In this document: in pieces, positions 1-64,000 of the stretch
Position numbering within the stretch: the stretch's first letter is position 1
Layout of the letters: each line of letters begins with the position of its first letter
NCBI RefSeq assembly: GCF_002563965.1
Contig: NZ_PDJF01000001.1
Coordinates: forward strand, 124,001 to 188,000
Length of the DNA stretch: 64,000 nucleotides
Source of the DNA: Corynebacterium renale
GTDB taxonomy: Bacteria > Actinomycetota > Actinomycetes > Mycobacteriales > Mycobacteriaceae
Reading direction: 5' to 3'
Made by a program: the position numbers and the translations under genes
The notes under the pieces: model-generated
What the model was told of the DNA's origin: nothing
The model's database searches: none
Seen by the model: the letters and a program-made list of their open reading frames with translations, nothing else

Positions 1-3000
1 GGCGCCATCGGGAAGATTCCGTGGCGTAAGCGTGGTTCCCCAACGCACATAATGGAAGCTAGCGCGCACCTGCGCATCACGCATCTTCTCCGTCATGGGC
101 ATTTCTGGGGAGTTCTGCGAAACGTCCTCACGGCCCTCCTGGACTGGGATTGCGCCCCGCTTCTCCCACGTGGCGAGCAGTTTTTTAAACGCGTACGCGT
201 ACACCGCCAGCTGGATTTCTGCAGCCGCCTTCTCCTGGGAGGTTGGTGGCTGGCCAGTTTTCCAGTCCACGATGTCCCACACATTGTCATCTTCGTCATA
301 GAAGACAGCGTCCATGCGTCCGCGGACGACCGCGGAGCCGATACGAACCTCGAAGGGGAGCTCCCGGAAAGGTGGGGTGCGCTGGGCCCAAGATGATTCT
401 AAGAATTGTTCTTTGAGCTTTTCGACGTCCCTCTCCCCTACCGTTTCTTCACCCATTCCGGGAAGTTGGTCTTCATCAAGGAGGCTTTGCTTTCCGTACA
501 GGTTTTCCACCCAACTATGGAACGCGGTTCCGCGTTTGGCGTACGCGTTCGGCTTAAAGGGCACCGGGCGGCGGGCCCGGCGGGCGAACTGTTCGGGGTC
601 TGCGCGCAAGGCAACCAAGTCACTTGCGGTGAGTTCTTCAGAGAGTTCGACTTCCAATTCTGGGGCTTGAAGCGCAGCGTATTCACTGATCAACGCTTCG
701 ACGTCTGCTTCCCAAAGTTGGGAAAGTTCGTCTTCGGCAACTGGCGGCAAGGCGTCCATCGCGGCGTACACGGCGTCCGCCGCACGGCGCGTGTGGTCAT
801 CGATGTCCAAGCGTGGGAACTGCGCTTCCTGTGCCTCTTGCTCAGGCTGTGCGTGGGAACCTGATTCTTCGTCTTCGGGTTCCGCGCCTGGTTCGTACCA
901 GTGTGCCACCGCGTCGGGGTGATGCTTATCCACGTAGTTTTTAAGTAGGTCAAAGTTGCCGTATGGCGGGTACTCTCTGGTTCCGCCCCGGAAAGCCGAT
1001 CCCGTGACAAGGAGGTCTTTTCCGCTTCGGGTCAGGGCTACGTAGAAAAGTCGTGTCGCTTCCTCTGCGTTGGAAGCTTTGACGTCTTCGAGGTAGGCCT
1101 TGCATGCATTTTCTAAATCTGCACGCGTTTCTACACCGGAGGTATCCAGTAATGGTGCGGTTGTTCCGGCGTCACCGCGCAGGTCAGCGGGGATGAGTTT
1201 CACCTGGGTCAGGAACGTTTCGGTGGTGCCGGTCCAGGTTTGCTTGTCTGCGTGAACCACAGCTACGTGGTCCCATTCCAGGCCCTTGGACTTGTGGATG
1301 GTCAGGATCTGAACTTGGTCAGCACGGACTTCAACTGTCCCCATTGCTAGGCCGTCTTCGTGTTCCTCGGCGAGGGTGAAGTAGTCGAGCAGCCCACTTA
1401 AGCTTGAGTGCGCAATGGCGTCGTAGGTGGTGACCTCTTCGATCAGCCGGTCAAGATGAACGGTCCCTGCTGCCCCATCCGTGTGGGCTTGGCTGCGGGC
1501 GAGGACTTCGATGCGGATGTTGAAGATGTCGATGATATCGGCAAACAGGTCCGGCAAAGCTTTGGTTAGGCTGTGCCGGCGTAAGTGGCGCAAGCGCGCG
1601 GACAGGTGAGATAACCGCTTATAGCCCTCTTCGCTGAATCGCCCTGGTTCGCCGAGGTCGGCGATGGCGTCGGTAAGCCCAACAATCTGCTCGGGGTCAG
1701 CTTCGGTGGCTTCGGCGATTTCTTTCTCCAGAATGCTGAGGGCGTCGAGGGGCTGTTGCTCCGCCTCGTTCACGTCGTTGTCGCTGACTGATTCTGGAGT
1801 GTTCGCGCGGGCAGCCAGGTTGCGTGCGCGGCGGTGTAGCGCCTGGATATCGGCGATACCGAGTCCCACGAGGGGGCCGGCGAGTATGCGCAGTGCCGCG
1901 GCGTTGTCGAAGGGGCGGATGAGCATGGTCGCTAGCGCCACGGTGTCTGCGACTTCGGGCACCCGCAACAATCCGGAGACCCCCACGATTTCGTAGGGGA
2001 TACCGCGGGCTGCGAGTTCTTCAGCGATAGGGATAGCTTGCCTATTATTTCGGATCAGGATGGCGCCACTAAACGGGCGGTTTTCTTCCTGTGCCTGCTG
2101 GTAGCGCTGGGCCATCTCGTCTGCGACGTAAGCACGTTCTTCCTCAATTGTGCGGAACCAGCCCAGGGAGATAGGAGTTTTCTCTGGCGCTTCACCCCCA
2201 GCCGTGGTAAATGGTTCCAGCGGTGAAACTGCCCGTCCGGGTGCGTCAGCTGGGCCGAGGAGTTGCTCGGCTACAACGTTGGCCAGTTCAAGAACTTCGG
2301 CCGGGTTGCGGAAACTAATAGTCATTTCTGACTTCGGTGCGGGCCCTTCTGTGGTGGGGAAATCTTCGACGAACGCAGACAAGTTCGCTGCTGTAGCCCC
2401 GCGCCATCCGTAGATGGCTTGCATCGGGTCGCCCACTGCATTAACCGTAAGGCGTGGATCGGCAGCGTGCCCAAATAGGGAGGAGAGTAAGACGCGCTGT
2501 GCGTGGGACGTGTCCTGGTATTCGTCGAGCATCACCACGTGATAGAGGGCGCGTTGTGCTTTACCTACCGCGGGATGTTCGCTGGCTAGACGTGCGGCCA
2601 TAGCCATTTGTTCACCGAATGTGACTACCCCGCGCTCTGTGAGATCTGCCTTCAGCTGCTCCAGTAGGTCCAGGTAATCTACCCGGGCGAGTTGGGTATC
2701 GTGCCACTTCTGTGCAGTCTTGTTGAGGGTGTCCTTTTGCCGGGGTCCTTTTGGGAGCTCCTGGAAGAGGGCCGCAAATGCGCGTGATTCCTCGACGATG
2801 CCTTCTGGACCTACTTGGTGATTTCCCATCTCGGAGTGCAGGGCAAGCAGGTTTTCTACAACTGCGGCCGGTTTATTTCCTCCGGGAATGCGGCCAGTGT
2901 AATTGCGTACCAGGTCTTGGGTGATGGCGGTCAGTTCCGTTTGGGTAATTATTCTGCCAGTGGGTTCAACCGGCAGCAGCAGTCCGTATTCGCGGATGAG

Positions 3001-3396
3001 GCGTCCGGCATAAGCGTCGTAGGTGAGCACCGTGGGTTCGGTGGTCACCAGTTTTTCGGCTAACTCGCCAGAGGGGTCGAGGTCGCGAACTTTCGGGGTC
3101 CCGGCAAGCTGGGCTAGCCGGTCGGTGATTCGGACACGTAATTCTTGGGCTGCTTTGCGGGTGAAGGTCAGCCCGAGAATATTTTCGGGATCGACGAACC
3201 CGTTGGCTACGAGCCATACCGCACGGGAAGCCATGGTCTCTGTCTTCCCGGCTCCTGCTCCTGCGACGACTAAACGCGGGCCCGGGGGCGCACCGGTGAT
3301 CGCGCCTTGTTGTTCGGTGGGGCGGTTGCGCCCAAGGACAGCTGCCAGCAGTTCCGGTGAAATCCGGTGTTCCGGGGTGCGTGGTTTAGCGGACAT
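1..3396 (-). CDS. adnB: AdnB, ATP-dependent helicase-nuclease subunit (3' end outside window)
   Basis: Lead-motor subunit of AdnAB, the actinobacterial double-strand-break resection machine that unwinds and degrades DNA ends for recombination. The frame opens with ATG at 3394-3396 and stays open to base 1, giving 1132 codons. A UvrD-type Walker A (GAGAGKT) lies near residue 50, followed by the motif LTFTRKAAQEL. Near the C-terminus the RecB-type nuclease motifs are visible: GRMDAV, DWKTG and QLAVYAY. Unlike AdnA, all motor and nuclease signatures seen here look intact. The start overlaps the adnA stop by 11 bases, so the two are co-transcribed and probably translationally coupled. Only the last few residues can be missing. 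Confidence 0.9.
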   Translation of the reverse strand, partial: MSAKPRTPEHRISPELLAAVLGRNRPTEQQGAITGAPPGPRLVVAGAGAGKTETMASRAVWLVANGFVDPENILGLTFTRKAAQELRVRITDRLAQLAGTPKVRDLDPSGELAEKLVTTEPTVLTYDAYAGRLIREYGLLLPVEPTGRIITQTELTAITQDLVRNYTGRIPGGNKPAAVVENLLALHSEMGNHQVGPEGIVEESRAFAALFQELPKGPRQKDTLNKTAQKWHDTQLARVDYLDLLEQLKADLTERGVVTFGEQMAMAARLASEHPAVGKAQRALYHVVMLDEYQDTSHAQRVLLSSLFGHAADPRLTVNAVGDPMQAIYGWRGATAANLSAFVEDFPTTEGPAPKSEMTISFRNPAEVLELANVVAEQLLGPADAPGRAVSPLEPFTTAGGEAPEKTPISLGWFRTIEEERAYVADEMAQRYQQAQEENRPFSGAILIRNNRQAIPIAEELAARGIPYEIVGVSGLLRVPEVADTVALATMLIRPFDNAAALRILAGPLVGLGIADIQALHRRARNLAARANTPESVSDNDVNEAEQQPLDALSILEKEIAEATEADPEQIVGLTDAIADLGEPGRFSEEGYKRLSHLSARLRHLRRHSLTKALPDLFADIIDIFNIRIEVLARSQAHTDGAAGTVHLDRLIEEVTTYDAIAHSSLSGLLDYFTLAEEHEDGLAMGTVEVRADQVQILTIHKSKGLEWDHVAVVHADKQTWTGTTETFLTQVKLIPADLRGDAGTTAPLLDTSGVETRADLENACKAYLEDVKASNAEEATRLFYVALTRSGKDLLVTGSAFRGGTREYPPYGNFDLLKNYVDKHHPDAVAHWYEPGAEPEDEESGSHAQPEQEAQEAQFPRLDIDDHTRRAADAVYAAMDALPPVAEDELSQLWEADVEALISEYAALQAPELEVELSEELTASDLVALRADPEQFARRARRPVPFKPNAYAKRGTAFHSWVENLYGKQSLLDEDQLPGMGEETVGERDVEKLKEQFLESSWAQRTPPFRELPFEVRIGSAVVRGRMDAVFYDEDDNVWDIVDWKTGQPPTSQEKAAAEIQLAVYAYAFKKLLATWEKRGAIPVQEGREDVSQNSPEMPMTEKMRDAQVRASFHYVRWGTTLTPRNLPDGA

Positions 3397-6300
3397 CGGT
3401 GATGTACCTTCCTTCGGGCTGGACTGGGCAGATGGGCTTGAGCTGGCAATGGTCACACGCCTTACTGACGCGTGCGGTGACATGAGGACCACGCCGTTCG
3501 CTCGCGATGACGGGTAACAGTTGCCGCAGGTGCTGGGCATCTTCTTCGCTCAGCGCGGTCTGTTCACGCGTGGCGACGGCCTTCGTATCATGAGCCGGGT
3601 ACACCAGCACTCCCCCAGCAGGATCAAGCGTTTCCTGGTTTTGGCCTGCGGTGCGCACGTGCACCTGGCCCGGGATTTCGGACGTCTCTGGGGTGACGAG
3701 CGCGCCGTGCGCGAGCGCGAATTGGTAGGCCTTAAGCTGCAGGTTGTCCTGGGCTTTGGCTTGGGAAGGCGCGGTCGAGCCAGTCTTGAGGTCTACGACC
3801 ACGTACCCGTCGTCGGTTTTCTCTAGCCGGTCGATACGCCCATTCAGCACGACCTCGGGAGACACCGCCACGGAAACCGGAACCTCCACGCCAACTTCGG
3901 TGTAGGCGGCCCGCGAGGTCTCTAACCACACCTGTGTCCGGGCAAGGAGGCGTTCCCATTCCTCACGATGTTTCTCCTCCCGCCATGCAGGTACCTCGCC
4001 GATCTCCAGGTAGGCGTGGGTAACAAGGTCATGGGCACGTTCCGGTTCAACGCCCCGGGCAAGCGCCTCAGCAAAGGCGTGTACCAGCGAACCTCGCAGG
4101 AGCGGCTGGGTATCCATCTGGTCTTGTGCCACGGAACCCAGCGTTGCCTGCAGCGGGCATTCGCTGAACGCCTCCAGCCGTGATGGGGAGAGACGGACAG
4201 GTTGATTATCCGGCTGCAGTGGGGTGCTTGTCGACGCCCGCGTGGTGGTCATCCACTCCTCGGGATCTGCACCGGGAACGCCCGCCTGTGCAAGACGCGC
4301 CAACTGGCGGGCAGCTTGGGTGGAACGTGCCGGCGAAGCGTCAGGATCCGTGAGAACGCGCCGTAGTTCTGCAATAACGGTGTCACGCGAAAGACCCGTA
4401 AAACGCCGTGCCAGTTCCTGTTCAGCGCCGCCTTCCCCTGCTGGGACGCTCACCTGCCGCGGCACGATTCCGTGCTCGGTGCACCAGGGGGCGATGAAAC
4501 GAGAAGGTCGATAAATCTCATCTCCGTCTTCGTTGTCCACTGCTGTAATCACAAGGTTTTCAGTGGCACGAGTTGCAGCAACGTGGAAAAGCCTACGTTC
4601 TTCAGCCAAGCGCTCGGCAGTATGGCTGACAGGAAGTCCGGGTTCAATATCCCGGTCGAGATAATCCACGAATTCCACCTGGTCAAAAATGGATCCGGTT
4701 TCTCCTAGAGCAGGCCAAACATCGTCTTGGACGCCGGTAATAACAACGCGCTGCCACTGCTGCCCAACCGTGCCGTGTGCGGTAAGTACGGTAACGGCCT
4801 CGGGGCGGGCGGTACGCCGGTCACGGACACCCGTGGGTAATTCTTGTGCTGCAATGTCTGCGATGAATGTGTCGATGGTTGCCTCGGGGTGACGCTCTAC
4901 GAAGTCGCCGGCGGCGTCGAAAAGCGCCATCATGGCGTCCAGGTCGCGGTCTGCCTGGGAGCCCTGGGCACCGCCTCGCAAAGCCTCCGCCGCGAGGCGT
5001 TCTGACAGGCCCGTCGCCGACCACAATTCCCACAACACCGCTTCCACCGGTTGGTTTTCGTGGCGTGCCACCCACCCGGCGCGCAACACTGTGCGCATGC
5101 GCGTGAGAATGTCCAACTCGCGGTCCGTGAGAACTGTATGCAGGCGTTCTACTTCAGCCGGATCAAGTACGTCAGCGATGTCTTCGTGTGTCGGGTCGAT
5201 GAGTGTGCGCAGCGTGTCTATAGCTCGCGTGGAGAAATCGAAGCGGCGTAGCCCCCGCAATAAACGTCGCAGCATCACTGCATCGGCGCCACCGATGGGG
5301 CCTACCAGGAGTTCCTCCAGTTCCGTATTCGTCAACGGAACCGCCAGACTGCGTAGCCCAAGAATTACTGCACGCACCACGTTCTGGCTACTGAGCACAA
5401 TATCCGTGGCAGAGGTGTGCACAGGGATCCCGGCGGTGAGCAGCGCACGCCGCGTAGGTTCTAGCGCTCCTGCGCTGCGCACCACCACAGCAATCTCGGA
5501 CCAGGGCACTTCATCCAACAGGTGGCTACGGCGGACAAACGCGGCGACCGCCGCACGCTCCTCACCAGGCGTGCGGCTCAACAGGACTTCCCGGTCCGGG
5601 GTACGCCGGGTTGTTCCCAGCACCAACTCATGGTCAACGGGAGTTTTCTCCAAAAACTCGGAGTCAGCACCACGGAAACTAAACACCGTCTGCTCTGGGT
5701 CTCCCCCAAGGACGAACAACTCCGCCCCCGCGGCGAGAGCCTGGATGAATTCGGCGGATTTCGGGTCGAGGTGCTGGGCGTCGTCGACAAGCACGGTGTG
5801 CCATCCCCGCGTTAATTCAGGGTGCTGCTTAATCGCCGCAAGAGCTAGCGTGACCAATTCAGAAGCGTTGACGTTGTGGCTGCCGGCTAAGCGCGCAATC
5901 TGGGCAAATTCTTCTTGGAACGTTCCCGCTGCCTGCCACAACCCTTTGCCAAACGCGGCGCCAAGGTCCACGAGCCGCTTCGCGCTCACGCCACGTTCTG
6001 CGGCGCGCAGGAGGAAGTCACGCAGTTGGCGGGCAAACCCTACCAGCTCAACCGCAGGCCTAATATCCGCAGGCCACGTGGGTGCACCAGAGGCGGCATG
6101 GCCAGCGAGAAGTTCGCGAATAATGGCGTCGTGCTCAGCGCCGGTAATCAAGCGAACCTGATCGTCTACGCCTTGACGCACCACCGCGAACGCCAACGAG
6201 TGCACGGACCGAAATGGGCTTGCATGCGAGGCGTAATCCTCTGCTTTCTCTTCCGCTGTCAACCGGGAAACGTAATCCCGACGCAGCCGCGAGGCCGCCT

Positions 6301-6520
6301 CCTTAGAGGCCGTAATCACAGCTAAACCCACGGGATCATAACCGGCACGGACACGATCCAAGGCGGTGTCTACGATCAGTGAACTTACGCCACTGCCAGC
6401 CACACCTGTCACTCTCCAGCGGCCTTCCTGCGGGAGGTGCTCCCAAGACCGCGGCGTGGGATCTACCGACGCCTCTGTGAGGACAACTGTGGGATTAGGT
6501 GGAACAAACGGCGAGTGCAT
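3386..6520 (-). CDS. adnA: AdnA, helicase-nuclease subunit with degenerate Walker A
   Basis: Partner of AdnB in the end-resection helicase-nuclease. I chose ATG at 6518-6520 (1044 aa), 7 bases after the upstream stop; an in-frame extension to 6640 would run into the upstream gene and is not protein-like. The N-terminal UvrD-like motor reads GVAGSGVSS where GxxGxGK(S/T) is expected, so the catalytic lysine is valine; the Walker B-like LVDDAQH remains. The C-terminal RecB-type nuclease looks intact (NGRID, DLKTG, QLKAYQ). A Cys in FSECPLQ plus the C-terminal CDHCQLKPIC give four cysteines suited to a 4Fe-4S cluster. Inference: the motor half is inactive or structural and the nuclease active. 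Confidence 0.88.
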   Translation of the reverse strand: MHSPFVPPNPTVVLTEASVDPTPRSWEHLPQEGRWRVTGVAGSGVSSLIVDTALDRVRAGYDPVGLAVITASKEAASRLRRDYVSRLTAEEKAEDYASHASPFRSVHSLAFAVVRQGVDDQVRLITGAEHDAIIRELLAGHAASGAPTWPADIRPAVELVGFARQLRDFLLRAAERGVSAKRLVDLGAAFGKGLWQAAGTFQEEFAQIARLAGSHNVNASELVTLALAAIKQHPELTRGWHTVLVDDAQHLDPKSAEFIQALAAGAELFVLGGDPEQTVFSFRGADSEFLEKTPVDHELVLGTTRRTPDREVLLSRTPGEERAAVAAFVRRSHLLDEVPWSEIAVVVRSAGALEPTRRALLTAGIPVHTSATDIVLSSQNVVRAVILGLRSLAVPLTNTELEELLVGPIGGADAVMLRRLLRGLRRFDFSTRAIDTLRTLIDPTHEDIADVLDPAEVERLHTVLTDRELDILTRMRTVLRAGWVARHENQPVEAVLWELWSATGLSERLAAEALRGGAQGSQADRDLDAMMALFDAAGDFVERHPEATIDTFIADIAAQELPTGVRDRRTARPEAVTVLTAHGTVGQQWQRVVITGVQDDVWPALGETGSIFDQVEFVDYLDRDIEPGLPVSHTAERLAEERRLFHVAATRATENLVITAVDNEDGDEIYRPSRFIAPWCTEHGIVPRQVSVPAGEGGAEQELARRFTGLSRDTVIAELRRVLTDPDASPARSTQAARQLARLAQAGVPGADPEEWMTTTRASTSTPLQPDNQPVRLSPSRLEAFSECPLQATLGSVAQDQMDTQPLLRGSLVHAFAEALARGVEPERAHDLVTHAYLEIGEVPAWREEKHREEWERLLARTQVWLETSRAAYTEVGVEVPVSVAVSPEVVLNGRIDRLEKTDDGYVVVDLKTGSTAPSQAKAQDNLQLKAYQFALAHGALVTPETSEIPGQVHVRTAGQNQETLDPAGGVLVYPAHDTKAVATREQTALSEEDAQHLRQLLPVIASERRGPHVTARVSKACDHCQLKPICPVQPEGRYITDVR

Positions 6521-6527
6521 GTGTGCA

Positions 6528-7451
6528 TCATTGCACAGAGGTCGGACATACCGTTTCAAGCGCTTCGAACATCCGCGAAATCCCCTGGGAGGAAGGGTTT
6601 TCCAACAATTCGTGGACGTAAATTCGGTACGCAAAACCACGCAACACTAGCTCATACAAATCAGGGATGTGGTTAAACCGGTTGATGATGTCCGCGTGGC
6701 AGGCTTGGGCGATGAGCGCATCCACAATCGTGAGGGCAGCCGTGTATCCGTAGGGGCGGACCGCACCCACGATGTCCGTAACCACAGGAGTACGCAAATC
6801 ATGGTAAATCGTGGTGTCCAGCATCGCGGTGTGGGTTACCTGCAGGTTCTCGAACTCCTCGCCGGGGATTTCCAGGCGTTCTTGGATACGCCGAAGCATG
6901 ACCACCGAGAGGCCGTCGTCAAGCGGTTCAGAGTCCGGGAGCAGGTTACCTCCGGGGGTTATCGCCCACGCGGCACGGTCTGCCCGCGCAAACACATCGG
7001 AGGCGGACAGGTCCGGGAACTCAGTGATGGGGCGCAGTGCATCATCTAAACGAACGGCGGCAGCGACCGTTTCGTCGACTCTTTCCTCAGGCCGACCGGG
7101 CTCAAAACTGCTGGCTCGCCAACCTGCAACCATGACACGCCCATCCGCCGACCGCAAAGGACGCGCACACCGCACGCCCTCGTGACGGATCGCTTCACGC
7201 ACACGGGCCGACCACGCAGCCTGATGGCCTTCCACTGGCGAGAACACAATGTTTCCCACCTTCCACCCATAGTCCCAGGCCCTGCCTGCGGGTACCGGAT
7301 GAGGTGCGCGCCCAGTATGGGAATAAAACGCAGCGACGACATGCTCTGGCGGCCCCACGGTTTCTTCGCGGTCTACCTGCTCGCCTGGCGATTCAGTCGG
7401 CGTATCAGCGCCCGCGTCTGCACTGGTGTAGTCCGGGTTTTCAGCACTCAT
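6528..7451 (-). CDS. Conserved actinobacterial protein, TIGR02569-like
   Basis: Protein of 307 aa from ATG at 7449-7451, preceded by a good ribosome site (AAAGGAG). The start overlaps the stop of the DUF3152 gene as ATGA. The central part (WDYGWKVGNIVFSPV, then AAWSARVREAI and an alternating strand/helix layout) resembles the aminoglycoside-phosphotransferase-like fold of the TIGR02569 family, and the position between adnA and the DUF3152 gene matches Rv3205c of M. tuberculosis. No classical kinase catalytic motif (HGDxxxxN) is obvious, so catalytic activity is doubtful. Its stop lies 7 bases before adnA, suggesting an operon with the DNA-repair genes. No function is established to my knowledge. 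Confidence 0.6.
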   Translation of the reverse strand: MSAENPDYTSADAGADTPTESPGEQVDREETVGPPEHVVAAFYSHTGRAPHPVPAGRAWDYGWKVGNIVFSPVEGHQAAWSARVREAIRHEGVRCARPLRSADGRVMVAGWRASSFEPGRPEERVDETVAAAVRLDDALRPITEFPDLSASDVFARADRAAWAITPGGNLLPDSEPLDDGLSVVMLRRIQERLEIPGEEFENLQVTHTAMLDTTIYHDLRTPVVTDIVGAVRPYGYTAALTIVDALIAQACHADIINRFNHIPDLYELVLRGFAYRIYVHELLENPSSQGISRMFEALETVCPTSVQ

Positions 7452-8512
7452 CGCTGCGCTCCTTTCGGGTACGGCCACGGGTTGTACTGGCAGTGCGCCC
7501 CATCATCGGGGTACACCTCAGAGCTATCGATGCTGTACAGCACCGAATTATCCAGACTGAGAGTCTGTTGCATCATGACGGGCGCCAATTCCCCCGTCCC
7601 GCCACACGGTTCGTGTGCAGCGTAACCGAGCCCGTGGCCCATTTCGTGATTGAGCAAGTATTGACGGTAGGAGCCGATGTCCCCGTCGAAGGGGCTAGCT
7701 CCGCGGACCCACCGCGATTCGTTGATAACCAAGCGTTGCCCGTCCTGGTAAAAGCAGGACGTCTCCATCTCTAGGTCATTGCCACAGGTGGCATGCGTGG
7801 TTCCGGTGGAAGTCAACTGGATGCGCATTGTGGGTTTATCGCCCGGGGCGACGTGCTCGAACCGGAAGCGCGGGTCTGCAATCCAGCCCTTGGGATTGGT
7901 CAAGGTGGCATCGATCATGCGGGCTAGAGCGTCGTCACCGCCGTAGCTGGCGGTGTCTACCCCATTTTCTACTTCGACGACGTAACGCACTACGCGTTCA
8001 GTGCCCTCACCGGCGGCGGCACCGGGTGTTCCTACCACGCGGTAAGTTCCATCGCCCTTTTCGGTGAAGGCGCCGCCTGGGGGTAGGTCTTTAATATCCA
8101 CCGGTGCTGCAGTGTGCTCGGCGGGGTTCGGGCCGGGTTGCGTTTCCTCGTGGTGGGCACTCGACGCTGCAGACTCAGCGGTGGGCTGTGCATCGCTGCT
8201 GGACAACACTACGTCCCACAGCAACCACACGGTGATTACTAGCAACACCGGAATCGCGTAGGCGCGCCACCCATATTGGCTAGCGAAGCGAACGAGCGAG
8301 GAATCGTGGCCCCTGTGGTGCGCCTGCCCCCGCCCATGTGCGCGGCGCATTTCTCGGTGTGAATCTTCGGGTGTGACGACGATCCGTCGGACCATAGTCC
8401 CGTTAGATCGTTCTTCCCACTCGCCTTCTTCGAAACGATGCGCGCGTGCCACACCGCCGCCTTCGTCGTCGGGGCGATGCGGCGGTGTGGAATCGTTATC
8501 GGTACGTGCCAT
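7448..8512 (-). CDS. DUF3152 membrane-anchored metalloprotease-like protein
   Basis: Protein of 354 aa. Residues 1-70 are hydrophilic and charged. One transmembrane segment follows (YAIPVLLVITVWLLWDVVL, about 82-100), then a low-complexity linker rich in Ala, Thr and His, then the extracytoplasmic DUF3152 domain. The domain carries NHEMGHGLGYAAHEPC, an HExxHxxGxxH zinc signature of the metzincin type with a following Cys. Family knowledge supports a putative secreted or membrane-tethered metallopeptidase; no substrate is known. It is the counterpart of Rv3207c and is translationally coupled to the TIGR02569-like gene downstream. No clear ribosome site precedes the chosen ATG. Confidence 0.8.
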   Translation of the reverse strand: MARTDNDSTPPHRPDDEGGGVARAHRFEEGEWEERSNGTMVRRIVVTPEDSHREMRRAHGRGQAHHRGHDSSLVRFASQYGWRAYAIPVLLVITVWLLWDVVLSSSDAQPTAESAASSAHHEETQPGPNPAEHTAAPVDIKDLPPGGAFTEKGDGTYRVVGTPGAAAGEGTERVVRYVVEVENGVDTASYGGDDALARMIDATLTNPKGWIADPRFRFEHVAPGDKPTMRIQLTSTGTTHATCGNDLEMETSCFYQDGQRLVINESRWVRGASPFDGDIGSYRQYLLNHEMGHGLGYAAHEPCGGTGELAPVMMQQTLSLDNSVLYSIDSSEVYPDDGAHCQYNPWPYPKGAQR

Positions 8513-8543
8513 GCTCGTGGGTCGATCTGCGGAAACGGGCTAT

Positions 8544-8771
8544 TTATGCGCCACCGAAGCCGACGGAGCGCTGGGTTGCGGTACCAATTTCTACGTAGGC
8601 AATGGTCGCAGTGCGCACGATGTAGCGGCGACCGCGGGAGTCGTCGAGCTGCAACAGGTCGGATGCGCCACTGAGTGCATCGCGGACAGCTGCCTCCACT
8701 TCTTCGCGTGATTGTGCGGTGCTAAGAGCCAGTTCGCGGCCGTTTTCTACGAATCCAATTTTGATATCCAT
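8544..8771 (-). CDS. DUF3107 family small protein
   Basis: Small 75-aa acidic protein starting MDIKIGFVEN. A ribosome site (AGAAGGTGA) precedes the ATG. The alternating beta/alpha pattern and the segment LLQLDDSRGRRYIV fit the DUF3107 family (TB9.4, Rv3208A), short cytoplasmic actinobacterial proteins of unknown function. It probably heads the operon running through the DUF3152 and TIGR02569-like genes to adnAB, since all lie on the minus strand with short gaps. Length agrees with the family. Confidence 0.8.
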   Translation of the reverse strand: MDIKIGFVENGRELALSTAQSREEVEAAVRDALSGASDLLQLDDSRGRRYIVRTATIAYVEIGTATQRSVGFGGA

Positions 8772-8851
8772 TGACTGTCACCTTCTATTTATTGCGTTCG
8801 TGTTCTATTTCTGTGTTCTATTTCAATGTAGCGTACACCTCGCGTGGGGCT

Positions 8852-8891
8852 CAGCCAGCCGCAGCAAGCCACAGCCAGCCGCAGCAAGCAC
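8852..8891. repeat. Two tandem 20-bp GC-rich repeats
   Basis: An 18-base unit (CAGCCAGCCGCAGCAAGC) occurs at 8852-8869 and again at 8872-8889, giving a 20-base period with two copies in the divergent intergenic region between the DUF3107 and DEAD-box genes. No known function; it may be a simple slippage repeat. Confidence 0.7.
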
Positions 8892-8970
8892 CTGGGGGCT
8901 TCCGCTGGCATTCCGCAAGCTTCGCTGAGCGCGGGGCATGACTGGTGCCCATCATAGCTACCTAGGTGGA

Positions 8971-8976
8971 TAGACT
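8971..8976 (+). promoter_or_regulatory. -10 element of a leaderless DEAD-box helicase transcript
   Basis: TAGACT fits the corynebacterial -10 consensus TANNNT. Seven bases separate it from the GTG at 8984, which puts the predicted transcription start on the start codon. This decides the GTG at 8984 over the GTG at 8966, which has no ribosome site. Confidence 0.55.
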
Positions 8977-8983
8977 AAGGGGC

Positions 8984-10354
8984 GTGTCTAAGGATTCGCA
9001 GAAACGTACTTTCGCGCAACTGGGTGTTGCTGTTGAAATCACTGACGCTTTGGCAGCGCATGGGATTAGCTACCCGTTTGCTATCCAGGAGCTCACTTTG
9101 CCGCTTGCTCTTGATGGGCATGACATTATTGGGCAGGCTCGTACGGGTATGGGCAAGACCTTGGGCTATGGAATCCCGCTGCTCGACCGCGTCTTCGACG
9201 CCGGTGACGTGGAAGAACTTGACGGCACGCCGCGCGGCTTAGTCATTGCGCCGACGCGCGAGCTCGCCGACCAGGTAGCCGAGGACCTTCTTGTCGCGGC
9301 GGAAAATCTGCCGGTGCGCATCACCAAGGTGTACGGCGGCACGCCGTATGAGAAACAGATAGCTAAGCTGCACAAAGGCACCGACATTGTCGTGGGCACG
9401 CCCGGGCGCATCATTGACCTGCATAATCAAGGAGAGCTGACGCTTCAGCGGGTTGCGATCGTGGTCTTAGATGAGGCCGATGAGATGCTCGATATGGGTT
9501 TCCTGCCGGACGTGCAGAAGATCCTCCGCGCCGTCAGTAATCGTGGCACCGCACGCCGCCATCAGACGATGCTGTTCTCCGCCACGATGCCGGGCCCCAT
9601 TTTGTCGCTGGCGCGTTCCATGATGCACAATCCGATCCACATCCGCGCTGAACAAGCGGACGCATCGAAGACGCACAAGTCCACCCGCCAGGTAGTGTTT
9701 TCCGTGCATCGGATGGATAAGCCGGCGGTTTTGGCAACGATTCTGCAGAGTCCAGGTCGCGGGAAAACTATTATTTTTAGCCGAACTCGTCGCAGTACTG
9801 CCGCGGTCGCTGAGGATCTGGCGCAGCGCGGATTCCACGTCGCTGCAGTGCATGGGGATATGCCGCAGTCCGCGCGCGAGCGTTCCCTGCAGGCCTTCCG
9901 CGATGGAAAGGTCTCTATCTTGGTGGCTACCGACGTCGCCGCCCGGGGCATCGACGTCGACGACGTCACGCACGTCATCAACTTCCACGTCCCCGATGAT
10001 CCGATGACGTATATCCACCGAATTGGACGCACCGGTCGCGCCGGTCACTCTGGTACGGCCGTGACGTTTGTAGATCTCGATGAGCTCCATAAATGGGCGC
10101 TTATCGACGCCGAGGTGGGCGTCGATAAGCCCAAGCCACCAACGTGGTTTTCTACCTCCCCTGAACTCCGGGAAGCGTTTGACATTGCCGATGATGTGGC
10201 GGATTCCGTGGGCCCAGCACGGCCAGTGTTCGGGCAGAAGTCGTTTGCGCGCCAGGAGCTCGATCGCACGCGTTCGCGGAGTACCGGCCGCAGTCCAGCG
10301 CGGAAAGCGCGGAGCCGCCGGTTGCGTGGCCGTCAGCAAGGTGGGCGCAAGTGA
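8984..10354 (+). CDS. rhlE: DEAD-box ATP-dependent RNA helicase (RhlE-like)
   Basis: Unwinds RNA duplexes with ATP in ribosome assembly or RNA decay. The 456-aa protein has all core motifs in order: Q-motif region (FAIQE), Walker A ARTGMGKT near 52-59, PTRELA, TPGR, DEAD (VLDEADEMLDMG), SAT, and HRIGRTGR in the second RecA-like domain. The C-terminus is a short, very basic tail rich in Arg/Ser, typical of RNA-binding extensions. The GTG start fits a leaderless mRNA. The gene ends in GTGA, overlapping the next start by 4 bases, so the two are coupled. It is the counterpart of Rv3211. Confidence 0.9.
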   Translation: MSKDSQKRTFAQLGVAVEITDALAAHGISYPFAIQELTLPLALDGHDIIGQARTGMGKTLGYGIPLLDRVFDAGDVEELDGTPRGLVIAPTRELADQVAEDLLVAAENLPVRITKVYGGTPYEKQIAKLHKGTDIVVGTPGRIIDLHNQGELTLQRVAIVVLDEADEMLDMGFLPDVQKILRAVSNRGTARRHQTMLFSATMPGPILSLARSMMHNPIHIRAEQADASKTHKSTRQVVFSVHRMDKPAVLATILQSPGRGKTIIFSRTRRSTAAVAEDLAQRGFHVAAVHGDMPQSARERSLQAFRDGKVSILVATDVAARGIDVDDVTHVINFHVPDDPMTYIHRIGRTGRAGHSGTAVTFVDLDELHKWALIDAEVGVDKPKPPTWFSTSPELREAFDIADDVADSVGPARPVFGQKSFARQELDRTRSRSTGRSPARKARSRRLRGRQQGGRK

Positions 10355-11571
10355 GCACGAAGGCAGAGGTCCTAGAAAGCCCTGCACAGCGCCACCGCAA
10401 TGTACGGCTTGCGGTGGCGCTGGGCGTGTGCGCCGTGTTGGTGCTTGCGGTTGCGTATTTCACGGCGCCGATTCGTTCTTCCTCGCTTCAGGCCCATGGC
10501 ACGCCTTCACATGCTGGGGAAACGTTTGCGGTCACGCCGGAGTCCCTTACCGAAGTGTGGCGTGCTCCAGCCCCTGAGCTCGAAGGGGTCTTTAAACCCG
10601 TGGCCATTGGTTCGGTTGCCGTCGCGTATGAAGATTCCACGTTGCGCGCTTTCGACACCACAGGCAACGTGGCCTGGGAGTACAGCCGTACGGAGCCCTT
10701 GTGCGCGTTGGGCGCCGCGTGGGGGCGCGTTGTTGCGGTGTATCGAACCGGTGTGGGCTGCGGTGATGCCGTAGCCATTAATGCAGCGGATGGCACCTAC
10801 GCGGCGACTCGTTCGGCGTTGAATGCTGCCGACGTAGCCACTGTGGTCTCGAATGATCGGGTGGGCACGGTCGCCCCGGAGCGCCTGGAATTGTGGCGTT
10901 CGGACTTAGTGCGCACGATCGAATATGGCGAGGTAGAAGCGCCGCAAGAGCCCGATATGCAACCGAATGCGCAGTGCACGATCACTTCTGCTCTCACACG
11001 CTCGGACAATCTTGCGGTCACGGGGCACTGTCCGGATGGGCAGTCGTGGCTGCGGTTTATGGATACCACCCCAGAGGATTCCCGCAAGCCGGAAATAACT
11101 CAGGAGATTAACGTTCCAGAGGGTTCTACACTCGTGGCGATTTCTGGGGATGCCGCTGCTATCTGGTCTCCCACCGAAACTGGTGGGGAACTCCTCACGT
11201 ACGGCGACGATGGCGCGCCAAAAACAATCCCCTACCGGGCACCTATGCCGGTGTCCGCTGGCTTAACCGCGTGGACTGGGGACGTGCAACACAATATGAC
11301 GTGGTTTGACGGTTCCCGGCTCTACTTTTTCCACCCAACGTATCTGGGGGTGAGCGCCGTCTCGGAGGAAGCGATAGGCAATCCGATCAACCTGGGCAGC
11401 GATGTTGTGGTGCCGGTGCGCGGTGGCCTAGCAGTGATGAATCCCGACACCGGTGAGGTTGTGCGCACGATCCCAGTGGACCGTGGCGAATATTCTGGCC
11501 CAGTGGGCTTAGCGACGACCGGCCGGATGGTCGTCGAAAAGCGTGGCAACGAACTCGTCGCGCTCGGCTAG
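10351..11571 (+). CDS. Membrane-anchored beta-propeller-like protein (Rv3212 family)
   Basis: Protein of 406 aa starting GTG within the GTGA overlap with the helicase gene. A single N-terminal transmembrane segment (LAVALGVCAVLVLAVAYF, about 19-36) is followed by an extracytoplasmic domain. Repeated strand-rich stretches with motifs such as LRAFDTTGNVAWEY and LAVMNPDTGEVVRTI resemble PQQ/WD-type beta-propeller blades. The context matches Rv3212, a conserved actinobacterial protein without a firm function to my knowledge. Coupling to a cytoplasmic RNA helicase is conserved but unexplained. It is followed by a strong hairpin shared with the convergent gene. Confidence 0.7.
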   Translation: MSTKAEVLESPAQRHRNVRLAVALGVCAVLVLAVAYFTAPIRSSSLQAHGTPSHAGETFAVTPESLTEVWRAPAPELEGVFKPVAIGSVAVAYEDSTLRAFDTTGNVAWEYSRTEPLCALGAAWGRVVAVYRTGVGCGDAVAINAADGTYAATRSALNAADVATVVSNDRVGTVAPERLELWRSDLVRTIEYGEVEAPQEPDMQPNAQCTITSALTRSDNLAVTGHCPDGQSWLRFMDTTPEDSRKPEITQEINVPEGSTLVAISGDAAAIWSPTETGGELLTYGDDGAPKTIPYRAPMPVSAGLTAWTGDVQHNMTWFDGSRLYFFHPTYLGVSAVSEEAIGNPINLGSDVVVPVRGGLAVMNPDTGEVVRTIPVDRGEYSGPVGLATTGRMVVEKRGNELVALG

Positions 11572-11586
11572 TTCACGAATGGAAAA

Positions 11587-11612
11587 CCCCGGAACGAAAA
11601 ACCGTTCCGGGG
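11587..11612 (-). terminator. Intrinsic terminator (minus-strand polarity, possibly bidirectional)
   Basis: Perfect 10-bp arms (CCCCGGAACG at 11587-11596, complement at 11603-11612) with an A-rich loop. On the minus strand the stem is followed by four Ts, so it suits the membrane-protein gene at 11641-12078; it may also stop the convergent Rv3212-like gene. Confidence 0.75.
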
Positions 11613-11640
11613 TGACCTGTTTGCACTGTTTGTGAGCGCT

Positions 11641-12078
11641 TTAGCGGCGGTAGGCGCTGGCTGCCCATTCAACAGACTGCCGGTTAAAGAGCATGACCAG
11701 GCAGATGATTGCGGAAAGCGCTGTGACGATGGCCAGCAAGACTGCCCCGCCTTGAAACATTTGAAAGGACATGGGCAGGAGCAGCATCTGCAAAATTGCT
11801 ATAGGCCCGCGACCCCAATGATGCTTTCCACGAATGAGAGTAATAGCCGCAAACGTGACGAAGCCGAAGATGATGAGCATAAATGCGGCGGTACCGGTGC
11901 CGACCCAGGCCATGTTGTTTTCGCCCTCGTTGACGATCGATTGATCCTCGTAACCGAGGAATTGGCGCACGATGAGCAGGATGGCGTAGGCGATGACAAC
12001 GAGCGATTGCACGATGGCGATGCCCGCGCCAATTTTCATGCTGGTCGGTGGAGGAGCAACGGGGTTCGAGGTGTTCAC
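11641..12078 (-). CDS. Four-helix integral membrane protein of unknown function
   Basis: Protein of 145 aa with four predicted transmembrane helices, at about residues 15-37, 60-82, 92-112 and 114-132, and a short hydrophilic N-terminus (MNTSNPVAPPP). No enzymatic motif is visible. It starts with GTG at 12076-12078; TAAACT lies 8 bases upstream at 12087-12092 on the minus strand, which suggests a leaderless transcript. It is convergent with the Rv3212-like gene and shares a terminator with it. Similar small membrane proteins are common near this locus in corynebacteria, but I do not recognise a named family. Confidence 0.65.
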   Translation of the reverse strand: MNTSNPVAPPPTSMKIGAGIAIVQSLVVIAYAILLIVRQFLGYEDQSIVNEGENNMAWVGTGTAAFMLIIFGFVTFAAITLIRGKHHWGRGPIAILQMLLLPMSFQMFQGGAVLLAIVTALSAIICLVMLFNRQSVEWAASAYRR

Positions 12079-12225
12079 GAGCGCTTAGTTTAGGCGAGCT
12101 GGGACGTTTCGGGTAGTGCTTACTGTGCTTATCGACGCCCACGTGGAAGCAATTTGACATTCATTGAAAAACATCCCCGATTTCCGCAACACGCATCCCA
12201 CGCCCCTACCAGCGCTTATGTGCAT

Positions 12226-12244
12226 TTAAGTAAGGCTACACTTA
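12226..12244. promoter_or_regulatory. DtxR-box-like sequence overlapping a -10 (TACACT)
   Basis: TTAAGTAAGGCTACACTTA matches 16 of 19 positions of the degenerate DtxR/IdeR box (TWAGGTWAGSCTWACCTWA). It contains TACACT (12237-12242), a plausible -10, so an iron-loaded repressor bound here would block transcription towards whiB1/whcE. This is sequence similarity only. Confidence 0.35.
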
Positions 12245-12384
12245 GTGACTACCGCACTGTCGGGGCCATTTTTACTCACGCCAAAACGTTAAAACCCGGT
12301 GAGTTTAGTCACATTATACCCTCTACCCCTAGACGCGGGACTGTATTCATGTCATCATTTCCAAGTAACCGAAACGTACGGGAT

Positions 12385-12401
12385 GTTAACCAAGCGTTAA
12401 C
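12385..12401. repeat. Paired GTTAAC palindromes, 11-bp period
   Basis: GTTAAC occurs at 12385-12390 and 12396-12401. Both copies are palindromic and are offset by 11 bases, so a protein could contact both from one face of the helix. Regulator unknown. Confidence 0.4.
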
Positions 12402-12585
12402 GTCACATGGATACGGCATCACGATCTTGCCATCACGTAGACCAGGTGTGTACTCGGGAATTTATACCCTGGCCACGCATTCATGTTCTTGCAGAAGTTA
12501 CGTTTCACGTCACACGTGCACACACAGCACAGCAGTGCTGTCTATCACCCATGCCTCGGCATGGATAAAAGGAGAGGATTACATC

Positions 12586-12843
12586 ATGGATTGGCGCCAC
12601 AAGGCAACCTGCCGCGAAGAGGACCCAGAGCTGTTCTTCCCAGTCGGCAACTCCGGCCCAGCCCTCGCACAGACCGCGAAGGCAAAGCTGGTATGCAACC
12701 GTTGTGAAGTTACCTCCCAGTGCCTGAAGTGGGCTCTGGAAACCGGCCAGGATGCTGGTGTATGGGGTGGCTTGAGCGAGGACGAACGTCGCGCTATCAA
12801 GCGTCTGAATAACCGCCGTCGTCGCAGCCGCGCCGCAGCGTAA
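12586..12843 (+). CDS. whcE: WhiB1/WhcE iron-sulfur transcription regulator
   Basis: WhiB-family protein of 85 aa that binds a redox- and NO-sensitive 4Fe-4S cluster and acts with the primary sigma factor. Four ligand cysteines are visible (C9, C37, C40, C46), followed by the GVWGG turn and a basic C-terminal tail rich in Arg. ATG at 12586 follows a strong ribosome site (AAAAGGAGAGG). The RHKATCREEDPELFFPVG N-terminus and the location next to bL37 and sigH-rshA match whiB1 (Rv3219) and corynebacterial whcE, described as a stress-response regulator dependent on SigH. The long upstream region suggests complex control. A weak hairpin (12853-12868) lacking a T-run follows the stop. Confidence 0.88.
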   Translation: MDWRHKATCREEDPELFFPVGNSGPALAQTAKAKLVCNRCEVTSQCLKWALETGQDAGVWGGLSEDERRAIKRLNNRRRRSRAAA

Positions 12844-12981
12844 AAACCCAGCGCTACCACCAGGTAGCACTGCACGCCAGACCTCCGGCCTGTTGATGAG
12901 ACTCGGCCTCCTTCTCCTATAACAACGCGCGGACTACACCGCCCCGCCCAAGGGCGTAGCCGCTTAAGCGTTGACATATAC

Positions 12982-13029
12982 AAACCCCTACCGAATGGTG
13001 ACGTCGCACGCGCCTCACGGTAGGGGTTT
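12982..13029. terminator. Hairpin with 12-bp arms, probable terminator
   Basis: AAACCCCTACCG at 12982-12993 pairs perfectly with 13018-13029 across a 24-base loop. TTTCTTC follows on the plus strand. It can terminate whcE transcription, although the loop is long for an intrinsic terminator. Confidence 0.55.
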
Positions 13030-13124
13030 CTTCATGGCCGCCGCGGAGACTGTTGCGTGACCTGGCCTGTTTATGTACTGCGTCGCGCAGACGGGTCTCG
13101 GCCATGCGCAGATTGCGCCGCGTG

Positions 13125-13209
13125 ATACGAAAAAGACATTCTGCCAGTTAAGGAACATTAAAGAGCCAGGTGAATTTTTCCAGATGACCGCAGAATGTCT
13201 TTTTCATAT
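13125..13209. repeat. Long inverted repeat, 20 of 21 bases matched
   Basis: The left arm starts GATACGAAAAAGACATTC (13125-13145 region) and pairs with 13189-13209. The inner 16 bp (13129-13144 with 13190-13205) are perfect, and the loop is about 45 bases. Arms of this quality suggest a small mobile-element remnant, a structured RNA, or a large hairpin terminator. Confidence 0.6.
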
Positions 13210-13520
13210 CATGTGCCAAGCGATGCCCCCTCCGAGAGCACACAGTGTAGGACTTAGGGCTGCCCTACGTCTTTGCCCCTGGGTCGGTCCTCGCAAATGG
13301 GGATTGTTAATAGCTCGCTGGGAACAATAGATACCTGTTTTAGTTTTGTTCTTCAGCGGATATTGCGGATTGGAGACACACCTTTCTTTACTTAAGCCCC
13401 ACATGCCGGGCGTGCCCGTGCCACAGTTTTCGCACAAGCGCCTGCACCCGCTACAGTGTTAGGGACGAGCTATGTCCGCATGGCAGATAACAGTTTCAAT
13501 TTGGCAAAGGAGTGATCCGC

Positions 13521-13595
13521 ATGAGCAAGCGTGGTCGTAAGCGCAAGGCACGTCGTAAGAAGAGCGCAAACCGCGGCAAGCGTCCTAACTGCTAA
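13521..13595 (+). CDS. 50S ribosomal protein bL37 (24 aa)
   Basis: Tiny, extremely basic protein: MSKRGRKRKARRKKSA at its start and GKRPNC at its end, 24 residues in all. The pattern (M-[AS]-KRGRK...GKRPN) matches bL37, a short actinobacterial large-subunit protein first seen in mycobacterial ribosome structures. An ideal ribosome site (AAAGGAG, 13506-13512) precedes the ATG, and a strong terminator follows. TACAGT at 13452-13457 is a candidate -10. Codon use (AAG/CGT-rich) is that of a highly expressed gene. It is usually missed by gene finders because of its length. Confidence 0.85.
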   Translation: MSKRGRKRKARRKKSANRGKRPNC

Positions 13596-13632
13596 GTCGT
13601 GGTCCTCTTCGGGTTGCCCCCGAAGAACGCAC

Positions 13633-13670
13633 AACGGTCATGTCCTGATTCTCAGGACATGACCGTTTTT
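13633..13670 (+). terminator. Intrinsic terminator after the bL37 gene
   Basis: Stem of 16 bp (13633-13648 with 13652-13667), three-base loop TTC, followed by TTTTT. A textbook Rho-independent terminator on the plus strand. Confidence 0.92.
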
Positions 13671-13693
13671 CCACGCCAGTGTCTGCGCAAGCG

Positions 13694-13957
13694 TTAGCTG
13701 CTGCGGTATTTAATCTGCGCAACTATGCGTGTGCGTAGCGTAGCCGATGCGTGGGATTGCCCGCAGCAAGAACGCAGTAAGGCCCGGATTTCTTCTTCGC
13801 TGGCCAGGCGCGATTGGCAATGGGGGCAGTCGGCGATTTGTGCCCGGATACTGGCACATTCTTCGGCGCCGAGCCCTCGGTCCAGGAGGCGGACGAGGAG
13901 CTCGTCTATGTCAGAGCAGCCGCCCGAGCCAGCACGAGTGTGTTCTGGGTGCGTCAT
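13694..13957 (-). CDS. rshA: RshA, zinc-associated anti-sigma factor with altered ZAS motif
   Basis: Redox-sensing anti-sigma factor that sequesters SigH; disulfide stress releases the sigma factor. The 87-aa protein aligns with RsrA/RshA: a conserved Cys at 14, the CPHC pair at 44/47, and the CCGQ segment at 64-67. The ZAS signature is H-x3-C-x2-C, but here the His position reads Gln40 (QIADCPHC, codon CAA). A His does occur inside the Cys pair (H46). ATG at 13955-13957 lies 3 bases after the sigH stop with AGGTG in the sigH end, so it is co-translated with sigH. The missing His may change metal binding or redox threshold. Confidence 0.88.
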   Translation of the reverse strand: MTHPEHTRAGSGGCSDIDELLVRLLDRGLGAEECASIRAQIADCPHCQSRLASEEEIRALLRSCCGQSHASATLRTRIVAQIKYRSS

Positions 13958-13960
13958 GTC

Positions 13961-14641
13961 TTATTTCACCTTCTGTTGTCCCGCAGTCGCCTGAGAACCG
14001 GCGGCCGCTTTTGCTTCGTCGGCGTCACTTCCCATGTCGGGGTGGTCTAAGCCGATACCTTGTTCGTGTGCTACTTCCTTTAACATCTCGCGGAGCTGTT
14101 TTCTTCCACGGTGGAGGCGGGACATGACGGTCCCGAGCGGAGTCTCCATGATCTCAGCGATTTCTTTGTACGCTAACCCTTCGACGTCGGCGTAGTACAC
14201 AACCATGCGGTAGTCTTCGCGCAGCTGGTCAAGGGCTTCGATGATCTGCTGGTTGGGCATGTTTTTTAAGGCCTCAACTTCAGCAGATTCCAGGCCTGTG
14301 GAGTCATGCGATGACGACGTGTACAGCTGATAATCCGTCATATCTTCAGCTGGCGTGAAGTATGGCTGCCGCTTCCGCTTTCGGTACACGTTGATGTACG
14401 TGTTCGTCATGATGCGGTACAGCCACGCCTTCAAATTAGTTCCCGGCTTGAACCGGTCGAAGGCTTGGAACGCCTTCATGTAGGTTTCTTGGACGAGGTC
14501 TTCGGCGTCGGCGGGGTTGCGCGTCATTTTGAGCGCGCCGCCGTAGAGCTGGTCGAGCAGCGGTAGTGCTTCTTCTTCGAAGCGTGCGCTGAGCGTGGCT
14601 TGATCTACAGCGGGTGCAGATTCGTGACCTTTTTCTGTCAC
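13961..14641 (-). CDS. sigH: RNA polymerase ECF sigma factor SigH
   Basis: Group 4 (ECF) sigma factor of 226 aa for heat and disulfide stress genes (thioredoxin, clp and whcE in C. glutamicum). Sigma region 2 is clear ([17 protein letters not shown], then [15 protein letters not shown]) and region 4 contains the helix-turn-helix [22 protein letters not shown] start at 14639-14641 with AAAGG about 12 bases upstream; TAGAAT in the 67-base upstream gap is a possible housekeeping -10. The final 30 residues form a hydrophilic tail. The gene is followed directly by rshA, the usual sigma/anti-sigma arrangement. Confidence 0.95.
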
Positions 14642-14708
14642 GTGTATCAGCCTTACCTTTCTGGTTTCGGGCTAGTTCTGCCCTATTCTATGCGCACCAG
14701 CGCTTCCT

Positions 14709-15383
14709 TCAGCGGTCCACGCATTCCTGCGGGAGCAGGTCGGCGTCGTCATTGGCTACACTGCCCACCCTCTGATCGGCCTTCCCCCAGGTCATGGCGT
14801 CGATAAGCCCAGAACCCATAGGCTCAAGCAGGGCCGCGCGATCTGCAGCGGAACCGTAGAGCCAGGCGCGCGCTTCATCCGGGGCGAGGAAGCGGGGCAT
14901 CCGGTGGTGCAACCATTCGAGGTCACCGGCAGAAGCGGTGGTGATCGTTGTCGCTGAGGTGGTGTCCGCACCCGTGTCCCAAAGACCTGCAGCAAGCAGC
15001 GGTACGCCATCGATGCGGCGGACGAACCACGGCTGCTTATCCTTCCACTCGTAGTAGCCATCGAGCGGGATGAGCGCTGGGCGGGCCGAAAATGCGCTGC
15101 GGAACGACGGCTTCTCAGCAACCGTTTCAGCCCGCGCGTTGAACAGCGGCGGGCCTTCCATGTCCTTCTTCCAGTGCGGAAGCAGGCCCCACCGCGCGGG
15201 ATGTACCACTGCCCTGTCTTCCCCACCGGCTTGCACCACGGGCACGATCGTGGTGGGAGCAATGTTGTACCGGGCCCCGGGCATGGAGTACGGGTACTCG
15301 ACGCTTGTGTGAGGGCCTAGGTACTGCTCGAGCGTGGCGGTCATTGTCGGTTCGTCGGCAAAGAGTACGTAGCGTCCACACAT
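14709..15383 (-). CDS. SRAP-domain protein (YedK/HMCES family)
   Basis: Cytoplasmic 224-aa protein that forms a covalent thiazolidine crosslink with abasic sites in single-stranded DNA. The start is fixed by chemistry: catalytic Cys2 must follow the initiator Met, and ATG at 15381-15383 gives MCGRY. Other family features are present: the NARAET segment, [11 protein letters not shown], and the active-site region [11 protein letters not shown]. The -10 CATAAT sits 7 bases from the ATG, so the mRNA is probably leaderless. It is divergent from aroA with only 30 bases between start codons. A longer in-frame extension would bury the catalytic Cys and is rejected. Confidence 0.9.
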
Positions 15384-15390
15384 ATGCACC

Positions 15391-15407
15391 ATTATGCCCA
15401 CTATCAT
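15391..15407. promoter_or_regulatory. Back-to-back -10 elements of divergent leaderless genes
   Basis: On the minus strand CATAAT (15391-15396) lies 7 bases from the SRAP ATG; on the plus strand TATCAT (15402-15407) lies 6 bases from the aroA GTG at 15414. The -35 region of each promoter must fall inside the opposite gene's promoter or coding start. Confidence 0.55.
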
Positions 15408-15413
15408 GGACAC

Positions 15414-16724
15414 GTGACTAAAAATAAGCAGACCTCGATGCCTGTATGGCCCGCTCCGACTGCCGCTGGCCTTATCTCTGGGACGCAGCAGATTCCGGGT
15501 TCTAAGTCCGTGACTAATAGGGCGCTGATTCTGGCTGCACTCGCCGCTGGCCCATCCACGATCGTGGGAACTTTGCGCTCCCGCGACACGGACCTCATGA
15601 TGGATGCGCTTCGCGCCCTGGGGGTAGACATCACCCCCGCTGGCGGTGCAGACGGCGCTGACGCAGCCACGTGCACCGATTTCACCATCACGCCTGGCAC
15701 GCTCCACGGTGGCGATGTGGAATGCGGCCTGGCAGGTACGGTCATGCGCTTCGTCCCCGCGGTCGCGGCTTTCGCGCACGGTACCTCACACTTCGACGGC
15801 GATCCGCAGGCCCGGGTGCGTCCAATGTCTACCATTTTGGATGCGCTGCGTGACCTCGGCGTGGAGGCTGAAGGCGACCGCCTCCCCTTCACGGTGACGG
15901 GCGGTACTACCCCACGCGGGGGGCGGGTAGATATCGACGCCTCGGGGTCCTCCCAGTTCGTGTCTGGTTTGTTGCTCGCCGGCGCACGTTTCGCGGAAGG
16001 CCTGGAGATTCACCACACCGGTGAAAGCCTCCCCAGCCAGCCACACATCGATATGACGATGGACATGCTCCGCACCGCCGGCGTGACCGTGACCCAGGAA
16101 GGAAAAACCTGGCGCGTAGAACCCGGCCCAATTGCGGGCCACACGTGGGTCATTGAACCGGATCTTTCTAACGCCACGCCGTTCCTCGCCGCCGCCGCAG
16201 TCACCGGCGGCACCGTTACAGTCCCGCATTGGCCTGCAGAAACTACACAACCTGGTGACGCAATTCGCGGAATCCTCACCGAGATGGGCTGCGAAGTCAC
16301 TATGGCGGACGGGGCCCTCACGGTCACTGGTCCTACCGGCGGGAAGCTCAAAGGTATTGACCGCGACATGGGCAATATCGGAGAACTCACCCCCACCGTT
16401 GCAGCTCTAGCAACGCTTGCCACCACCCCGTCACGGCTGACTGGCGTCGCGCACCTCCGCGGCCACGAGACAGACCGACTGGCAGCACTGACCACGGAAA
16501 TCAACGCGCTCGGCGGGCAGTGCGAGGAGCTTGCCGACGGCCTCGCGATCACACCTGCTGACCTCCACGGCGGCACGTGGCATTCGTACGCGGACCACCG
16601 CATGGCCACCGCGGGTGCAATCATCGGCCTGAAGGTCCCGAGCGTCGAGGTCGAGGACGTAGAAACAACTGCCAAGACACTCCCCGGCTTCGCCCAGATG
16701 TGGGAGGCGATGGTGCGTGGCTAG
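15414..16724 (+). CDS. aroA: 3-phosphoshikimate 1-carboxyvinyltransferase (EPSP synthase)
   Basis: Joins phosphoenolpyruvate to shikimate-3-phosphate in the aromatic amino acid (shikimate) pathway, in the cytosol. The 436-aa protein has the N-terminal [11 protein letters not shown] substrate motif, LAGTVMRF with its key Arg, and late motifs [10 protein letters not shown] and DHRMA, covering both inverse alpha/beta domains. GTG at 15414 follows TATCAT by 6 bases, suggesting a leaderless mRNA; ATG at 15438 is a less likely alternative. The end overlaps rsgA by 8 bases, so the two are coupled, as in related actinobacteria. Confidence 0.95.
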
Positions 16725-17736
16725 GCGTCGCTACTACGACGAATCCGATGTCAAAATCCGCCCAGGCAAGGGGTCACGCCCGCGCACCAAGGACCGCCCC
16801 GCGCACAAGGACGCGCTGTTCGGCATGGTCGTCACAAAAGATAGGGGCCGCTGGGGCGTGGTCTTGGACCGCGACGACGCAGCCCTCGGTAATGAGGCCC
16901 CCGCAATAGTCTGCATGCGCGCCCGCGAATTGGGCCGCACCCCCATTGAGGTCGGGGACAGGGTGGGCGTCGTTGGCGACACTTCCGGGCGCAAGGATAC
17001 GTTGGCACGCATCGTGAAGCTGGAAGAGCGGACCTCTGTGCTACGCCGCACCGCCGATGACACCGACCCCTACGAGCGCATCGTGGTAGCGAATGCGGAG
17101 ATTCTGCTCATCGTGTCCGCAGTCGCCGATCCCCCACCGCGCGCCGGGTTCGTTGAGCGTTCGCTCATCGCCGCATTTGTAGGCAATGTCAAGCCCGTTA
17201 TCGCGCTGACCAAGACGGATCTCGCCGATCCGACTGAATTCGCCGCCGAATTCGCCGACCTGGACGTTCCCGTGGTCACCTGCGGGGTCGACGACGACCT
17301 CACCCAACTGCATTCGCTTATCGACGGCCACGTCTCCGCCCTCGTCGGACATTCCGGAGTAGGCAAGTCAACCCTGGTCAACCGCCTGGTGCCCGACGCA
17401 GACCGCGAAACGGGCGAAGTCTCTGAGGTAGGTAAGGGCCGGCATACGTCAACGCAGTCGGTGGCCCTGCGCCTGCCCGGCGAAAACGGAGGCTGGATCG
17501 TGGATACCCCCGGAATCCGTTCTTTCGGGTTGGCGCATGTGGATGCCGACCAGGTCATCGGCGTTTTCGATGACCTCGCCGAGGCGGTTCAGGACTGTCC
17601 GCGTGGGTGCACACACTTAGGCCCGCCGGCGGATCCGGAGTGTGGTTTGGACAACCTTGAGGGGGCCTCAGCGCGGCGGGCGGAAGCTGTGCGCAGTTTG
17701 CTTAAAGCGTTGCGCACGAATGTGGACTGGGCTTAG
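16717..17736 (+). CDS. rsgA: Ribosome small-subunit-dependent GTPase RsgA
   Basis: Circularly permuted GTPase that tests late 30S ribosome maturation. The 339-aa protein has an OB-fold N-terminus, then the permuted motifs TKTD (G4), GHSGVGKST (G1) and DTPG (G3), and a C-terminal zinc region ([16 protein letters not shown]). It starts at GTG 16717 inside the aroA end. The TAG stop shares bases with the TAA stop of the convergent gene (TTAG at 17733-17736). Length fits the family; the very basic N-terminus is typical for rRNA binding. Confidence 0.93.
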
Positions 17737-18239
17737 AGCAGCTCCACGAGGAACGGGAGTTCGGAGGGGTCGTACCAGGCCAGGAAGTTATCTTGAGCGT
17801 CGCCGACTGCCAGAGCTGCGTCTTCGTCGCCGAGTTCAGCGGCGTCGATCGCCTGGACAGCTTTAGCGGTTGCTTCTTCAGATTCCTCGACATCAATGTG
17901 GATGGCCGCTACCTTGTCCAGGGCAACCGTTGCGGGCTGCAGCGCCACGACGCCTTCGCCGTAGTCGAGGTTTGGGGTGACGGTGGAGTCGTCGACGTCT
18001 ACCGAGATGACCACGCGTCGGTGCGGGAATTTTTCCTCATCACCGATAGCCAGCAACCGCAACGACGCCTCCGAGGCAAGGTCGAAGGCGATCTCTTCGA
18101 ATTCTTCCTCCTCGCCGAAATCAAAGAGGTCACGCAAACCATCAGTGACCGTGAAACCCCAGCCAGAACGTGCTGTGATTTCTTGGTTTTCTTCCAGGTC
18201 GCGCAGCATGGAGAAGGTTGCTGGCAGGTATACGCGCAT
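17733..18239 (-). CDS. Conserved actinobacterial protein (DUF6912-like)
   Basis: Acidic 168-aa cytoplasmic protein beginning MRVYLPATFSML, an N-terminus typical of a conserved actinobacterial family I believe is DUF6912. The middle is rich in Glu/Asp (DFGEEEEFEEIAFD) and the C-terminus carries [15 protein letters not shown]. No catalytic motif is recognisable. It lies 2 bases downstream of the HAD hydrolase gene, so both are probably one transcript, and it converges on rsgA with a 4-base overlap at the stop codons. Family name from memory; function unknown. Confidence 0.65.
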   Translation of the reverse strand: MRVYLPATFSMLRDLEENQEITARSGWGFTVTDGLRDLFDFGEEEEFEEIAFDLASEASLRLLAIGDEEKFPHRRVVISVDVDDSTVTPNLDYGEGVVALQPATVALDKVAAIHIDVEESEEATAKAVQAIDAAELGDEDAALAVGDAQDNFLAWYDPSELPFLVELL

Positions 18240-18241
18240 AC

Positions 18242-18652
18242 TTAGAACTCACCCTCAATATCGAATAGGTTCACAATCTCAACGACGGTGCGGTCGAAGT
18301 TGGAGAACAGCACGCCCACCAGGCCACTTTCGACGGCCGCGCGAACGTTGAGCACGTTGTCGTCGACAAGCACGCAATCGTTCATGGGTAGTTCTAGTGC
18401 GTTGGCCGCTGCTTCGAAGGCTGCTTCTTCGGGCTTCTCGGCACCGATTTCGCCGGAGAGGAGTACGGCGTCAACGATTCCGCGGTATTCCCATTCGCGG
18501 ATTGGTTCTGCCGCCGGGCCGCCTGGATCGTTAGACAGGATGGCGGTTCCCACACCGTTTTCACGGGCGGCAGCAAATAGGGTGCGCCACCGCTTCTGGT
18601 CTTCCTCCGTGCCGTCGAGCACGCCTACATAATCCACGATTAATCCGCGCAT
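18242..18652 (-). CDS. HAD-superfamily hydrolase-like protein
   Basis: Small haloacid-dehalogenase-fold protein of 136 aa. I chose ATG at 18650-18652, which follows AGGAAGGGA, giving MRGLIVDYVGVLDG. Motif I therefore reads DYVGVLDG rather than DxDxT; the first Asp (nucleophile) is present and the second is replaced. Motif II (ILSNDPGG, Ser/Asn) and motif IV (CVLVDDNVLNV, acidic pair) are present, and the LLSGEIGAEKPE segment carries the motif III Lys. Substrate unknown. Paired with the DUF6912-like gene downstream. Confidence 0.75.
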   Translation of the reverse strand: MRGLIVDYVGVLDGTEEDQKRWRTLFAAARENGVGTAILSNDPGGPAAEPIREWEYRGIVDAVLLSGEIGAEKPEEAAFEAAANALELPMNDCVLVDDNVLNVRAAVESGLVGVLFSNFDRTVVEIVNLFDIEGEF

Positions 18653-18771
18653 ACAGTCCCTTCCTACGTTGTGGGGCCTTAAGAAGGCCCGATTCATCTC
18701 CGTCGAGTTATAGGCCATGATACCGTTTAGGTTCCTACACCTGCCTGGCGGATACGTCAGGAGATTCTGCT

Positions 18772-19203
18772 GTGCCCATTTCGCAGTCTGTGCAGCGCGG
18801 TTCGCGGCTGCGCCCTATCCCCGGTTTGGTGCTCTTATCGACGCTCGACGTCGCCCCACCTCCCCGCCCAGCTGAATCCGAACCTGAGGCCGTGGACCCG
18901 GCCATCGTGGCGCTGGTACGCGCCCGCTGTCAGGTGGTCTTTGAGGTTTTGATTCGCTCCCGCCCGAATAGTCTTATCCACTGGCCGACATATAGTCCTT
19001 TTATCAATAAAATGCTGCGAAATACTCGGCTACGCCACCCGGCGGGGAAGGCTGTGGAGATCACGCATCTGGACCCCGACGTATCGACAAAGTACGACAT
19101 CCGTTTTGTTAACTTTCACGGGATTGTCCGAACGGGGGGTCATGCCTATGCCTTCGTCGGCAAAGTTGTGGGTAAAACTCTGGTAGAACTACAGATAATT
19201 TGA
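18772..19203 (+). CDS. Rv3235-family protein
   Basis: Protein of 143 aa from GTG at 18772 with AGGAG upstream. A proline-rich N-terminal third is followed by VDPAIVALVRARCQVVFEVL and a C-terminal strand-rich part ending in YAFVGKVVGKTLVELQII. The layout and the position upstream of the secA region match the uncharacterised Rv3235 family, and in other genomes the C-terminal part resembles a small alpha/beta fold. The second half is noticeably more A+T-rich than its neighbours. The stop falls within an inverted repeat (19201-19256). Function unknown. Confidence 0.6.
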   Translation: MPISQSVQRGSRLRPIPGLVLLSTLDVAPPPRPAESEPEAVDPAIVALVRARCQVVFEVLIRSRPNSLIHWPTYSPFINKMLRNTRLRHPAGKAVEITHLDPDVSTKYDIRFVNFHGIVRTGGHAYAFVGKVVGKTLVELQII

Positions 19204-19256
19204 CCTGCCCAATTCCTAATTACGCAACATTAATGTTTCCATATTATCGCAGGTCA
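19201..19256. repeat. Inverted repeat enclosing a 12-bp palindrome upstream of lutA
   Basis: TGACCTGC (19201-19208) and its complement (19249-19256) flank 40 bases that contain the perfect palindrome AACATTAATGTT (19226-19237). It could be a terminator of the preceding gene or an operator for a lactate-responsive regulator; I cannot match it to the LldR consensus. Confidence 0.4.
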
Positions 19257-19293
19257 GCGCGATATTTAAATAGTAAATAACACCATATTCCAC

Positions 19294-19299
19294 TAGACT
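19294..19299 (+). promoter_or_regulatory. -10 element of the lutABC promoter
   Basis: TAGACT in a strongly A+T-rich region, about 33 bases before the lutA ATG, leaving a short leader that includes the ribosome site TAGGAGAG. No good -35 is seen, which suggests an activator or a weak -35. Confidence 0.5.
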
Positions 19300-19331
19300 G
19301 GGTAACTGTTATCACAACTCTAGGAGAGCAT

Positions 19332-20117
19332 ATGCGTATTGCATTATTTACAACCTGCATCGGCGACGCACTCTTCCCTGACGCCCACAAAGCCACTGCG
19401 CTCCTTCTGACGCGCCTTGGACATGAGGTCGTTTTCCCTGAGGGGCAGACTTGCTGCGGCCAGATGCACATCAACACCGGATACCAGCGCGAAACTGTAC
19501 CAATCATTGAATCGTACGTGGATGCATTTAATGATCCATCGATTGATTACGTCGTCGCACCGTCCGGTTCCTGCGCCGGCGCTGTCCGCGAACAGCACGA
19601 GCGCATCGCCGACCGTTACGGATCCAAGGCCCTAGCCACCGGCGCCAAGGAAACTGCGAATAAGACTTTGGAACTGACCGAGTTCCTGTGCGACGTCGAA
19701 CAGCGCACAGACCTTGGCGCGTGGTTCCCCCACAAAGTCACTTACCACGCTTCCTGCCACTCCCTGCGTTTCATTAAATTAGGCGACCGCCCATACGAAT
19801 TGCTGCGCAACGTCGAGGGGCTTGAGCTAGTAGAGCTACCGAACTCTGAAGAATGCTGTGGCTTCGGCGGCACATTCTCTATTAAGAACGCGGAAGTATC
19901 CGCTGCGATGGTCTCCGACAAGGTGACCAACATTCGCAGCACCGGCGCAGAATACGTCACCGCCGGCGACTCTTCCTGCCTGATGAACATCGCCGGCGCC
20001 CTATCGCGCCAGCGTACTGGTATCCGCGCCCTGCATATCGCTGAAATCTTGGCATCCACGAAGGAACACCCGTGGACCCCGGAAAAGGCTGCATACAAGC
20101 GAGAGGTCATGCTGTGA
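19332..20117 (+). CDS. lutA: LutA, L-lactate oxidation complex (Fe)-S protein
   Basis: Cysteine-rich subunit of the LutABC complex that oxidises L-lactate to pyruvate without a flavin-type LldD enzyme. The 261-aa protein has two CCG domains: TCCGQMHINTGY in the first half, with a partner Cys pair region, and HASCHSLRF plus ECCGFGGTF in the second, as in YkgE/LutA. ATG at 19332 follows TAGGAGAG. The TGA stop overlaps the lutB GTG by 4 bases. The operon is an addition relative to the mycobacterial gene order at this locus. Confidence 0.92.
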   Translation: MRIALFTTCIGDALFPDAHKATALLLTRLGHEVVFPEGQTCCGQMHINTGYQRETVPIIESYVDAFNDPSIDYVVAPSGSCAGAVREQHERIADRYGSKALATGAKETANKTLELTEFLCDVEQRTDLGAWFPHKVTYHASCHSLRFIKLGDRPYELLRNVEGLELVELPNSEECCGFGGTFSIKNAEVSAAMVSDKVTNIRSTGAEYVTAGDSSCLMNIAGALSRQRTGIRALHIAEILASTKEHPWTPEKAAYKREVML

Positions 20118-21652
20118 AAGTTTCACTCGGACAACCCACCCTGCCCCCACGGGCTTCCCAAGATCCCACGTACTCGCACCTGCGCGGTGACCGTGGCTTC
20201 ACCGCCGCGGCTCACGACGGCCTCGACAACGCTACGCAGCGTCGCAACCTCAAGCACGCGACAACGTCTATCCGCAACAAGCGTGCCCGCGTGGTGTCCG
20301 AAATGGACGACTGGGAGGATCTGCGCGCTGCTGGCTCTGCCCTAAAGCTCGATGTCGGAGCGCGCCTAGCTGACCTGCTGGAACAGTTCGAAGCAGCCGT
20401 GACGGCTCGCGGCGGTCACGTCCACTGGGCACGCGACGCCAAGGAAGCCAACCAGATTATTACCAAGCTCATCAAGGACACTGGTGAGACTGAGGTAGTC
20501 AAGATTAAGTCCATGGCTACCCAGGAAATCGCCCTCAACGAAGTCCTTGAGGCCGAAGGCATCCACGCCCAGGAAACCGACTTGGCCGAGCTGATCGTCC
20601 AGCTGGGCAAGGACAAGCCGTCCCACATTCTGGTGCCGGCTATTCACCGCAACCGCGCAGAGATCCGCGACATCTTCGTCCGCGAAATGCCTAATACCGA
20701 CGAGACCCTTCCGGCCAACCCACCAGAGTTGGCGGAAGCCTCGCGCTCCTTCCTGCGCCAGCAGTTCATGAAGGCCAAGGTTGCGATCTCGGGCGTGAAC
20801 TTCGGTGTCGCCGAGACCGGTACGGTCTCCATCGTCGAATCTGAAGGCAACGGCCGCATGTGCCTGACCCTGCCAGAGACGTTGATTTCCGTGATGGGTA
20901 TCGAAAAACTGGTTCCAACCTTCCAAGACCTGGAAGTTTTCCTCCAGCTACTGCCGCGTTCCTCCACCGCCGAACGCATGAACCCGTACACCTCCATCTG
21001 GACCGGTGTCACGGAGGACGACGGCCCACAGAACTTCCACATCGTGCTCCTTGACAACGGACGCACCGCAGCATTGGCCAACCCGATTGGCCGCGAGGCA
21101 CTCAAGTGCATCCGCTGCTCCGCTTGTCTGAACGTATGCCCCGTCTACGAGCGCGCCGGCGGCCACGCCTACGGCTCGGTCTACCCAGGCCCGATTGGCG
21201 CCATCTTGACCCCGCAGCTGACTGGTATTGACAGCAAGGATGACCCATCCGCTTCCCTACCGTACGCATCCTCTCTCTGTGGTCGTTGCGACTCGGTCTG
21301 CCCCGTGAAGATTCCGATCACCGACATTCTCCTGGAGATGCGCCACCAGAAGGTCGAGACCGACAAGCCCAAGATCGAGGGCACTCTCATGGGTGCTGCT
21401 CAGGTGGCGTGGGGCAAGCCGAAACTGTGGGACTTTGCGATGAACTGGGTATGGATGGCCCGTATCCTCGGCGGCCGTAACCACATCATGACGAGCCTGC
21501 CATTCATCTTCGCTGGCTGGTCCGATGTCCGCGATACCGCTGTTCCACCGAAGAAGTCGTTCCGCCAGTGGTGGGAGACCGACGAGGCCAAGGAACTCCT
21601 CGAGCAAGCTCGCCGCGAAGGCATGCCAAACGACGCTGGGAAGGATAAGTAA
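20114..21652 (+). CDS. lutB: LutB, iron-sulfur cluster-binding lactate utilization protein
   Basis: Electron-transfer subunit of the L-lactate oxidation complex. The 512-aa protein has a LUD domain (about 60-290; FGVAETGTVSIVESEGNGR) followed by a ferredoxin-like segment with CIRCSACLNVCPVY and CGRCDSVCPVKIP, which supports two 4Fe-4S clusters, and a C-terminal helical domain. The start was set at GTG 20114, inside the lutA stop; the open frame extends to 20072 but that part lies within lutA. Its stop abuts the lutC ATG with no gap. Confidence 0.92.
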   Translation: MKVSLGQPTLPPRASQDPTYSHLRGDRGFTAAAHDGLDNATQRRNLKHATTSIRNKRARVVSEMDDWEDLRAAGSALKLDVGARLADLLEQFEAAVTARGGHVHWARDAKEANQIITKLIKDTGETEVVKIKSMATQEIALNEVLEAEGIHAQETDLAELIVQLGKDKPSHILVPAIHRNRAEIRDIFVREMPNTDETLPANPPELAEASRSFLRQQFMKAKVAISGVNFGVAETGTVSIVESEGNGRMCLTLPETLISVMGIEKLVPTFQDLEVFLQLLPRSSTAERMNPYTSIWTGVTEDDGPQNFHIVLLDNGRTAALANPIGREALKCIRCSACLNVCPVYERAGGHAYGSVYPGPIGAILTPQLTGIDSKDDPSASLPYASSLCGRCDSVCPVKIPITDILLEMRHQKVETDKPKIEGTLMGAAQVAWGKPKLWDFAMNWVWMARILGGRNHIMTSLPFIFAGWSDVRDTAVPPKKSFRQWWETDEAKELLEQARREGMPNDAGKDK

Positions 21653-22282
21653 ATGAGCGCAAAAGCTGAAATCCTGAGCCGCATCCGCAATGCGGAGAAG
21701 CTCGCTGGCGTCCCAGCAGAGCCGCGCGAGATTCCACGCAACTACAAGCGCAGCTCTGATATGAGCCGCGATGATCTGCGGGAACTTCTCATTGACCGCC
21801 TCGTGGACTACAAGGCTGACGTCGTCCGCACCACCACCGACGAGGTCCCAGCCAAGCTGGCAGAAGTCCTCGCTGACCGCGGTGCGAAAACCGTCGTGTA
21901 CGCACCCGGCCTCGATAGCGAATTGCTTTCCGACGCCGACGTTACTGCAACGGCAGACGACGTGAAGTCCGACCCGCGTGCACTGAATTCCGTGGACGCA
22001 GTGCTGACCGCTTCCACCGTATCCTGCGCACAAACCGGCACCATCTGCCTGCAAGCGGGCGCTAAAGATGGCCGCCGCGCCCTCACCCTGGTCCCTGACC
22101 GTCACATCGTCTTAGTCCACATGGACACCGTCGTGTACGGCATCCCAGAGACCGTTTCTCGCCTCTCCCCCGACACCCCGATTACCTGGATCTCCGGCCC
22201 CTCCGCAACATCCGACATCGAGTTGGAACGCGTCGAAGGTGTCCACGGTCCACGAGACCTCATCGTCTTCGTGATCGACTAA
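21653..22282 (+). CDS. lutC: LutC, lactate utilization LUD-domain protein
   Basis: Third subunit of the lactate oxidation complex. The 209-aa protein is a stand-alone LUD domain with the family signature VDAVLTASTVSCAQTGTICLQAG and the C-terminal GPSATSDIELERVEGVHGP, conserved across LutC/YkgG. It starts immediately after the lutB stop (TAAATG). The operon ends in a strong terminator at 22297-22337. No dedicated lactate permease or regulator gene is adjacent. Confidence 0.92.
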   Translation: MSAKAEILSRIRNAEKLAGVPAEPREIPRNYKRSSDMSRDDLRELLIDRLVDYKADVVRTTTDEVPAKLAEVLADRGAKTVVYAPGLDSELLSDADVTATADDVKSDPRALNSVDAVLTASTVSCAQTGTICLQAGAKDGRRALTLVPDRHIVLVHMDTVVYGIPETVSRLSPDTPITWISGPSATSDIELERVEGVHGPRDLIVFVID

Positions 22283-22296
22283 CTAACATCCAGAGT

Positions 22297-22337
22297 CTGC
22301 CCCACTAGGTTTCCCGTTCCTGGTGGGGCAGTTTTTT
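22297..22337 (+). terminator. Intrinsic terminator of lutABC
   Basis: Stem of 13 bp with one mismatch (22297-22309 with 22319-22331), then six Ts. Plus-strand polarity; it stands back-to-back with the secA terminator. Confidence 0.92.
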
Positions 22338-22342
22338 GCATG

Positions 22343-22367
22343 AAAAAAGCCCAGCGCATGCTGGGCT
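22343..22367 (-). terminator. Intrinsic terminator of secA
   Basis: AGCCCAGC at 22348-22355 pairs with 22360-22367; on the minus strand six Ts follow the stem. Minus-strand polarity. Confidence 0.9.
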
Positions 22368-22380
22368 GTTCTCGCGGCTT

Positions 22381-24924
22381 TTAGACGGTCACCGTAGTGT
22401 CCTCATCCTTTGGCTCAAACTGCGGGCGCAGGAGGAACAGTTGGCGAACCGTTTCTTCCTTGATCGCATCATTCATAGCCAAGAACATGTCGCCACCTTC
22501 CTTCTGGTACTCAACCAGAGGATCACGCTGTGCCATCGCACGCAGGCCGATACCCTCCTTGAGGTAATCCATCTCGTAGAGGTGTTCACGCCACTTCTGG
22601 TCAATGACCGGCAGGATAATCATGCGCTCGATGTTGCGCATCTGCTGCTCGCCACCGATTGCGGCAACGTTTTCTTCCAGACGATCGTATTCGCGGTGGG
22701 CGTCGACAAGTACTGCTGCCTTGAGGTCCTCGGCGGTGAGTTCGCCTGGTTGGCCGTACTCGGAGCCGTCGATAAGCTCCTGGGCACTGAAGGTCGGGCC
22801 GTACAGTGCGTCGAGCGCGTGCCAGAGGGTATCCAGGTCCCAGTCCTCCACGTAGCCTTCGGCGGTGGCGCCGTCGACGTAGGCGGAGATGGTGTCGTCG
22901 ATCATGGTCTGAATGTTCTCGCCGATGTCCTCGGATTCGAGGATGTGGTTGCGCTCGCGGTAGATGACCTTGCGCTGTTCGTTGAGAACTTCGTCGTACT
23001 TGAGCACGTTCTTACGCATCTCAAAGTTCTGGTTCTCCACCTGCGCCTGCGCACCCTTGATGGAGTTGCTGACCATCTTCGCCTCGATGGGGACGTCGTC
23101 GGGGACGTTGAGGCGGTTCATCATGTTCTCCATGGACTGACCGACGAACCGCACCATGAGGTCGTCGCGCATGGATAGGTAGAAGCGGGTCTCGCCTGGG
23201 TCACCCTGGCGGCCGGAACGGCCACGCAGCTGGTTATCGATACGACGGGACTCGTGGCGCTCTGTACCCAGGACGTACAGGCCGCCGTTTTCACGGACCT
23301 CGTCACCACGGCGCTCACACTTTTCCTTGAACGCAGGCAGCTCTGCCTCCCACGCTTCCTGGTATTCTTCAGCGTTTTCCACGGGGTCCAGGCCACGCTC
23401 ACGCAGGCGAATATCCAGCAAGATGTCGGGGTTACCGCCGAGTACGATGTCCGTACCACGACCAGCCATGTTGGTTGCAACAGTCACCTGGCCTGGCAAA
23501 CCTGCCTGTGCGATGATCTCCGCTTCTTGCTCGTGGTACTTCGCGTTGAGCACGTTGTGCTTGATGCCACGGCGCTGCAGCAGCTGGGATAGGTATTCGG
23601 AACGTTCCACCGAGGTGGTACCCACCAGCACGGGCTGGCCGGCAGCCTGGCGCTCGGCGATGTCGTCGGCAACTGCGGCGAACTTTGCTTCCTGGGTCTT
23701 GTAAATACGGTCCGAGTGGTCCACACGCTGGTTCGGGCGGTTCGGCGGGATCGGAACAACGTTGACCTTGTAAATCTGGTGCAGCTCGGCTGCCTCGGTC
23801 TCCGCCGTACCGGTCATGCCGGCCAGCTTGTCGTACAGACGGAAGTAGTTCTGCAGCGTCACCGTTGCAAGGGTCTGGTTTTCATTCTTGATCTCCACGC
23901 CCTCTTTAGCCTCGATGGCCTGGTGCATGCCCTCGTTGTAACGACGGCCCGCCAAAACACGGCCGGTGAAGGAGTCCACGATGAGCACCTCACCGTTTCG
24001 CACGATGTAGTCCTTATCGCGCTCAAAGAGTTCCTTCGCCTTTAGCGCGTTGTTCAGGTAGCTGACCAACTGCGAGTTCTGTGGCGCATACAGGTTGTCG
24101 ATACCCAGCTGGTCCTCCACGAACTCGACGCCCTGCTCGAGCACGCCGACGGTGCGCTTACGCTGGTCAACCTCGTAGTGAATACCCTCGCGCATGCGTG
24201 GCGCCAACTGGGCAAACACGTTGTAGAACTGGGAGGAACCGTCCACCGGGCCAGAGATGATCAGTGGGGTACGTGCTTCGTCGATAAGAATCGAGTCCAC
24301 CTCATCCACGATGGCGTAGTGGTGGCCACGCTGCACCTTGTCATTCAGGCTGCGGACCATGTTATCGCGCAGGTAGTCAAAGCCAAGTTCATTGTTCGTG
24401 CCGTACGTGATGTCGCACGCATACGCCTGCTTGCGTTCTGCGGGGCGCATCTCCGAAAGAATCGTGCCCACAGTTAGGCCCATCCACCGGTGCACACGGC
24501 CCATCCAGTCGCCGTCACGCTTAGCCAAGTAATCGTTCACCGTGACCACGTGCACGCCCTTGCCCTCAAGCGCGTTGAGGTAAACCGGCAACGCGGACGT
24601 CAGTGTCTTACCTTCACCGGTGCGCATCTCGGCAACGTCGCCAAAGTGCAAGGTCGCGCCGCCCATAATCTGGACTGGGTACGGTTTCTGGCCCAGCACG
24701 CGCCACGATGCCTCGCGGATCACTGCAAAGGCTTCCAACAGGATGTCATCCAAGGTTTCGCCGTCAGCGAGACGCTTCTTAAACTCATCCGTCTTAGCCT
24801 TGAGCTCATCGTCTGAGAGCTTTTCGATCTCAGGTTCGAGGTCGCATACCTGGTCAGCAATCTTCTTCAGACGCTTAACAGTACGGCCTTCGCCGGCGCG
24901 GAGCAGCTTGGAAAGTCCAAACAC
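22381..24924 (-). CDS. secA: Preprotein translocase ATPase SecA (SecA1)
   Basis: Motor that drives unfolded preproteins through SecYEG. The 847-aa protein shows Walker [29 protein letters not shown], the IGTTSVE-like [20 protein letters not shown], the [17 protein letters not shown] motif, and the helical wing/scaffold. The C-terminus ends [12 protein letters not shown] and lacks the zinc-binding SEC-C tail, which I understand is usual for actinobacterial SecA1. GTG start at 24922-24924 with AAGGAA upstream. The position between lutC and hpf corresponds to secA1 next to Rv3241c. Confidence 0.96.
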
Positions 24925-25080
24925 GTTGCAGGTTCCTTACGGTTTACATATCGCTGCCAGGCCCGGCCGGCACCCTTCAGGCGCCACGGCGAAACCTGGA
25001 CAATTACCAATTGAATAATCTTAGTCAGACTACGCTGTACTTACCATTTAGCCCAACTGGGAATATGCTGAAAGCACGAA

Positions 25081-25118
25081 ACCGCTAGCGCCCACGTGGC
25101 AGTGGGAACACTAGCGGT
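25081..25118 (-). terminator. Large hairpin downstream of hpf
   Basis: Outer 8-bp arms ACCGCTAG (25081-25088 with 25111-25118) enclose an inner CCCAC/GTGGG stem. On the minus strand it is followed only by TTTCG, so it is a weak intrinsic terminator or a structured 3' end. Confidence 0.6.
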
Positions 25119-25134
25119 AATCCGCATTAATGGT

Positions 25135-25803
25135 TTACTTTTCCTCTTCCTCAGCAAGAGAAATCAGACCGTAATCGTATGCGTGGCGGCGGTATACCAC
25201 AGATGGGCGGCCGGTCTCTTCATCAACGAAGAGATAGAAATCGTGGCCGACCAATTCCATCTCACTGAGCGCCTCATCCACGCTGATTGGAGTGGACGTG
25301 TGCTCCTTGCGGCGCACAATCTGGCCGGGACGAACGTCCTGGACCAAATCCTCGTAAGGATCAGCCTTCTGCTCGCCCTCTGCGCGCGCTGCCTCAGCCT
25401 CAGCAGCCAACTCAGCAGCAATCTCGCCGGTGGATTTCGGAGCACGGTGACCGGACTGGGCGATGGAACGACGAGCCTTCACCTTACGCAGGGAACGCTG
25501 CATCTTAGCCAGCGCAGTCTCCAGTGCAGCGTAGAAGCTGTCTTCCTTAGCTTCTGCACGGGCAATATGGCCACGGCCGGTAGCGGTGATCTGAATACGG
25601 TCAGACTCGTTTTCACGGCGTGGGTTGGGCTCATGCTGCAATTCCACGTGGAAGAAAGTGAGTGTAGGGTCAAGCTTTTCAATCTTGGCCAACTTGGTGT
25701 GGACGCGCTCTGCAAAGTGTTCCGGGATTTCAACATTGCGGCCGGTGATGGTCACCTGGGCGTCGGGGCTCAAGACTTCGGCGTTCTCAGCAGGATTGCT
25801 CAT
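25135..25803 (-). CDS. hpf: Ribosome hibernation-promoting factor, long form
   Basis: Binds the 30S decoding region and pairs ribosomes into inactive 100S dimers in stationary phase. I chose ATG 25801-25803 after AAGGGAG (222 aa) over an upstream in-frame start at 25821. The N-terminal HPF/YfiA domain (VTITGRNVEIPEHFAERV, then ALAKMQRSLRKVKARR) is followed by an Ala/Glu-rich linker and the C-terminal dimerisation domain (IVRRKEHTSTPISVDEAL...GHDFYLFVDEETG). This is the long form typical of actinobacteria. It lies upstream of secA but has its own terminator-like hairpin. Confidence 0.94.
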   Translation of the reverse strand: MSNPAENAEVLSPDAQVTITGRNVEIPEHFAERVHTKLAKIEKLDPTLTFFHVELQHEPNPRRENESDRIQITATGRGHIARAEAKEDSFYAALETALAKMQRSLRKVKARRSIAQSGHRAPKSTGEIAAELAAEAEAARAEGEQKADPYEDLVQDVRPGQIVRRKEHTSTPISVDEALSEMELVGHDFYLFVDEETGRPSVVYRRHAYDYGLISLAEEEEK

Positions 25804-25968
25804 CGTGCTTCTCCCTTTCACATAAGGACGGATAGGTCACAAACTGTCCAAGGCCACCACATAAGTTCGGGCTTTCAACTCAGGGATGTCCGCCTGTGCG
25901 ATAGCCTTTAGGAACTACAACCTATGTTACCCGCCACAACATTTTTACGTCCGGAAGATTCCGCATTG

Positions 25969-26589
25969 TCAGGCATTTGCCAGCGTAACGGCAGCCTCGA
26001 CCTGCCAACCTGCCAATATTAATGCGCGGACAGTTGCTTGCAGCGTCGCTCCGGTGGTCACGATGTCGTCGAAAAGCACCGCAGAGACTGGCTGTGGCGG
26101 TGCCACAACTTCAACCGCGTGAGCCATGTTAAGCCTCCGCGCATGCACGCCAAGCCCGACCGAATCACGCACTCCCTGTCGGTGCCGAACCGCCTGCACG
26201 TACGGGACGCCACTAGCGGCGACGATCGCAGTCACATGATCCCCACCGCGGGCTCGGGCGTGCGCAACACTCGTCGGAGCAGGCACAACAACCAGCGATC
26301 TTCCAAGCTCACCGCGAGCTTGCAGGTACGCGACCGCGGCCCCAAAGACGGGACCGAGTGCCCGGCGCGCGGCCATGTTGCCTCGTTCTTTCATCGCCAC
26401 GATGAGCCGCTGGCGAATCTCCGAGTACGGCCCCATGCTGAACACGGGGACTCCCACGTCGGTCGTAGAGCTGATGAGGTGTGGAGGTTGGCGCACGTGG
26501 TCGAAGCAGTCACGGCAGAGTACCGCCCCGGCGGCACCGCATCCGGCACAGTAGCGCGGCACAATCAGGTCCGCCAGTTCATCCCACAT
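25969..26589 (-). CDS. comFC: ComF-family phosphoribosyltransferase-like protein
   Basis: ComF-like protein of 206 aa, linked to DNA uptake in competent bacteria but of unproven role in corynebacteria. An N-terminal zinc-ribbon-like cluster (CAGCGAAGAVLCRDC) is followed by a PRTase domain with the PRPP motif VLFDDIVTTGATLQA. Four zinc-ligand cysteines are intact. ATG at 26587-26589 lies 21 bases after the lpqB stop with GGGGGA upstream, so it is probably the last gene of the mtrAB-lpqB transcript. Confidence 0.88.
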   Translation of the reverse strand: MWDELADLIVPRYCAGCGAAGAVLCRDCFDHVRQPPHLISSTTDVGVPVFSMGPYSEIRQRLIVAMKERGNMAARRALGPVFGAAVAYLQARGELGRSLVVVPAPTSVAHARARGGDHVTAIVAASGVPYVQAVRHRQGVRDSVGLGVHARRLNMAHAVEVVAPPQPVSAVLFDDIVTTGATLQATVRALILAGWQVEAAVTLANA

Positions 26590-26610
26590 CTAGTCCCCCG
26601 TTCCCCGCTG

Positions 26611-28332
26611 TTATTGGGCCACAATCGGTGCAGAACGCAGGCCTTGCAGGCCAGGTACTTCACGCCAGAAAGAGGTATCAGCACCGGCACCTGTGGTGTA
26701 TTGACGGATGGCGATGGCGTCAGTCAAGTACACGGTGGTTCCCGTCGACGCCACAGCCACGACCGGCACGGTCACGTTACCCGAGGGCAGCGTAGCGACC
26801 GCGGAGCCGTCGTACTCCACCCGCCAAATCGGGGTCTCCGCAGAGGACGTCCCCACGACGAGAAAACCCGCCGGCTGCCACGCCACCGACACCGCAGTTC
26901 CGGCCAGTGCCGGAGCGAGCTCGTGCACGTTGACAATGCGGCGAGCGCCGTTTGCCTGTCGCTCCACCACACCCATATACAGGTGCCCATTGATGATCAT
27001 GGCAACCCGCACACCACTCGGCGACAGGCGCAAGACCGAAATCTCCCCCTCGATCGCGCTTAACGACGACGTATCCACTGGTTGTTGCGAAATATCCCCA
27101 GTATTCGGAGCGCGCACGACACGCACTACGTCACTTTCGCCTACGACTGTCCATACTGCGGAATCATCGAATTCGAAGCTCGGCCGGGTAATCATGTCGT
27201 TTCGACCAACCACCGTGACGGCCCCGTCCAAGGTGCCAATCACCAGTTCTTTCTCATTCCCATTCCCGGTTGCACGCACCGCGGCGACCCGCTGGCGTGG
27301 GGATATATCGGCGGACTGCACCGGCTGGCCCACGCCCACCTCGCCGGGCACCGGCTCGATGCCAGAGGACGCGACGCGGTAGACGTGACCGTCGTGAAGC
27401 GCGTAAATCGGTTGCACGGCCGCAGAGGCTACCTGCGGGTTATAGGCTGCGAAATCGTCCGTCGAGAGGGACGCGTAGCCGGGTGACAACGGGACGCCGT
27501 CGAGAAGCACATCATAGGGTCCCGGAACACCTGCATCCGCCAGTGTCCACACCAGTTGGGCACCGAAGTGCAGGCGCTCTTCGGGAGTGGCGTTCTGGAA
27601 ACCGGTGAACTCGTAGACGCCATCATTGAGTCCGAGGAACGTCGCCTCCTTAGGGATCGCGCTAAAGACGCCGGGACGAATCTGCTGGGAGGGCCCCTCG
27701 ATGAGCATGTTGACCAAGACGGTCACCATATTCGTCTGACCGTTATACGTCCACCGGCGATCTTGGGCCAGTACATTTCCACCTGGGGCGAGGAAATACA
27801 CGTTGCGCGGATCGTAATGATTTCGCAGCTCCACACGCTCAATAACCACCCCAGCCGGCAGCGCAGTGATGCGCCACTGGCCGTCGACCTTCTGCATCTC
27901 AATATGCGCCGTATACGTGCTGTGATCAGGCGTGTACGAACCATCCGTAGCCAGTTGCCCCACCACGATGCCAGATACGTCAAAGACCCGTCGGTTCTCC
28001 GACTGGCTCACCTGCGAGTTGATGTCGATCCGGTCGACCACCAACGTGCGGTCCTCCGCACGCCAATTCTGGGCCGCATCACCAGCCAAGAAAGCACGTG
28101 CCGCCTGGTAGTCCTGGGTCGGACGGGCAAGCGCGGCGTAAAAATCACGCAGCAGCAGATCCGGTTCGCGGCCATCTTGCGGCGCCAGGGATTCCTCCTC
28201 CACGACAGGCGGTTGGAAGGAATGCAGCGCAGTGGGCTCCGTATTCGCAGGCAGGGAACTGCACGCTCCCAGGACGCCTATCGACGCCACCGCGACCACA
28301 ACCTTGACGTGCCGTGCAAGTTTACGCTTCAC
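26611..28332 (-). CDS. lpqB: LpqB, lipoprotein partner of the MtrAB two-component system
   Basis: Exported lipoprotein of 573 aa that interacts with the extracellular part of MtrB and modulates MtrA phosphorylation. The signal peptide is followed by a lipobox (VLGAC, lipidated Cys24). A GerMN domain (around 190-310; VTVLVNMLIEGPSQQI) and a C-terminal beta-propeller-like domain (repeated strands, for example VAAVRATGNGNEKELVIG) follow. The GTG start overlaps the mtrB TGA by 4 bases, a conserved coupling in mycolata. Confidence 0.94.
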   Translation of the reverse strand: MKRKLARHVKVVVAVASIGVLGACSSLPANTEPTALHSFQPPVVEEESLAPQDGREPDLLLRDFYAALARPTQDYQAARAFLAGDAAQNWRAEDRTLVVDRIDINSQVSQSENRRVFDVSGIVVGQLATDGSYTPDHSTYTAHIEMQKVDGQWRITALPAGVVIERVELRNHYDPRNVYFLAPGGNVLAQDRRWTYNGQTNMVTVLVNMLIEGPSQQIRPGVFSAIPKEATFLGLNDGVYEFTGFQNATPEERLHFGAQLVWTLADAGVPGPYDVLLDGVPLSPGYASLSTDDFAAYNPQVASAAVQPIYALHDGHVYRVASSGIEPVPGEVGVGQPVQSADISPRQRVAAVRATGNGNEKELVIGTLDGAVTVVGRNDMITRPSFEFDDSAVWTVVGESDVVRVVRAPNTGDISQQPVDTSSLSAIEGEISVLRLSPSGVRVAMIINGHLYMGVVERQANGARRIVNVHELAPALAGTAVSVAWQPAGFLVVGTSSAETPIWRVEYDGSAVATLPSGNVTVPVVAVASTGTTVYLTDAIAIRQYTTGAGADTSFWREVPGLQGLRSAPIVAQ

Positions 28333-30074
28333 CGTACTTCCCCCTTCTCTTCCGGCTTGAGCAAGGTATCTGACGGGTCCGGCTGCTTCTCGTGTGCCCC
28401 TGCCTCAGTGACCGGTTCTTCCAGAGTAGCCGCCGCGTCAGGAGTATCCGGTGCGTCGGGGCCGAGGACGTCGAGAAGCGTCACCGTCGGGCGCGTGACC
28501 ATAGCGAGCATGGAATCACGATCCTGCTTGACCGGAGCCCGGAGGCCCAGCGGCGGGTGCATGATGCTCTTTCCCGGCGCCGTCGGGAGTACCAGCCGGA
28601 ACTGTGACCCCACACCGGGGGTGCCGGCAGCCTCGAGGGAACCGCCGTGCAATTCAGCGTCCTCGAGCGCAATTGCCAGACCCAAGCCGGTACCGCCAGA
28701 GTGCCGCACGCGCGAGGGATCCGCGCGCCAGAAACGCTGGAAAATACGATTTTCGTCGCCACGATTCAACCCAACGCCGTGGTCCGTGACGGTCAGCGCA
28801 ATACATTCTTCAGTGGCAGCCCAGCGCACCACAACCGGATTATTCTCCGAGTGGTCCACGGCGTTAGCCAAAAGATTCTTGACGATACGCTCCACACGTA
28901 CCGGCTCAATCGTCGCAGGTAGGGGCGCAGTATGGTCCGGGAAGAAGACAGGAACCCCGACCTTGTCCGCCAGTTCCTTCACACTCGACCATGCGCCGTG
29001 GACGCAATCGCGCACGTCGGCCGGGTGCAGAACCAAGTCCGCCTTATTGGCGTCGTGGCGCGAAATCTCGAGCAGGTCCTCAAGGAGTTGTTCGAACTGA
29101 TCCACCTGCGTGACCAGAACCTCAGCGCTGCGCTTGGTAGCCGGATCAAAATCGTCGGACTTTGCCTCGATCAGGTCCGCGGCAATGCGTATCGACGTCA
29201 ACGGGGTACGCAGCTCATGCGAGACGTCGGAAGTGAACTGTCGCTGCAGCTCCGAGTAGTCCTCCAACTGGGAAATCTTCGCCGACAATGAACTGGCCAT
29301 CGTATTGAAACTCATTGCAAGACGAGCCATCTCGTCTTCCCCCTCAACCGGCATACGTTCACGCAAATGCCCCTCGGCCAGGCGCTCAGAAATTTCCGAC
29401 GCCGCACGCACGCGATTAATCACCTGCCGAATAAAAATGTAACCAGCCGCCGACAAGACCACAATAAGGGCACCCGCCGCACCGACGATGAGCATGCGCA
29501 AAAGGGCCAGCATCTCTTCATCGTCTTCCATCGACAGCACCAGGTACACCTGAAGGCCCGGAATATCAGACGCCGTAGGACTACCGATGACCAGCGCGTT
29601 ATAAGAGGTACCGTTCTCCCGAGAAATCGGGGTGAATTGATAAGCCACCTGACCTTCATCAACGAAGTGGCGCAACTTGTCAGGAATCCTGTACCCCTCA
29701 GGCGATACCGTCACTGTGCCGTCGCGATGGCTCACTAGAAGCACCGCGTCGAAAGTGGACTGGGTCTCAGCCTGCTGCGACGCCCGCGTGGTCAAAGCCG
29801 CGCGCGCCGAGTTCAACCGCACCTGGACCGAACTGCCAGTGGCAGTAGAGGACACTTGTTCCTCGACCGTGACCCGCGCACGCTCCACCTCCGCGCTCGC
29901 GGTGTCAATTTTTGCGTTGACCAACTGCTGAGTCACCAAAGTCAGCAGGCCGATGCCAAACAGGACCATGATGATGGTAGTCAGTGCGACGAAACTACCG
30001 ACGACCTTAAATTGCAGCGACGTCCGGAACCGATAGACGAGCTGATCAATCCACGCTTGAATTTTTTCACGCAC
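28329..30074 (-). CDS. mtrB: MtrB sensor histidine kinase
   Basis: Membrane sensor kinase of 581 aa controlling osmotic and cell-wall genes through MtrA. Transmembrane helices lie at about 24-48 and 191-215, with an extracytoplasmic domain between them. A HAMP domain (216-268) precedes the HisKA domain with the H-box SHELRTPLTS (phospho-acceptor His286). The HATPase motifs are present: N-box NLLANAVDHS, G1 DHGVGL, GGTGLGLAI. A Pro/Asp-rich tail of about 70 residues ends the protein. It lies 21 bases after mtrA and overlaps lpqB. Confidence 0.95.
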   Translation of the reverse strand: MREKIQAWIDQLVYRFRTSLQFKVVGSFVALTTIIMVLFGIGLLTLVTQQLVNAKIDTASAEVERARVTVEEQVSSTATGSSVQVRLNSARAALTTRASQQAETQSTFDAVLLVSHRDGTVTVSPEGYRIPDKLRHFVDEGQVAYQFTPISRENGTSYNALVIGSPTASDIPGLQVYLVLSMEDDEEMLALLRMLIVGAAGALIVVLSAAGYIFIRQVINRVRAASEISERLAEGHLRERMPVEGEDEMARLAMSFNTMASSLSAKISQLEDYSELQRQFTSDVSHELRTPLTSIRIAADLIEAKSDDFDPATKRSAEVLVTQVDQFEQLLEDLLEISRHDANKADLVLHPADVRDCVHGAWSSVKELADKVGVPVFFPDHTAPLPATIEPVRVERIVKNLLANAVDHSENNPVVVRWAATEECIALTVTDHGVGLNRGDENRIFQRFWRADPSRVRHSGGTGLGLAIALEDAELHGGSLEAAGTPGVGSQFRLVLPTAPGKSIMHPPLGLRAPVKQDRDSMLAMVTRPTVTLLDVLGPDAPDTPDAAATLEEPVTEAGAHEKQPDPSDTLLKPEEKGEVR

Positions 30075-30095
30075 AGTTGGTTAACACCTGAAGGC

Positions 30096-30779
30096 TTATT
30101 CGCCGTGGGCGGTCTTGTATCCCACACCACGCACAGTGAGCACCAAGCGTGGATTCTCTGGGTCCTGCTCCACCTTCGCGCGCAACCGCTGAACGTGCAC
30201 GTTCACCAGTCGGGTATCCGGCGAATTGGAATAGCCCCACACGTTTTCCAGCAGTTCCTCGCGGCTAAACACCTGGCCTGGTTTGCGTGCCATTTCAAGG
30301 AGGAGGTCAAACTCCATTGGGGTAAGCCCTAGGTCTTCGCCGTCGCGGGTAACAATGTGCTGCGGGACATCAATTTCAATATCTCCGATGTGAATGATCT
30401 CCGCTTCCTCATGCTCCACGATCCGGCGCAGACGGGCGCGGATACGCGCGATGAGTTCCTTAGGCTTAAACGGCTTGGTCACGTAATCATCGGCGCCAGA
30501 CTCCAAGCCCAACACCACATCCACGGTGTCGGTTTTCGCGGTGAGCATGACAATCGGAACAGAAGATTCCGTGCGGATAGCCCTGCAGATATCCACCCCG
30601 TTCATACCAGGAAGCATGAGGTCAAGCAGAATCAAATCGGGGTCATGTTGGTGGAACGCGGCTACGGCTTCCGTGCCGTCCATGACGGGGACAGCTGTGA
30701 AACCCTCGGATTCCAAAACGAGCGTCAGCATCTCCGAGATCGCAGGATCATCGTCGACGACCAGGATGGTGGCAACCAT
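30096..30779 (-). CDS. mtrA: MtrA response regulator
   Basis: OmpR/PhoB-type regulator of 227 aa. The receiver domain has the acidic pocket (VVDDD, residues 8-11), phospho-acceptor Asp53 (LLDLMLPG) and the conserved Lys in VTKPFKPKEL. The C-terminal winged helix includes LTPMEFDLLLEMARKPGQVFSREELL and the recognition helix VNVHVQRLRAKVE. In C. glutamicum MtrA controls cell-wall hydrolase and osmoprotection genes. ATG at 30777-30779 with AAAGGGG upstream; tmk lies just upstream. Confidence 0.96.
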   Translation of the reverse strand: MVATILVVDDDPAISEMLTLVLESEGFTAVPVMDGTEAVAAFHQHDPDLILLDLMLPGMNGVDICRAIRTESSVPIVMLTAKTDTVDVVLGLESGADDYVTKPFKPKELIARIRARLRRIVEHEEAEIIHIGDIEIDVPQHIVTRDGEDLGLTPMEFDLLLEMARKPGQVFSREELLENVWGYSNSPDTRLVNVHVQRLRAKVEQDPENPRLVLTVRGVGYKTAHGE

Positions 30780-30835
30780 GCGTAGTGGTCCCCTTTCTGC
30801 TTGCAGCCCCGCGGTATGTCCGCTGGTCTTGGGAC

Positions 30836-31474
30836 TCAGCGGGCAGCGCGCAGGGAGGTAATCTGCTCAACCAATTCTTCTGCAGAAGAGGTTACCAGCC
30901 ACGGGCTGGCCCAACTATTTTGTGCAAGCACCTGGTACGCGGCGAAGGTGCGGTCTTGAAGCCCCGCGTCTTTTTCGTATTCGTCGCGGGTGCGGCGCGC
31001 ATCCAGTTTTTCGCGGCGCTGGGCGCGCTGCGCCGCCACTTCCGGGGAGGTATCCAGCAACACCTGAAGATCTGGCACCGGCAGGCCCAGCTCGGTGAAC
31101 TCCACGTCTTTGGTCCACGTAGCAATGGCACCATTCGGGTCAAGGTCGTGGAGGCGGGCCATCGAATATGCCGCGTTCGAGGCCACGTAGCGGTCGCACA
31201 ACAAGATGTCGTGGGACCGCGCGCCGCCTGCCGCGAATTGGTTGAGATAATCCACGGCGGCATGGCGATCAAGGGCGAACATGGTGGCCATGCCGTTGAC
31301 GGATTCGGTCAGGTCCCCCATCTTCCCGTACAGGGCGCGCTGCACCAGGCGTGCAGGCGCGTTCTTTCCATACTGTGGGAAAGAGAGCACTTCCACTCCC
31401 GGGAAGGCCTCGCTTACAGCGCTCACCAGGGTGTTTTTGCCGGCACCGTCGATGCCCTCGACTGCGATAATCAT
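30836..31474 (-). CDS. tmk: Thymidylate kinase
   Basis: Phosphorylates dTMP to dTDP for DNA synthesis. The 212-aa protein has the P-loop GIDGAGKNT (the usual final Ser/Thr position is Asn-Thr), the DR(Y/H) motif in LLCDRYVASNAAY, and the Lys/Arg-rich LID region. The ATG shares one base with the sahH stop (TAATG), implying coupled translation. This sahH-tmk-mtrA-mtrB-lpqB order is conserved in mycolic-acid bacteria. Confidence 0.93.
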   Translation of the reverse strand: MIIAVEGIDGAGKNTLVSAVSEAFPGVEVLSFPQYGKNAPARLVQRALYGKMGDLTESVNGMATMFALDRHAAVDYLNQFAAGGARSHDILLCDRYVASNAAYSMARLHDLDPNGAIATWTKDVEFTELGLPVPDLQVLLDTSPEVAAQRAQRREKLDARRTRDEYEKDAGLQDRTFAAYQVLAQNSWASPWLVTSSAEELVEQITSLRAAR

Positions 31475-32925
31475 TAGTAGCGGTAGTGCTCCGGCTTGAA
31501 GGGGCCAGCAACGTCCACGCCGATGTACGCAGCCTGTTCCTTGGTCAGCTCGGTGAGCTGGCCGCCCAAAGCCTCGACGTGGATGCGGGCAACCTTTTCG
31601 TCCAAGATCTTCGGCAGGCGGTACACCTCGTTGTCGTAGTTATCGCCATTCTGGAAGAGCTCAATCTGCGCGATGGTCTGATCCGCGAAGGAGTTGGACA
31701 TCACGAAGCTGGGGTGGCCGGTGGCGTTACCCAGGTTGAGCAGGCGGCCCATCGACAGAACAATAATGGATCGGCCGTTAGGCAGGGTGAATTCGTCGAC
31801 CTGCGGCTTGATTTCTGTGCGGGTGACGTCGTCGCGGTGAATCAGGGAGGCCATGTCGATTTCGTTGTCGAAGTGGCCGATGTTGCCCAGAATCGCGTGA
31901 TCCTTCATCGCCATGAGGTGATCCCAGGTGATGATGTCGCGGTTGCCGGTAGCGGTAATGACGATGTCCGCCTCGGCGATGGCATCTTCCACGCGAACCA
32001 CGGAGAAGCCTTCCATCAGCGCCTGGAGAGCGTTAATCGGATCGGCTTCCGTGACCTTCACGCGGGCACCCTGGCCCTTCATTGCTTCAGCGCAGCCCTT
32101 GCCCACATCACCGTAGCCGCAGATGAGCACGTTCTTTCCGCCGATGAGCACGTCTGTAGCGCGATTGATGCCGTCGATAAGCGAGTGGCGGGTGCCGTAC
32201 TTGTTGTCGAACTTGCTCTTGGTGACGGCGTCGTTGACGTTCATCGCGGGGAACGGCAGGGTGCCGTCGGCGGCAGCCTGGTAGAGGCGGTGGACACCGG
32301 TGGTTGTTTCCTCGGTGACGCCCTTGACGGACTCCGCAATGCGCCCCCACTTGGAGGAGTCCTTCGCCAAAGCCTCGCGCAGCATGCCCAGGAATGCGAT
32401 TTCCTCGTCAGAGGTGGTCTCATCCGGCTGTGGGACAGCGCCGGCAGCCTCGAATTCGCTGCCCTTGATGACAGCCATGGTGGCGTCACCGCCGTCGTCG
32501 AGGATCATGTTCGGCTCCACGCCCTCACCCCACGAGAAAATCTGGTTCACGCACCACCAGTATTCATCCAGCGACTCACCTTTCCATGCGAACACTGGCG
32601 AACCCGTTGGATTCTCCGGGGTGCCATCGCCGACGACGATCGCAGCCGCTGCCTCGTCCTCAGTGGAGAAAATGTTGCAGGAAGACCAACGGACCTCAGC
32701 ACCCAGGGCAACCAGCGTCTCAATGAGAACCGCTGTCTGGGTGGTCATGTGGATAGAACCTGCGATCCGAGCACCCTTCAAAGGTTGCTCATCAGCATAT
32801 TCACGACGCAATTCCATCAGGCCAGGCATCTCATGCTCGGCGAGGCGAATCTGGTGGCGACCAGCCTCGTGCAGGCTTAAGTCTGCAACCTTGAATTCAG
32901 TGACGGTAGGGCGCTGTTCGGCCAT
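31474..32925 (-). CDS. sahH: Adenosylhomocysteinase
   Basis: Hydrolyses S-adenosylhomocysteine to adenosine and homocysteine, keeping methylation running. The 483-aa cytoplasmic enzyme shows [15 protein letters not shown], the NAD-binding [17 protein letters not shown], and the conserved C-terminus KPEHYRY. ATG at 32923-32925 with GAAGGGAAG upstream. Upstream, TACAGT (32990-32995 on minus) is a possible -10, and a tandem 9-base repeat lies at 33073-33090. I see no S-adenosylhomocysteine riboswitch structure. Confidence 0.96.
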
Positions 32926-33112
32926 GGGGTGACACTTCCCTTCGTAGAGTGTTTTTATGCGTTGGTGCGCTGTAAAAGATTCGCTCCCAACTGTAGCGTG
33001 CTGCGCGCTAAAGACACTTCAGGCACCCTCACGAGGCTGGTGGCCCTGTGAAAGTGCCCGAGAATACTGCGTTTAACGCGATTAACGCGATTGCTGCGAG
33101 GACGCGGAATTT

Positions 33113-33466
33113 TTAAGACAAGGCCTCGATGAAAACTTCGACGTCGTACTGTTCGTCGACATCTTCGAGGATCTCCAGTGCAGCCTCGTGCAAAGCTTCG
33201 CTGCCGGTGCCGATCATTTCGCGGATGAAGGGGTATTCTTCTGCGGCTTCACCTGCGGAGAATGGTGCGCCTGCCCAAATTGCGGCAATGGTTGCAGCGG
33301 CGTTGCCGTTAGCAAGCTCTTCTTCATTGGGGTCATTGTCTGGTGCGGCGAGGCGACAAGCGGCCTCGATGGCCTCCAGAATGTCATCTTCGTCGAGGTC
33401 AACGAGCTGTTCTAGGAATTCTACGTTGAGTTCATCAGTGAAGACTTCTACGTCCCACGACGCCAT
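33113..33466 (-). CDS. DUF4259 family protein
   Basis: Very acidic 117-aa cytoplasmic protein. Start chosen at ATG 33464-33466, preceded by GGAGGA; an extension to 33508 lacks support. MASWDVEVFTDE and the central ANGNAAATIAAIWAG fit the DUF4259 family, whose members are single-domain and of unknown role. Monocistronic, divergent from the proline-rich membrane protein gene, with about 200 bases of promoter DNA between them. Confidence 0.75.
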   Translation of the reverse strand: MASWDVEVFTDELNVEFLEQLVDLDEDDILEAIEAACRLAAPDNDPNEEELANGNAAATIAAIWAGAPFSAGEAAEEYPFIREMIGTGSEALHEAALEILEDVDEQYDVEVFIEALS

Positions 33467-33673
33467 GATTTTTCCTCCAAGTCCGTGGAATGTGGAAAAT
33501 GTCCACACCCCGAGGCGTATCCGTATCTGTTACCTTTGTTACCACGTCGACGCTCGAATGAGAATTCGGCCCCGAATATCGGTTCGGTCAAAGGTGTACA
33601 ACCGGGGCTAGAGCGCGCTAATATCAGTGCCTAACGCTGTAGGAGCGATAGTTTCGCACCCGGAAGGAGAGGC

Positions 33674-34483
33674 ATGTCGATCCAAAACGTGGACGGTTCC
33701 GCTGACAACACGTCCGCGACCCGCCGCTCCCCCGCTGCCATCGCTGCCGTAAGTCTGGTGGCTCTAGCTGTGGTTGCTTTCGCGGTGTCAAAGCTTACGT
33801 CTTCCCCCGACGTCGAGGCCGCTGGCTTCGCCCCCACAACCGAACCCACCTCGATTTCCCCGCTTCTCGACGCCACCTCCGCCCCAACCACCCCGGCGGT
33901 GAAAACGGAGACGCCCCGGGCGCACATCCTTCCTGGTACGCCGCAACGCGGGGGCGCGGCAGCAGATCCTTTCCTGCCACCGCACGCCCACGTATCAGCA
34001 GCCCCAGCTGCACCTGCGCCAACGCGCCACTACCGCCCGTCTAACGTCACATCACCAGCCGGTGGCGCAGATACCAGCCGGAACAGTAACCGTCCGGCTG
34101 AACCACGGCCTGCGCAACAACCACCGGCGTCGCGCTCGTCCAGAGCCGACGCGCCCGAGGACACTACCGATTACAGTCCGTGGACGCCCACTTTTGGTAG
34201 CGATGATGAGCGCCCAACCACACGACCGGCACCTTCACCTGCCCGGCCGCAACCGGATGCCCCCATCGAAGATTTACCACTGACCCCTCCGCCACCGACT
34301 CCGCAGCCGGGCACAGAACCTGGTGTCGAGCCAGGGGCAGTTCCACCACCTGCGCCAACACCTGAGCCCACGCCAATCGATCCACAGGAGGAATCTGAAT
34401 CGGAGGTGCGCCAGGAAGCTGCCGAGCCGACAGCTCCGAGTACAACTCCAAGCGCAACCCCTACAGCGGAAGCGGATAACTAA
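33674..34483 (+). CDS. Membrane-anchored proline-rich protein, lineage-specific
   Basis: Protein of 269 aa that I do not recognise. After a short polar N-terminus there is one hydrophobic helix (AAIAAVSLVALAVVAFAV, about 21-38) without a lipobox. The rest is extracytoplasmic, low-complexity and rich in Pro, Ala, Thr, Ser and Glu (for example PPPPTPQPGTEPGVEPG), with no globular domain. ATG at 33674 has GGAAGGAG 6 bases upstream and TAATAT near 33616-33621 as a candidate -10, so it is likely expressed. Such proteins often span peptidoglycan or the periplasm. No operon partner. Confidence 0.6.
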   Translation: MSIQNVDGSADNTSATRRSPAAIAAVSLVALAVVAFAVSKLTSSPDVEAAGFAPTTEPTSISPLLDATSAPTTPAVKTETPRAHILPGTPQRGGAAADPFLPPHAHVSAAPAAPAPTRHYRPSNVTSPAGGADTSRNSNRPAEPRPAQQPPASRSSRADAPEDTTDYSPWTPTFGSDDERPTTRPAPSPARPQPDAPIEDLPLTPPPPTPQPGTEPGVEPGAVPPPAPTPEPTPIDPQEESESEVRQEAAEPTAPSTTPSATPTAEADN

Positions 34484-34592
34484 AGAATAGAATCCGGCCG
34501 TGATGTAGCGCGCCTTGTGAACTGGCCGTTTTCGCTTAACCGCAACAACGCAGGCGGGGCTAAGCTATACGCGCATTGCAGCCAGTGATACT

Positions 34593-34621
34593 AAAAACCC
34601 CAGCGCCGACACGGTCGCTGG
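34593..34621 (-). terminator. Intrinsic terminator of manA
   Basis: CCAGCG (34600-34605) pairs with 34616-34621, extended by an internal CCG/CGG stem; TTTTT follows on the minus strand. Confidence 0.9.
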
Positions 34622-34641
34622 AGTGATATCGTGCTGCGGTC

Positions 34642-35814
34642 TTAGCAGGTGACCCAGAAAATTTCTGCCGGCGCATTTTCCGCGGAAAGCGTGACGGCGT
34701 CGGATTCAGCTGGAATCCACACAGCATTGCCTTGCGGAACCATGACGTCACCAATCTGCGCGCGCCCACGGGTACATAGTGCGATGACGGGACCGGTGAC
34801 ATCTGCAGTACAGTCGTGACCTGGCTCGATATTAAGGCGGCGCACGGTGAAATCGTCAACCGGAACCTCGTAGCCGTTCGGCCCTTCGGGCACGCGGGGA
34901 TCGCTCAACGACTGGAATTTCAGGACCCGAACAAGCTCTCCAACATCCACGTATTTAGAAGTCAGGCCGCCGCGTAGCACGTTGTCGGAGTTAGCCATCA
35001 CCTCAACGCCCAGACCACTGACGTAAGCATGCAGATTGCCGGCGTCCAAGAACAGCGCCTCACCTGGCTGGAGAGTCACAAGGTTAAGCAATAGGGAACC
35101 CAGCACGCCTACGTCGCCGGGATAGCGTTCATTCAATGCGGCAGCGTTGTTTAAGACGTCACCGATCCAGTCACCTCGCTGGCCCAGAGCGCTCGCGCTT
35201 TCCATGATTGCGGAAATGAGCTCTTCGCGGGCCGAACGTGGCAATGAAATCCAGGTGGTAAAAAGCGCACGCAACCCCGCTTCCTCATCCCCAGTCGCAT
35301 CCACCATAGCGACATAACGGCTGGCCAATGGGCAATCCAACGCCGTGAAGAGTTCCATCGTCTTGTCCAAGGGGCGGAATCCCACCATCGCCGTGAACTC
35401 GGTCAACGCGATGATGACTTCGGGTTTGTGGTTGCGGTCCTTGTAATTACGCTGTGGTGCGTCGACCGGTATGCCTGCGGAGTCCTCACGGTCATAACCG
35501 TCTTCTGCTTGCTGCTTTGAAGGGTGCGCCTGCAAAGAAAGCGGCTGATCAGCAGCAAGGAGTTTGACCAGGAACGGGAGGGCGGCCGGATGGTCGTCGG
35601 CAAGCGAAGTGCCAAGTGTCTGCTGTGGGTTCTGTGCGATGATCTGGTCCAGTGGGGTGCCATCGACGTACGAAGGGGCGCCGGGGTGTGCGCCGAACCA
35701 CAACTCTGCCTCGGGCCGGGTTGATGGTACGGGCTCGCCGCGGAGCCCTGCGATGAGGGTACGCGAACCCCACGGGTAAGAACGGTATGCGCCTTCGAGC
35801 TTGTACACGCTCAT
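34642..35814 (-). CDS. manA: Mannose-6-phosphate isomerase, class I
   Basis: Interconverts fructose-6-phosphate and mannose-6-phosphate, the entry to mannosylated lipoglycans and GDP-mannose. The 390-aa zinc enzyme has the signature LSLQAHPSKQQAE, NYKDRNHKPEVIIALTEF and the C-terminal cupin. I chose ATG 35812-35814 (MSVYKLEGAYRSYPWGS), with GGAGAC upstream; an in-frame ATG at 35835 is possible. Downstream lies a strong terminator; upstream is pmmA on the same strand, separated by a hairpin. Confidence 0.93.
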   Translation of the reverse strand: MSVYKLEGAYRSYPWGSRTLIAGLRGEPVPSTRPEAELWFGAHPGAPSYVDGTPLDQIIAQNPQQTLGTSLADDHPAALPFLVKLLAADQPLSLQAHPSKQQAEDGYDREDSAGIPVDAPQRNYKDRNHKPEVIIALTEFTAMVGFRPLDKTMELFTALDCPLASRYVAMVDATGDEEAGLRALFTTWISLPRSAREELISAIMESASALGQRGDWIGDVLNNAAALNERYPGDVGVLGSLLLNLVTLQPGEALFLDAGNLHAYVSGLGVEVMANSDNVLRGGLTSKYVDVGELVRVLKFQSLSDPRVPEGPNGYEVPVDDFTVRRLNIEPGHDCTADVTGPVIALCTRGRAQIGDVMVPQGNAVWIPAESDAVTLSAENAPAEIFWVTC

Positions 35815-35939
35815 TGTGGTAGTCTCCGTTTCCATTCACAACAATAACCGCCACCTGTACCCCACAGCGGCGGTTACGGCGGCCGGCTATCCATCATGGA
35901 CTCTTTCCGGCTGCCTGATTCGTACAAAAGTACCATTAC

Positions 35940-35982
35940 GGGGCTTGGCTAAACAACCAGATGAGTCACCAGACCAAGCCCC
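35940..35982 (-). terminator. Hairpin downstream of pmmA
   Basis: GGGGCTTGG (35940-35948) pairs perfectly with 35974-35982 across a 25-base loop. There is no clear T-run right after the stem on the minus strand, so terminator strength is uncertain. Confidence 0.5.
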
Positions 35983-36003
35983 GCCTCGGAAAATCTGCGG
36001 TCT

Positions 36004-37371
36004 TTAGCCGCGAATAATCCCCAAGACTTCCTCGGTGAGAGCGGTAATCTCCTGCTCCGTTGGAGCTTCTGCGTTCAAGCGCAGTAGTGGCTCCGTGTTG
36101 GAAGCGCGCACGTTGAACCAGGCCGGAGTGTCCTTGAGCTGGATGGTCACGCCGTCGAGAGTATCTACGCTTTCCGCGCGCTCAGCGAACGCGTCAATAA
36201 CGGCCTCGGTGGTGGCTTCCTGGTCATCGACCGTGGAATTAATTTCCCCGGATGGAACGTAGCGGTTGTACTGATCCATGAGTTCCGACAGAGTGCCTTC
36301 GTAGCTACCTAGGGCTGCAAGCACATGCATAGCGGCCAGAATTCCGGAGTCCGCGTTCCAGAATTCGGTGAAGTAGTAGTGGGCGGAGTGCTCGCCACCG
36401 AAGACGGCTTGCTTCTCCGCCATCGTCGCCTTGATGAAGGAGTGGCCGACTCGGGTCCGTACTGGCACGCCACCGTTCTCTTCCACGACCTCAGGCACGC
36501 TCTTCGAGGTGATCAGGTTGTGAATAATCGTGGCCCCTGGGTACTTCTTCAGGTAACGCTCTGCAACAAGCGCGCAGATTGACGACGGCGTGACGGGCTC
36601 ACCGTTTTCATCGACGACGAAGCAGCGGTCGGCGTCACCGTCGAAGGCGAGCCCAATGTCTGCACCGGTCTCACGCACGAAAGCTTGCAGGTCAACCAGG
36701 TTCTTGGGGTCGAGCGGATTGGCCTCGTGGTTCGGGAAGGTGCCGTCGAGCTCAAAGTAGAGGGGCTTGATGTCCAGCGGCAGGCCCTTGAACACCTCAG
36801 GCACGGTGTGGCCGCCCATGCCGTTGGCTGCGTCAACTGCGACGACAAGCGGGCGAATCTCGCTCAAGTCCACGAGCTCACGCAAGTATTCCCCATAGGC
36901 GTCGAGCATCTCGCGCTCGGAAATCTCACCGGATGGGCCGTCGTAGGCAGGAACGCCTTCGACGAGCGCGTCGGTGATGTCCTGGAGGCCGGATTCTTGC
37001 CCAACAGGGCGCGCACCCGCGCGGCACAGTTTAATGCCGTTGTATTCGGCTGGGTTGTGGCTGGCGGTAAACATGGCACCGGCGCAGTCCAAGGTTCCGG
37101 ATGCGAAGTAGAGCTCATCGGTGGATGCAAGGCCGATCTTGACCACGTTAAGGCCCTGGGCTGCTACGCCCTCAGCGAAGGCGTCGGAGAGCTCCGGGGA
37201 GGAGGGGCGCATATCGTGGCCGATAGCGACGGTGGTTTCACCTTCACCGCGCATGAGCTGACCGAAGGCTTCACCGACCTCGCGGACGAACTCTGCGTCA
37301 ATATCCTTGCCTACGACACCACGGACGTCGTAGGCCTTAATTACTCCCGCAAGCTGGTTGCGATCGCGCAT
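36004..37371 (-). CDS. pmmA: Phosphomannomutase/phosphoglucomutase
   Basis: Converts mannose-6-phosphate to mannose-1-phosphate, the step between ManA and ManC. The 455-aa protein has the active-site serine loop TASHNPAEYNG, the metal loop DGDADRC, and the sugar-binding GGEHSAHYYF. I chose ATG 37369-37371, which follows a perfect AGGAGG; the frame is open further to 37461 but carries no start signal. TAGACT at 37415-37420 on the minus strand is a likely -10, leaving a short leader. Confidence 0.94.
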   Translation of the reverse strand: MRDRNQLAGVIKAYDVRGVVGKDIDAEFVREVGEAFGQLMRGEGETTVAIGHDMRPSSPELSDAFAEGVAAQGLNVVKIGLASTDELYFASGTLDCAGAMFTASHNPAEYNGIKLCRAGARPVGQESGLQDITDALVEGVPAYDGPSGEISEREMLDAYGEYLRELVDLSEIRPLVVAVDAANGMGGHTVPEVFKGLPLDIKPLYFELDGTFPNHEANPLDPKNLVDLQAFVRETGADIGLAFDGDADRCFVVDENGEPVTPSSICALVAERYLKKYPGATIIHNLITSKSVPEVVEENGGVPVRTRVGHSFIKATMAEKQAVFGGEHSAHYYFTEFWNADSGILAAMHVLAALGSYEGTLSELMDQYNRYVPSGEINSTVDDQEATTEAVIDAFAERAESVDTLDGVTIQLKDTPAWFNVRASNTEPLLRLNAEAPTEQEITALTEEVLGIIRG

Positions 37372-37505
37372 GAAATCGGTCCTCCTTGGACAGCACTGAT
37401 TTTTACTTCCCCCAAGTCTAACGTGCTTGACTGCAGGTCTGCGCCGCAGTGGGAGGACCAACAGGGTTTAGGGAGCATTTCCCCAGGATTTCCGCAGAGC
37501 CGGGG

Positions 37506-37943
37506 TTAGTCCCCCGCGTCTTCTTCGACGATGTCGGGCACCACGTGCAGGTGTGCGCGGCGGGCGCTACGCGCTTGTGCGACACGCTTCGAACGATGCA
37601 CAGGGTGCCGGGAGCTGTCTGGGCGCAAGGCGGAATCATCTTGATTGTTGGGGTCAGCCGATTCCACAAGACCTGATGGCATGCGTCCGGCTTCCCGTAC
37701 GGCTTCGGCAAGGGCTGTTAGTTCTTCATCGTCGTCGATATCGATGTTGCTTACACGCAGCATTTCCCACCCGAGTGGCGCAGTGATGCGCTCAGCGTGC
37801 TCTTGGCACAGGTCCCAACTGTGCGGTTCCGCGTTCGGTGCTAGGGGTCCCACGATGGCGGTGGATTCTGCATACGTGTAGGTCAATGTTGCGACCGCGG
37901 GGCGACCGCAACCTGGACGAGAACAACGACGAAACTGACTCAC
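37506..37943 (-). CDS. DUF3499 family protein
   Basis: Protein of 145 aa with an N-terminal cysteine motif (CSRPGCGRPAVATLTY) and a second C/H pair (DLCQEHAERI), together a probable zinc site. The C-terminal 60 residues are polar and variable. Matches DUF3499, the counterpart of Rv3258c between manB and the Rv3259 gene. GTG start at 37941-37943; TACACT 8 bases upstream on the minus strand suggests a leaderless transcript. Function unknown. Confidence 0.8.
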   Translation of the reverse strand: MSQFRRCSRPGCGRPAVATLTYTYAESTAIVGPLAPNAEPHSWDLCQEHAERITAPLGWEMLRVSNIDIDDDEELTALAEAVREAGRMPSGLVESADPNNQDDSALRPDSSRHPVHRSKRVAQARSARRAHLHVVPDIVEEDAGD

Positions 37944-38097
37944 ATCTTCAGAGTGTAGACTCGGACGCCCTTTTTGCCCACTTCTGCCCCATCCGTTTCA
38001 GGACGCTTCTCGACGTTCCCTCCGGCCACACACCACATTGTGACAGTTGACGTGCACGTTCTCCGCGTTGCTCCCCCATGCGCCCCGGCGTGCGGTT

Positions 38098-38103
38098 TAG
38101 AAT
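38098..38103 (+). promoter_or_regulatory. -10 element for a leaderless Rv3259-like transcript
   Basis: TAGAAT is separated by 7 bases from the ATG at 38111. No ribosome site is present, which supports a leaderless start at 38111. Confidence 0.5.
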
Positions 38104-38110
38104 GCCTGGC

Positions 38111-38566
38111 ATGTATGTCCGCCCTTTTCATGACCGGCACGGCCGTGGTCTACGTGGCCCGCTGACTCCGACGGCGGTTCCTTCCTATAGAACGCGCGCT
38201 GAGCATTTTGATCGCGCGGTGCTGCACGCCTACGCCCCTTTGGTGGCCCGCTTCCCGGAGCAGTTAGCACACGTGGATTTGGCGGTAGACACGATTCCGC
38301 GTATGAATTTGCGCGCCGATATGCCGTTATTTTCCGACGAGATTGTTGCCGACGGCCCTGTTCCGCTCGGCCGCATTTTGCCGGCGGGCGTAGATAGTCA
38401 GGGACGCCCTACCCGCACACGGTTCGTAGTGTTCCGCATGCCGATTGAACAGCGTTGTGAAACTGCATGGGAACGCAAGGACCTACTCTCCCTTGTGGTG
38501 ACGGCCCTCGTAGCGAGTTACCTGAATGTGGACCCGCGCACCATTAAGCCGGACTTCGAGCTATAG
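38111..38566 (+). CDS. Rv3259-like metallopeptidase-family protein lacking the zinc motif
   Basis: Protein of 151 aa. The core (GPLTPTAVPSYRTRAEHFD, VDTIPRMNL, GRILPAGVD, FRMPIEQR) matches the Rv3259 family, which databases group with zincin-like metallopeptidases (DUF1025). The position where family metallopeptidases carry HExxH reads LLSLVVTALVASYLNVDP, so no zinc ligands remain and catalysis is unlikely. It is divergent from the DUF3499 gene and convergent with whcD, with a shared hairpin. An ATG at 38102 is an alternative start. Confidence 0.7.
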   Translation: MYVRPFHDRHGRGLRGPLTPTAVPSYRTRAEHFDRAVLHAYAPLVARFPEQLAHVDLAVDTIPRMNLRADMPLFSDEIVADGPVPLGRILPAGVDSQGRPTRTRFVVFRMPIEQRCETAWERKDLLSLVVTALVASYLNVDPRTIKPDFEL

Positions 38567-38574
38567 ATGCACAA

Positions 38575-38607
38575 ACCCGCTGAAACACGGCAAGCGTTTC
38601 AGCGGGT
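38575..38607. terminator. Bidirectional terminator between the Rv3259-like gene and whcD
   Basis: Perfect 12-bp arms (38575-38586 with 38596-38607) with a 9-base loop; TTTG follows on the minus side and TAAT on the plus side. Confidence 0.75.
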
Positions 38608-38619
38608 AATAGCAGGCCT

Positions 38620-38919
38620 CTAAGCCATATCCCTCTTCAGGCGGCGGCGTTCGCGGTCCGAAAGACCACCCCAAATACCAAAGCGCTCATCATGCTCGAG
38701 GGCAAACTCCAGACACTCATCACGGACAGGGCACGCCTTGCAGATACGCTTAGCCTCCCGGGTCGAACCACCCTTCTCAGGGAAGAATGCTTCTGGGTCA
38801 GTCTGCGCGCAGAGCGCTTGATCCTGCCACTCCTGCTCAACGGCAGTAAAAAGATCATCCAGGGTGAGCTTGTTCGACGCCCCACCACGGAGGGCGGCGT
38901 TGCCAACACTATCTTCCAC
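38620..38919 (-). CDS. whcD: WhiB2/WhcD iron-sulfur cell-division regulator
   Basis: WhiB-family regulator of 99 aa, required for septation in mycobacteria (WhmD) and growth in C. glutamicum, where it partners WhiA. Motifs: C1 in DQALCAQTDPEAFFPEKGGS, CKACPVRDEC with three further ligands, the GIWGGLS turn and RRRLKRDMA. I chose GTG 38917-38919, with GGAAGGGAG upstream; a longer frame to 39045 would cover the promoter. TATAGT at 38972-38977 (minus) is the likely -10 and lies in a palindromic motif repeated 200 bases away. Confidence 0.9.
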   Translation of the reverse strand: MEDSVGNAALRGGASNKLTLDDLFTAVEQEWQDQALCAQTDPEAFFPEKGGSTREAKRICKACPVRDECLEFALEHDERFGIWGGLSDRERRRLKRDMA

Positions 38920-38968
38920 GCCGACTCCCTTCCGTTGTCCTGGTACACACACCACTGTAGCGAAAGCC

Positions 38969-38982
38969 AACACTATATGTAG
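38969..38982 (-). promoter_or_regulatory. Palindromic motif, copy 1 (overlaps whcD -10)
   Basis: On the minus strand this reads CTACATATAGTGTT and includes the putative whcD -10 TATAGT. It matches copy 2 (39178-39191) at 13 of 14 bases. Confidence 0.5.
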
Positions 38983-39176
38983 GGGTGGCGATTGGTGTGC
39001 GCAGTTGATTACACCCCTGTGATTCAACACGGGTTTTTCGGTCACGTCAACTACGTGAGACTTTCACCGCGAAAAATCATTCCAAACCTGCGTAAACGCC
39101 GTGAAAGTTTCAGACCAAGTTTCACACCAGTCACATCCGTCACAAACCACACAAATAGGGGGCATTTTTCGGGGGT

Positions 39177-39191
39177 ACTACATGTAGTGTT
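39177..39191 (+). promoter_or_regulatory. Palindromic motif, copy 2
   Basis: ACTACATGTAGT (39177-39188) is a perfect 12-base palindrome continuing into GTT. It looks distantly like NrdR boxes (ACAC-W-ATAT-W-GTGT type), but no nrd gene is near; the regulator is unknown. Confidence 0.4.
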
Positions 39192-39318
39192 GCGACCTAA
39201 TCAAAGCCCCATGACGCATGCACGCGACCACACACTTTGGGTGGCACCACGCCGATAGACGCCGATGGAGGCAGCACACCTAGTGTTTCACGCCCCTACC
39301 GGCTGTAGCGTCAGGATT

Positions 39319-40398
39319 TTATGCGTCCGTCGAGAAGCGAATCCCTGTGTCCGGAATATGGACGCCCGGCCAGACTCGCATACCGCCCTGCAACTCGCAG
39401 CGCGCACCGATAACTGCGCCTTCGCCGATCACGCAATTCTCGAGACGACTGTTCGCACCGATCGTCACGCCGGCAGCGATGATGGAACCACGAATAATCG
39501 CGCCAGGTTCTACGGTCACACCTTCGAAGAGGACGGAATCGTCGATCCGGCAGCCGGCGCCCACTTCGACGCCGCGTCCGATCGTCGTCCCGCCAAGCAG
39601 GAGCGCCCCACCAGCAATGCCTGCGGATTCGTCGACGAACGCCTCCCCCGTACGCCCTTCCAACAGTGGCGAGGGGGCAATGCCGCGCACCAAATCCGAA
39701 GACCCCTGCACGAAATCTTCGGGGCGGCCCATGTCGCGCCAGTACGCCTGATCCACGTGACCGTAAACCTTGCGGCCACTTTCCAGCAGCTGCGGGAAGG
39801 TATCGCGCTCTACGGACACCGCGCGTCCTGCGGGGATATCGGCGATAATCTCGCGGCGGAAGACGTAGCAGCCGGCGTTGATTTGGTCAGTTGGTGGGTC
39901 TTGGGTCTTTTCGAGGAACTCCAGAACACGGCCGTCCGCGTCGGTAGGCACGCACCCGAAAGCACGTGGGTCCGAAACGCGCACTAGGTGCATGGTCACG
40001 TCCGCGCCGGTTGTGGCGTGCGTATCCAAGATTGCATGCAGGTCCGTGCCGCCGAGGACATCCCCGTTGAACACCATGACGGTGTCGTGACGCAAGTGGT
40101 CGTACACGTTACGGATCGCGCCACCCGTCCCCAGGGCGGTCTCCTCAACGACGTATTCGATCTCGAGCCCCATGTCGGAGCCGTCGCCGAAGTATTCCTC
40201 AAACACCTCTGCTTTGAAAGAGGTACCCAACACAACGTGGGTGATGCCCGCCGCTTTGATGCGCGCAAGCAGGTGTTGCAGGAAAGGGAACCCGGCTGTC
40301 GGCAGCATCGGCTTTGGTGTGTTCACGGTCAGGGGCCGCAGGCGCGTGCCCTTGCCACCGACCAGAATCACAGCATCTGTTGCCGCTGGATTTACCAT
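39319..40398 (-). CDS. manC: Mannose-1-phosphate guanylyltransferase (GDP-mannose pyrophosphorylase)
   Basis: Makes GDP-mannose from mannose-1-phosphate and GTP for PIMs, lipomannan and lipoarabinomannan. The 359-aa protein has the nucleotidyltransferase signature LVGGKGTRLRPLT, VFNGDVL, and the INAGCYVF segment, then a left-handed beta-helix of hexapeptide repeats (VEVGAGCRIDDSVLFEG to VIGARCEL). ATG at 40396-40398 has GGGAG upstream. Completes the manA-pmmA-manC set; matches Rv3264c and C. glutamicum manC. Alternative sugar-1-phosphate substrates cannot be excluded by sequence. Confidence 0.88.
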   Translation of the reverse strand: MVNPAATDAVILVGGKGTRLRPLTVNTPKPMLPTAGFPFLQHLLARIKAAGITHVVLGTSFKAEVFEEYFGDGSDMGLEIEYVVEETALGTGGAIRNVYDHLRHDTVMVFNGDVLGGTDLHAILDTHATTGADVTMHLVRVSDPRAFGCVPTDADGRVLEFLEKTQDPPTDQINAGCYVFRREIIADIPAGRAVSVERDTFPQLLESGRKVYGHVDQAYWRDMGRPEDFVQGSSDLVRGIAPSPLLEGRTGEAFVDESAGIAGGALLLGGTTIGRGVEVGAGCRIDDSVLFEGVTVEPGAIIRGSIIAAGVTIGANSRLENCVIGEGAVIGARCELQGGMRVWPGVHIPDTGIRFSTDA

Positions 40399-40535
40399 TA
40401 CTTACTCCCACTACATAGGCGTTTTCCATCGCGCCCCAATCCGGGACGAATTCACGATGATGCTACCGGCTGGCACTTAGGCGCTGGGACTGCCACGCTT
40501 ATCGACGCCCTCCCGGTTCGTTTTCGTCTACACGA

Positions 40536-41432
40536 TTAATGGGCGTTGCGCTGGATGAGCGCACTCCGCACCTTCAACCCCACTTTGAGGACCCAACGCA
40601 CCGGTGCCTGCCACCATGCCGGTAGGCGATCTGCCAGGAATCGGTACGCACTGTCGTGGTGTGCCGGAACCGTAATGGCAGTGTGTGTGCTGGCCACGTG
40701 GCCGCGCGCATGCTCAATAACCGCGTCTGGGCACCAGACACTCGACCACCCTGCCCTGCCCAGCCGGTCACACAGGTCAACGTCCTCGAGGTACATAAAG
40801 TACCGTTCGTCGAAGCCTCCGACCTCCTCGAAAGCATCCCAGCGAACAAGCATGCACGACCCAGACAGCCAGCCGGCTTCGCGCTCGGAATCCATGCGTT
40901 CCCCATCCTTGTACGCACGTGTCCACGGGTTATTCGGCCACACTGAACTGAGGAGCGCGTGCCCGATACCGTTACGCAGCGTCGGGATTGCGCGCGCTGA
41001 AGGGTAGATGGAACCGTCGATATCAATAATCTTTGGGCCCACCACACCGGCGCGCGGGTGCGCCTCCGCGCAGCGGATCATGGCATCAATAGCGCCCTCG
41101 TGAAAAACCACGTCAGGGTTGACCAGGAGGAGGTAGTCGGAGGCGACCTCGCCGCGAAGTTGGGCAGCACCTTCGTTCATTGCGGCGCCGTAGCCGATGT
41201 TCCCGCCCGTCGGGAAGAAGGTGACCCAATCAGGATGCTTGCGTGCTTGTTCTTCCGGGGAGCCGTCGGTAGAACCGTTATCCGCCAGGATGAGCTGCAC
41301 GTCCCGATCCGTGGCCGTGGGCAGGGAATCCACCAGTTTGCCTAGGTGCTCGCCGGGGGAGAAAGTCACCGTCACCACGCCCAAGGTTGGGGCGGAGGAT
41401 TCTGTTGCTTTCTTTGGGGCGTGGCTACTCAT
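40536..41432 (-). CDS. wbbL: WbbL-type rhamnosyltransferase (GT2)
   Basis: Transfers rhamnose from dTDP-rhamnose to decaprenyl-PP-GlcNAc, forming the disaccharide linker between peptidoglycan and arabinogalactan; essential in mycolata. The 298-aa GT-A protein has LADNGSTDGS, LLLVNPDVVF (DxD-type), and FMYLEDVDLCDRLGRAG. No transmembrane helix is seen, fitting a peripheral cytoplasmic enzyme. It starts 5 bases after the rmlD stop, so substrate synthesis and transfer are co-expressed. Poor ribosome site, suggesting translation coupling. Confidence 0.9.
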   Translation of the reverse strand: MSSHAPKKATESSAPTLGVVTVTFSPGEHLGKLVDSLPTATDRDVQLILADNGSTDGSPEEQARKHPDWVTFFPTGGNIGYGAAMNEGAAQLRGEVASDYLLLVNPDVVFHEGAIDAMIRCAEAHPRAGVVGPKIIDIDGSIYPSARAIPTLRNGIGHALLSSVWPNNPWTRAYKDGERMDSEREAGWLSGSCMLVRWDAFEEVGGFDERYFMYLEDVDLCDRLGRAGWSSVWCPDAVIEHARGHVASTHTAITVPAHHDSAYRFLADRLPAWWQAPVRWVLKVGLKVRSALIQRNAH

Positions 41433-41437
41433 AGTTG

Positions 41438-42268
41438 TCAGAGTCTACCGGCTACCGCGCGGGCAATACCGTCACGCCACTGAGGTAGTGCGTAATCGCT
41501 GTGCAACACGGACCATGCCGGGCGCTGCGCAGGCGTGGGATATTCGGCGGTGGTGATGCGTTCTACACGGTTGGGGTCGTAGCCTGCTTCTTCGAAGACT
41601 GCGCGGGCGACGTCCGCCCACGAGGCCCGCCCCGCGCCGGTGGCGTGGAAGATTCCAGGACGCAGGGCGCGGGCTTCGTGCCAGATAGCGCCTGCTAGAT
41701 CGCCGACGAAGGTGGGGCTGCCGATTTGATCGTCGACCACGCGGACAGGGGCCTCCCCCGCCGCCAACCGCAGCATCGTTGACACAAAATCCTTGTGCTC
41801 CGGAAGCAGGTTGCCTGAATAAACCCACGCCGTACGGATCACGGTGCCACCGCCGGCAAGGACGGGGATCTCCCCTTCTAGCTTCGTCTGGCCGTACACG
41901 CTCACCGGGCGCGGTGGGTCGCATGGACGCAACGGCTCACGCGCCGGTGCCTGGCCAAACACGTAATCGGTTGACACATGGATAAGGTGCGCTTTCTCCC
42001 GCTCCGCGCGCCTGGCCAGCGCTGCCGGGCCGGCGGCGTTGACTTCCCAGGCGGCGTCCGGGTGGGACTCGGCGGCGTCGACAAGCGTGTATGCAGCAGC
42101 GTTGATGATGATGTCCACGCCGTCGAGCAGCGGGCTGGTCTCCGCGGCTGCAAGCGGCAGGTCCTCCCTGGTTGCGAACACCGCCGGCAACGCATCGGGG
42201 TGCATTGCCAAAGCCTGACCTAGCTGGCCGGCAGCGCCAGTGACAACAATCCGCTTCTTTTCCATCAC
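41438..42268 (-). CDS. rmlD: dTDP-4-dehydrorhamnose reductase
   Basis: Last step of dTDP-L-rhamnose synthesis, reducing dTDP-4-keto-rhamnose with NAD(P)H. The 276-aa SDR-fold protein has TGAAGQLGQAL (nucleotide binding), STDYVFG, and the YGQTK catalytic motif. GTG at 42266-42268 is followed by an ATG codon; TAATCT lies 7 bases before the GTG on the minus strand, supporting a leaderless mRNA starting there. Divergent from the LCP ligase gene, 58 bases away, and followed by wbbL. Confidence 0.92.
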   Translation of the reverse strand: MMEKKRIVVTGAAGQLGQALAMHPDALPAVFATREDLPLAAAETSPLLDGVDIIINAAAYTLVDAAESHPDAAWEVNAAGPAALARRAEREKAHLIHVSTDYVFGQAPAREPLRPCDPPRPVSVYGQTKLEGEIPVLAGGGTVIRTAWVYSGNLLPEHKDFVSTMLRLAAGEAPVRVVDDQIGSPTFVGDLAGAIWHEARALRPGIFHATGAGRASWADVARAVFEEAGYDPNRVERITTAEYPTPAQRPAWSVLHSDYALPQWRDGIARAVAGRL

Positions 42269-42275
42269 GTACAGT

Positions 42276-42281
42276 AGATTA
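42276..42281 (-). promoter_or_regulatory. -10 element for a leaderless rmlD-wbbL transcript
   Basis: TAATCT on the minus strand, 7 bases before the GTG at 42268. Confidence 0.45.
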
Positions 42282-42326
42282 ACTTAAGTAAATGCAACGG
42301 CCGTCGAAGACAGGTGCACTCGGAAA

Positions 42327-43901
42327 GTGAAAGAGAACAGGTCTGCGCGAACTGTGCGCGAATTCCAACCCGCCCCCGATATGCCCACGCGTATCGAACA
42401 AGCAGGCTCTGGCATCAGCAAAACTCTCATCGCGGTCATGTCTGTCCTCGTCCTGGTCGTGGGTGGGCTCGGCTACTTCTCTGTGGGGCGGCTGGGTAAC
42501 GAGGTGGCGTCGGCAAGCAACTTGAGCTTGGGCGGTGGCCAAGGCGTCAAGGACGCCAAAGACGGTGCGACGGACATCCTGCTCGTCGGTTCGGACTCAC
42601 GCAGGGACGCCCAAGGCAACCCCTTAAGTGAACAGGAACTCGCCGCCCTAAACGCCGGTGTCGAAGACGGCGAATACAACACCGACACCATCATGGTTAT
42701 CCGCGTGCCCAACGACGGATCCTCTGCCACCGCCGTGTCCATCCCCCGTGACACCTACGTCAACGAGGGCGACTTCGGCAACATGAAGATCAACGGCGTC
42801 TTCTCCACCCACATGAACAATGAGCGCGAAGAGCTCATGAATGCCGGCGTCACCGACGAGGACACGCTGGTCCGACGTTCTACCGAAGCCGGCCGTAAAG
42901 GCCTCATCGACGCAGTCTCGCGGCTGACCGGAGTCGAGGTCGACCACTACGCCGAAATTGGGCTTGTCGGTTTTGTGTTGCTTACCGACGCCCTCGGTGG
43001 CGTAGACGTCTGCCTGAACAATGACGTGTACGACGAGTTCTCCGGCGCAAACTTCCACGCCGGCGTACAAACCCTCAACGGGCACGAAGCACTAGCCTTC
43101 GTCCGCCAACGTCACGGCCTCCCCCGCGGGGACCTCGACCGCGTTGTCCGCCAGCAAGCATTCATGGCTTCCATGGTCAACAAGGTCCTGTCCGCCGGCA
43201 CCCTGACCAGCCCCTCCAAACTTTCCGACCTTTCGACTGCAGCGGAACGCTCCGTCATCATCGACGAAGGCTGGGACATCGTCTCCTTTGCCACCCAACT
43301 CGCAGGCCTTGCCGGCGGCAACGTCACCTTCTCCACCATCCCCGTCACCTCCGTCGACGGCGTCGGCGACTACGGCGAATCCATCGTCACCGTCGACGTC
43401 GACCAAGTACACGCGTTCATGGACGACCTCCTCGGCGAAGAAGAATCCGCTGAAGAAACCCCCACCCAGGAAGCACCAGCTGGTGGCGTCGCGGTCACCG
43501 ACAAGGAAATCCACGTCCTCAACGCAGGCGGCCCGCAAGGCCTGGCAGCCGGCGTGGGATCCTACCTGGCGAATGCCGGAAACACTGTCGTGGAAACAGC
43601 AAACGCGATGCCTGGGCTGTACAGCGCCTCGCAGGTGCTGGCGCCGTCGGAAAGCGACCCGGATGCGCTCGCCCTTGCTGAAGCCCTCGGCGGCCTGCCC
43701 GTCGTTGCCAATGCTTCCTTGGATGCGAACACGCTGATTGTGGTCACCGCCAACGACTACACCGGCCCACGCGACGAGAACGCCGAAGACATCCAACCCG
43801 ACCCCGAAGATGCCGTCGGCCAGCCCGGTGCAGACTTCGGCGCCGCAGAAGTCGCCCCCACCATCGACGCCGGCGGCAACGGCCCACGCTGCGTCAACTA
43901 G
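42327..43901 (+). CDS. lcpA: LytR-CpsA-Psr family cell-wall ligase (LcpA)
   Basis: Membrane-anchored enzyme of 524 aa that transfers arabinogalactan from its lipid carrier to peptidoglycan. A cytoplasmic N-terminus, one transmembrane helix (LIAVMSVLVLVVGGLGYFSV, about 34-53), then the LCP domain with ILLVGSDSRRD, NTDTIMVIRV, VSIPRDTYV and ALAFVRQRHGLPRGDLDRVVRQQ holding the Asp/Arg active-site residues. A LytR_C domain (about 395-480) follows, then a Pro/Asp-rich tail. GTG start at 42327; ATG 42381 is an alternative. Next to wbbL and rmlD, as in C. glutamicum. Confidence 0.92.
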   Translation: MKENRSARTVREFQPAPDMPTRIEQAGSGISKTLIAVMSVLVLVVGGLGYFSVGRLGNEVASASNLSLGGGQGVKDAKDGATDILLVGSDSRRDAQGNPLSEQELAALNAGVEDGEYNTDTIMVIRVPNDGSSATAVSIPRDTYVNEGDFGNMKINGVFSTHMNNEREELMNAGVTDEDTLVRRSTEAGRKGLIDAVSRLTGVEVDHYAEIGLVGFVLLTDALGGVDVCLNNDVYDEFSGANFHAGVQTLNGHEALAFVRQRHGLPRGDLDRVVRQQAFMASMVNKVLSAGTLTSPSKLSDLSTAAERSVIIDEGWDIVSFATQLAGLAGGNVTFSTIPVTSVDGVGDYGESIVTVDVDQVHAFMDDLLGEEESAEETPTQEAPAGGVAVTDKEIHVLNAGGPQGLAAGVGSYLANAGNTVVETANAMPGLYSASQVLAPSESDPDALALAEALGGLPVVANASLDANTLIVVTANDYTGPRDENAEDIQPDPEDAVGQPGADFGAAEVAPTIDAGGNGPRCVN

Positions 43902-43929
43902 CCCGGCCGGGGCTGGGGCCGCCGGACGT

Positions 43930-44030
43930 AAGCTGTGAGTTTCCTTGGCACGTTCGGGGTGCCAAAAACATTTTATTCGCGGAAAAGTTAGGATTTTGGC
44001 ACCCCGGATGCGCCCAGCTTATTCACAGCT
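43930..44030. repeat. Nested inverted repeats between lcpA and the TIGR03089 gene
   Basis: An inner stem of 13 bp (43955-43967 with 43994-44006; CGGGGTGCCAAAA) with a 26-base loop is enclosed by AGCTGTGA (43931-43938) and its complement (44023-44030). No T-run follows. It may be a large terminator for lcpA or a small palindromic element. Confidence 0.55.
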
Positions 44031-44055
44031 AGGCTCTGCGCTCCGGAAAACCCCC

Positions 44056-44061
44056 TATTAT
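44056..44061 (+). promoter_or_regulatory. -10 element upstream of the TIGR03089 gene
   Basis: TATTAT with 8 bases to the ATG at 44070; a leaderless transcript is likely, though GGGCGGG in the gap might act as a ribosome site. Confidence 0.4.
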
Positions 44062-44069
44062 GGGCGGGC

Positions 44070-44732
44070 ATGGAACTCTTGGCGCACATTCTCAACGACG
44101 ACCCCGCCGCCCCGCGCGTAACCGTGTACAACGAGACCACCGGGGCCCGCCTCGACTTCTCCGGCCACACCCTGGACAACTGGGCGGCCAAAGTGGCGAA
44201 CATGCTCTACGAAGAATTCGACCTCGAACCCGGCAGTCGCATCACGATCGACCTCCCCGTCGGCTGGCAAGCCATCGCCATCGCATTAGGCGCCGTGGCC
44301 GCCGGCATAGAATTCGGGTTCGGCGAACCAGCCTCTGATTCCGAGGTCCACTTCACCAACCCAGACCGCGCCGCCGAGCTCGGCCTCGACCCCGCCACCA
44401 TCGACGTAGTGCTTGTCACCGACGATCCCTTCGGCCGTGGCGTCGAAGAAACCGGCGGAACTGTTCCTGCCGGAATGATCGACTTCGGCCCCACAGTCCG
44501 CTTCTTCGGCGACCAATTCTTCTCCCCCACCCCAGCACTCGCGGACCACCCCAGCCAGTGGGAACCCGGTGCCCGCGTCCTGTCCACCGGGTGGACAGAT
44601 ACCGACAGCTTCGACCACGTAGTTCTGCAACCCCTAGCAAGCGGCGGATCGGTGGTCATCGTCTCTGGCTTAACGACGCCCGAACGCCTCGCCCATATCG
44701 CCAAGACGGAGAAAATCACCGATCAGGTGTAG
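44070..44732 (+). CDS. TIGR03089 family protein
   Basis: Protein of 220 aa from an actinobacterial family that resembles the N-terminal part of AMP-binding (adenylate-forming) enzymes but lacks their catalytic C-terminal region. DFSGHTLDNWAAKVANML and LPVGWQAIAIALGAVAAG are typical. No signal peptide. It corresponds to Rv3268 next to cpsA. It converges on the YdcF-like gene and the coding ends overlap by 10 bases (44723-44732). Role unknown. Confidence 0.8.
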   Translation: MELLAHILNDDPAAPRVTVYNETTGARLDFSGHTLDNWAAKVANMLYEEFDLEPGSRITIDLPVGWQAIAIALGAVAAGIEFGFGEPASDSEVHFTNPDRAAELGLDPATIDVVLVTDDPFGRGVEETGGTVPAGMIDFGPTVRFFGDQFFSPTPALADHPSQWEPGARVLSTGWTDTDSFDHVVLQPLASGGSVVIVSGLTTPERLAHIAKTEKITDQV

Positions 44733-45193
44733 TGGACTAGGCGCCATTTCAACCGCCGCCAGGCCACGCGCAGCGCCGAGTGCGGCAATGCACCCATTTC
44801 ACGCACGTAGTTTTTCACGCGCACTTCAGCTGGGGTGCGCGCCCCCGTTACCTTCGCGCGAACTCCGAGGTGCCAGGCCCACATGCGTGTGCGCCACACG
44901 TGGAAGTCACTGGTGCCAATCCACCACCGCGTGGCCTCGGGGAGGAGTGCGCTGGCTCGTTCAATATTTTCGTTGGTCGACGTTGCCGTAGGTTCCACCA
45001 CCACGCGTGATTTCGGGATACCGTGTGCTACCAGCCACTGCGCCATCGCTTCTGCTTCGCCGGCCCCGGAGACAACGATGGGTAGGTAGCGGTGCTGGTC
45101 AGCGATACGTAGTGCGCACTCCAGGCGGGACTCCAGCAGGGTGCTGACCCCGTGGTCGTGGACTTTGCAGCCCAGCACCAAGAGGGCGCGCAC
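44723..45193 (-). CDS. YdcF/ElyC-family DUF218 protein
   Basis: Protein of 156 aa with the DUF218 fold (SanA/ElyC/YdcF), often linked to envelope polysaccharide metabolism. Signature parts are present: LLVLGCKVHDHGVS, IVVSGAGEAEA, and VVVEPTATSTNENIERA with the conserved Thr/Asn/Glu. No transmembrane helix is visible, so it may be the soluble type. GTG at 45191-45193 directly abuts the purE stop, indicating operon coupling to purine synthesis by position only. Confidence 0.8.
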   Translation of the reverse strand: MRALLVLGCKVHDHGVSTLLESRLECALRIADQHRYLPIVVSGAGEAEAMAQWLVAHGIPKSRVVVEPTATSTNENIERASALLPEATRWWIGTSDFHVWRTRMWAWHLGVRAKVTGARTPAEVRVKNYVREMGALPHSALRVAWRRLKWRLVHYT

Positions 45194-45700
45194 TTATTCG
45201 CCTAACAGGCGAGTCTTCAAGGCTAAGTCTTTGCGCACGACCTCGTCGGCCATGTTTTCTTGATATTCCACCATCTTCTGGCGAATCTCGGGGTCACCGG
45301 CACCGATGATGCGGGCAGCGAGCAGACCGGCGTTTTTCGCCCCACCGATAGACACGGTTGCCACCGGCACACCACCGGGCATCTGGACGATAGACAGCAG
45401 GGAATCCAAACCGTCCAGGGTTTCCAAAGCGCGCGGAATGCCAATCACTGGAAGTGGCGTGGCCGCCGCGACCATACCGGGCAAGTGCGCTGCCCCGCCG
45501 GCGCACGCGATGATGACCTGCAAGCCACGCTCATGTGCGGTTTTGGCGTACGACAGCATGCGTTCTGGGGTGCGGTGAGCGCTCATCACACCCACTTCGA
45601 AGCGGATACCAAATTCGGCCAGGGCCTGGGCTGCGGGTTCGACGGTAGGCCAGTCGGAATCTGAGCCCATGATGAGCCCAACCTGAGGTGCTGTAGACAC
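45194..45700 (-). CDS. purE: 5-(Carboxyamino)imidazole ribonucleotide mutase
   Basis: Rearranges N5-CAIR to CAIR in purine synthesis, acting after PurK. The 168-aa class I enzyme has [23 protein letters not shown] and [14 protein letters not shown] with the CO2/CAIR-binding residues. GTG start at 45698-45700 with AAAGGGG upstream, 24 bases after purK. Followed directly by the YdcF-like gene. Confidence 0.95.
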
Positions 45701-45724
45701 GGGTGAGTACCCCTTTCTGGAGTG

Positions 45725-46921
45725 TTAGTTGGCGGGGCCGTGGGTAAGAATCCGGGCAGCATGCGCCGCGCGTTCGCGGACGGCGTCTGCGGGTTCATCA
45801 AGCGCGCCCACAATGTTCACGTGCCCCAATTTACGGCCGGCGCGGTAGTCCTTGCCATAGAGGTGGACTTTAGCGTCGGGGTGTTCTTCCATGACTGTGC
45901 GCACGCGCTCCGACAATGTCACACCAGCAGGCTGTTCGGCGCCCAGAGTGTTGTGCATGACGGTCGTTGCACCTGGTCGCAGCATTTCAGTTGAGCCCAA
46001 AGGTAGGTCGCACACGGCGCGCAGGTGCTGTTCGAACTGGCTGGTTTCGGAACCGTCCTGGGTCCAGTGGCCGGTGTTGTGTGGGCGCATTGCGAGTTCG
46101 TTGATAAGCACGGAGCCGTCGGCAAGCTCAAAGACCTCCACTGCGAGCACACCAGTGACCCCGAGGAGTTCGGCGATGCGGGTACCCATTTCTTCGAGTT
46201 CGGCGCTGCGTTCTGCGCTCATGCCCGGCGCGGGTGCTATCGCCTCGACGCAGATTCCGTTCTTCTGCACGGACTGCGCGACTGGCCAGGCGCGGACCTC
46301 CCCGCTGCGACGACGTGCTACCAGGATGGACAGTTCGCGTTCGAAGGGGACCTTTGCTTCGCCGAGCATGGTGTGGCCGTCGGCGGTCGCGCTCGCGACC
46401 AGTTCGGTGGCTTCCGCGACGGTTTCCGGGAACCAGACGCCGTGGCCGTCGTAGCCTCCGGTTGCAGTCTTCAGGCACACAGCCCCACCGGTGCGTTCCC
46501 AGAACTTCTCGACGTCATCTGCAGTCTCCAGGACCGCGAAGTCAGGAACAGGAAACCCGAGCTCGGCCATCTTTGTACGCTGGGTTGCCTTGTTTTGCGC
46601 ATACTGCAGGGCTTCGGGGCGCGGTTCTACCTGAATCCCACGTTCCACGAGGCGGCGGGAAAATTCTGCGGGCACGTGCTCGTGGTCGAAGGTGACTACG
46701 TCCGCGTCTTGGCAGGCACGGTCCACGTCTTCCCACACGGTGTAATCACCGGGATAGACGGTGGTAAAAACCTGGGCTGCGGAGGCGTCTTTGGCACCGG
46801 CGAGCAGGTGCAATTCCATGCCGAGTTCGACGGCAGGGGTTTGCAGCATGCGGGCCAGTTGGCCATCACCAAGCACAGAGACAACGGGATAGGTTCGGGC
46901 TGAATTCTGTTGACCGCTCAC
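45725..46921 (-). CDS. purK: 5-(Carboxyamino)imidazole ribonucleotide synthase
   Basis: ATP-grasp enzyme of 398 aa that carboxylates AIR to N5-CAIR with ATP and bicarbonate. Motifs: VLGDGQLARML, GYDGHGVW, and INELAMRPHNTGHWT. GTG at 46919-46921 lies exactly 7 bases after TATAGT (46929-46934, minus), a convincing leaderless start; an upstream in-frame ATG at 46945 would put the promoter inside the gene. Operon with purE. Confidence 0.94.
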   Translation of the reverse strand: MSGQQNSARTYPVVSVLGDGQLARMLQTPAVELGMELHLLAGAKDASAAQVFTTVYPGDYTVWEDVDRACQDADVVTFDHEHVPAEFSRRLVERGIQVEPRPEALQYAQNKATQRTKMAELGFPVPDFAVLETADDVEKFWERTGGAVCLKTATGGYDGHGVWFPETVAEATELVASATADGHTMLGEAKVPFERELSILVARRRSGEVRAWPVAQSVQKNGICVEAIAPAPGMSAERSAELEEMGTRIAELLGVTGVLAVEVFELADGSVLINELAMRPHNTGHWTQDGSETSQFEQHLRAVCDLPLGSTEMLRPGATTVMHNTLGAEQPAGVTLSERVRTVMEEHPDAKVHLYGKDYRAGRKLGHVNIVGALDEPADAVRERAAHAARILTHGPAN

Positions 46922-46928
46922 GCTACGC

Positions 46929-46934
46929 ACTATA
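46929..46934 (-). promoter_or_regulatory. -10 element for a leaderless purK-purE transcript
   Basis: TATAGT on the minus strand with a 7-base gap to the GTG at 46921. Confidence 0.6.
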
Positions 46935-46986
46935 GCGGGTGGCACGCGCCACGAAGGGTTTTCACCCTATGGCCACCCCCATACCG

Positions 46987-47502
46987 CTAGGCGTAATAGC
47001 CGTCGTAGGAACGTGGCGGAACAGCATCAACACACCGCTGCGTCTCCTCTACAATCCGCTTTGACCGGGGCACCCCGGCAAAGACGAGCGGGCGTGGCCG
47101 GCCCCACGCGTGGACTACAATCTGCCCCCGCTTTCCACGTCCTACCTGCGTGATATCGGCCAAGGGGAGCTCGGAGGCATGGGCGCTGATCTTGTCTTGG
47201 CGGACGACGAGCCTACGGTTGGTCACCATGAAGCGTTTGCGGCGCGCACGCCAGGTCGGCAGGACGAGACGCCACAGCAGGAGCAGCAACCAGAAGATGA
47301 GCAGCCCGCTGCGTACGGGCATGGGGTCGAGCACGCCCCAGTCGTATAAGAGACCGGTATCAACCGCCCCAATCGCAATCCACACCACGCCGGTAATAGC
47401 AATCGCCTCGAGGACATGGAAGGTCAGCGACCCCAAGGAAGAGGTCATGTCCACGTACACGCGTTCGCCGCGGGTGGGATACAGTGCCGCTTTCTTCGCC
47501 AT
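46987..47502 (-). CDS. PH-domain (bPH2) membrane protein
   Basis: Protein of 171 aa with two transmembrane segments (about 27-50 and 64-84) followed by a bacterial PH domain (KRFMVTNRRLVVRQDKISAHASELPLADITQV). Counterpart of Rv3278c, upstream of birA in mycobacteria, here 6 bases downstream of birA, so they share a transcript. Function unknown; PH-domain membrane proteins often sense or organise lipids. Confidence 0.8.
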   Translation of the reverse strand: MAKKAALYPTRGERVYVDMTSSLGSLTFHVLEAIAITGVVWIAIGAVDTGLLYDWGVLDPMPVRSGLLIFWLLLLLWRLVLPTWRARRKRFMVTNRRLVVRQDKISAHASELPLADITQVGRGKRGQIVVHAWGRPRPLVFAGVPRSKRIVEETQRCVDAVPPRSYDGYYA

Positions 47503-47508
47503 AGAGTT

Positions 47509-48258
47509 TTAGTTGCCTTCGTAGCTGCCGTCGGCGCCGCGGACGTGGTGCACGTCGCCGGCTGCGATGTGGTGGGTAGTATCCGCTGCCGCGACGACGA
47601 GGTTGCCGGAATCATCGACGCCGGTGGCCTTTCCGGAGATTGCCCCTGAAGGGGTGTCCACGGATACCTCTTTGCCGATGGTCAGACAGCGGGAGCGGTA
47701 GGCGTCGAGAAGCTCGGGCAGTGCGCTTTCCCACTGGTGGAGGCGGCGCGCTAGGGCGTCGAGAAGCTGGGTGGCGTAGGTTTCCTTATCTACCTCGATG
47801 CCCTCGAGCGCGAGCGAGGTAGCGTGCGGGACAGGCAGCTGGTCTTCGGTGAGGCTGATGTTGGTGCCGATACCGATGGCAATGTAGGCGCCCTCGGAGG
47901 AGGTTTCGGCCTCGCACAGGATGCCGCAGACTTTTTTGCCGTTGAGGAGGAGGTCGTTGGGCCACTTCAGTTGAGATCCGGGAATGACGTCCGTGAGCGC
48001 GAGGCCAACTGCCAGCGGGATGGCCCAAATTGTGTCGGTCCGCTCGGTGGGCACCCGCCAGCCTGCAGAAAGGGACAGCGAGGAGCCGGCCGGTGCGACC
48101 CATTGGCGCGCCATTCGCCCACGCCCTGCATTCTGGTGGTCCGCGATAATCACAGCAGCGTGCGGGTGCGCGGCATCGGCAAGGATGTCAGCGTTGGTGG
48201 ATCCGGTGGCGTCGACATGGGTGACGTTCCAGATTCCGTGGGTGAAATTCGTGGCCAT
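47509..48258 (-). CDS. birA: Biotin--[biotin carboxyl-carrier protein] ligase
   Basis: Attaches biotin to the AMKM lysine of carboxylases, here AccBC and Pyc. The 249-aa protein has GSTN, GRGRMARQW (biotinyl-5'-AMP binding), LKWPNDLLLNGKKVCGIL and the C-terminal SH3-like domain. There is no N-terminal helix-turn-helix, so it is a class I ligase and not a repressor. ATG 48256-48258 follows GGAGGA; the frame is open to 48363 without other signals. Divergent from accD1, coupling to PH gene downstream. Confidence 0.93.
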   Translation of the reverse strand: MATNFTHGIWNVTHVDATGSTNADILADAAHPHAAVIIADHQNAGRGRMARQWVAPAGSSLSLSAGWRVPTERTDTIWAIPLAVGLALTDVIPGSQLKWPNDLLLNGKKVCGILCEAETSSEGAYIAIGIGTNISLTEDQLPVPHATSLALEGIEVDKETYATQLLDALARRLHQWESALPELLDAYRSRCLTIGKEVSVDTPSGAISGKATGVDDSGNLVVAAADTTHHIAAGDVHHVRGADGSYEGN

Positions 48259-48395
48259 GAGTATTCCTCCAAGAAACGGGCAGGCTATGCGGGAAGAGCT
48301 ATGCGCGGGCGGCGCCATGCACTCGTGCATGCCTTCGTAACAGTGGTGCCATAGTAACAGCACCCCCGGACATCACGGGCCCTTTACGGCACCGT

Positions 48396-48411
48396 AACTT
48401 ACGCAACCGTA
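48396..48411 (+). promoter_or_regulatory. Shared accD promoter motif, copy 1
   Basis: AACTTACGCAACCGTA occurs 122 bases before accD1. A near-identical sequence (14 of 16) lies inverted before accD2. It overlaps the palindrome CGTAACTTACG. A FasR-type operator is conceivable but unproven. Confidence 0.45.
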
Positions 48412-48533
48412 GGCATATTTTGGCGAAATTGGAAAAGTTTCAGAACCAACGGCGCAGCTCAGAGCACATTTACCGGAGGAGCAATGAGTTTTGTCGTGGA
48501 AATCAAAATTAAAAAGGGCTACTATAACCTTCC

Positions 48534-50162
48534 ATGACAGACCCAGCACGCCCAGCACGCCCGGATACCCCAGCACCGGCAACCACTGCGGAGAAACTGC
48601 GCGACCTACAGCGTCGCCGCGAAGAGGCCGCAGCGCCCATGGGCCAAGCGCGCCTGGACCGCCTGCGCGAGACCGGTCGCCTTTCCGTGCGCGACCGCCT
48701 TGACTACCTCCTCGACGAGGGCAGCTTCGTCGAGATCGACCAGTTGGCCCGCCACCGCACCACGGCCTTCGGCATGGAGGCCAAACGTCCCGTCACTGAT
48801 GGCGTGGTCATCGGCTGGGGCACGATCGACGGCCGCGAAGTCTGCATTTTCTCCCAGGACGGCACCGTCTTCGGTGGCGCACTGGGGGAGGTCTACGGCG
48901 AAAAAATGATCAAGATCATGGAGCTAGCCATCGCCACCGGCCGGCCCCTCATCGGGCTGTACGAAGGCGCCGGCGCCCGCATTCAAGATGGCGCGGTTTC
49001 CCTAGACTGGATTGCCCAGACCTTCTACCAGAATGTCCGCGCCTCCGGCGTGATTCCGCAGATCTCCGTGATCATGGGCGCGTGCGCCGGCGGTAACGCA
49101 TACTCCCCTGCCCTGACTGATTTCGTGGTCATGGTGGACAAGACGTCAAAGATGTTCGTCACCGGCCCGGACGTGATTAAGACCGTCACCGGCGAGGAAA
49201 TCACGCAGGAAGAACTCGGTGGTGCGACCACGCACATGGCTACCGCAGGTAATTCTCATTTCACAGCGGCTAGCGATGAAGAAGCACTGGACTGGGTCGC
49301 CGACCTGATTAGCTATCTGCCGTCGAACAACCGCTCGCTGCCACCGCTGGAGCAGGCCACAATCGACGAAGGTTCCATCGCCGAGAACATCACTGACGAC
49401 GACCTCCGCCTGGACACCATCATCCCCGACTCGGCCACCGTCCCCTACGATGTGCGCGAAGTCATCGAGGTGCTTTCCGACGACGGCGAATACCTGGAAA
49501 TCCAGGAAAATCGTGCAGAAAACGTAGTCATCGCGTTCGGGCGCATCGAAGGCCAGGTCGTGGGCTTCGTCGCCAACCAGCCTCTCCAATTCGCCGGCTG
49601 CCTCGACATCGACTCGTCCGAAAAAGCCGCGCGCTTTATTCGCACGTGCGATGCCTTCAATATTCCCATCGTCCTCCTCGTAGACGTTCCAGGCTTCCTG
49701 CCAGGCGCGAACCAGGAACACGGCGGCATTTTGCGTCGCGGCGCGAAACTGCTCTACGCCTACGGCGAGGCCACCGTCCCGAAGATTACGGTGACCATGC
49801 GCAAGGCATACGGTGGCGCATACTGCGTCATGGGTTCTAAGGGCTTGGGCGCGGACCTCAACTTGGCGTGGCCTACCGCCCAGATTGCGGTCATGGGCGC
49901 TGCCGGCGCGGTCGGCTTCATCTACCGCAAGGAATTGGCTGCTGCCGCTGAGGCCGGCGACGACACCGCAGCCTTGGCTGCCGCATTGGAAAAGGAATAC
50001 GAGGACTACATCCTTAACCCCTACCTCGCAGCCGAGCGCGGCCTCATCGACGCCGTCATCGCCCCCTCTGAAACCCGTGGCGAATTAGCCCGAGCCCTAC
50101 GCCTTCTCCACGATAAAAACGAAACCCGTCCCGCCCGCAAGCACGGCAACATGCCGCTATAG
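48534..50162 (+). CDS. accD1: Acyl-CoA carboxylase beta subunit AccD1 (DtsR1-like)
   Basis: Carboxyltransferase subunit that, with AccBC, carboxylates acetyl- or propionyl-CoA for fatty-acid and mycolate synthesis. The 542-aa protein has two crotonase-fold halves with the CoA site [14 protein letters not shown], the oxyanion motif [14 protein letters not shown], and [29 protein letters not shown] in the C-terminal half. ATG at 48534 is 8 bases after TACTAT (48520-48525), suggesting a leaderless mRNA. The order birA/accD1/accD2 matches the corynebacterial dtsR1-dtsR2 locus; the name rests on order. Confidence 0.92.
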
Positions 50163-50179
50163 CCACGAAGGATAAACAG

Positions 50180-50383
50180 ATGTCTCCAATTTTTAGTATC
50201 ACTAAAGGTTCCCTGGACGCTACTGAGTTGGCAGCGTTAACCGCCCTTGTGGCGGCTACCAGCCAGATCCCCGCCCAAGAGTCGGCAGCACCCGCCACGC
50301 CGTTGTGCGGCGGATGGGGCCGACCTGAAGAAAAGTTCTCCGGTTTCTCTGCACGCACCCTGCCTGGATTGAACTGGGCATAA
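50180..50383 (+). CDS. Acyl-CoA carboxylase epsilon-like subunit, copy 1
   Basis: Protein of 67 aa, 17 bases after accD1, with AAGGA before the ATG. The N-terminus (FSITKGSLDATELAALTALVAAT) and the C-terminal WGRPEEKFSGF fit the AccE epsilon family, small non-catalytic proteins that stabilise the carboxyltransferase in actinobacteria. A second copy follows accD2. Which beta subunit each epsilon serves can be inferred from adjacency only. Confidence 0.85.
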   Translation: MSPIFSITKGSLDATELAALTALVAATSQIPAQESAAPATPLCGGWGRPEEKFSGFSARTLPGLNWA

Positions 50384-50447
50384 GAAACCAGGTACCAGCA
50401 GGGCGTTAAGCAGGACTGAACCTAATATATTTTGCCACCAATACTAC

Positions 50448-50503
50448 GTTCAGGGACCAGGATTGCTACTTTTTTAAAAAAGCCGCAATCCTGGTCCCTG
50501 AAC
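50448..50503. repeat. 56-bp near-perfect palindrome between the two accD transcription units
   Basis: Perfect 19-bp arms (50448-50466 with 50485-50503) enclose a loop that itself contains the 14-bp palindrome CTTTTTTAAAAAAG (50469-50482). Only two pairs between the stems are mismatched. It can form a long hairpin on either strand and probably ends the accD1 unit, though its T-run is in the loop and not after the stem. Confidence 0.7.
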
Positions 50504-50535
50504 TTTCACTGAGTGGTGTATGGCCCGACGTATGT

Positions 50536-50551
50536 AACGGTCGCGTAAGTT
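50536..50551 (-). promoter_or_regulatory. Shared accD promoter motif, copy 2
   Basis: On the minus strand AACTTACGCGACCGTT, 14 of 16 identical to the sequence before accD1, located 67 bases before accD2. Confidence 0.45.
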
Positions 50552-50603
50552 GAGGGGATACTATGGGGTGAAACATCGCCCTATAGAAAACGTGTACTTA
50601 CTT

Positions 50604-50609
50604 TAGAAT
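50604..50609 (+). promoter_or_regulatory. -10 element for a leaderless accD2 transcript
   Basis: TAGAAT with 8 bases to the ATG at 50618. Confidence 0.5.
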
Positions 50610-50617
50610 CGGTGACT

Positions 50618-52189
50618 ATGTCTGACCTTTCCACGACTGCTGGCAAATTAGATGACCTCGCGCTCCGCCTGGAGCAGGCCCAGAAACCTGTGGGCCAAGA
50701 AGTTATCGACGCAACCCATGAGGCCGGGCGCCTGACAGCCCGCGAGCGGGTGTTAGCCACCGTGGATGAGGGATCTTTCGTCGAGGTTGATGCACTGGCG
50801 AAGCACCGCGTGGAACGCTTCGGAATGGATGCGAACACTCCTCTCACAGACGGCGTTGTTGCTGGTTACGCCACCGTTGAGGGGCGCAAGGTATGCATTT
50901 TCGCCCAGGATTCCACAATCTTTGATGGCCAGATGGGCGAGGTCTACGGCGAGAAGATCGTGAAGGTTTTCCAGCTCGCTGCCAAAACTGGTGTGCCACT
51001 GATCGGTTTTTACGAAGGCACCGGCGCCCGCCCCGCGGAAGGGGTGGCTGCGCTGCACTTCTACTCCACGATTATGAAGGAATCCGCCCAGGCTTCTGGC
51101 GTTGTTCCCCAGGTCGCCGTGGTTACTGGCGCTGCCGTGGGCGCGCACGCCATTCTTCCGTCACTGGCGGATATCCTCATCATGGTTAAAGGCGAAGCGC
51201 ACCTCAACGTCACCCCTGCAGAGACGATTGCAACCGTCAGTGGCGAAGACGTAGCAGGCCACGACTTCGATGCTTTGACGCATACGCGCGCCAGTGGCGT
51301 TGCCCATGCTGCCGTGGAATCCGATAAGGAGGCCGCTGAGCTTGTGCGAAACGTCGTGAGTTTCCTTCCTTCCAACAACCGCGCCGAGGCCCCGCGCACT
51401 GCTACTGCCCTGGTCACCGAGCCAGATGCGGCGAGCTTGGATGCGATTATCCCGGATTCGGCACGCCAGACTTATGAGATGACGGATGTTATCTCACGCG
51501 TCGTCGACGGTGGTCAGCTCCTCCAGCTGCAGGAACACTATGCGGCCAACGTGATTACCGGTTTCGCCCGCATTGAGGGCCGTTCGGTGGGCGTCGTGGC
51601 GAACCAGCCATCCGTGCTTGCTGGCTGCCTCGACGTGCCGGGAACGCGAAAGGCGGCCCGTTTTATCCGTATGTGTGACACCTTGAATATCCCAATTGTC
51701 ACCTTCGTGGACGCGCCTGGCTTCCTCCCGAACCCGTCTGAGGAGTATGGCGGCGTATCGCGGACCGCTGCCCAGTTGGCGTACGCGTACGCGGAAGCGT
51801 CTGTGGGCCTGATTACCGTGATTACACGCAAGGCGATGGGCGCAGCGTACACCGTCTTCGGCGCGAAAGGCTTGGGAGCGGACCTGGTTTTCGCATGGCC
51901 TACCGCTGAGATCGCAGCCACTGACGCCGCCACCGCCGTCCCTGTGCTCTACCAGCAGGAAATTGCGAAGGCACAGCGCCGCGGGAAGGATGTGGAGCCG
52001 CTCGTCGCGGACTTCGCGGAAGCATATGAAGAAGAGTTCCTCACCCCGTACATGGCCGCTGAGCGTGGCATCGTCGACGCCGTCATCCCACCGGCGCAGA
52101 CCCGTGCTCAGGTTGTGGAAGGTTTGCGTTTGCTGGACCGTAAGGTAATTTATGGTCCTGCAAAGAAGCACGGCAACATTCAACTCTAA
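50618..52189 (+). CDS. accD2: Acyl-CoA carboxylase beta subunit AccD2 (DtsR2-like)
   Basis: Second carboxyltransferase paralogue, 523 aa, likely using AccBC as biotin donor. The same motifs are present with substitutions: GFYEGTGARPAEGVA, VVTGAAVGAHAILPSL (the GG oxyanion pair reads AV), VDAPGFLPNPSEEYGG and RKAMGAAYTVFGAKG. The changed oxyanion region suggests a different acyl-CoA preference. ATG at 50618 fits a leaderless start; a GTG at 50612 is possible. The epsilon-like gene follows 18 bases downstream. Confidence 0.9.
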   Translation: MSDLSTTAGKLDDLALRLEQAQKPVGQEVIDATHEAGRLTARERVLATVDEGSFVEVDALAKHRVERFGMDANTPLTDGVVAGYATVEGRKVCIFAQDSTIFDGQMGEVYGEKIVKVFQLAAKTGVPLIGFYEGTGARPAEGVAALHFYSTIMKESAQASGVVPQVAVVTGAAVGAHAILPSLADILIMVKGEAHLNVTPAETIATVSGEDVAGHDFDALTHTRASGVAHAAVESDKEAAELVRNVVSFLPSNNRAEAPRTATALVTEPDAASLDAIIPDSARQTYEMTDVISRVVDGGQLLQLQEHYAANVITGFARIEGRSVGVVANQPSVLAGCLDVPGTRKAARFIRMCDTLNIPIVTFVDAPGFLPNPSEEYGGVSRTAAQLAYAYAEASVGLITVITRKAMGAAYTVFGAKGLGADLVFAWPTAEIAATDAATAVPVLYQQEIAKAQRRGKDVEPLVADFAEAYEEEFLTPYMAAERGIVDAVIPPAQTRAQVVEGLRLLDRKVIYGPAKKHGNIQL

Positions 52190-52207
52190 AGAATCTAGGA
52201 CAACGCA

Positions 52208-52417
52208 TTGGATAATCCATCACCACTTTTTACTGTGGTTCGCGGCAGCCTGGATGAAACAGAGGCGGCTGCGCTCCACAAGGTTTTGCACGATAAGATT
52301 GCGCAGGCTCAGGCGGAGGTGAATGCGCGCCGCGACCGGTGGGCTGCACCTGAGAATCGCTTCAATCACCTGCCGGAACCGTTCAATCCCACGGCGCACA
52401 ATACGCCCCTGTACTAG
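52208..52417 (+). CDS. accE: Acyl-CoA carboxylase epsilon subunit, copy 2 (AccE)
   Basis: Protein of 69 aa starting with TTG at 52208 (AGGAC upstream). FTVVRGSLDETEAAALHKVL and the C-terminal RWAAPENRFNHLPEPF match the classic actinobacterial AccE next to accD5 and maf. It is co-transcribed with accD2. Shares the layout of copy 1 but is otherwise divergent. Confidence 0.88.
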   Translation: MDNPSPLFTVVRGSLDETEAAALHKVLHDKIAQAQAEVNARRDRWAAPENRFNHLPEPFNPTAHNTPLY

Positions 52418-52431
52418 CCCTATCTAGCCCC

Positions 52432-52437
52432 TATACT
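52432..52437 (+). promoter_or_regulatory. -10 element for a leaderless maf transcript
   Basis: TATACT with 7 bases to the ATG at 52445. Indicates an internal promoter after accE although the genes are only 27 bases apart. Confidence 0.55.
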
Positions 52438-52444
52438 GGGGCGC

Positions 52445-53068
52445 ATGCGTATTATTTTGGCTTCCCAGTCCCCTTCGCGGCTGGGAATTTTGCGTTCCGC
52501 TGGCGTGGAGCCGGACGTCCGCCCCACCAGTATCGATGAGCCCGCGATTTTAGCACGCGCCGTCGAGGCCGGTGCCGATTATTCCGCCCAGGTCCTCACG
52601 TTGGCGCAGGCGAAGGCTCGTGCCGTGGGTGCGCAGCCGGGGGCTGTGACTATTGGCTGCGATTCCATGTTGCTTCTCGACGGCACCCTGCAAGGCAAAC
52701 CGCATACCGTCGAAGCAACCGTGGATCGGTGGCGGACGCAGGCTGGAAAATCCGCGCAGCTGCTCACTGGCCACTGCGTAATCGATTCCGACGGTTCGGA
52801 ATTTAGTAAGACAGTCTCCACGACCGTGCATTTCGCGGAAGCCACCGAGGAAGATATTCGCGCGTACGCGGAGTCTGGCGAGCCCCTCGAATGCGCGGGT
52901 GCTTTCACGCTGGAGGCCCTCGGCGGGTGGTTTATCGACCGGATTGAGGGCGATCCTTCCAGCGTCATTGGCCTTTCTTTGCCGTTGGTGCGCAGGGCGC
53001 TTTATTCGTTTGGGTATTCCGCCCACGAGTTTTGGGCCCCTACCTCTGGCACTGGTTCTAGGGCCTGA
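52445..53068 (+). CDS. maf: Maf-like nucleotide pyrophosphatase
   Basis: House-cleaning enzyme of 207 aa that hydrolyses non-canonical or methylated nucleoside triphosphates to monophosphates. ILASQSPSRLGILRSAGV carries the SxSPRR-type loop (SPSR), CDSMLLLDG the catalytic acidic pair, and ECAGAFTLEALGG the conserved Ala/Gly segment. Counterpart of Rv3282. The last 67 bases overlap the 3' end of the convergent acyltransferase gene; the C-terminal residues after FGYSAHEFW are extra. Confidence 0.9.
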   Translation: MRIILASQSPSRLGILRSAGVEPDVRPTSIDEPAILARAVEAGADYSAQVLTLAQAKARAVGAQPGAVTIGCDSMLLLDGTLQGKPHTVEATVDRWRTQAGKSAQLLTGHCVIDSDGSEFSKTVSTTVHFAEATEEDIRAYAESGEPLECAGAFTLEALGGWFIDRIEGDPSSVIGLSLPLVRRALYSFGYSAHEFWAPTSGTGSRA

Positions 53069-55165
53069 TTGTCGCGGACTGCGGCAAGGATGGGGGCGAT
53101 GTGTTTCCGTAGTTCCGGGATAAGGCTCATGGCGTAGGGCCGGGAAATGTGGTTGCCGTCACGGTACACGTAGATGTTTCCAATCGCGGCTGGGCAGAAT
53201 GTTGCGCCGCAGAACCAGTCTGATGTGTCGATGGTGTGCATGGCGCGGTACTGGCTTTCGTATTTTTTCGCCGGGTCTGGTCGGCTGTCAGGGCCGTAGA
53301 AGAGGGCTCGGTCAACACCACAGTCAAGGACGCCGTCGGTGCCTTCGTTTTCGGCGTGGCATTGGGATACTAGTTTGCCGGAGCCGTCGGCGTTGGTGAA
53401 CCAGGGGTTGTCTCGGAGGCCGATGAAGGTGATGCCGGAGGCGTCGAGAAGCGACCAGAGTGTGGGATAGGATTCGGGGACCGAGTCCATGTACTGCCCT
53501 TTTTCCAAAAGCGGCCGGGTGGATGTGGAGATCACGATGTCCGGTTGCATGTCCATGACGGCGTCCAAGGCCACCTGGTTGAACATGTGGCAGTCGTCGG
53601 CCCAGATGCCGTCGATGTCTTGCGCGAAGGCCGGGCAACTTTGGCGCGCAATGGGGATGAGCTGGAATCCTTCTTCACGACCAAGTTGGTCGAGTGGATC
53701 CATCCATTGCTCAGCGTGCGAGCCTCCGAGCAGGACCACGGTCAGGTCACCGTCGGGGTCACCGTAGCGGCAGTCCCGGTCGGGGTGCAGGTCCTGGGGT
53801 AGCACGTTGGCCGGGTCTGCGAAAGTGGAGAAGCAGCCATCGTCCCAGGCGAGCGAGTAACTGTCGGCGAGCAGGTAGGGGTCGGGGCGGTTGGGCATTT
53901 TCGGGAACGTAGGCGTTCTCGGTGAGCGCGCGGGCGCCCGGGTAGAACGTGGGGTCGAAGTCATTGTCGCTGAGTGCTTGAACTCGTTGCATGTGCGCGT
54001 GCGGTGCGACGAGTACGAGGGCACACAGACCTACCACGACAACCCCCGCACCAGCGCGTGCTTGCGCAGGGGCAGATATTTTGAGCTGTGCCCAGGCTGT
54101 GGCGAAACGGTTTTCTTCACCGTTCGGGCGGCGGGCTTTCTGCTGCAGCGGCCGTTCCACTAAGCGGTGCGTCAGGTCCGCCAACACCAGCGACGCCCCC
54201 ACAACCACGCACCCGAGGAGGATGCTCGGGGATTCGTTCCCGCTTATCGACGTCCCCACGATGAGCAGCGGCCAGTGCCACATATACAGCGGGTACGCGA
54301 TCTGGCCCAACCAGCGTGGGAAGCGGGACGCGAGGGCCCTGGCCACCGGTCCCCCGCCCACGATGAGCAGCGCTGTGCCGATGACCGGGTAGAGGGTCGC
54401 GGGGCCGGGAAAGACGCTAGCGCCGTCGAGAAGCACCCCAGTGCTTAAGACCATGAACAGACCTACGCCTGCCGCCCACGCCTGGATGCTCTGGGTGAGG
54501 CGCTCGCGCCATGCCGGGGCATAAAGCGCAAGGCAGGCGCCGCCGGTGAGTTCCCACATGCGGGAGAATGTGGAGTAGTAGTTCAATGCCTGGGCAGCAT
54601 GGTGAAGGTACCACGCGTATGCGAACGATGCCGCCGTGACTACAACGAGGACCGGCCCGGCGACGCGGGCCCCCACCCCGCGCCGCCGCAGCAGCACCAG
54701 GACCGATGCCACGAGAATTATCACCACGTAGAACTGCCCCTGGACGGACATGGACCAGATGTGTTGCAGGGGGCTTGCAGTCGCGGAGGCGGCCCCATAT
54801 TCCTGGCCTTGGCCTGCAAGCTCCCAGTTCTGGTAATACAGCAGGCTAGCCGTCAGCTGGCGGTAGTAGTTGGAGTCCCCCAGGCTCGGAGCCCAGGTGC
54901 GTACTGCAAGGGTCGTTGCGCCGAGTACGAGCACGAGCGTGGGAACAAGGCGCCGCAGTGTGCGCCACACTGGCCACCACGGGTTTGCGGAAGCGTCGGG
55001 ACGTGCTGCGTACCGCAGCTGCGAGCCGGCAAAGAAGTAGCCGGACAGCACCAAGAAGACGTCTACCCCGCCGGACACCTTGCCGACGAACACGTGGAAT
55101 AGGACGACGAAAGCAATGGCGATGCCCCGCAAACCGTCGAGGTCATACCTATATTGTGTTGCCAC
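53002..55165 (-). pseudogene. OafA-type acyltransferase with C-terminal SGNH domain, frameshifted
   Basis: One original gene split into two frames. The 5' part (55165-53759 frame) gives an acyltransferase-3 membrane domain: YRYDLDGLRGIAIAFVVLFHV with about ten helices, and the motif FLVLSGYFF. The 3' part (ending at 53002) gives the extracytoplasmic SGNH hydrolase-like domain with LLGGSHAEQW (block I Ser) and DGNHIS (Asp/His). Homologous sequence jumps frame near 53885-53910 (around TENAYVPEN to MPNRPDPYLL), as if one base were inserted. Family members O-acylate envelope glycans. Possible true pseudogene, sequencing error, or slippage. A complete gene would be about 720 aa. Confidence 0.75.
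53885..53910 (-). other. Probable frameshift site in the acyltransferase gene
   Basis: The 5' frame reads into CCGAAAATGCCCAACC. The downstream domain continues one base later. Short runs (CCC, AAAA, CCC) make a one-base indel plausible. Both frames stay open on either side for over 100 bases. Confidence 0.6.
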
Positions 55166-55266
55166 GTGAATCCCCTAGCTGTGCCCTTCCTATGAGGTGT
55201 CACACTCTATCAAGGATGGCAGACAGAAAAGAAACAGCGGTTCTGCACGGGCGGCTGCTTCTGGTC

Positions 55267-55272
55267 TAGGTT
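55267..55272 (+). promoter_or_regulatory. -10 element upstream of the DUF3151 gene
   Basis: TAGGTT, 6 bases before the ATG at 55279, the short gap typical of leaderless genes. GGGGG in the gap is too close to act as a ribosome site. Confidence 0.35.
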
Positions 55273-55278
55273 GGGGGC

Positions 55279-55692
55279 ATGGAAATTAACGATCTCTTAG
55301 CCCCCGATCCGATCATGTTGCCCGTCGACCCTGCCGCAGGCGATGACCCCACTTTGGATAGCACTGCGCTACGCCACCCCGATAGCCCCCTGGTCTGGGC
55401 GACGAAAGCGGAGGCCGCCCTCGCATCAGCCGAGACGGATGCGGAAAAGCTAGAGGCCTACGCCTACGCACGCACCGGCTACCACCGCAGTTTGGATCGT
55501 CTGCGCGCGAACGGGTGGAAGGGTTGGGGCCCGGTGCCTGCTTCGCATGAGCCGAACATGGGCGTCTTGCGCGCAATCGCCGCCCTTGCCCGCGCGGCGC
55601 GCCTGATCGGCGAAGATGATGAATATGACCGGTGCCGCGGGATGCTTTCCGACGCCGACCCGCACTCCGTAACTGCTCTGCTAGATAATTAG
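55279..55692 (+). CDS. DUF3151 family protein
   Basis: Protein of 137 aa beginning MEINDLLAPDPIMLPVDP. Helical segments (KLEAYAYARTGYHRSLDRLRANGWKGWGPVP) match DUF3151, small actinobacterial cytoplasmic proteins of unknown function. Length agrees with the family. Its TAG stop overlaps the TAA stop of the convergent DUF4282 gene (TTAG, 55689-55692). No operon partner. Confidence 0.82.
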   Translation: MEINDLLAPDPIMLPVDPAAGDDPTLDSTALRHPDSPLVWATKAEAALASAETDAEKLEAYAYARTGYHRSLDRLRANGWKGWGPVPASHEPNMGVLRAIAALARAARLIGEDDEYDRCRGMLSDADPHSVTALLDN

Positions 55693-56138
55693 CGCAGCTT
55701 GTTCTGCTCCACGAGTTCGGAAGTGTTTTGCGCGGTACGGACCATGGAGACAAAGAACTCTAGGGTCACGCGTGCGCCGATGACCGCGAGGAAGAACAAA
55801 ATACCGCCCACGACAACTGCCATGAACAGGGCAGCGAGTCCCTCTGCGAAGCCGTTGGTAAATGCAGCTAGCGAGAAGAGGATGCTCAGACCCCACGTGA
55901 TGCCGTAGATGCCGACGAAGATGATGTAGATGACCTTGACGAAGTCGATGGTCACGAATCGGCGGAACGAGAAATCGAACAGCGCGCTAAACAGGCCCTT
56001 GCCCTCACCCGCGATGTTTGTGGCAGCTGGCGCTGGGGTGTACTCCGGCCCAGGTGTAGGGTTAGACGGATTCTGCTCCGGCCCAGTACCCCACGGGTTG
56101 TTGTTGAGGTTGTCGCCAGGATTAAACGAATTGGTCAT
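55689..56138 (-). CDS. DUF4282 membrane protein
   Basis: Protein of 149 aa: a Pro/Asn-rich N-terminal 45 residues (NNNPWGTGPEQNPSNP) followed by two transmembrane helices (FVKVIYIIFVGIYGITWGL and FMAVVVGGILFFLAVIG) of the DUF4282 family. I chose ATG 56136-56138 with GGAAGGA upstream; the frame is open to 56363 but overlaps the terminator of the next gene. Unknown function. Confidence 0.78.
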   Translation of the reverse strand: MTNSFNPGDNLNNNPWGTGPEQNPSNPTPGPEYTPAPAATNIAGEGKGLFSALFDFSFRRFVTIDFVKVIYIIFVGIYGITWGLSILFSLAAFTNGFAEGLAALFMAVVVGGILFFLAVIGARVTLEFFVSMVRTAQNTSELVEQNKLR

Positions 56139-56167
56139 AGGAGAAATCCTTCCTGTGTAAAAAAGTA

Positions 56168-56204
56168 ATAGACCACGGTTCACCTTAACGGAACCGTGGT
56201 CTAT
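56168..56204 (-). terminator. Intrinsic terminator after the Cj0069-like gene
   Basis: Perfect 14-bp arms (56168-56181 with 56191-56204), 9-base loop; on the minus strand the stem is followed by TACTTTTTTA. Confidence 0.92.
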
Positions 56205-56226
56205 GCGCGGTAAAAAGACGGTTATT

Positions 56227-57285
56227 TTATGCGTGCTTTGCTTCGACGCGCTTGATCGCCTCGGAAGCGACGAGCTCCTGGATACCCATGTCGAGCTCGG
56301 AGGTGAAACCAACGCAGGAGCAGTTAATTTCGCCGAGGACGTAGGTGTCTTCACCATTCTCACCGTCGGCGAGCATGAAGTCTGCGGTCCAGATCAGTGG
56401 GATGTTGTCGCCACCGAGCTTCTCGGCGATGATGGGGCGAGCTTCGTGGAACATATCGATGAGTTCCTGCCACTGCTCTGGCTTGTCGTAGGTGTACTTC
56501 GCGCCGGAGAACAGGGTTGCGGAGAAGTTGTCGCCACCTTCCGCGGGCTTCTTGTGCACCACGAAGACTGGGTGCGGGCCGACGAGCAGGATGCGGATTT
56601 CGCCTTCGACGATGCGTGGCATGAAGCGCATGTCGACGAGCATGCCGTTATCGCCGATGATGTACTGGTCACAGAAGTCCATGAACTCGCCGAGCTCGCG
56701 GTCTTCGGTGTGGTTGTCTACTGCCTCGGTGCACTTGAGCTTGGTGTCCAGTGGCAGTGCGGTGCCTGGTTCGACAGATGCAGCCAGCTCTGGGTCGGCG
56801 AGGCGGACGCGCCAGATGCCTTCACCTGTAGAGCCGCGATTCTGCTTGAGTACGCGCTCACCGTAGGACAGCGACTTCGGGAAGGTCTCGTGGAAGTCCT
56901 TGACCTCGTAGTATGCGGCGGTGTCAGCGGGTACCAGGGAGGTGTCGTTGAGTTTGACCAGCGCATCTTTGGCGCCGTATGCCATCATCTCTGCGGGGGT
57001 GGACATGCCTACCAGGCCGGCGTCGGCAAGCTTGGTCAGGAGTTCGAAGTAGCCCTTTTCGCCGCCGGGGATGTTGCCTGGGTTGACGCGAGAGATGTAG
57101 GCGTCGAAGTTTTCAGAGACGTACTCGAACAGCTTCTCGGACCACTCGGGGCGGTAGTAGACGACTTCTGCGTCCCAGCCCTCTGCTTTGATGGCGTTCA
57201 CGATCGGCATGGTGTCCTTGCGGTGGCCGTCGATGAACTTGTCGGAGCCGCCCTCAACCTCGAATACGACGATGGCTTTTTTCAT
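56227..57285 (-). CDS. Cj0069-family protein with ATP-grasp-like features
   Basis: Protein of 352 aa. VLKQNRGSTGEGIWRVRL resembles an ATP-grasp glycine-rich loop with a preceding Lys, and EINCSCVGF near the C-terminus provides the E-x-N metal-ligand pair. The family (Cj0069/DUF6815 as I remember it) has no known product. ATG at 57283-57285 with AAGGGG upstream; a strong terminator follows, so it is monocistronic. Not part of the mycobacterial order, so probably horizontally acquired or lineage-specific. A ligase joining an amine to a carboxylate is a reasonable inference. Confidence 0.65.
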   Translation of the reverse strand: MKKAIVVFEVEGGSDKFIDGHRKDTMPIVNAIKAEGWDAEVVYYRPEWSEKLFEYVSENFDAYISRVNPGNIPGGEKGYFELLTKLADAGLVGMSTPAEMMAYGAKDALVKLNDTSLVPADTAAYYEVKDFHETFPKSLSYGERVLKQNRGSTGEGIWRVRLADPELAASVEPGTALPLDTKLKCTEAVDNHTEDRELGEFMDFCDQYIIGDNGMLVDMRFMPRIVEGEIRILLVGPHPVFVVHKKPAEGGDNFSATLFSGAKYTYDKPEQWQELIDMFHEARPIIAEKLGGDNIPLIWTADFMLADGENGEDTYVLGEINCSCVGFTSELDMGIQELVASEAIKRVEAKHA

Positions 57286-57444
57286 AGGATCCCCTTACAT
57301 AGGTAGGTGAAACATGTCGGATGTGACTGTAAATAACGCCGGATTCTGCGGGTAAGCAGACGTTAAGCGCCTACACATAACTTTAATAAAAGAGTGTGGT
57401 TTTCTCCTCTCCGAGGGGGCGAACATGATGAACGCCACACTGGA

Positions 57445-57490
57445 GGAGGTTGGCTTAACCTATTACAGAATGGTCACTATTGTGGTCATT
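57445..57490. promoter_or_regulatory. Possible operators upstream of thtR
   Basis: A DtxR-box-like sequence with AGGTT/AACCT half-sites lies at 57445-57463 (14 of 19 matches). Next to it an imperfect palindrome (57469-57490) reads AATGGTCAC then GTGGTCATT. The -10 is probably among TATATA/TACCTA near 57497-57510. No open gene is found here. Confidence 0.35.
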
Positions 57491-57541
57491 AGCGTTTATA
57501 TACCTATTAACCCCTTAGTCGCGGATATAGAAAGGCCACCC

Positions 57542-58447
57542 ATGCCCATCGAATTCGATCCCTCTCCCCGGTTCTCCGAGTACGCACACCCCGAGCGAGT
57601 GGTGTCTGCGGCGTGGCTGTCTGCCCACTTGGGCATGCCGGGCCTGAAGGTGGTGGAGTCCGATGAGGATTCCTTGCTCTACGACATTGGCCATATCCCC
57701 GGTGCGGTTCGCATTGATTGGCAGCGTGATCTCAATGATCCGATCACACGCGACTTCATCGACGGTGAGCGTTTTGCCAAGCTCATGAGCGAAAAGGGCA
57801 TCGCCCGCGACGACACGATCGTGGTGTATGGCGACCACAACAATTGGTGGGCCACCTACACGATGTGGGTCCTGACCATGTTCGGCCACGAGGACGTCCG
57901 CCTCCTCGATGGCGGCCGCGATGGCTGGATGGGCGAAGAACGCGACACGTCCTTTGCCGTGCCTGCGTATCCGGAAACGGATTACCCCGTCGTCAAGCGC
58001 AATGATGAGCTGCTGCGTGCTTTCGTCGAGGAAGTCGTAGAAGAAGCAGCCGCGAAGTCTTCGACGCTTATCGACGCCCGCCCCTCCATCTCCTACACGG
58101 CGGAAGAGCGCACCTCGGGCACATTTGCACGCAAGACCGGCAACCGCGAGGGACACATCCCGGGCGCGATTAACATTTCACACAACAAGGCCATTTACCC
58201 GAACAATACGTTCCGTGGCCGCAAGGAACTTGACGAGATTGCGGCAGATGTACCTACCGACAAGCCTATTATCGTGTACTGCCACTTAGGCGACCGCGCC
58301 TCGCACATGTGGTTCGTCCTGACGTACCTTTTGGGCTACGACAACGTGCGTGTCTACGACGGCTCCTGGGCCGAGTGGGGTTCGCGCGTGCGCATGCCAA
58401 TTGCTGTTGGCCCCACGCCTGAGGGTGATAACCAGCCGGAACTCTAA
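57542..58447 (+). CDS. thtR: Thiosulfate sulfurtransferase (rhodanese, SseA/ThtR)
   Basis: Two-domain rhodanese of 301 aa that moves sulfane sulfur from thiosulfate to acceptors. The N-terminal inactive domain (ESDEDSLLYDIGHIPGAVRIDW) and C-terminal active domain (LIDARPSISY...REGHIPGAINISHN) are intact. The active-site loop is CHLGDR at Cys247 where CRxGxR is common. ATG at 57542 has GAAAGG upstream; the frame extends to 57425 but that part is not rhodanese. Counterpart of sseA (Rv3283) between maf and accA3, divergent from the Cj0069-like gene. Confidence 0.93.
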   Translation: MPIEFDPSPRFSEYAHPERVVSAAWLSAHLGMPGLKVVESDEDSLLYDIGHIPGAVRIDWQRDLNDPITRDFIDGERFAKLMSEKGIARDDTIVVYGDHNNWWATYTMWVLTMFGHEDVRLLDGGRDGWMGEERDTSFAVPAYPETDYPVVKRNDELLRAFVEEVVEEAAAKSSTLIDARPSISYTAEERTSGTFARKTGNREGHIPGAINISHNKAIYPNNTFRGRKELDEIAADVPTDKPIIVYCHLGDRASHMWFVLTYLLGYDNVRVYDGSWAEWGSRVRMPIAVGPTPEGDNQPEL

Positions 58448-58539
58448 CCCTCACAGACTTCCGGGCGACGCAATTTGTAACACAAAAGCATCTGGTTGCC
58501 GATACCGGAAGTATGTGTGTGTAGTATGTACACAGAAAC

Positions 58540-58561
58540 TAAGCTACGCTTGCGTAGCTTA
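58540..58561. repeat. 20-bp palindrome before accBC
   Basis: TAAGCTACGC (58540-58549) pairs with 58552-58561 across TT, 31 bases before the accBC GTG. Could be an operator or leader hairpin; no T-run follows. Confidence 0.45.
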
Positions 58562-58592
58562 AGGCTTATAGAGCAGGAGAAAGGTCGCCGAC

Positions 58593-60374
58593 GTGGCAGT
58601 AGAAGCTAAAAAGATCACCAAGGTACTCATTGCCAACCGTGGTGAGATTGCAGTGCGAGTAATCCGCGCCGCACAGGACGCGGGCATTACATCCGTTGCC
58701 GTCTATGCAGAACCTGACGCAGACGCCCCCTTCGTCCGCCTTGCCGACGAGGCTTTCGCTCTCGGCGGCGCAACCGCCGCGGACAGCTACCTCAACATCG
58801 AGAAGATTATTAATGCCTGCCAGTCCTCAGGAGCTGACGCCGTCCACCCCGGTTACGGCTTCCTCTCCGAGAATGCGGACTTTGCGCAGGCTGTTATCGA
58901 CGCCGGCCTGACCTGGATTGGCCCTTCCCCCGAATCCATCGCGGCCCTGGGCGATAAGGTCACGGCTCGCCACATCGCCGAGCGTGCCAACGCCCCCATG
59001 GTCCCCGGCACCAAAGACCCCGTAGCAAACGCCGCCGAAGCCAAGGCTTTCGCCGAGGAACACGGGCTCCCTATCGCGATTAAGGCCGCATTTGGTGGCG
59101 GCGGCCGTGGCATGAAGGTGGCCTACGACCTCGACGAAGTTGAGGAACTCTTCGAATCCGCTACGCGCGAGGCCGTCGCAGCCTTTGGCCGTGGCGAGTG
59201 CTTCGTCGAGCGTTATCTGGATAAAGCCCGCCACGTCGAGGCCCAGGTCCTCGCCGATCAGCATGGCAACGTGATTGTTGCCGGCACGCGTGACTGCTCC
59301 TTGCAGCGCCGATTCCAGAAACTGGTGGAAGAAGCACCAGCCCCCTACCTGTCTGACGAGCAGCGTGCCACCATCCACGATTCCGCGAAGCGCATCTGCA
59401 AAGAGGCTGGTTATTACGGCGCCGGCACGGTCGAGTACTTGGTGGGCGCGGACGGTTTGATCTCCTTCCTTGAGGTCAATACGCGCCTCCAGGTGGAGCA
59501 CCCGGTTACGGAAATCACCACCGGCATCGACTTGGTGCGTGAGCAGTTCCGTATCGCAGAGGGCCAGGTGCTGCGCCATACGGAGGATCCACAGCCACAC
59601 GGCCACGCTTTTGAGTTCCGTATTAATGGCGAGGATGCGGGTTCAAACTTTATGCCGTCGCCAGGCACCATCAATGTGTACAAGGAACCGGCAGGTCCTG
59701 GTGTGCGCGTGGATTCCGGCGTGACCGAGGGCTCCGTTGTGGGTGGCCAATTCGACTCCATGCTGGCCAAGCTCATTGTTCACGGCGAAGACCGCACTGA
59801 GGCGCTACAACGTGCACGCCGCGCCTTGTCTGAATTCACTGTCGAGGGCATGCCTACCGTACTCCCCTTCCACCGCCACATCGTGGAGAACCCCGCATTC
59901 ATTGGCGATGACGAGGGCTTCGAGGTATACACGAAGTGGATTGAGGAAGTGTGGGATAACCCAATCCCCGCATACGACGGCGATGCCGAGGTTGCTGAGC
60001 AGGAAGCACAGTCCCACCGCGTGGTCGTGGAAGTCAATGGTCGCCGCGTAGAGATTGCGCTGCCCCAGAATCTTTCCTTCGGCGCGATTGGCGGTGCCGT
60101 CGCAGGTGCCCGCAAGAAGAGCCGCAAGCGCCGTTCCGGTGGCGGTGCAGCAGCAGTATCGGGCGACGCTGTCGTCGCGCCGATGCAAGGCACCGTTATC
60201 AAGGTGAACGTTTCCGAAGGTGACGAGGTCTCTGAGGGCGATGTCATCATGATCCTTGAGGCTATGAAGATGGAAAACCCGGTGAAGGCACACAAGTCTG
60301 GTGTGATCGAAGGTTTGGCTGTCGAGGCTGGCGCTGGCGTGACTAAGGGTCAGCAGTTGGCTGAGATTAAGTAA
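58593..60374 (+). CDS. accBC: Acyl-CoA carboxylase biotin carboxylase/carrier subunit AccBC
   Basis: Alpha subunit of 593 aa shared by the corynebacterial acyl-CoA carboxylases. The biotin carboxylase part shows [27 protein letters not shown] (ATP-grasp loop), [15 protein letters not shown] with catalytic residues, and a basic linker ([11 protein letters not shown]). The carrier domain ends with EAMKMENP; Lys559 accepts biotin. GTG at 58593, AGGAGAAAGG upstream. Works with AccD1 and AccD2 encoded here and requires BirA. Controlled by FasR in C. glutamicum; an upstream palindrome may be relevant. Confidence 0.95.
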
Positions 60375-60387
60375 ATTCCCTGGCTTA

Positions 60388-60418
60388 GAGCCGGCTACCC
60401 CTTGCGGGCAGTCGGCTC
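60388..60418 (+). terminator. Hairpin after accBC
   Basis: GAGCCGGCT pairs with a complementary stretch ending at 60418 (one mismatch), followed by CTTGCTTTT. Probable terminator. Confidence 0.7.
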
Positions 60419-60425
60419 CTTGCTT

Positions 60426-61670
60426 TTAAGGCACAGGGTTCGGCCGCAGCCGGTGACGAAGCCGGCTTTTCCTTGCCCGCTTTCGGCGCTTTTCCATATA
60501 TTGACCAATGGTCTGCGCTTCCCACTTCCCTTGTGGAGACAGTGGCCCGGAGGCTAAACCGATTTCGAAGGTTCCGTCGGTGTGCAACCAGATTGTCGTG
60601 CCGGTCTCTGGGTCCAGGATGTAGTGCAGACCGCCGTTGGTTTTGTAATTGTGGTCGAAGGAGCACACGTCGACGAGGTTCTTTGCAGAGGTTTCGCCAC
60701 CTTCGGCGTATTCCACACGGTGGTCCTTCTGGCACCTGTGCCCGGGCACATTGCAACCGGGAACAGCGCAGGTACCATCGCGACCTTCAAGATACGCACG
60801 AAGACCAGGGCTCGGACGATACGAGTCTGACGTGAAGTCTTTATACTTTGCGATATTTCTGGTCTTAGTGACTTCTGCTAAGAGTTCGTCGCGCAGTTCC
60901 CCACTAATCCAACCGACGCCGGACATCCACGCTGGTGCATCTGGGATATCTTCCGCCCTATAAATGTTAAGCGTGAGGTTCACAGTGATGTTGTCGAAGA
61001 GCAGCTTGTAGAAGGCTTCCTCGCGGTTACATGTGTATTCCCTTGTGATGTGCCGGATCGCTTCATCTAGTTTGAGTGCATCCGTTGTAGTCATCTCCGC
61101 CCGCAGCTCGGCCGGACCTCCCTCCTGCCCCGGGTTAAACAGCTCGAAGGGTGGCAGCTCTTTCTTGGTGGGTTCCGGGTTCAATTCGGGGTTCGTGAGC
61201 ACCAAAATATGTTTGAGGCGTTTTCTAAACGAAGTCTCATCGGGGAAGGATTGGCAGGGCATCGTCGGCGTGAGGACTTTGGCGAGCATCTCATCGATAT
61301 CACCAAACGTCTTTGGATCCGCCCCATCCAAAACGGACGCCAGGATCCCGATGTAATCCCAGCCAAGCAACGCTAGCTCGCGCTGCAACTGCAAGGTTTT
61401 GGGTAATTTGAACAGGATTTTCATGCCGGCAATAACAATGCGCCTGGCTTTGTAGTCCGGAAAACCCAGCACCTTGCGCGCTTGAGATATAGAATCCCGG
61501 GTCGGTCTTTCGTCCGTATGCATGAGATGTTCAAGCAAAATGAAGGCTTGGCGCCTCACATTTTCCGCCATCACCGTTAGCGGATTGCTCTGATCACTGA
61601 GATAGAAATACGCCGGAGGATTAACCCCTGGTCTCCTCCGAATGTGCCGTGGTATTTCAGTGTCTTCCAC
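60426..61670 (-). CDS. HNH endonuclease-domain protein (DUF222/13E12-like)
   Basis: Protein of 414 aa from GTG at 61668-61670 (GGGGACAGG upstream; a start at 61745 or the Met at 61571 are alternatives). The N-terminal two thirds is helical, DUF222-like; the C-terminal HNH domain has CAVPGCNVPGHRC, DHRVEYAEGGE, NLVDVC and DHNYKTNGG with intact His/Asn/His residues and zinc cysteines. Such proteins occur in many copies in actinobacteria and are mobile-like. Inserted between accBC and pyc. Biological role unproven. Confidence 0.8.
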   Translation of the reverse strand: MEDTEIPRHIRRRPGVNPPAYFYLSDQSNPLTVMAENVRRQAFILLEHLMHTDERPTRDSISQARKVLGFPDYKARRIVIAGMKILFKLPKTLQLQRELALLGWDYIGILASVLDGADPKTFGDIDEMLAKVLTPTMPCQSFPDETSFRKRLKHILVLTNPELNPEPTKKELPPFELFNPGQEGGPAELRAEMTTTDALKLDEAIRHITREYTCNREEAFYKLLFDNITVNLTLNIYRAEDIPDAPAWMSGVGWISGELRDELLAEVTKTRNIAKYKDFTSDSYRPSPGLRAYLEGRDGTCAVPGCNVPGHRCQKDHRVEYAEGGETSAKNLVDVCSFDHNYKTNGGLHYILDPETGTTIWLHTDGTFEIGLASGPLSPQGKWEAQTIGQYMEKRRKRARKSRLRHRLRPNPVP

Positions 61671-61827
61671 TGCCCTGTCCCCTATTCTGGCCCACCCCGG
61701 GCCGAGATTTTGTTTACTATGCACCCCACTGTAGTTTATTCGCACACACTTGTCAATACGAGACGTTTAACCAGGCATTTACCACCAGTTTCAACACTAC
61801 AGTTCGAACCCCAAAGCCCGTTAAGAA

Positions 61828-61858
61828 AACCGGCCCGAGCGAAATACTCGAGCCGGTT
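61828..61858 (-). terminator. Intrinsic terminator of pyc
   Basis: AACCGGCCCGAG (61828-61839) pairs with 61847-61858 with one mismatch; on the minus strand the stem ends in TTTTCTT. Confidence 0.85.
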
Positions 61859-61875
61859 AACTAGCTAAAGCACGG

Positions 61876-64000
61876 CTAGCTGATCTCGACGATCAGGTCG
61901 CCACCTTCCACCTTCGTTGGCTGCAGGAGGACAACACGGGAGACGGTGCCGTCGATAGGCGCAGAGATGGAGGCTTCCATCTTCATTGCCTCGATGACAG
62001 CAACTTGGTCGCCGGCCTTGACCTCATCGCCCTCTGAAGCGGTAACGGTAACAACGCCAGCGAACGGTGCCGGGACGTGGCCTTCGTTGGACGGGTTAGC
62101 CTTCTCGACGGTCGCGACGATGGACTCGGCGGACTCGTCACGCACGCGCATCGGGCGGATCTGGCCGTTGACCGTTGCGGTGACGTGGCGCATGCCCTTC
62201 TCGTCAGGCTCGCCGACGGCGTCGAGGCGGACCGTCATCTTGCGCTGCGAACCAGGAACTGGGATAACCAGCTCGCGGCCCTCGACGAGACCGTAGAAGA
62301 ACTCGAGGTCATCGAGCTGGTCCACGCGGCCGTAGAGGCGGCGGTGCTCCGCAAACTCCTCGGCAGGCTTCGGGAAGAGCAGCTTGTCCAGAGTATTGCG
62401 TCGTACTGCGCGATCCTCAGAGGCCAGGCCTTCCTCGGCTTCCTTGGAGATCGGCGCGGTCGGGTCGGCGCCTTCCTTACGCCCGGCAAGAGCCTTGTTG
62501 CGCAGTTCCTCAGGCCAGCCACCAGGAGGGGTACCCAGTTCGCCGCGCAGGAATGCGATGACGGAATCTGGGATGTCGTACTTCTGTGGGTCGGCAGCAA
62601 ATTCTGCAGCCGTCACACCAGTACCTACCAGCGACAGGGCAAGGTCGCCGACGACTTTGGAGGATGGGGTCACCTTCGTGGGTCGGCCGAGCATTTCGTT
62701 GACGTCTGCGTAGGTGTCCTCGATGAGTTCGAAGCGATCGGCCAGCCCCAGCGATGCTGCCTGCGTACGCAGGTTGGACAGCTGACCACCTGGGATTTCG
62801 TGGTTGTACACGCGGCCGGTTGGGCCAGGGATACCGGACTCGAATGGGGCGTAGACAGCACGCACTGCCTCCCAGTACGGCTCCAAATCGCCGACGGCAT
62901 CCAGCGACAGGCCAGTGTCGCGGTACGTATTCGCGAACGCAGCAACAATGGCCGACAGCGACGGCTGCGACGTGGTGCCGGAAACCGGAGCGGAAGCACC
63001 GTCGACGGCGTCGGCGCCCGCTTCTGCAGCGGCCAGGTAGGTTGCCAGCTGCCCACCAGCGGTGTCGTGCGTGTGTACGTGGACTGGCAGGTCGAATTCC
63101 TTGCGCAGAGCTGTGACCAGCTTCCGGGCAGCAGCCGGGCGCATGAGGCCAGCCATATCCTTGATACCGATGATGTGTGCACCAGACTTGACGATCTCCT
63201 CCGCCATACGCAGGTAGTAGTCAAGGGTGTACAGATCTTCCTTCGGGCTCGCCAGGTCACCGGAGTACGCCATCGCGACCTCAGCAATCGTGGTGCCGGT
63301 CTCCAGGACGGCGTCGATAGCTGGGCGCATCTGGGAAACGTCATTGAGCGCGTCGAAGATACGGAAGATATCGATACCGGATGCTGCGGCCTCGTTCACG
63401 AACGCCTTGCACACGGAATCCGGGTACGGGGTGTAACCCACGGTATTGCGGCCACGCAGCAGCATCTGGATATTAATGTTCGGCATCGCCTCGCGCAGCT
63501 TGTCCAGACGCTCCCACGGATCCTCGTGGAGGAAGCGCATTGCGACGTCGTAGGTTGCGCCACCCCATGCCTCAACGGACAGCAGCTGCGGGGTCAGGTG
63601 CGCAACAGCCTCGGCGGCTGGGATAAGTGCCGCGGTACGCACGCGCGTCGCCAGCAGCGACTGGTGCGCGTCACGGAACGAAGTGTCGGTGACAGCTAGG
63701 GCATCCTGCTGGCGCAGGCGGCGAGCAAACTCGGCCGGCCCGACGTCGAGAAGCAAGTCGCGGGAACCGCGCTGCAGTCCTGCCTTCTTATCAAAGGTCG
63801 GGAGCTTTTCGGCGGGGAGCAGGTTAGTCGGGCGGTCGCCATGTGGCTTGTTGACGGTCACCTCAGCCAAGTAATCCAGAATTCGGGAGGCTTCGTTGTC
63901 CGCTGGTGGCGCCTGCATCAACCATGGATGCTCGTCGATGAAGGAGGTGTCCAGGCGCGAAGACGTGAAGTCCGGCTCGCGGAGCAGAGCACGCAGGAAG
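61876..64000 (-). CDS. pyc: Pyruvate carboxylase, C-terminal part (5' end outside window)
   Basis: Carboxylates pyruvate to oxaloacetate, the main anaplerotic step. The window contains 708 codons of the usual roughly 1140; the biotin carboxylase domain is outside. Visible are the start of the carboxyltransferase (VTDTSFRDAHQSLLATRVRT, metal-binding region), the VHTHDTAGGQLATYLAA segment, HEIPGGQLSNLRTQA, the PYC_OADA domain and the biotin domain with AMKMEAS, whose Lys is 35 residues from the end. No stop interrupts the frame up to base 64000. An in-frame TTG/ATG near 63918 is internal. Substrate of BirA. Confidence 0.95.
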   Translation of the reverse strand, partial: FLRALLREPDFTSSRLDTSFIDEHPWLMQAPPADNEASRILDYLAEVTVNKPHGDRPTNLLPAEKLPTFDKKAGLQRGSRDLLLDVGPAEFARRLRQQDALAVTDTSFRDAHQSLLATRVRTAALIPAAEAVAHLTPQLLSVEAWGGATYDVAMRFLHEDPWERLDKLREAMPNINIQMLLRGRNTVGYTPYPDSVCKAFVNEAAASGIDIFRIFDALNDVSQMRPAIDAVLETGTTIAEVAMAYSGDLASPKEDLYTLDYYLRMAEEIVKSGAHIIGIKDMAGLMRPAAARKLVTALRKEFDLPVHVHTHDTAGGQLATYLAAAEAGADAVDGASAPVSGTTSQPSLSAIVAAFANTYRDTGLSLDAVGDLEPYWEAVRAVYAPFESGIPGPTGRVYNHEIPGGQLSNLRTQAASLGLADRFELIEDTYADVNEMLGRPTKVTPSSKVVGDLALSLVGTGVTAAEFAADPQKYDIPDSVIAFLRGELGTPPGGWPEELRNKALAGRKEGADPTAPISKEAEEGLASEDRAVRRNTLDKLLFPKPAEEFAEHRRLYGRVDQLDDLEFFYGLVEGRELVIPVPGSQRKMTVRLDAVGEPDEKGMRHVTATVNGQIRPMRVRDESAESIVATVEKANPSNEGHVPAPFAGVVTVTASEGDEVKAGDQVAVIEAMKMEASISAPIDGTVSRVVLLQPTKVEGGDLIVEIS

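What the first reader, a model, noticed from the sequence alone, without database searches (positions are those of the whole stretch)
10100..63753. Strongly over-represented 10-mer CTT[A/C]TCGACG on both strands
I find CTTATCGACG (or its complement) at 10100, 10120, 12128, 14798, 17317, 18834, 22767, 24279, 32172, 40498, 54243 and 58067, and CTTCTCGACG at 27498, 28469, 33863, 38005, 39328, 46505, 47703, 47758, 52673, 53442, 54425, 62101 and 63744. The extended consensus is GCTTATCGACGCCC. A random 64-kb sequence should hold about 0.1 of one 10-mer on both strands. Copies fall in different reading frames and on both strands, and two lie in intergenic DNA (12128, 40498), so codon use alone does not explain them. 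Two copies at 10100-10129 face each other inside the rhlE gene. It could be a chromosome-organisation, recombination (Chi-like), DNA-uptake or modification motif.
Basis: partly seen in the sequence, partly recalled or inferred. Interest (0 to 1): 0.7.

Follow-up and report, generated by a model that had tools for sequence, protein, structure and literature searches.

The report
DNA-uptake-like tags in Corynebacterium genomes
A short DNA word is repeated about 700 times all over this Corynebacterium chromosome, and some relatives carry altered versions of it, which is what one expects of a species "password" used to recognise and take up related DNA, a system known mainly from quite different bacteria.

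Summary
All 25 sites exist (0.25 expected). The 2.35-Mb chromosome holds 716 copies; the reversed control has 18. Synonymous-codon shuffling gives 9.3 where 123 coding copies are seen. The core is GCTTNTCGACG (N: A>C>T>G); every other single substitution of the A form falls from 74 to 0-8. Copies lie in and between genes, without leading/lagging bias (75 vs 76), and are fewer around prophage capsid genes of relatives (16 vs 35.6 expected).

The genus is Corynebacterium. Of 101 genomes, 76 have at least 5 times the control count, 18 less than 3 times. Densities like this one's were not seen in 199 genomes of 60 other genera. Some motif-poor species carry related "dialects": CTTGCCGATG in three, TNNTGACGCCAC in three, T-rich+TCGACGCCAC in at least two.

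Best reading: a DNA uptake sequence (DUS/USS-like), enriched by biased natural transformation through a Tad/Flp pilus, ComEA and ComEC, which are encoded here. Uptake is untested, the receptor unknown. Chi, KOPS, methylation and codon-use readings fit worse. The literature listings I saw name no Corynebacterium DUS.

The parts
10100..10109 (+). motif copy (A form), sense LID in DEAD-box helicase ORF 8966-10354
10120..10129 (-). motif copy (A form) facing the previous one, antisense (VDK) in the same ORF
12128..12137 (+). motif copy (A form), probable intergenic, upstream of a WhiB-family gene
14798..14807 (-). motif copy (A form) in SRAP-family gene
17317..17326 (+). motif copy (A form) in RsgA GTPase gene
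18834..18843 (+). motif copy (A form) in an ORF without Pfam match (18772-19203) or intergenic
22767..22776 (-). motif copy (A form) in secA, LIDG; the corresponding site carries the motif in three of the 11 other Corynebacterium secA loci fetched
24279..24288 (-). motif copy (A form) in secA, LIDEARTP; the motif is at this site in 3 of 12 Corynebacterium and 0 of 69 other actinobacterial secA genes
27498..27507 (-). motif copy (C form) in LpqB-like lipoprotein gene
28469..28478 (-). motif copy (C form) in sensor histidine kinase gene
32172..32181 (-). motif copy (A form) in S-adenosylhomocysteine hydrolase gene
33863..33872 (+). motif copy (C form) in an ORF without Pfam match (33674-34483)
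38006..38015 (+). motif copy (C form), intergenic, followed by TCCGGCC
39328..39337 (-). motif copy (C form) at the 3' end of a nucleotidyl transferase gene
40498..40507 (+). motif copy (A form), probable intergenic
46505..46514 (+). motif copy (C form), antisense (VEK) in a purK-like gene
47703..47712 (-). motif copy (C form) in biotin ligase-like gene
47757..47766 (-). motif copy (C form) in biotin ligase-like gene
52673..52682 (+). motif copy (C form) in maf-like gene
53442..53451 (-). motif copy (C form) in SGNH-domain ORF
54243..54252 (+). motif copy (A form), antisense in acyltransferase ORF 53759-55165
54424..54433 (-). motif copy (C form), sense strand of acyltransferase ORF 53759-55165
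58067..58076 (+). motif copy (A form) in rhodanese-domain gene
62101..62110 (+). motif copy (C form), antisense (VEK) in pyruvate carboxylase-like gene
63744..63753 (-). motif copy (C form) in pyruvate carboxylase-like gene

Best explanation
The motif, core GCTTNTCGACG with an often C-rich 3' side, is a DNA uptake sequence of the DUS/USS type. Extracellular DNA carrying it is preferentially bound and drawn in during natural transformation, most likely by a Tad/Flp-type pilus with ComEA as inner DNA receptor and ComEC as channel. Recombination of such tagged fragments replaces mutated sites and slowly adds new ones, so copies accumulate evenly in both orientations wherever the protein code allows. 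When the receptor changes specificity, a lineage moves to a new word, giving the dialects. Shown here: enrichment, sharpness, symmetry, spread, fewer copies near prophage capsid genes, dialects, presence of the machinery genes. Inferred: that cells are competent, that the word is read at uptake, and which protein reads it.
For: 716 genomic copies vs 18 reversed control. Beyond synonymous-codon and Markov nulls, in coding and in strictly intergenic DNA. Every single substitution of GCTTATCGACG outside the fifth base drops the count from 74 to 0-8. Leading/lagging 75:76 in 484 kb of the own genome, with replichore borders read by me from GC skew. 3-10 copies in every one of 23 own-genome 20-kb pieces. 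Prophage capsid neighbourhoods of motif-rich genomes: 16 vs 35.6 expected, P = 2e-4 (inner 10 kb: 9 vs 17.8, P = 0.017); ten other stretches of motif-rich genomes (six of them from G018) gave 59 vs 54.1. High density confined to Corynebacterium among the genomes searched: in 199 genomes of 60 other genera of the order the highest is 46 per Mb (G260) vs 305 per Mb here. Three genomes with few copies of the main word (15-19) have 252-548 copies of CTTGCCGATG; the other 98 have at most 55. Three others have 150-165 TNNTGACGCCAC; the other 98 have at most 18. The words overlap in a GAYGCC 3' core. ComEC in 101 of 101 and TadA-type ATPase over cut-off in 97 of 101 genomes; comEA-comEC and a tad locus in this genome. 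In the actinobacterium Micrococcus luteus, tad genes are required for transformation (PMC4322843, passages).
Against: No uptake or transformation data. ComEC and the TadA-type ATPase are present in motif-poor species too, so their presence does not predict the motif. G020 (446 copies, assembly 99% complete) and G074 (1059 copies, 90%) have no TadA over cut-off, which speaks against Tad unless it is an assembly gap. For 14-16 of 24 motif-poor genomes I have no dialect; five of these were sampled (100 kb each) without a convincing word, the rest were only counted with the four patterns. Outside the genus CTTMTCGACG often exceeds its reversed control too (G260: 253 vs 27); I read this as codon background, mostly the C form in the places listed, but did not test it. 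Inverted pairs, common for neisserial DUS and Haemophilus USS, are few: 7 pairs genome-wide (reversed control 0) against roughly 2.3 expected by my hand estimate. The prophage effect is about twofold, the stretches may include host DNA, and composition was not controlled.
Confidence: 0.77

Rival explanations
1. Chi-like recombination hotspot read by the AdnAB or RecBCD helicase-nuclease during break repair.
For: Hundreds of spread copies; species-specific words are known for Chi (recalled). A UvrD/PD-(D/E)XK helicase-nuclease ORF lies at 3386-6640.
Against: Chi sites known to me are 5-8 bases and biased to the leading strand (recalled). Here the core is 11 bases with one relaxed position and the bias is nil (75:76). 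Fewer copies near prophage capsids is not specific to either reading.
Confidence: 0.08
2. Chromosome-organisation signal (KOPS, matS, parS, nucleoid-protein site).
For: Genome-wide spread.
Against: No polarity and 3-10 copies in every one of 23 20-kb pieces, so no orientation or regional gradient seen; core not palindromic; discrete dialects within the genus.
Confidence: 0.03
3. Target of a DNA methyltransferase or restriction-modification system, as proposed by some for HIP1-like words (recalled).
For: Cannot be excluded from sequence alone; uptake and methylation can be combined (recalled for Campylobacter).
Against: Modification does not by itself multiply a site (inference); the core is long and not palindromic.
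Confidence: 0.05
4. Transcription terminator or intergenic repeat family.
For: One perfect head-to-head hairpin between convergent genes at L097:11375; in the own genome 13 CCGG start 3-6 bases after the core among 22 copies called intergenic (15 among 140 coding copies), and some sit next to hairpins with T tails.
Against: Most copies are single and inside genes (123 of 145); only 7 close inverted pairs in the genome.
Confidence: 0.05
5. By-product of codon use or base composition.
For: 71 of 123 coding copies are in the one sense frame giving LID/LLD, 35 in the antisense frame giving VDK/VEK. Outside the genus the word also often exceeds its reversed control.
Against: Synonymous shuffling gives 9.3 vs 123; enriched outside ORFs; at most 46 per Mb in 60 other genera of the order vs 305 per Mb here.
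Confidence: 0.01

Closest known systems
DNA uptake sequence (DUS) of Neisseriaceae and its dialects (PMC3630211 and PMC2397512, passages seen)
   Same: Hundreds to thousands of copies of a short non-palindromic word in both orientations; scarcer in acquired DNA; single-base sharpness; related dialects in sister species sharing a small core; pilus plus ComEA/ComEC machinery (last point recalled).
   Different: Different word; Gram-positive, mycomembrane-bearing genus (recalled); Tad/Flp locus rather than a known type IV pilus (ComP and type IV pilins were not searched for); few inverted-pair terminators; transformation not shown.
Uptake signal sequence (USS) of Pasteurellaceae (recalled; search listings and one passage in PMC5217627 only)
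   Same: High copy number, both strands, coding and intergenic; possible flanking segments (T-rich upstream in two dialects, TCCGGCC downstream of many intergenic copies here).
   Different: Different word and lineage; uptake not shown.
Flp-pilus-dependent transformation of Micrococcus luteus (PMC4322843, passages seen)
   Same: Actinobacterial tad genes with comEA and comEC.
   Different: The term 'uptake sequence' does not occur in that paper's main text; M. luteus needs two tad clusters.
Chi, KOPS and other skewed oligomers (recalled)
   Same: Over-represented, chromosome-wide.
   Different: Strand bias expected there is absent here.

Membership tests
DUS/USS uptake sequences | Short non-palindromic word far above expectation, genome-wide | tested here: met
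   716 vs 18 control; 123 vs 9.3 after synonymous shuffle
DUS/USS uptake sequences | Both orientations, no replichore bias | tested here: met
   75:76 leading/lagging in 484 kb. The near-equal forward/reverse totals over 101 genomes (13,995:14,043) show both strands are used but do not test replichore bias
DUS/USS uptake sequences | Occurs in genes and between genes | tested here: met
   strict intergenic number 5 in 30.9 kb is a lower bound
DUS/USS uptake sequences | Scarce in recently acquired DNA | tested here: met
   16 vs 35.6 near prophage capsid genes, 13 stretches from 12 motif-rich genomes; only about twofold, composition not controlled
DUS/USS uptake sequences | Related dialects in relatives | tested here: met
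DUS/USS uptake sequences | Closely spaced inverted pairs acting as terminators | tested here: inconclusive
   7 pairs vs roughly 2.3 by hand estimate; one terminator-like hairpin
DUS/USS uptake sequences | DNA-uptake machinery encoded | tested here: met
   comEA-comEC, tad locus (tadC and prepilin peptidase not looked for); not discriminating across the genus
DUS/USS uptake sequences | Motif raises DNA uptake or transformation | not testable with these tools
   needs experiment
DUS/USS uptake sequences | Sequence-specific receptor (ComP in Neisseria) | not tested
   ComP was not searched for; TadE-like pilins and ComEA are only named as candidates
Chi sites | Bias to leading strand | tested here: not met
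   75:76
KOPS/AIMS | Strand polarity toward terminus | tested here: not met
   75:76
Methylation target | Base modification at the site | not testable with these tools
   no long-read data

The most novel reading that the evidence does not exclude
Corynebacterium has a sequence-specific DNA uptake system with at least three, probably four or more, mutually exclusive dialects sharing a GAYGCC core (GCTTMTCGACGCC, GCTTGCCGATGCC, T-rich+TNNTGACGCCACC, and probably T-rich+TCGACGCCACC). It would be a DUS system in a Gram-positive lineage, read by a Tad/Flp pilus or ComEA, evolved independently of Neisseriaceae and Pasteurellaceae, and it would partition recombination among corynebacterial species.
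Probability: 0.68. Interest if true: 0.9.

Novelty: new variant of a known kind. Interest (0 to 1): 0.8.

Why it matters
If true, self-DNA recognition during transformation arose in a Gram-positive lineage with a different pilus type and diversified into dialects inside one genus. That gives a second natural experiment, besides Neisseriaceae, on how a DNA receptor and a genome co-evolve. It predicts that many corynebacteria are or were naturally transformable, shows which species should exchange DNA, and makes the actinobacterial uptake receptor directly testable.

Tried and rejected
Dialect search in motif-poor genomes (11 of the 24 below 25 copies per Mb were sampled, 100 kb each): G013, G029 and G038 gave no convincing motif; G065 gave a weak TATCGACGCC signal and G083 a weak CGATGCC signal. 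ComEC tree of 19 genomes: only one strongly supported fork, with the bootstrap not settled; it groups G009, G014, G032, G053 and G065 (100/99), which are the TCGACGCC/TGACGCC species, but the relation of the GCTTMTCGACG and GCTTGCCGATG species is unresolved, so the dialect switch could not be dated. The C-terminal part of the ComEA alignment, looked at by eye, shows no obvious dialect-specific residue. ComEC and TadA presence was tried as a predictor of the motif and fails, both being nearly universal. The inverted-pair/terminator idea is too rare to explain the motif. The pattern TCGACGCCAC is an imperfect marker for the fourth word because it overlaps the 3' end of the main word: motif-rich genomes reach 135. 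My gene caller missed genes: 52673, 54243 and 54424 were first called intergenic but lie in Pfam-supported ORFs, and 33863 lies in an ORF without Pfam match, so the figure 22 of 145 intergenic is too high. Prophage test: 7 of the 20 capsid hits were left out of the 20-kb test, all from genomes with few main-word copies. The first version with 3.8-kb loci gave 2 vs 6.8 in the same genomes, P = 0.035. The forward/reverse totals over 101 genomes were first taken as evidence against strand bias; they are not, since a polar motif would also sum to equality.
Full report
WHAT WAS CLAIMED AND WHETHER IT HOLDS. All 25 are there, three with a coordinate off by one; shuffles that keep dinucleotides give 0.25 on average and never more than 2 in 100. 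The window lies in a single 2,348,927-base contig that holds 386 forward and 330 reverse copies, against 8 and 10 of the same letters read backwards. Per-gene synonymous codon shuffling leaves 9.3 +/- 3.1 copies (maximum 20 of 100) where 123 are seen; a third-order Markov model of the DNA my caller put between genes gives 0.2 (maximum 1 of 30) where 22 are seen. My gene caller is crude: at least three of those 22 lie in Pfam-supported genes. Counting only DNA outside every ORF of 100 aa or more (484-kb sample), 5 copies remain in 30.9 kb, with no control hit.

ANATOMY. The core is GCTTNTCGACG. G precedes CTT in 129 of 145 copies. At the fifth base the sample holds A 74, C 55, T 20, G 13. From GCTTATCGACG, every substitution elsewhere occurs 0-8 times against 74; from GCTTCTCGACG, 0-4 times against 55, except at the sixth base, where T to A, G or C is found 20, 10 and 7 times. 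Coding copies prefer sense LID/LLD (71 of 123) or antisense VDK/VEK (35 of 123) frames, presumably the frames in which the word is tolerable. Among 22 GCTTNTCGACG copies called intergenic (the two arms of one hairpin included), CCGG starts 3-6 bases after the core 13 times; among 140 coding copies 15 times. Full examples read GCTTMTCGACGCCC(N)TCCGGCC. This could be a longer recognition element or overlap with terminators. In the few copies sampled from other genomes, coding and intergenic not separated, it was not evident.

DISTRIBUTION IN THIS GENOME. Taking the GC-skew switches near 0.8 and 1.9 Mb as replichore borders (my reading; a few pieces depart from the pattern), 75 copies are on the leading and 76 on the lagging strand. 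Each of 23 20-kb pieces holds 3-10 copies (mean 6.2, variance 3.8). Head-to-head pairs within 30 bases number 7 in the genome, reversed control 0; I estimate roughly 2.3 by chance. One, at L097:11375, is a perfect hairpin between convergent genes.

WHO HAS IT. Best SecA relatives are Corynebacterium. Of 101 genus genomes (the own genome and 100 sampled), 46 have at least 100 copies per Mb, 76 have at least five times the reversed control, and 24 have fewer than 25 per Mb; the own genome ranks third by density. Named carriers include C. lowii 400, C. wankanglinii 387, C. riegelii 367 and C. tuberculostearicum 165 copies (titles, counts). In 199 further genomes of the order, from 60 other genera, the highest density is 46 per Mb (G260). 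There the word still often exceeds its reversed control (G260: 253 vs 27), mostly as the C form in the places listed; I take this for codon background but did not test it. At the conserved SecA LIDEARTP site, 3 of 12 Corynebacterium genes but 0 of 69 other actinobacterial genes spell it with CTTATCGACG; a second SecA site carries the motif in the window and in three of the 11 other Corynebacterium loci.

DIALECTS. Sampling 11 of the 24 motif-poor genomes without assumptions showed other words. G052 and G006 have GCTTGCCGATGCC. Whole-genome counts of CTTGCCGATG are 548, 387 and 252 in G052, G006 and G093, with reversed controls of 1, 0 and 5; the other 98 genomes have at most 55. The same three have only 16, 19 and 15 copies of the main word. 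G053 showed a T-rich stretch and TNNTGACGCCAC; whole-genome counts are 155, 165 and 150 in G053, G075 and G078, and at most 18 in the other 98. G009, G014 and more weakly G032 showed T-rich stretches before TCGACGCCAC; counts are 218, 301 and 127 with reversed controls of 15, 20 and 17, but this pattern overlaps the main word, so motif-rich genomes reach 135 and this dialect is the least secure. The words align on GAYGCC. Fourteen to sixteen of the 24 motif-poor genomes remain without an identified word; five of those were sampled, the others only counted with the four patterns.

PROPHAGE TEST. HK97-type capsid genes were found in 18 of 101 genomes, 20 hits. I took 13 stretches of 20 kb from 12 motif-rich genomes: 16 copies against 35.6 expected from each genome's density, P = 2e-4; in the inner 10 kb 9 against 17.8, P = 0.017. 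Ten other stretches from five motif-rich genomes (six from G018) gave 59 against 54.1. Base composition was not controlled and stretches may include host DNA.

MACHINERY. The own genome has comEA (SLBB plus helix-hairpin-helix) directly before comEC and holA (L099:8359-11653), and a tad locus (L178:7102-11404). In it the ATPase is named by Pfam; the names tadZ, tadB, flp and TadE-like rest on position and resemblance, recalled; tadC and a prepilin peptidase were not looked for. ComEC was found in 101 of 101 genomes (in two frames in G001) and the TadA-type ATPase over cut-off in 97 of 101. In Micrococcus luteus tad genes are required for transformation (PMC4322843, passages). These genes are therefore necessary background, not discriminating evidence.

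INTERPRETATION. [quoted passage not shown] I put 0.77 on an uptake-sequence role. Not shown: competence, uptake preference, receptor. Against: TadA missing over cut-off in two motif-rich assemblies (G020, G074), many motif-poor species without a found dialect, few inverted pairs.

LITERATURE. Ten searches of the held open-access library were made; one search was for Flp pili. No listing I saw reports an uptake sequence in Corynebacterium. One search, for the letters themselves, matched 123 papers, of which only 20 were listed; those listed looked unrelated by title. A study of spaced motifs that treated three Corynebacterium genomes reports, in the passages I saw, CRISPR-related patterns for them (PMC5217627). 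A review (PMC6370729, passages) describes the neisserial receptor ComP and the M. luteus Flp system and, in the passages I saw, names no Gram-positive uptake sequence. Subscription papers and preprints are not held, so prior description elsewhere cannot be excluded.

VERDICT. Real, widespread in the genus, not codon-driven in this genome; best filed as a new variant of the DUS/USS kind, pending an uptake experiment.

Noticed in passing
window 53002-55165 (-): An acyltransferase-3 domain ORF (53759-55165) and an SGNH domain ORF (53002-54024), the latter domain described by Pfam as fused to AT3 domains, overlap as separate ORFs on one strand; possibly a frameshifted gene or two overlapping genes.
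   Followed up: no
window 3386-6640 (-): 1084-aa ORF with UvrD helicase and PD-(D/E)XK nuclease domains, an AdnB-like (name recalled) break-repair enzyme candidate.
   Followed up: no
L178:7102-11404 and L099:8359-10697: tad/Flp pilus locus and comEA-comEC genes of the own genome, candidates for the uptake machine.
   Followed up: partly
intergenic motif copies, e.g. window 38006 and L094:9474: Copies between genes in the own genome are often followed by TCCGGCC-like letters, a possible second recognition block or terminator overlap.
   Followed up: partly
G009, G014, G032 (L127-L131, L151-L160) and G053 (L161-L165): Their variant words are preceded by a T-rich stretch, reminiscent of flanking tracts of the Haemophilus USS (recalled).
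   Followed up: partly
G053 stretches L161-L165: A 12-mer ACCCGGATAACC occurs 8 times in 100 kb (0.03 expected), another repeated word of unknown meaning.
   Followed up: no
G001:C4:524862-525658 and L085 (G042): The ComEC match of G001 (179 main-word copies) and the ComEA match of G042 (305 copies) each fall in two overlapping pieces, as if in different frames, suggesting broken com genes or sequencing errors.
   Followed up: no
G080: Zero copies of CTTMTCGACG while the reversed control has 15: the word looks avoided, not just absent.
   Followed up: no
G083 stretches L137-L141: CGATGCC enriched (58 vs about 18 expected in 100 kb), perhaps a decayed or further dialect.
   Followed up: partly
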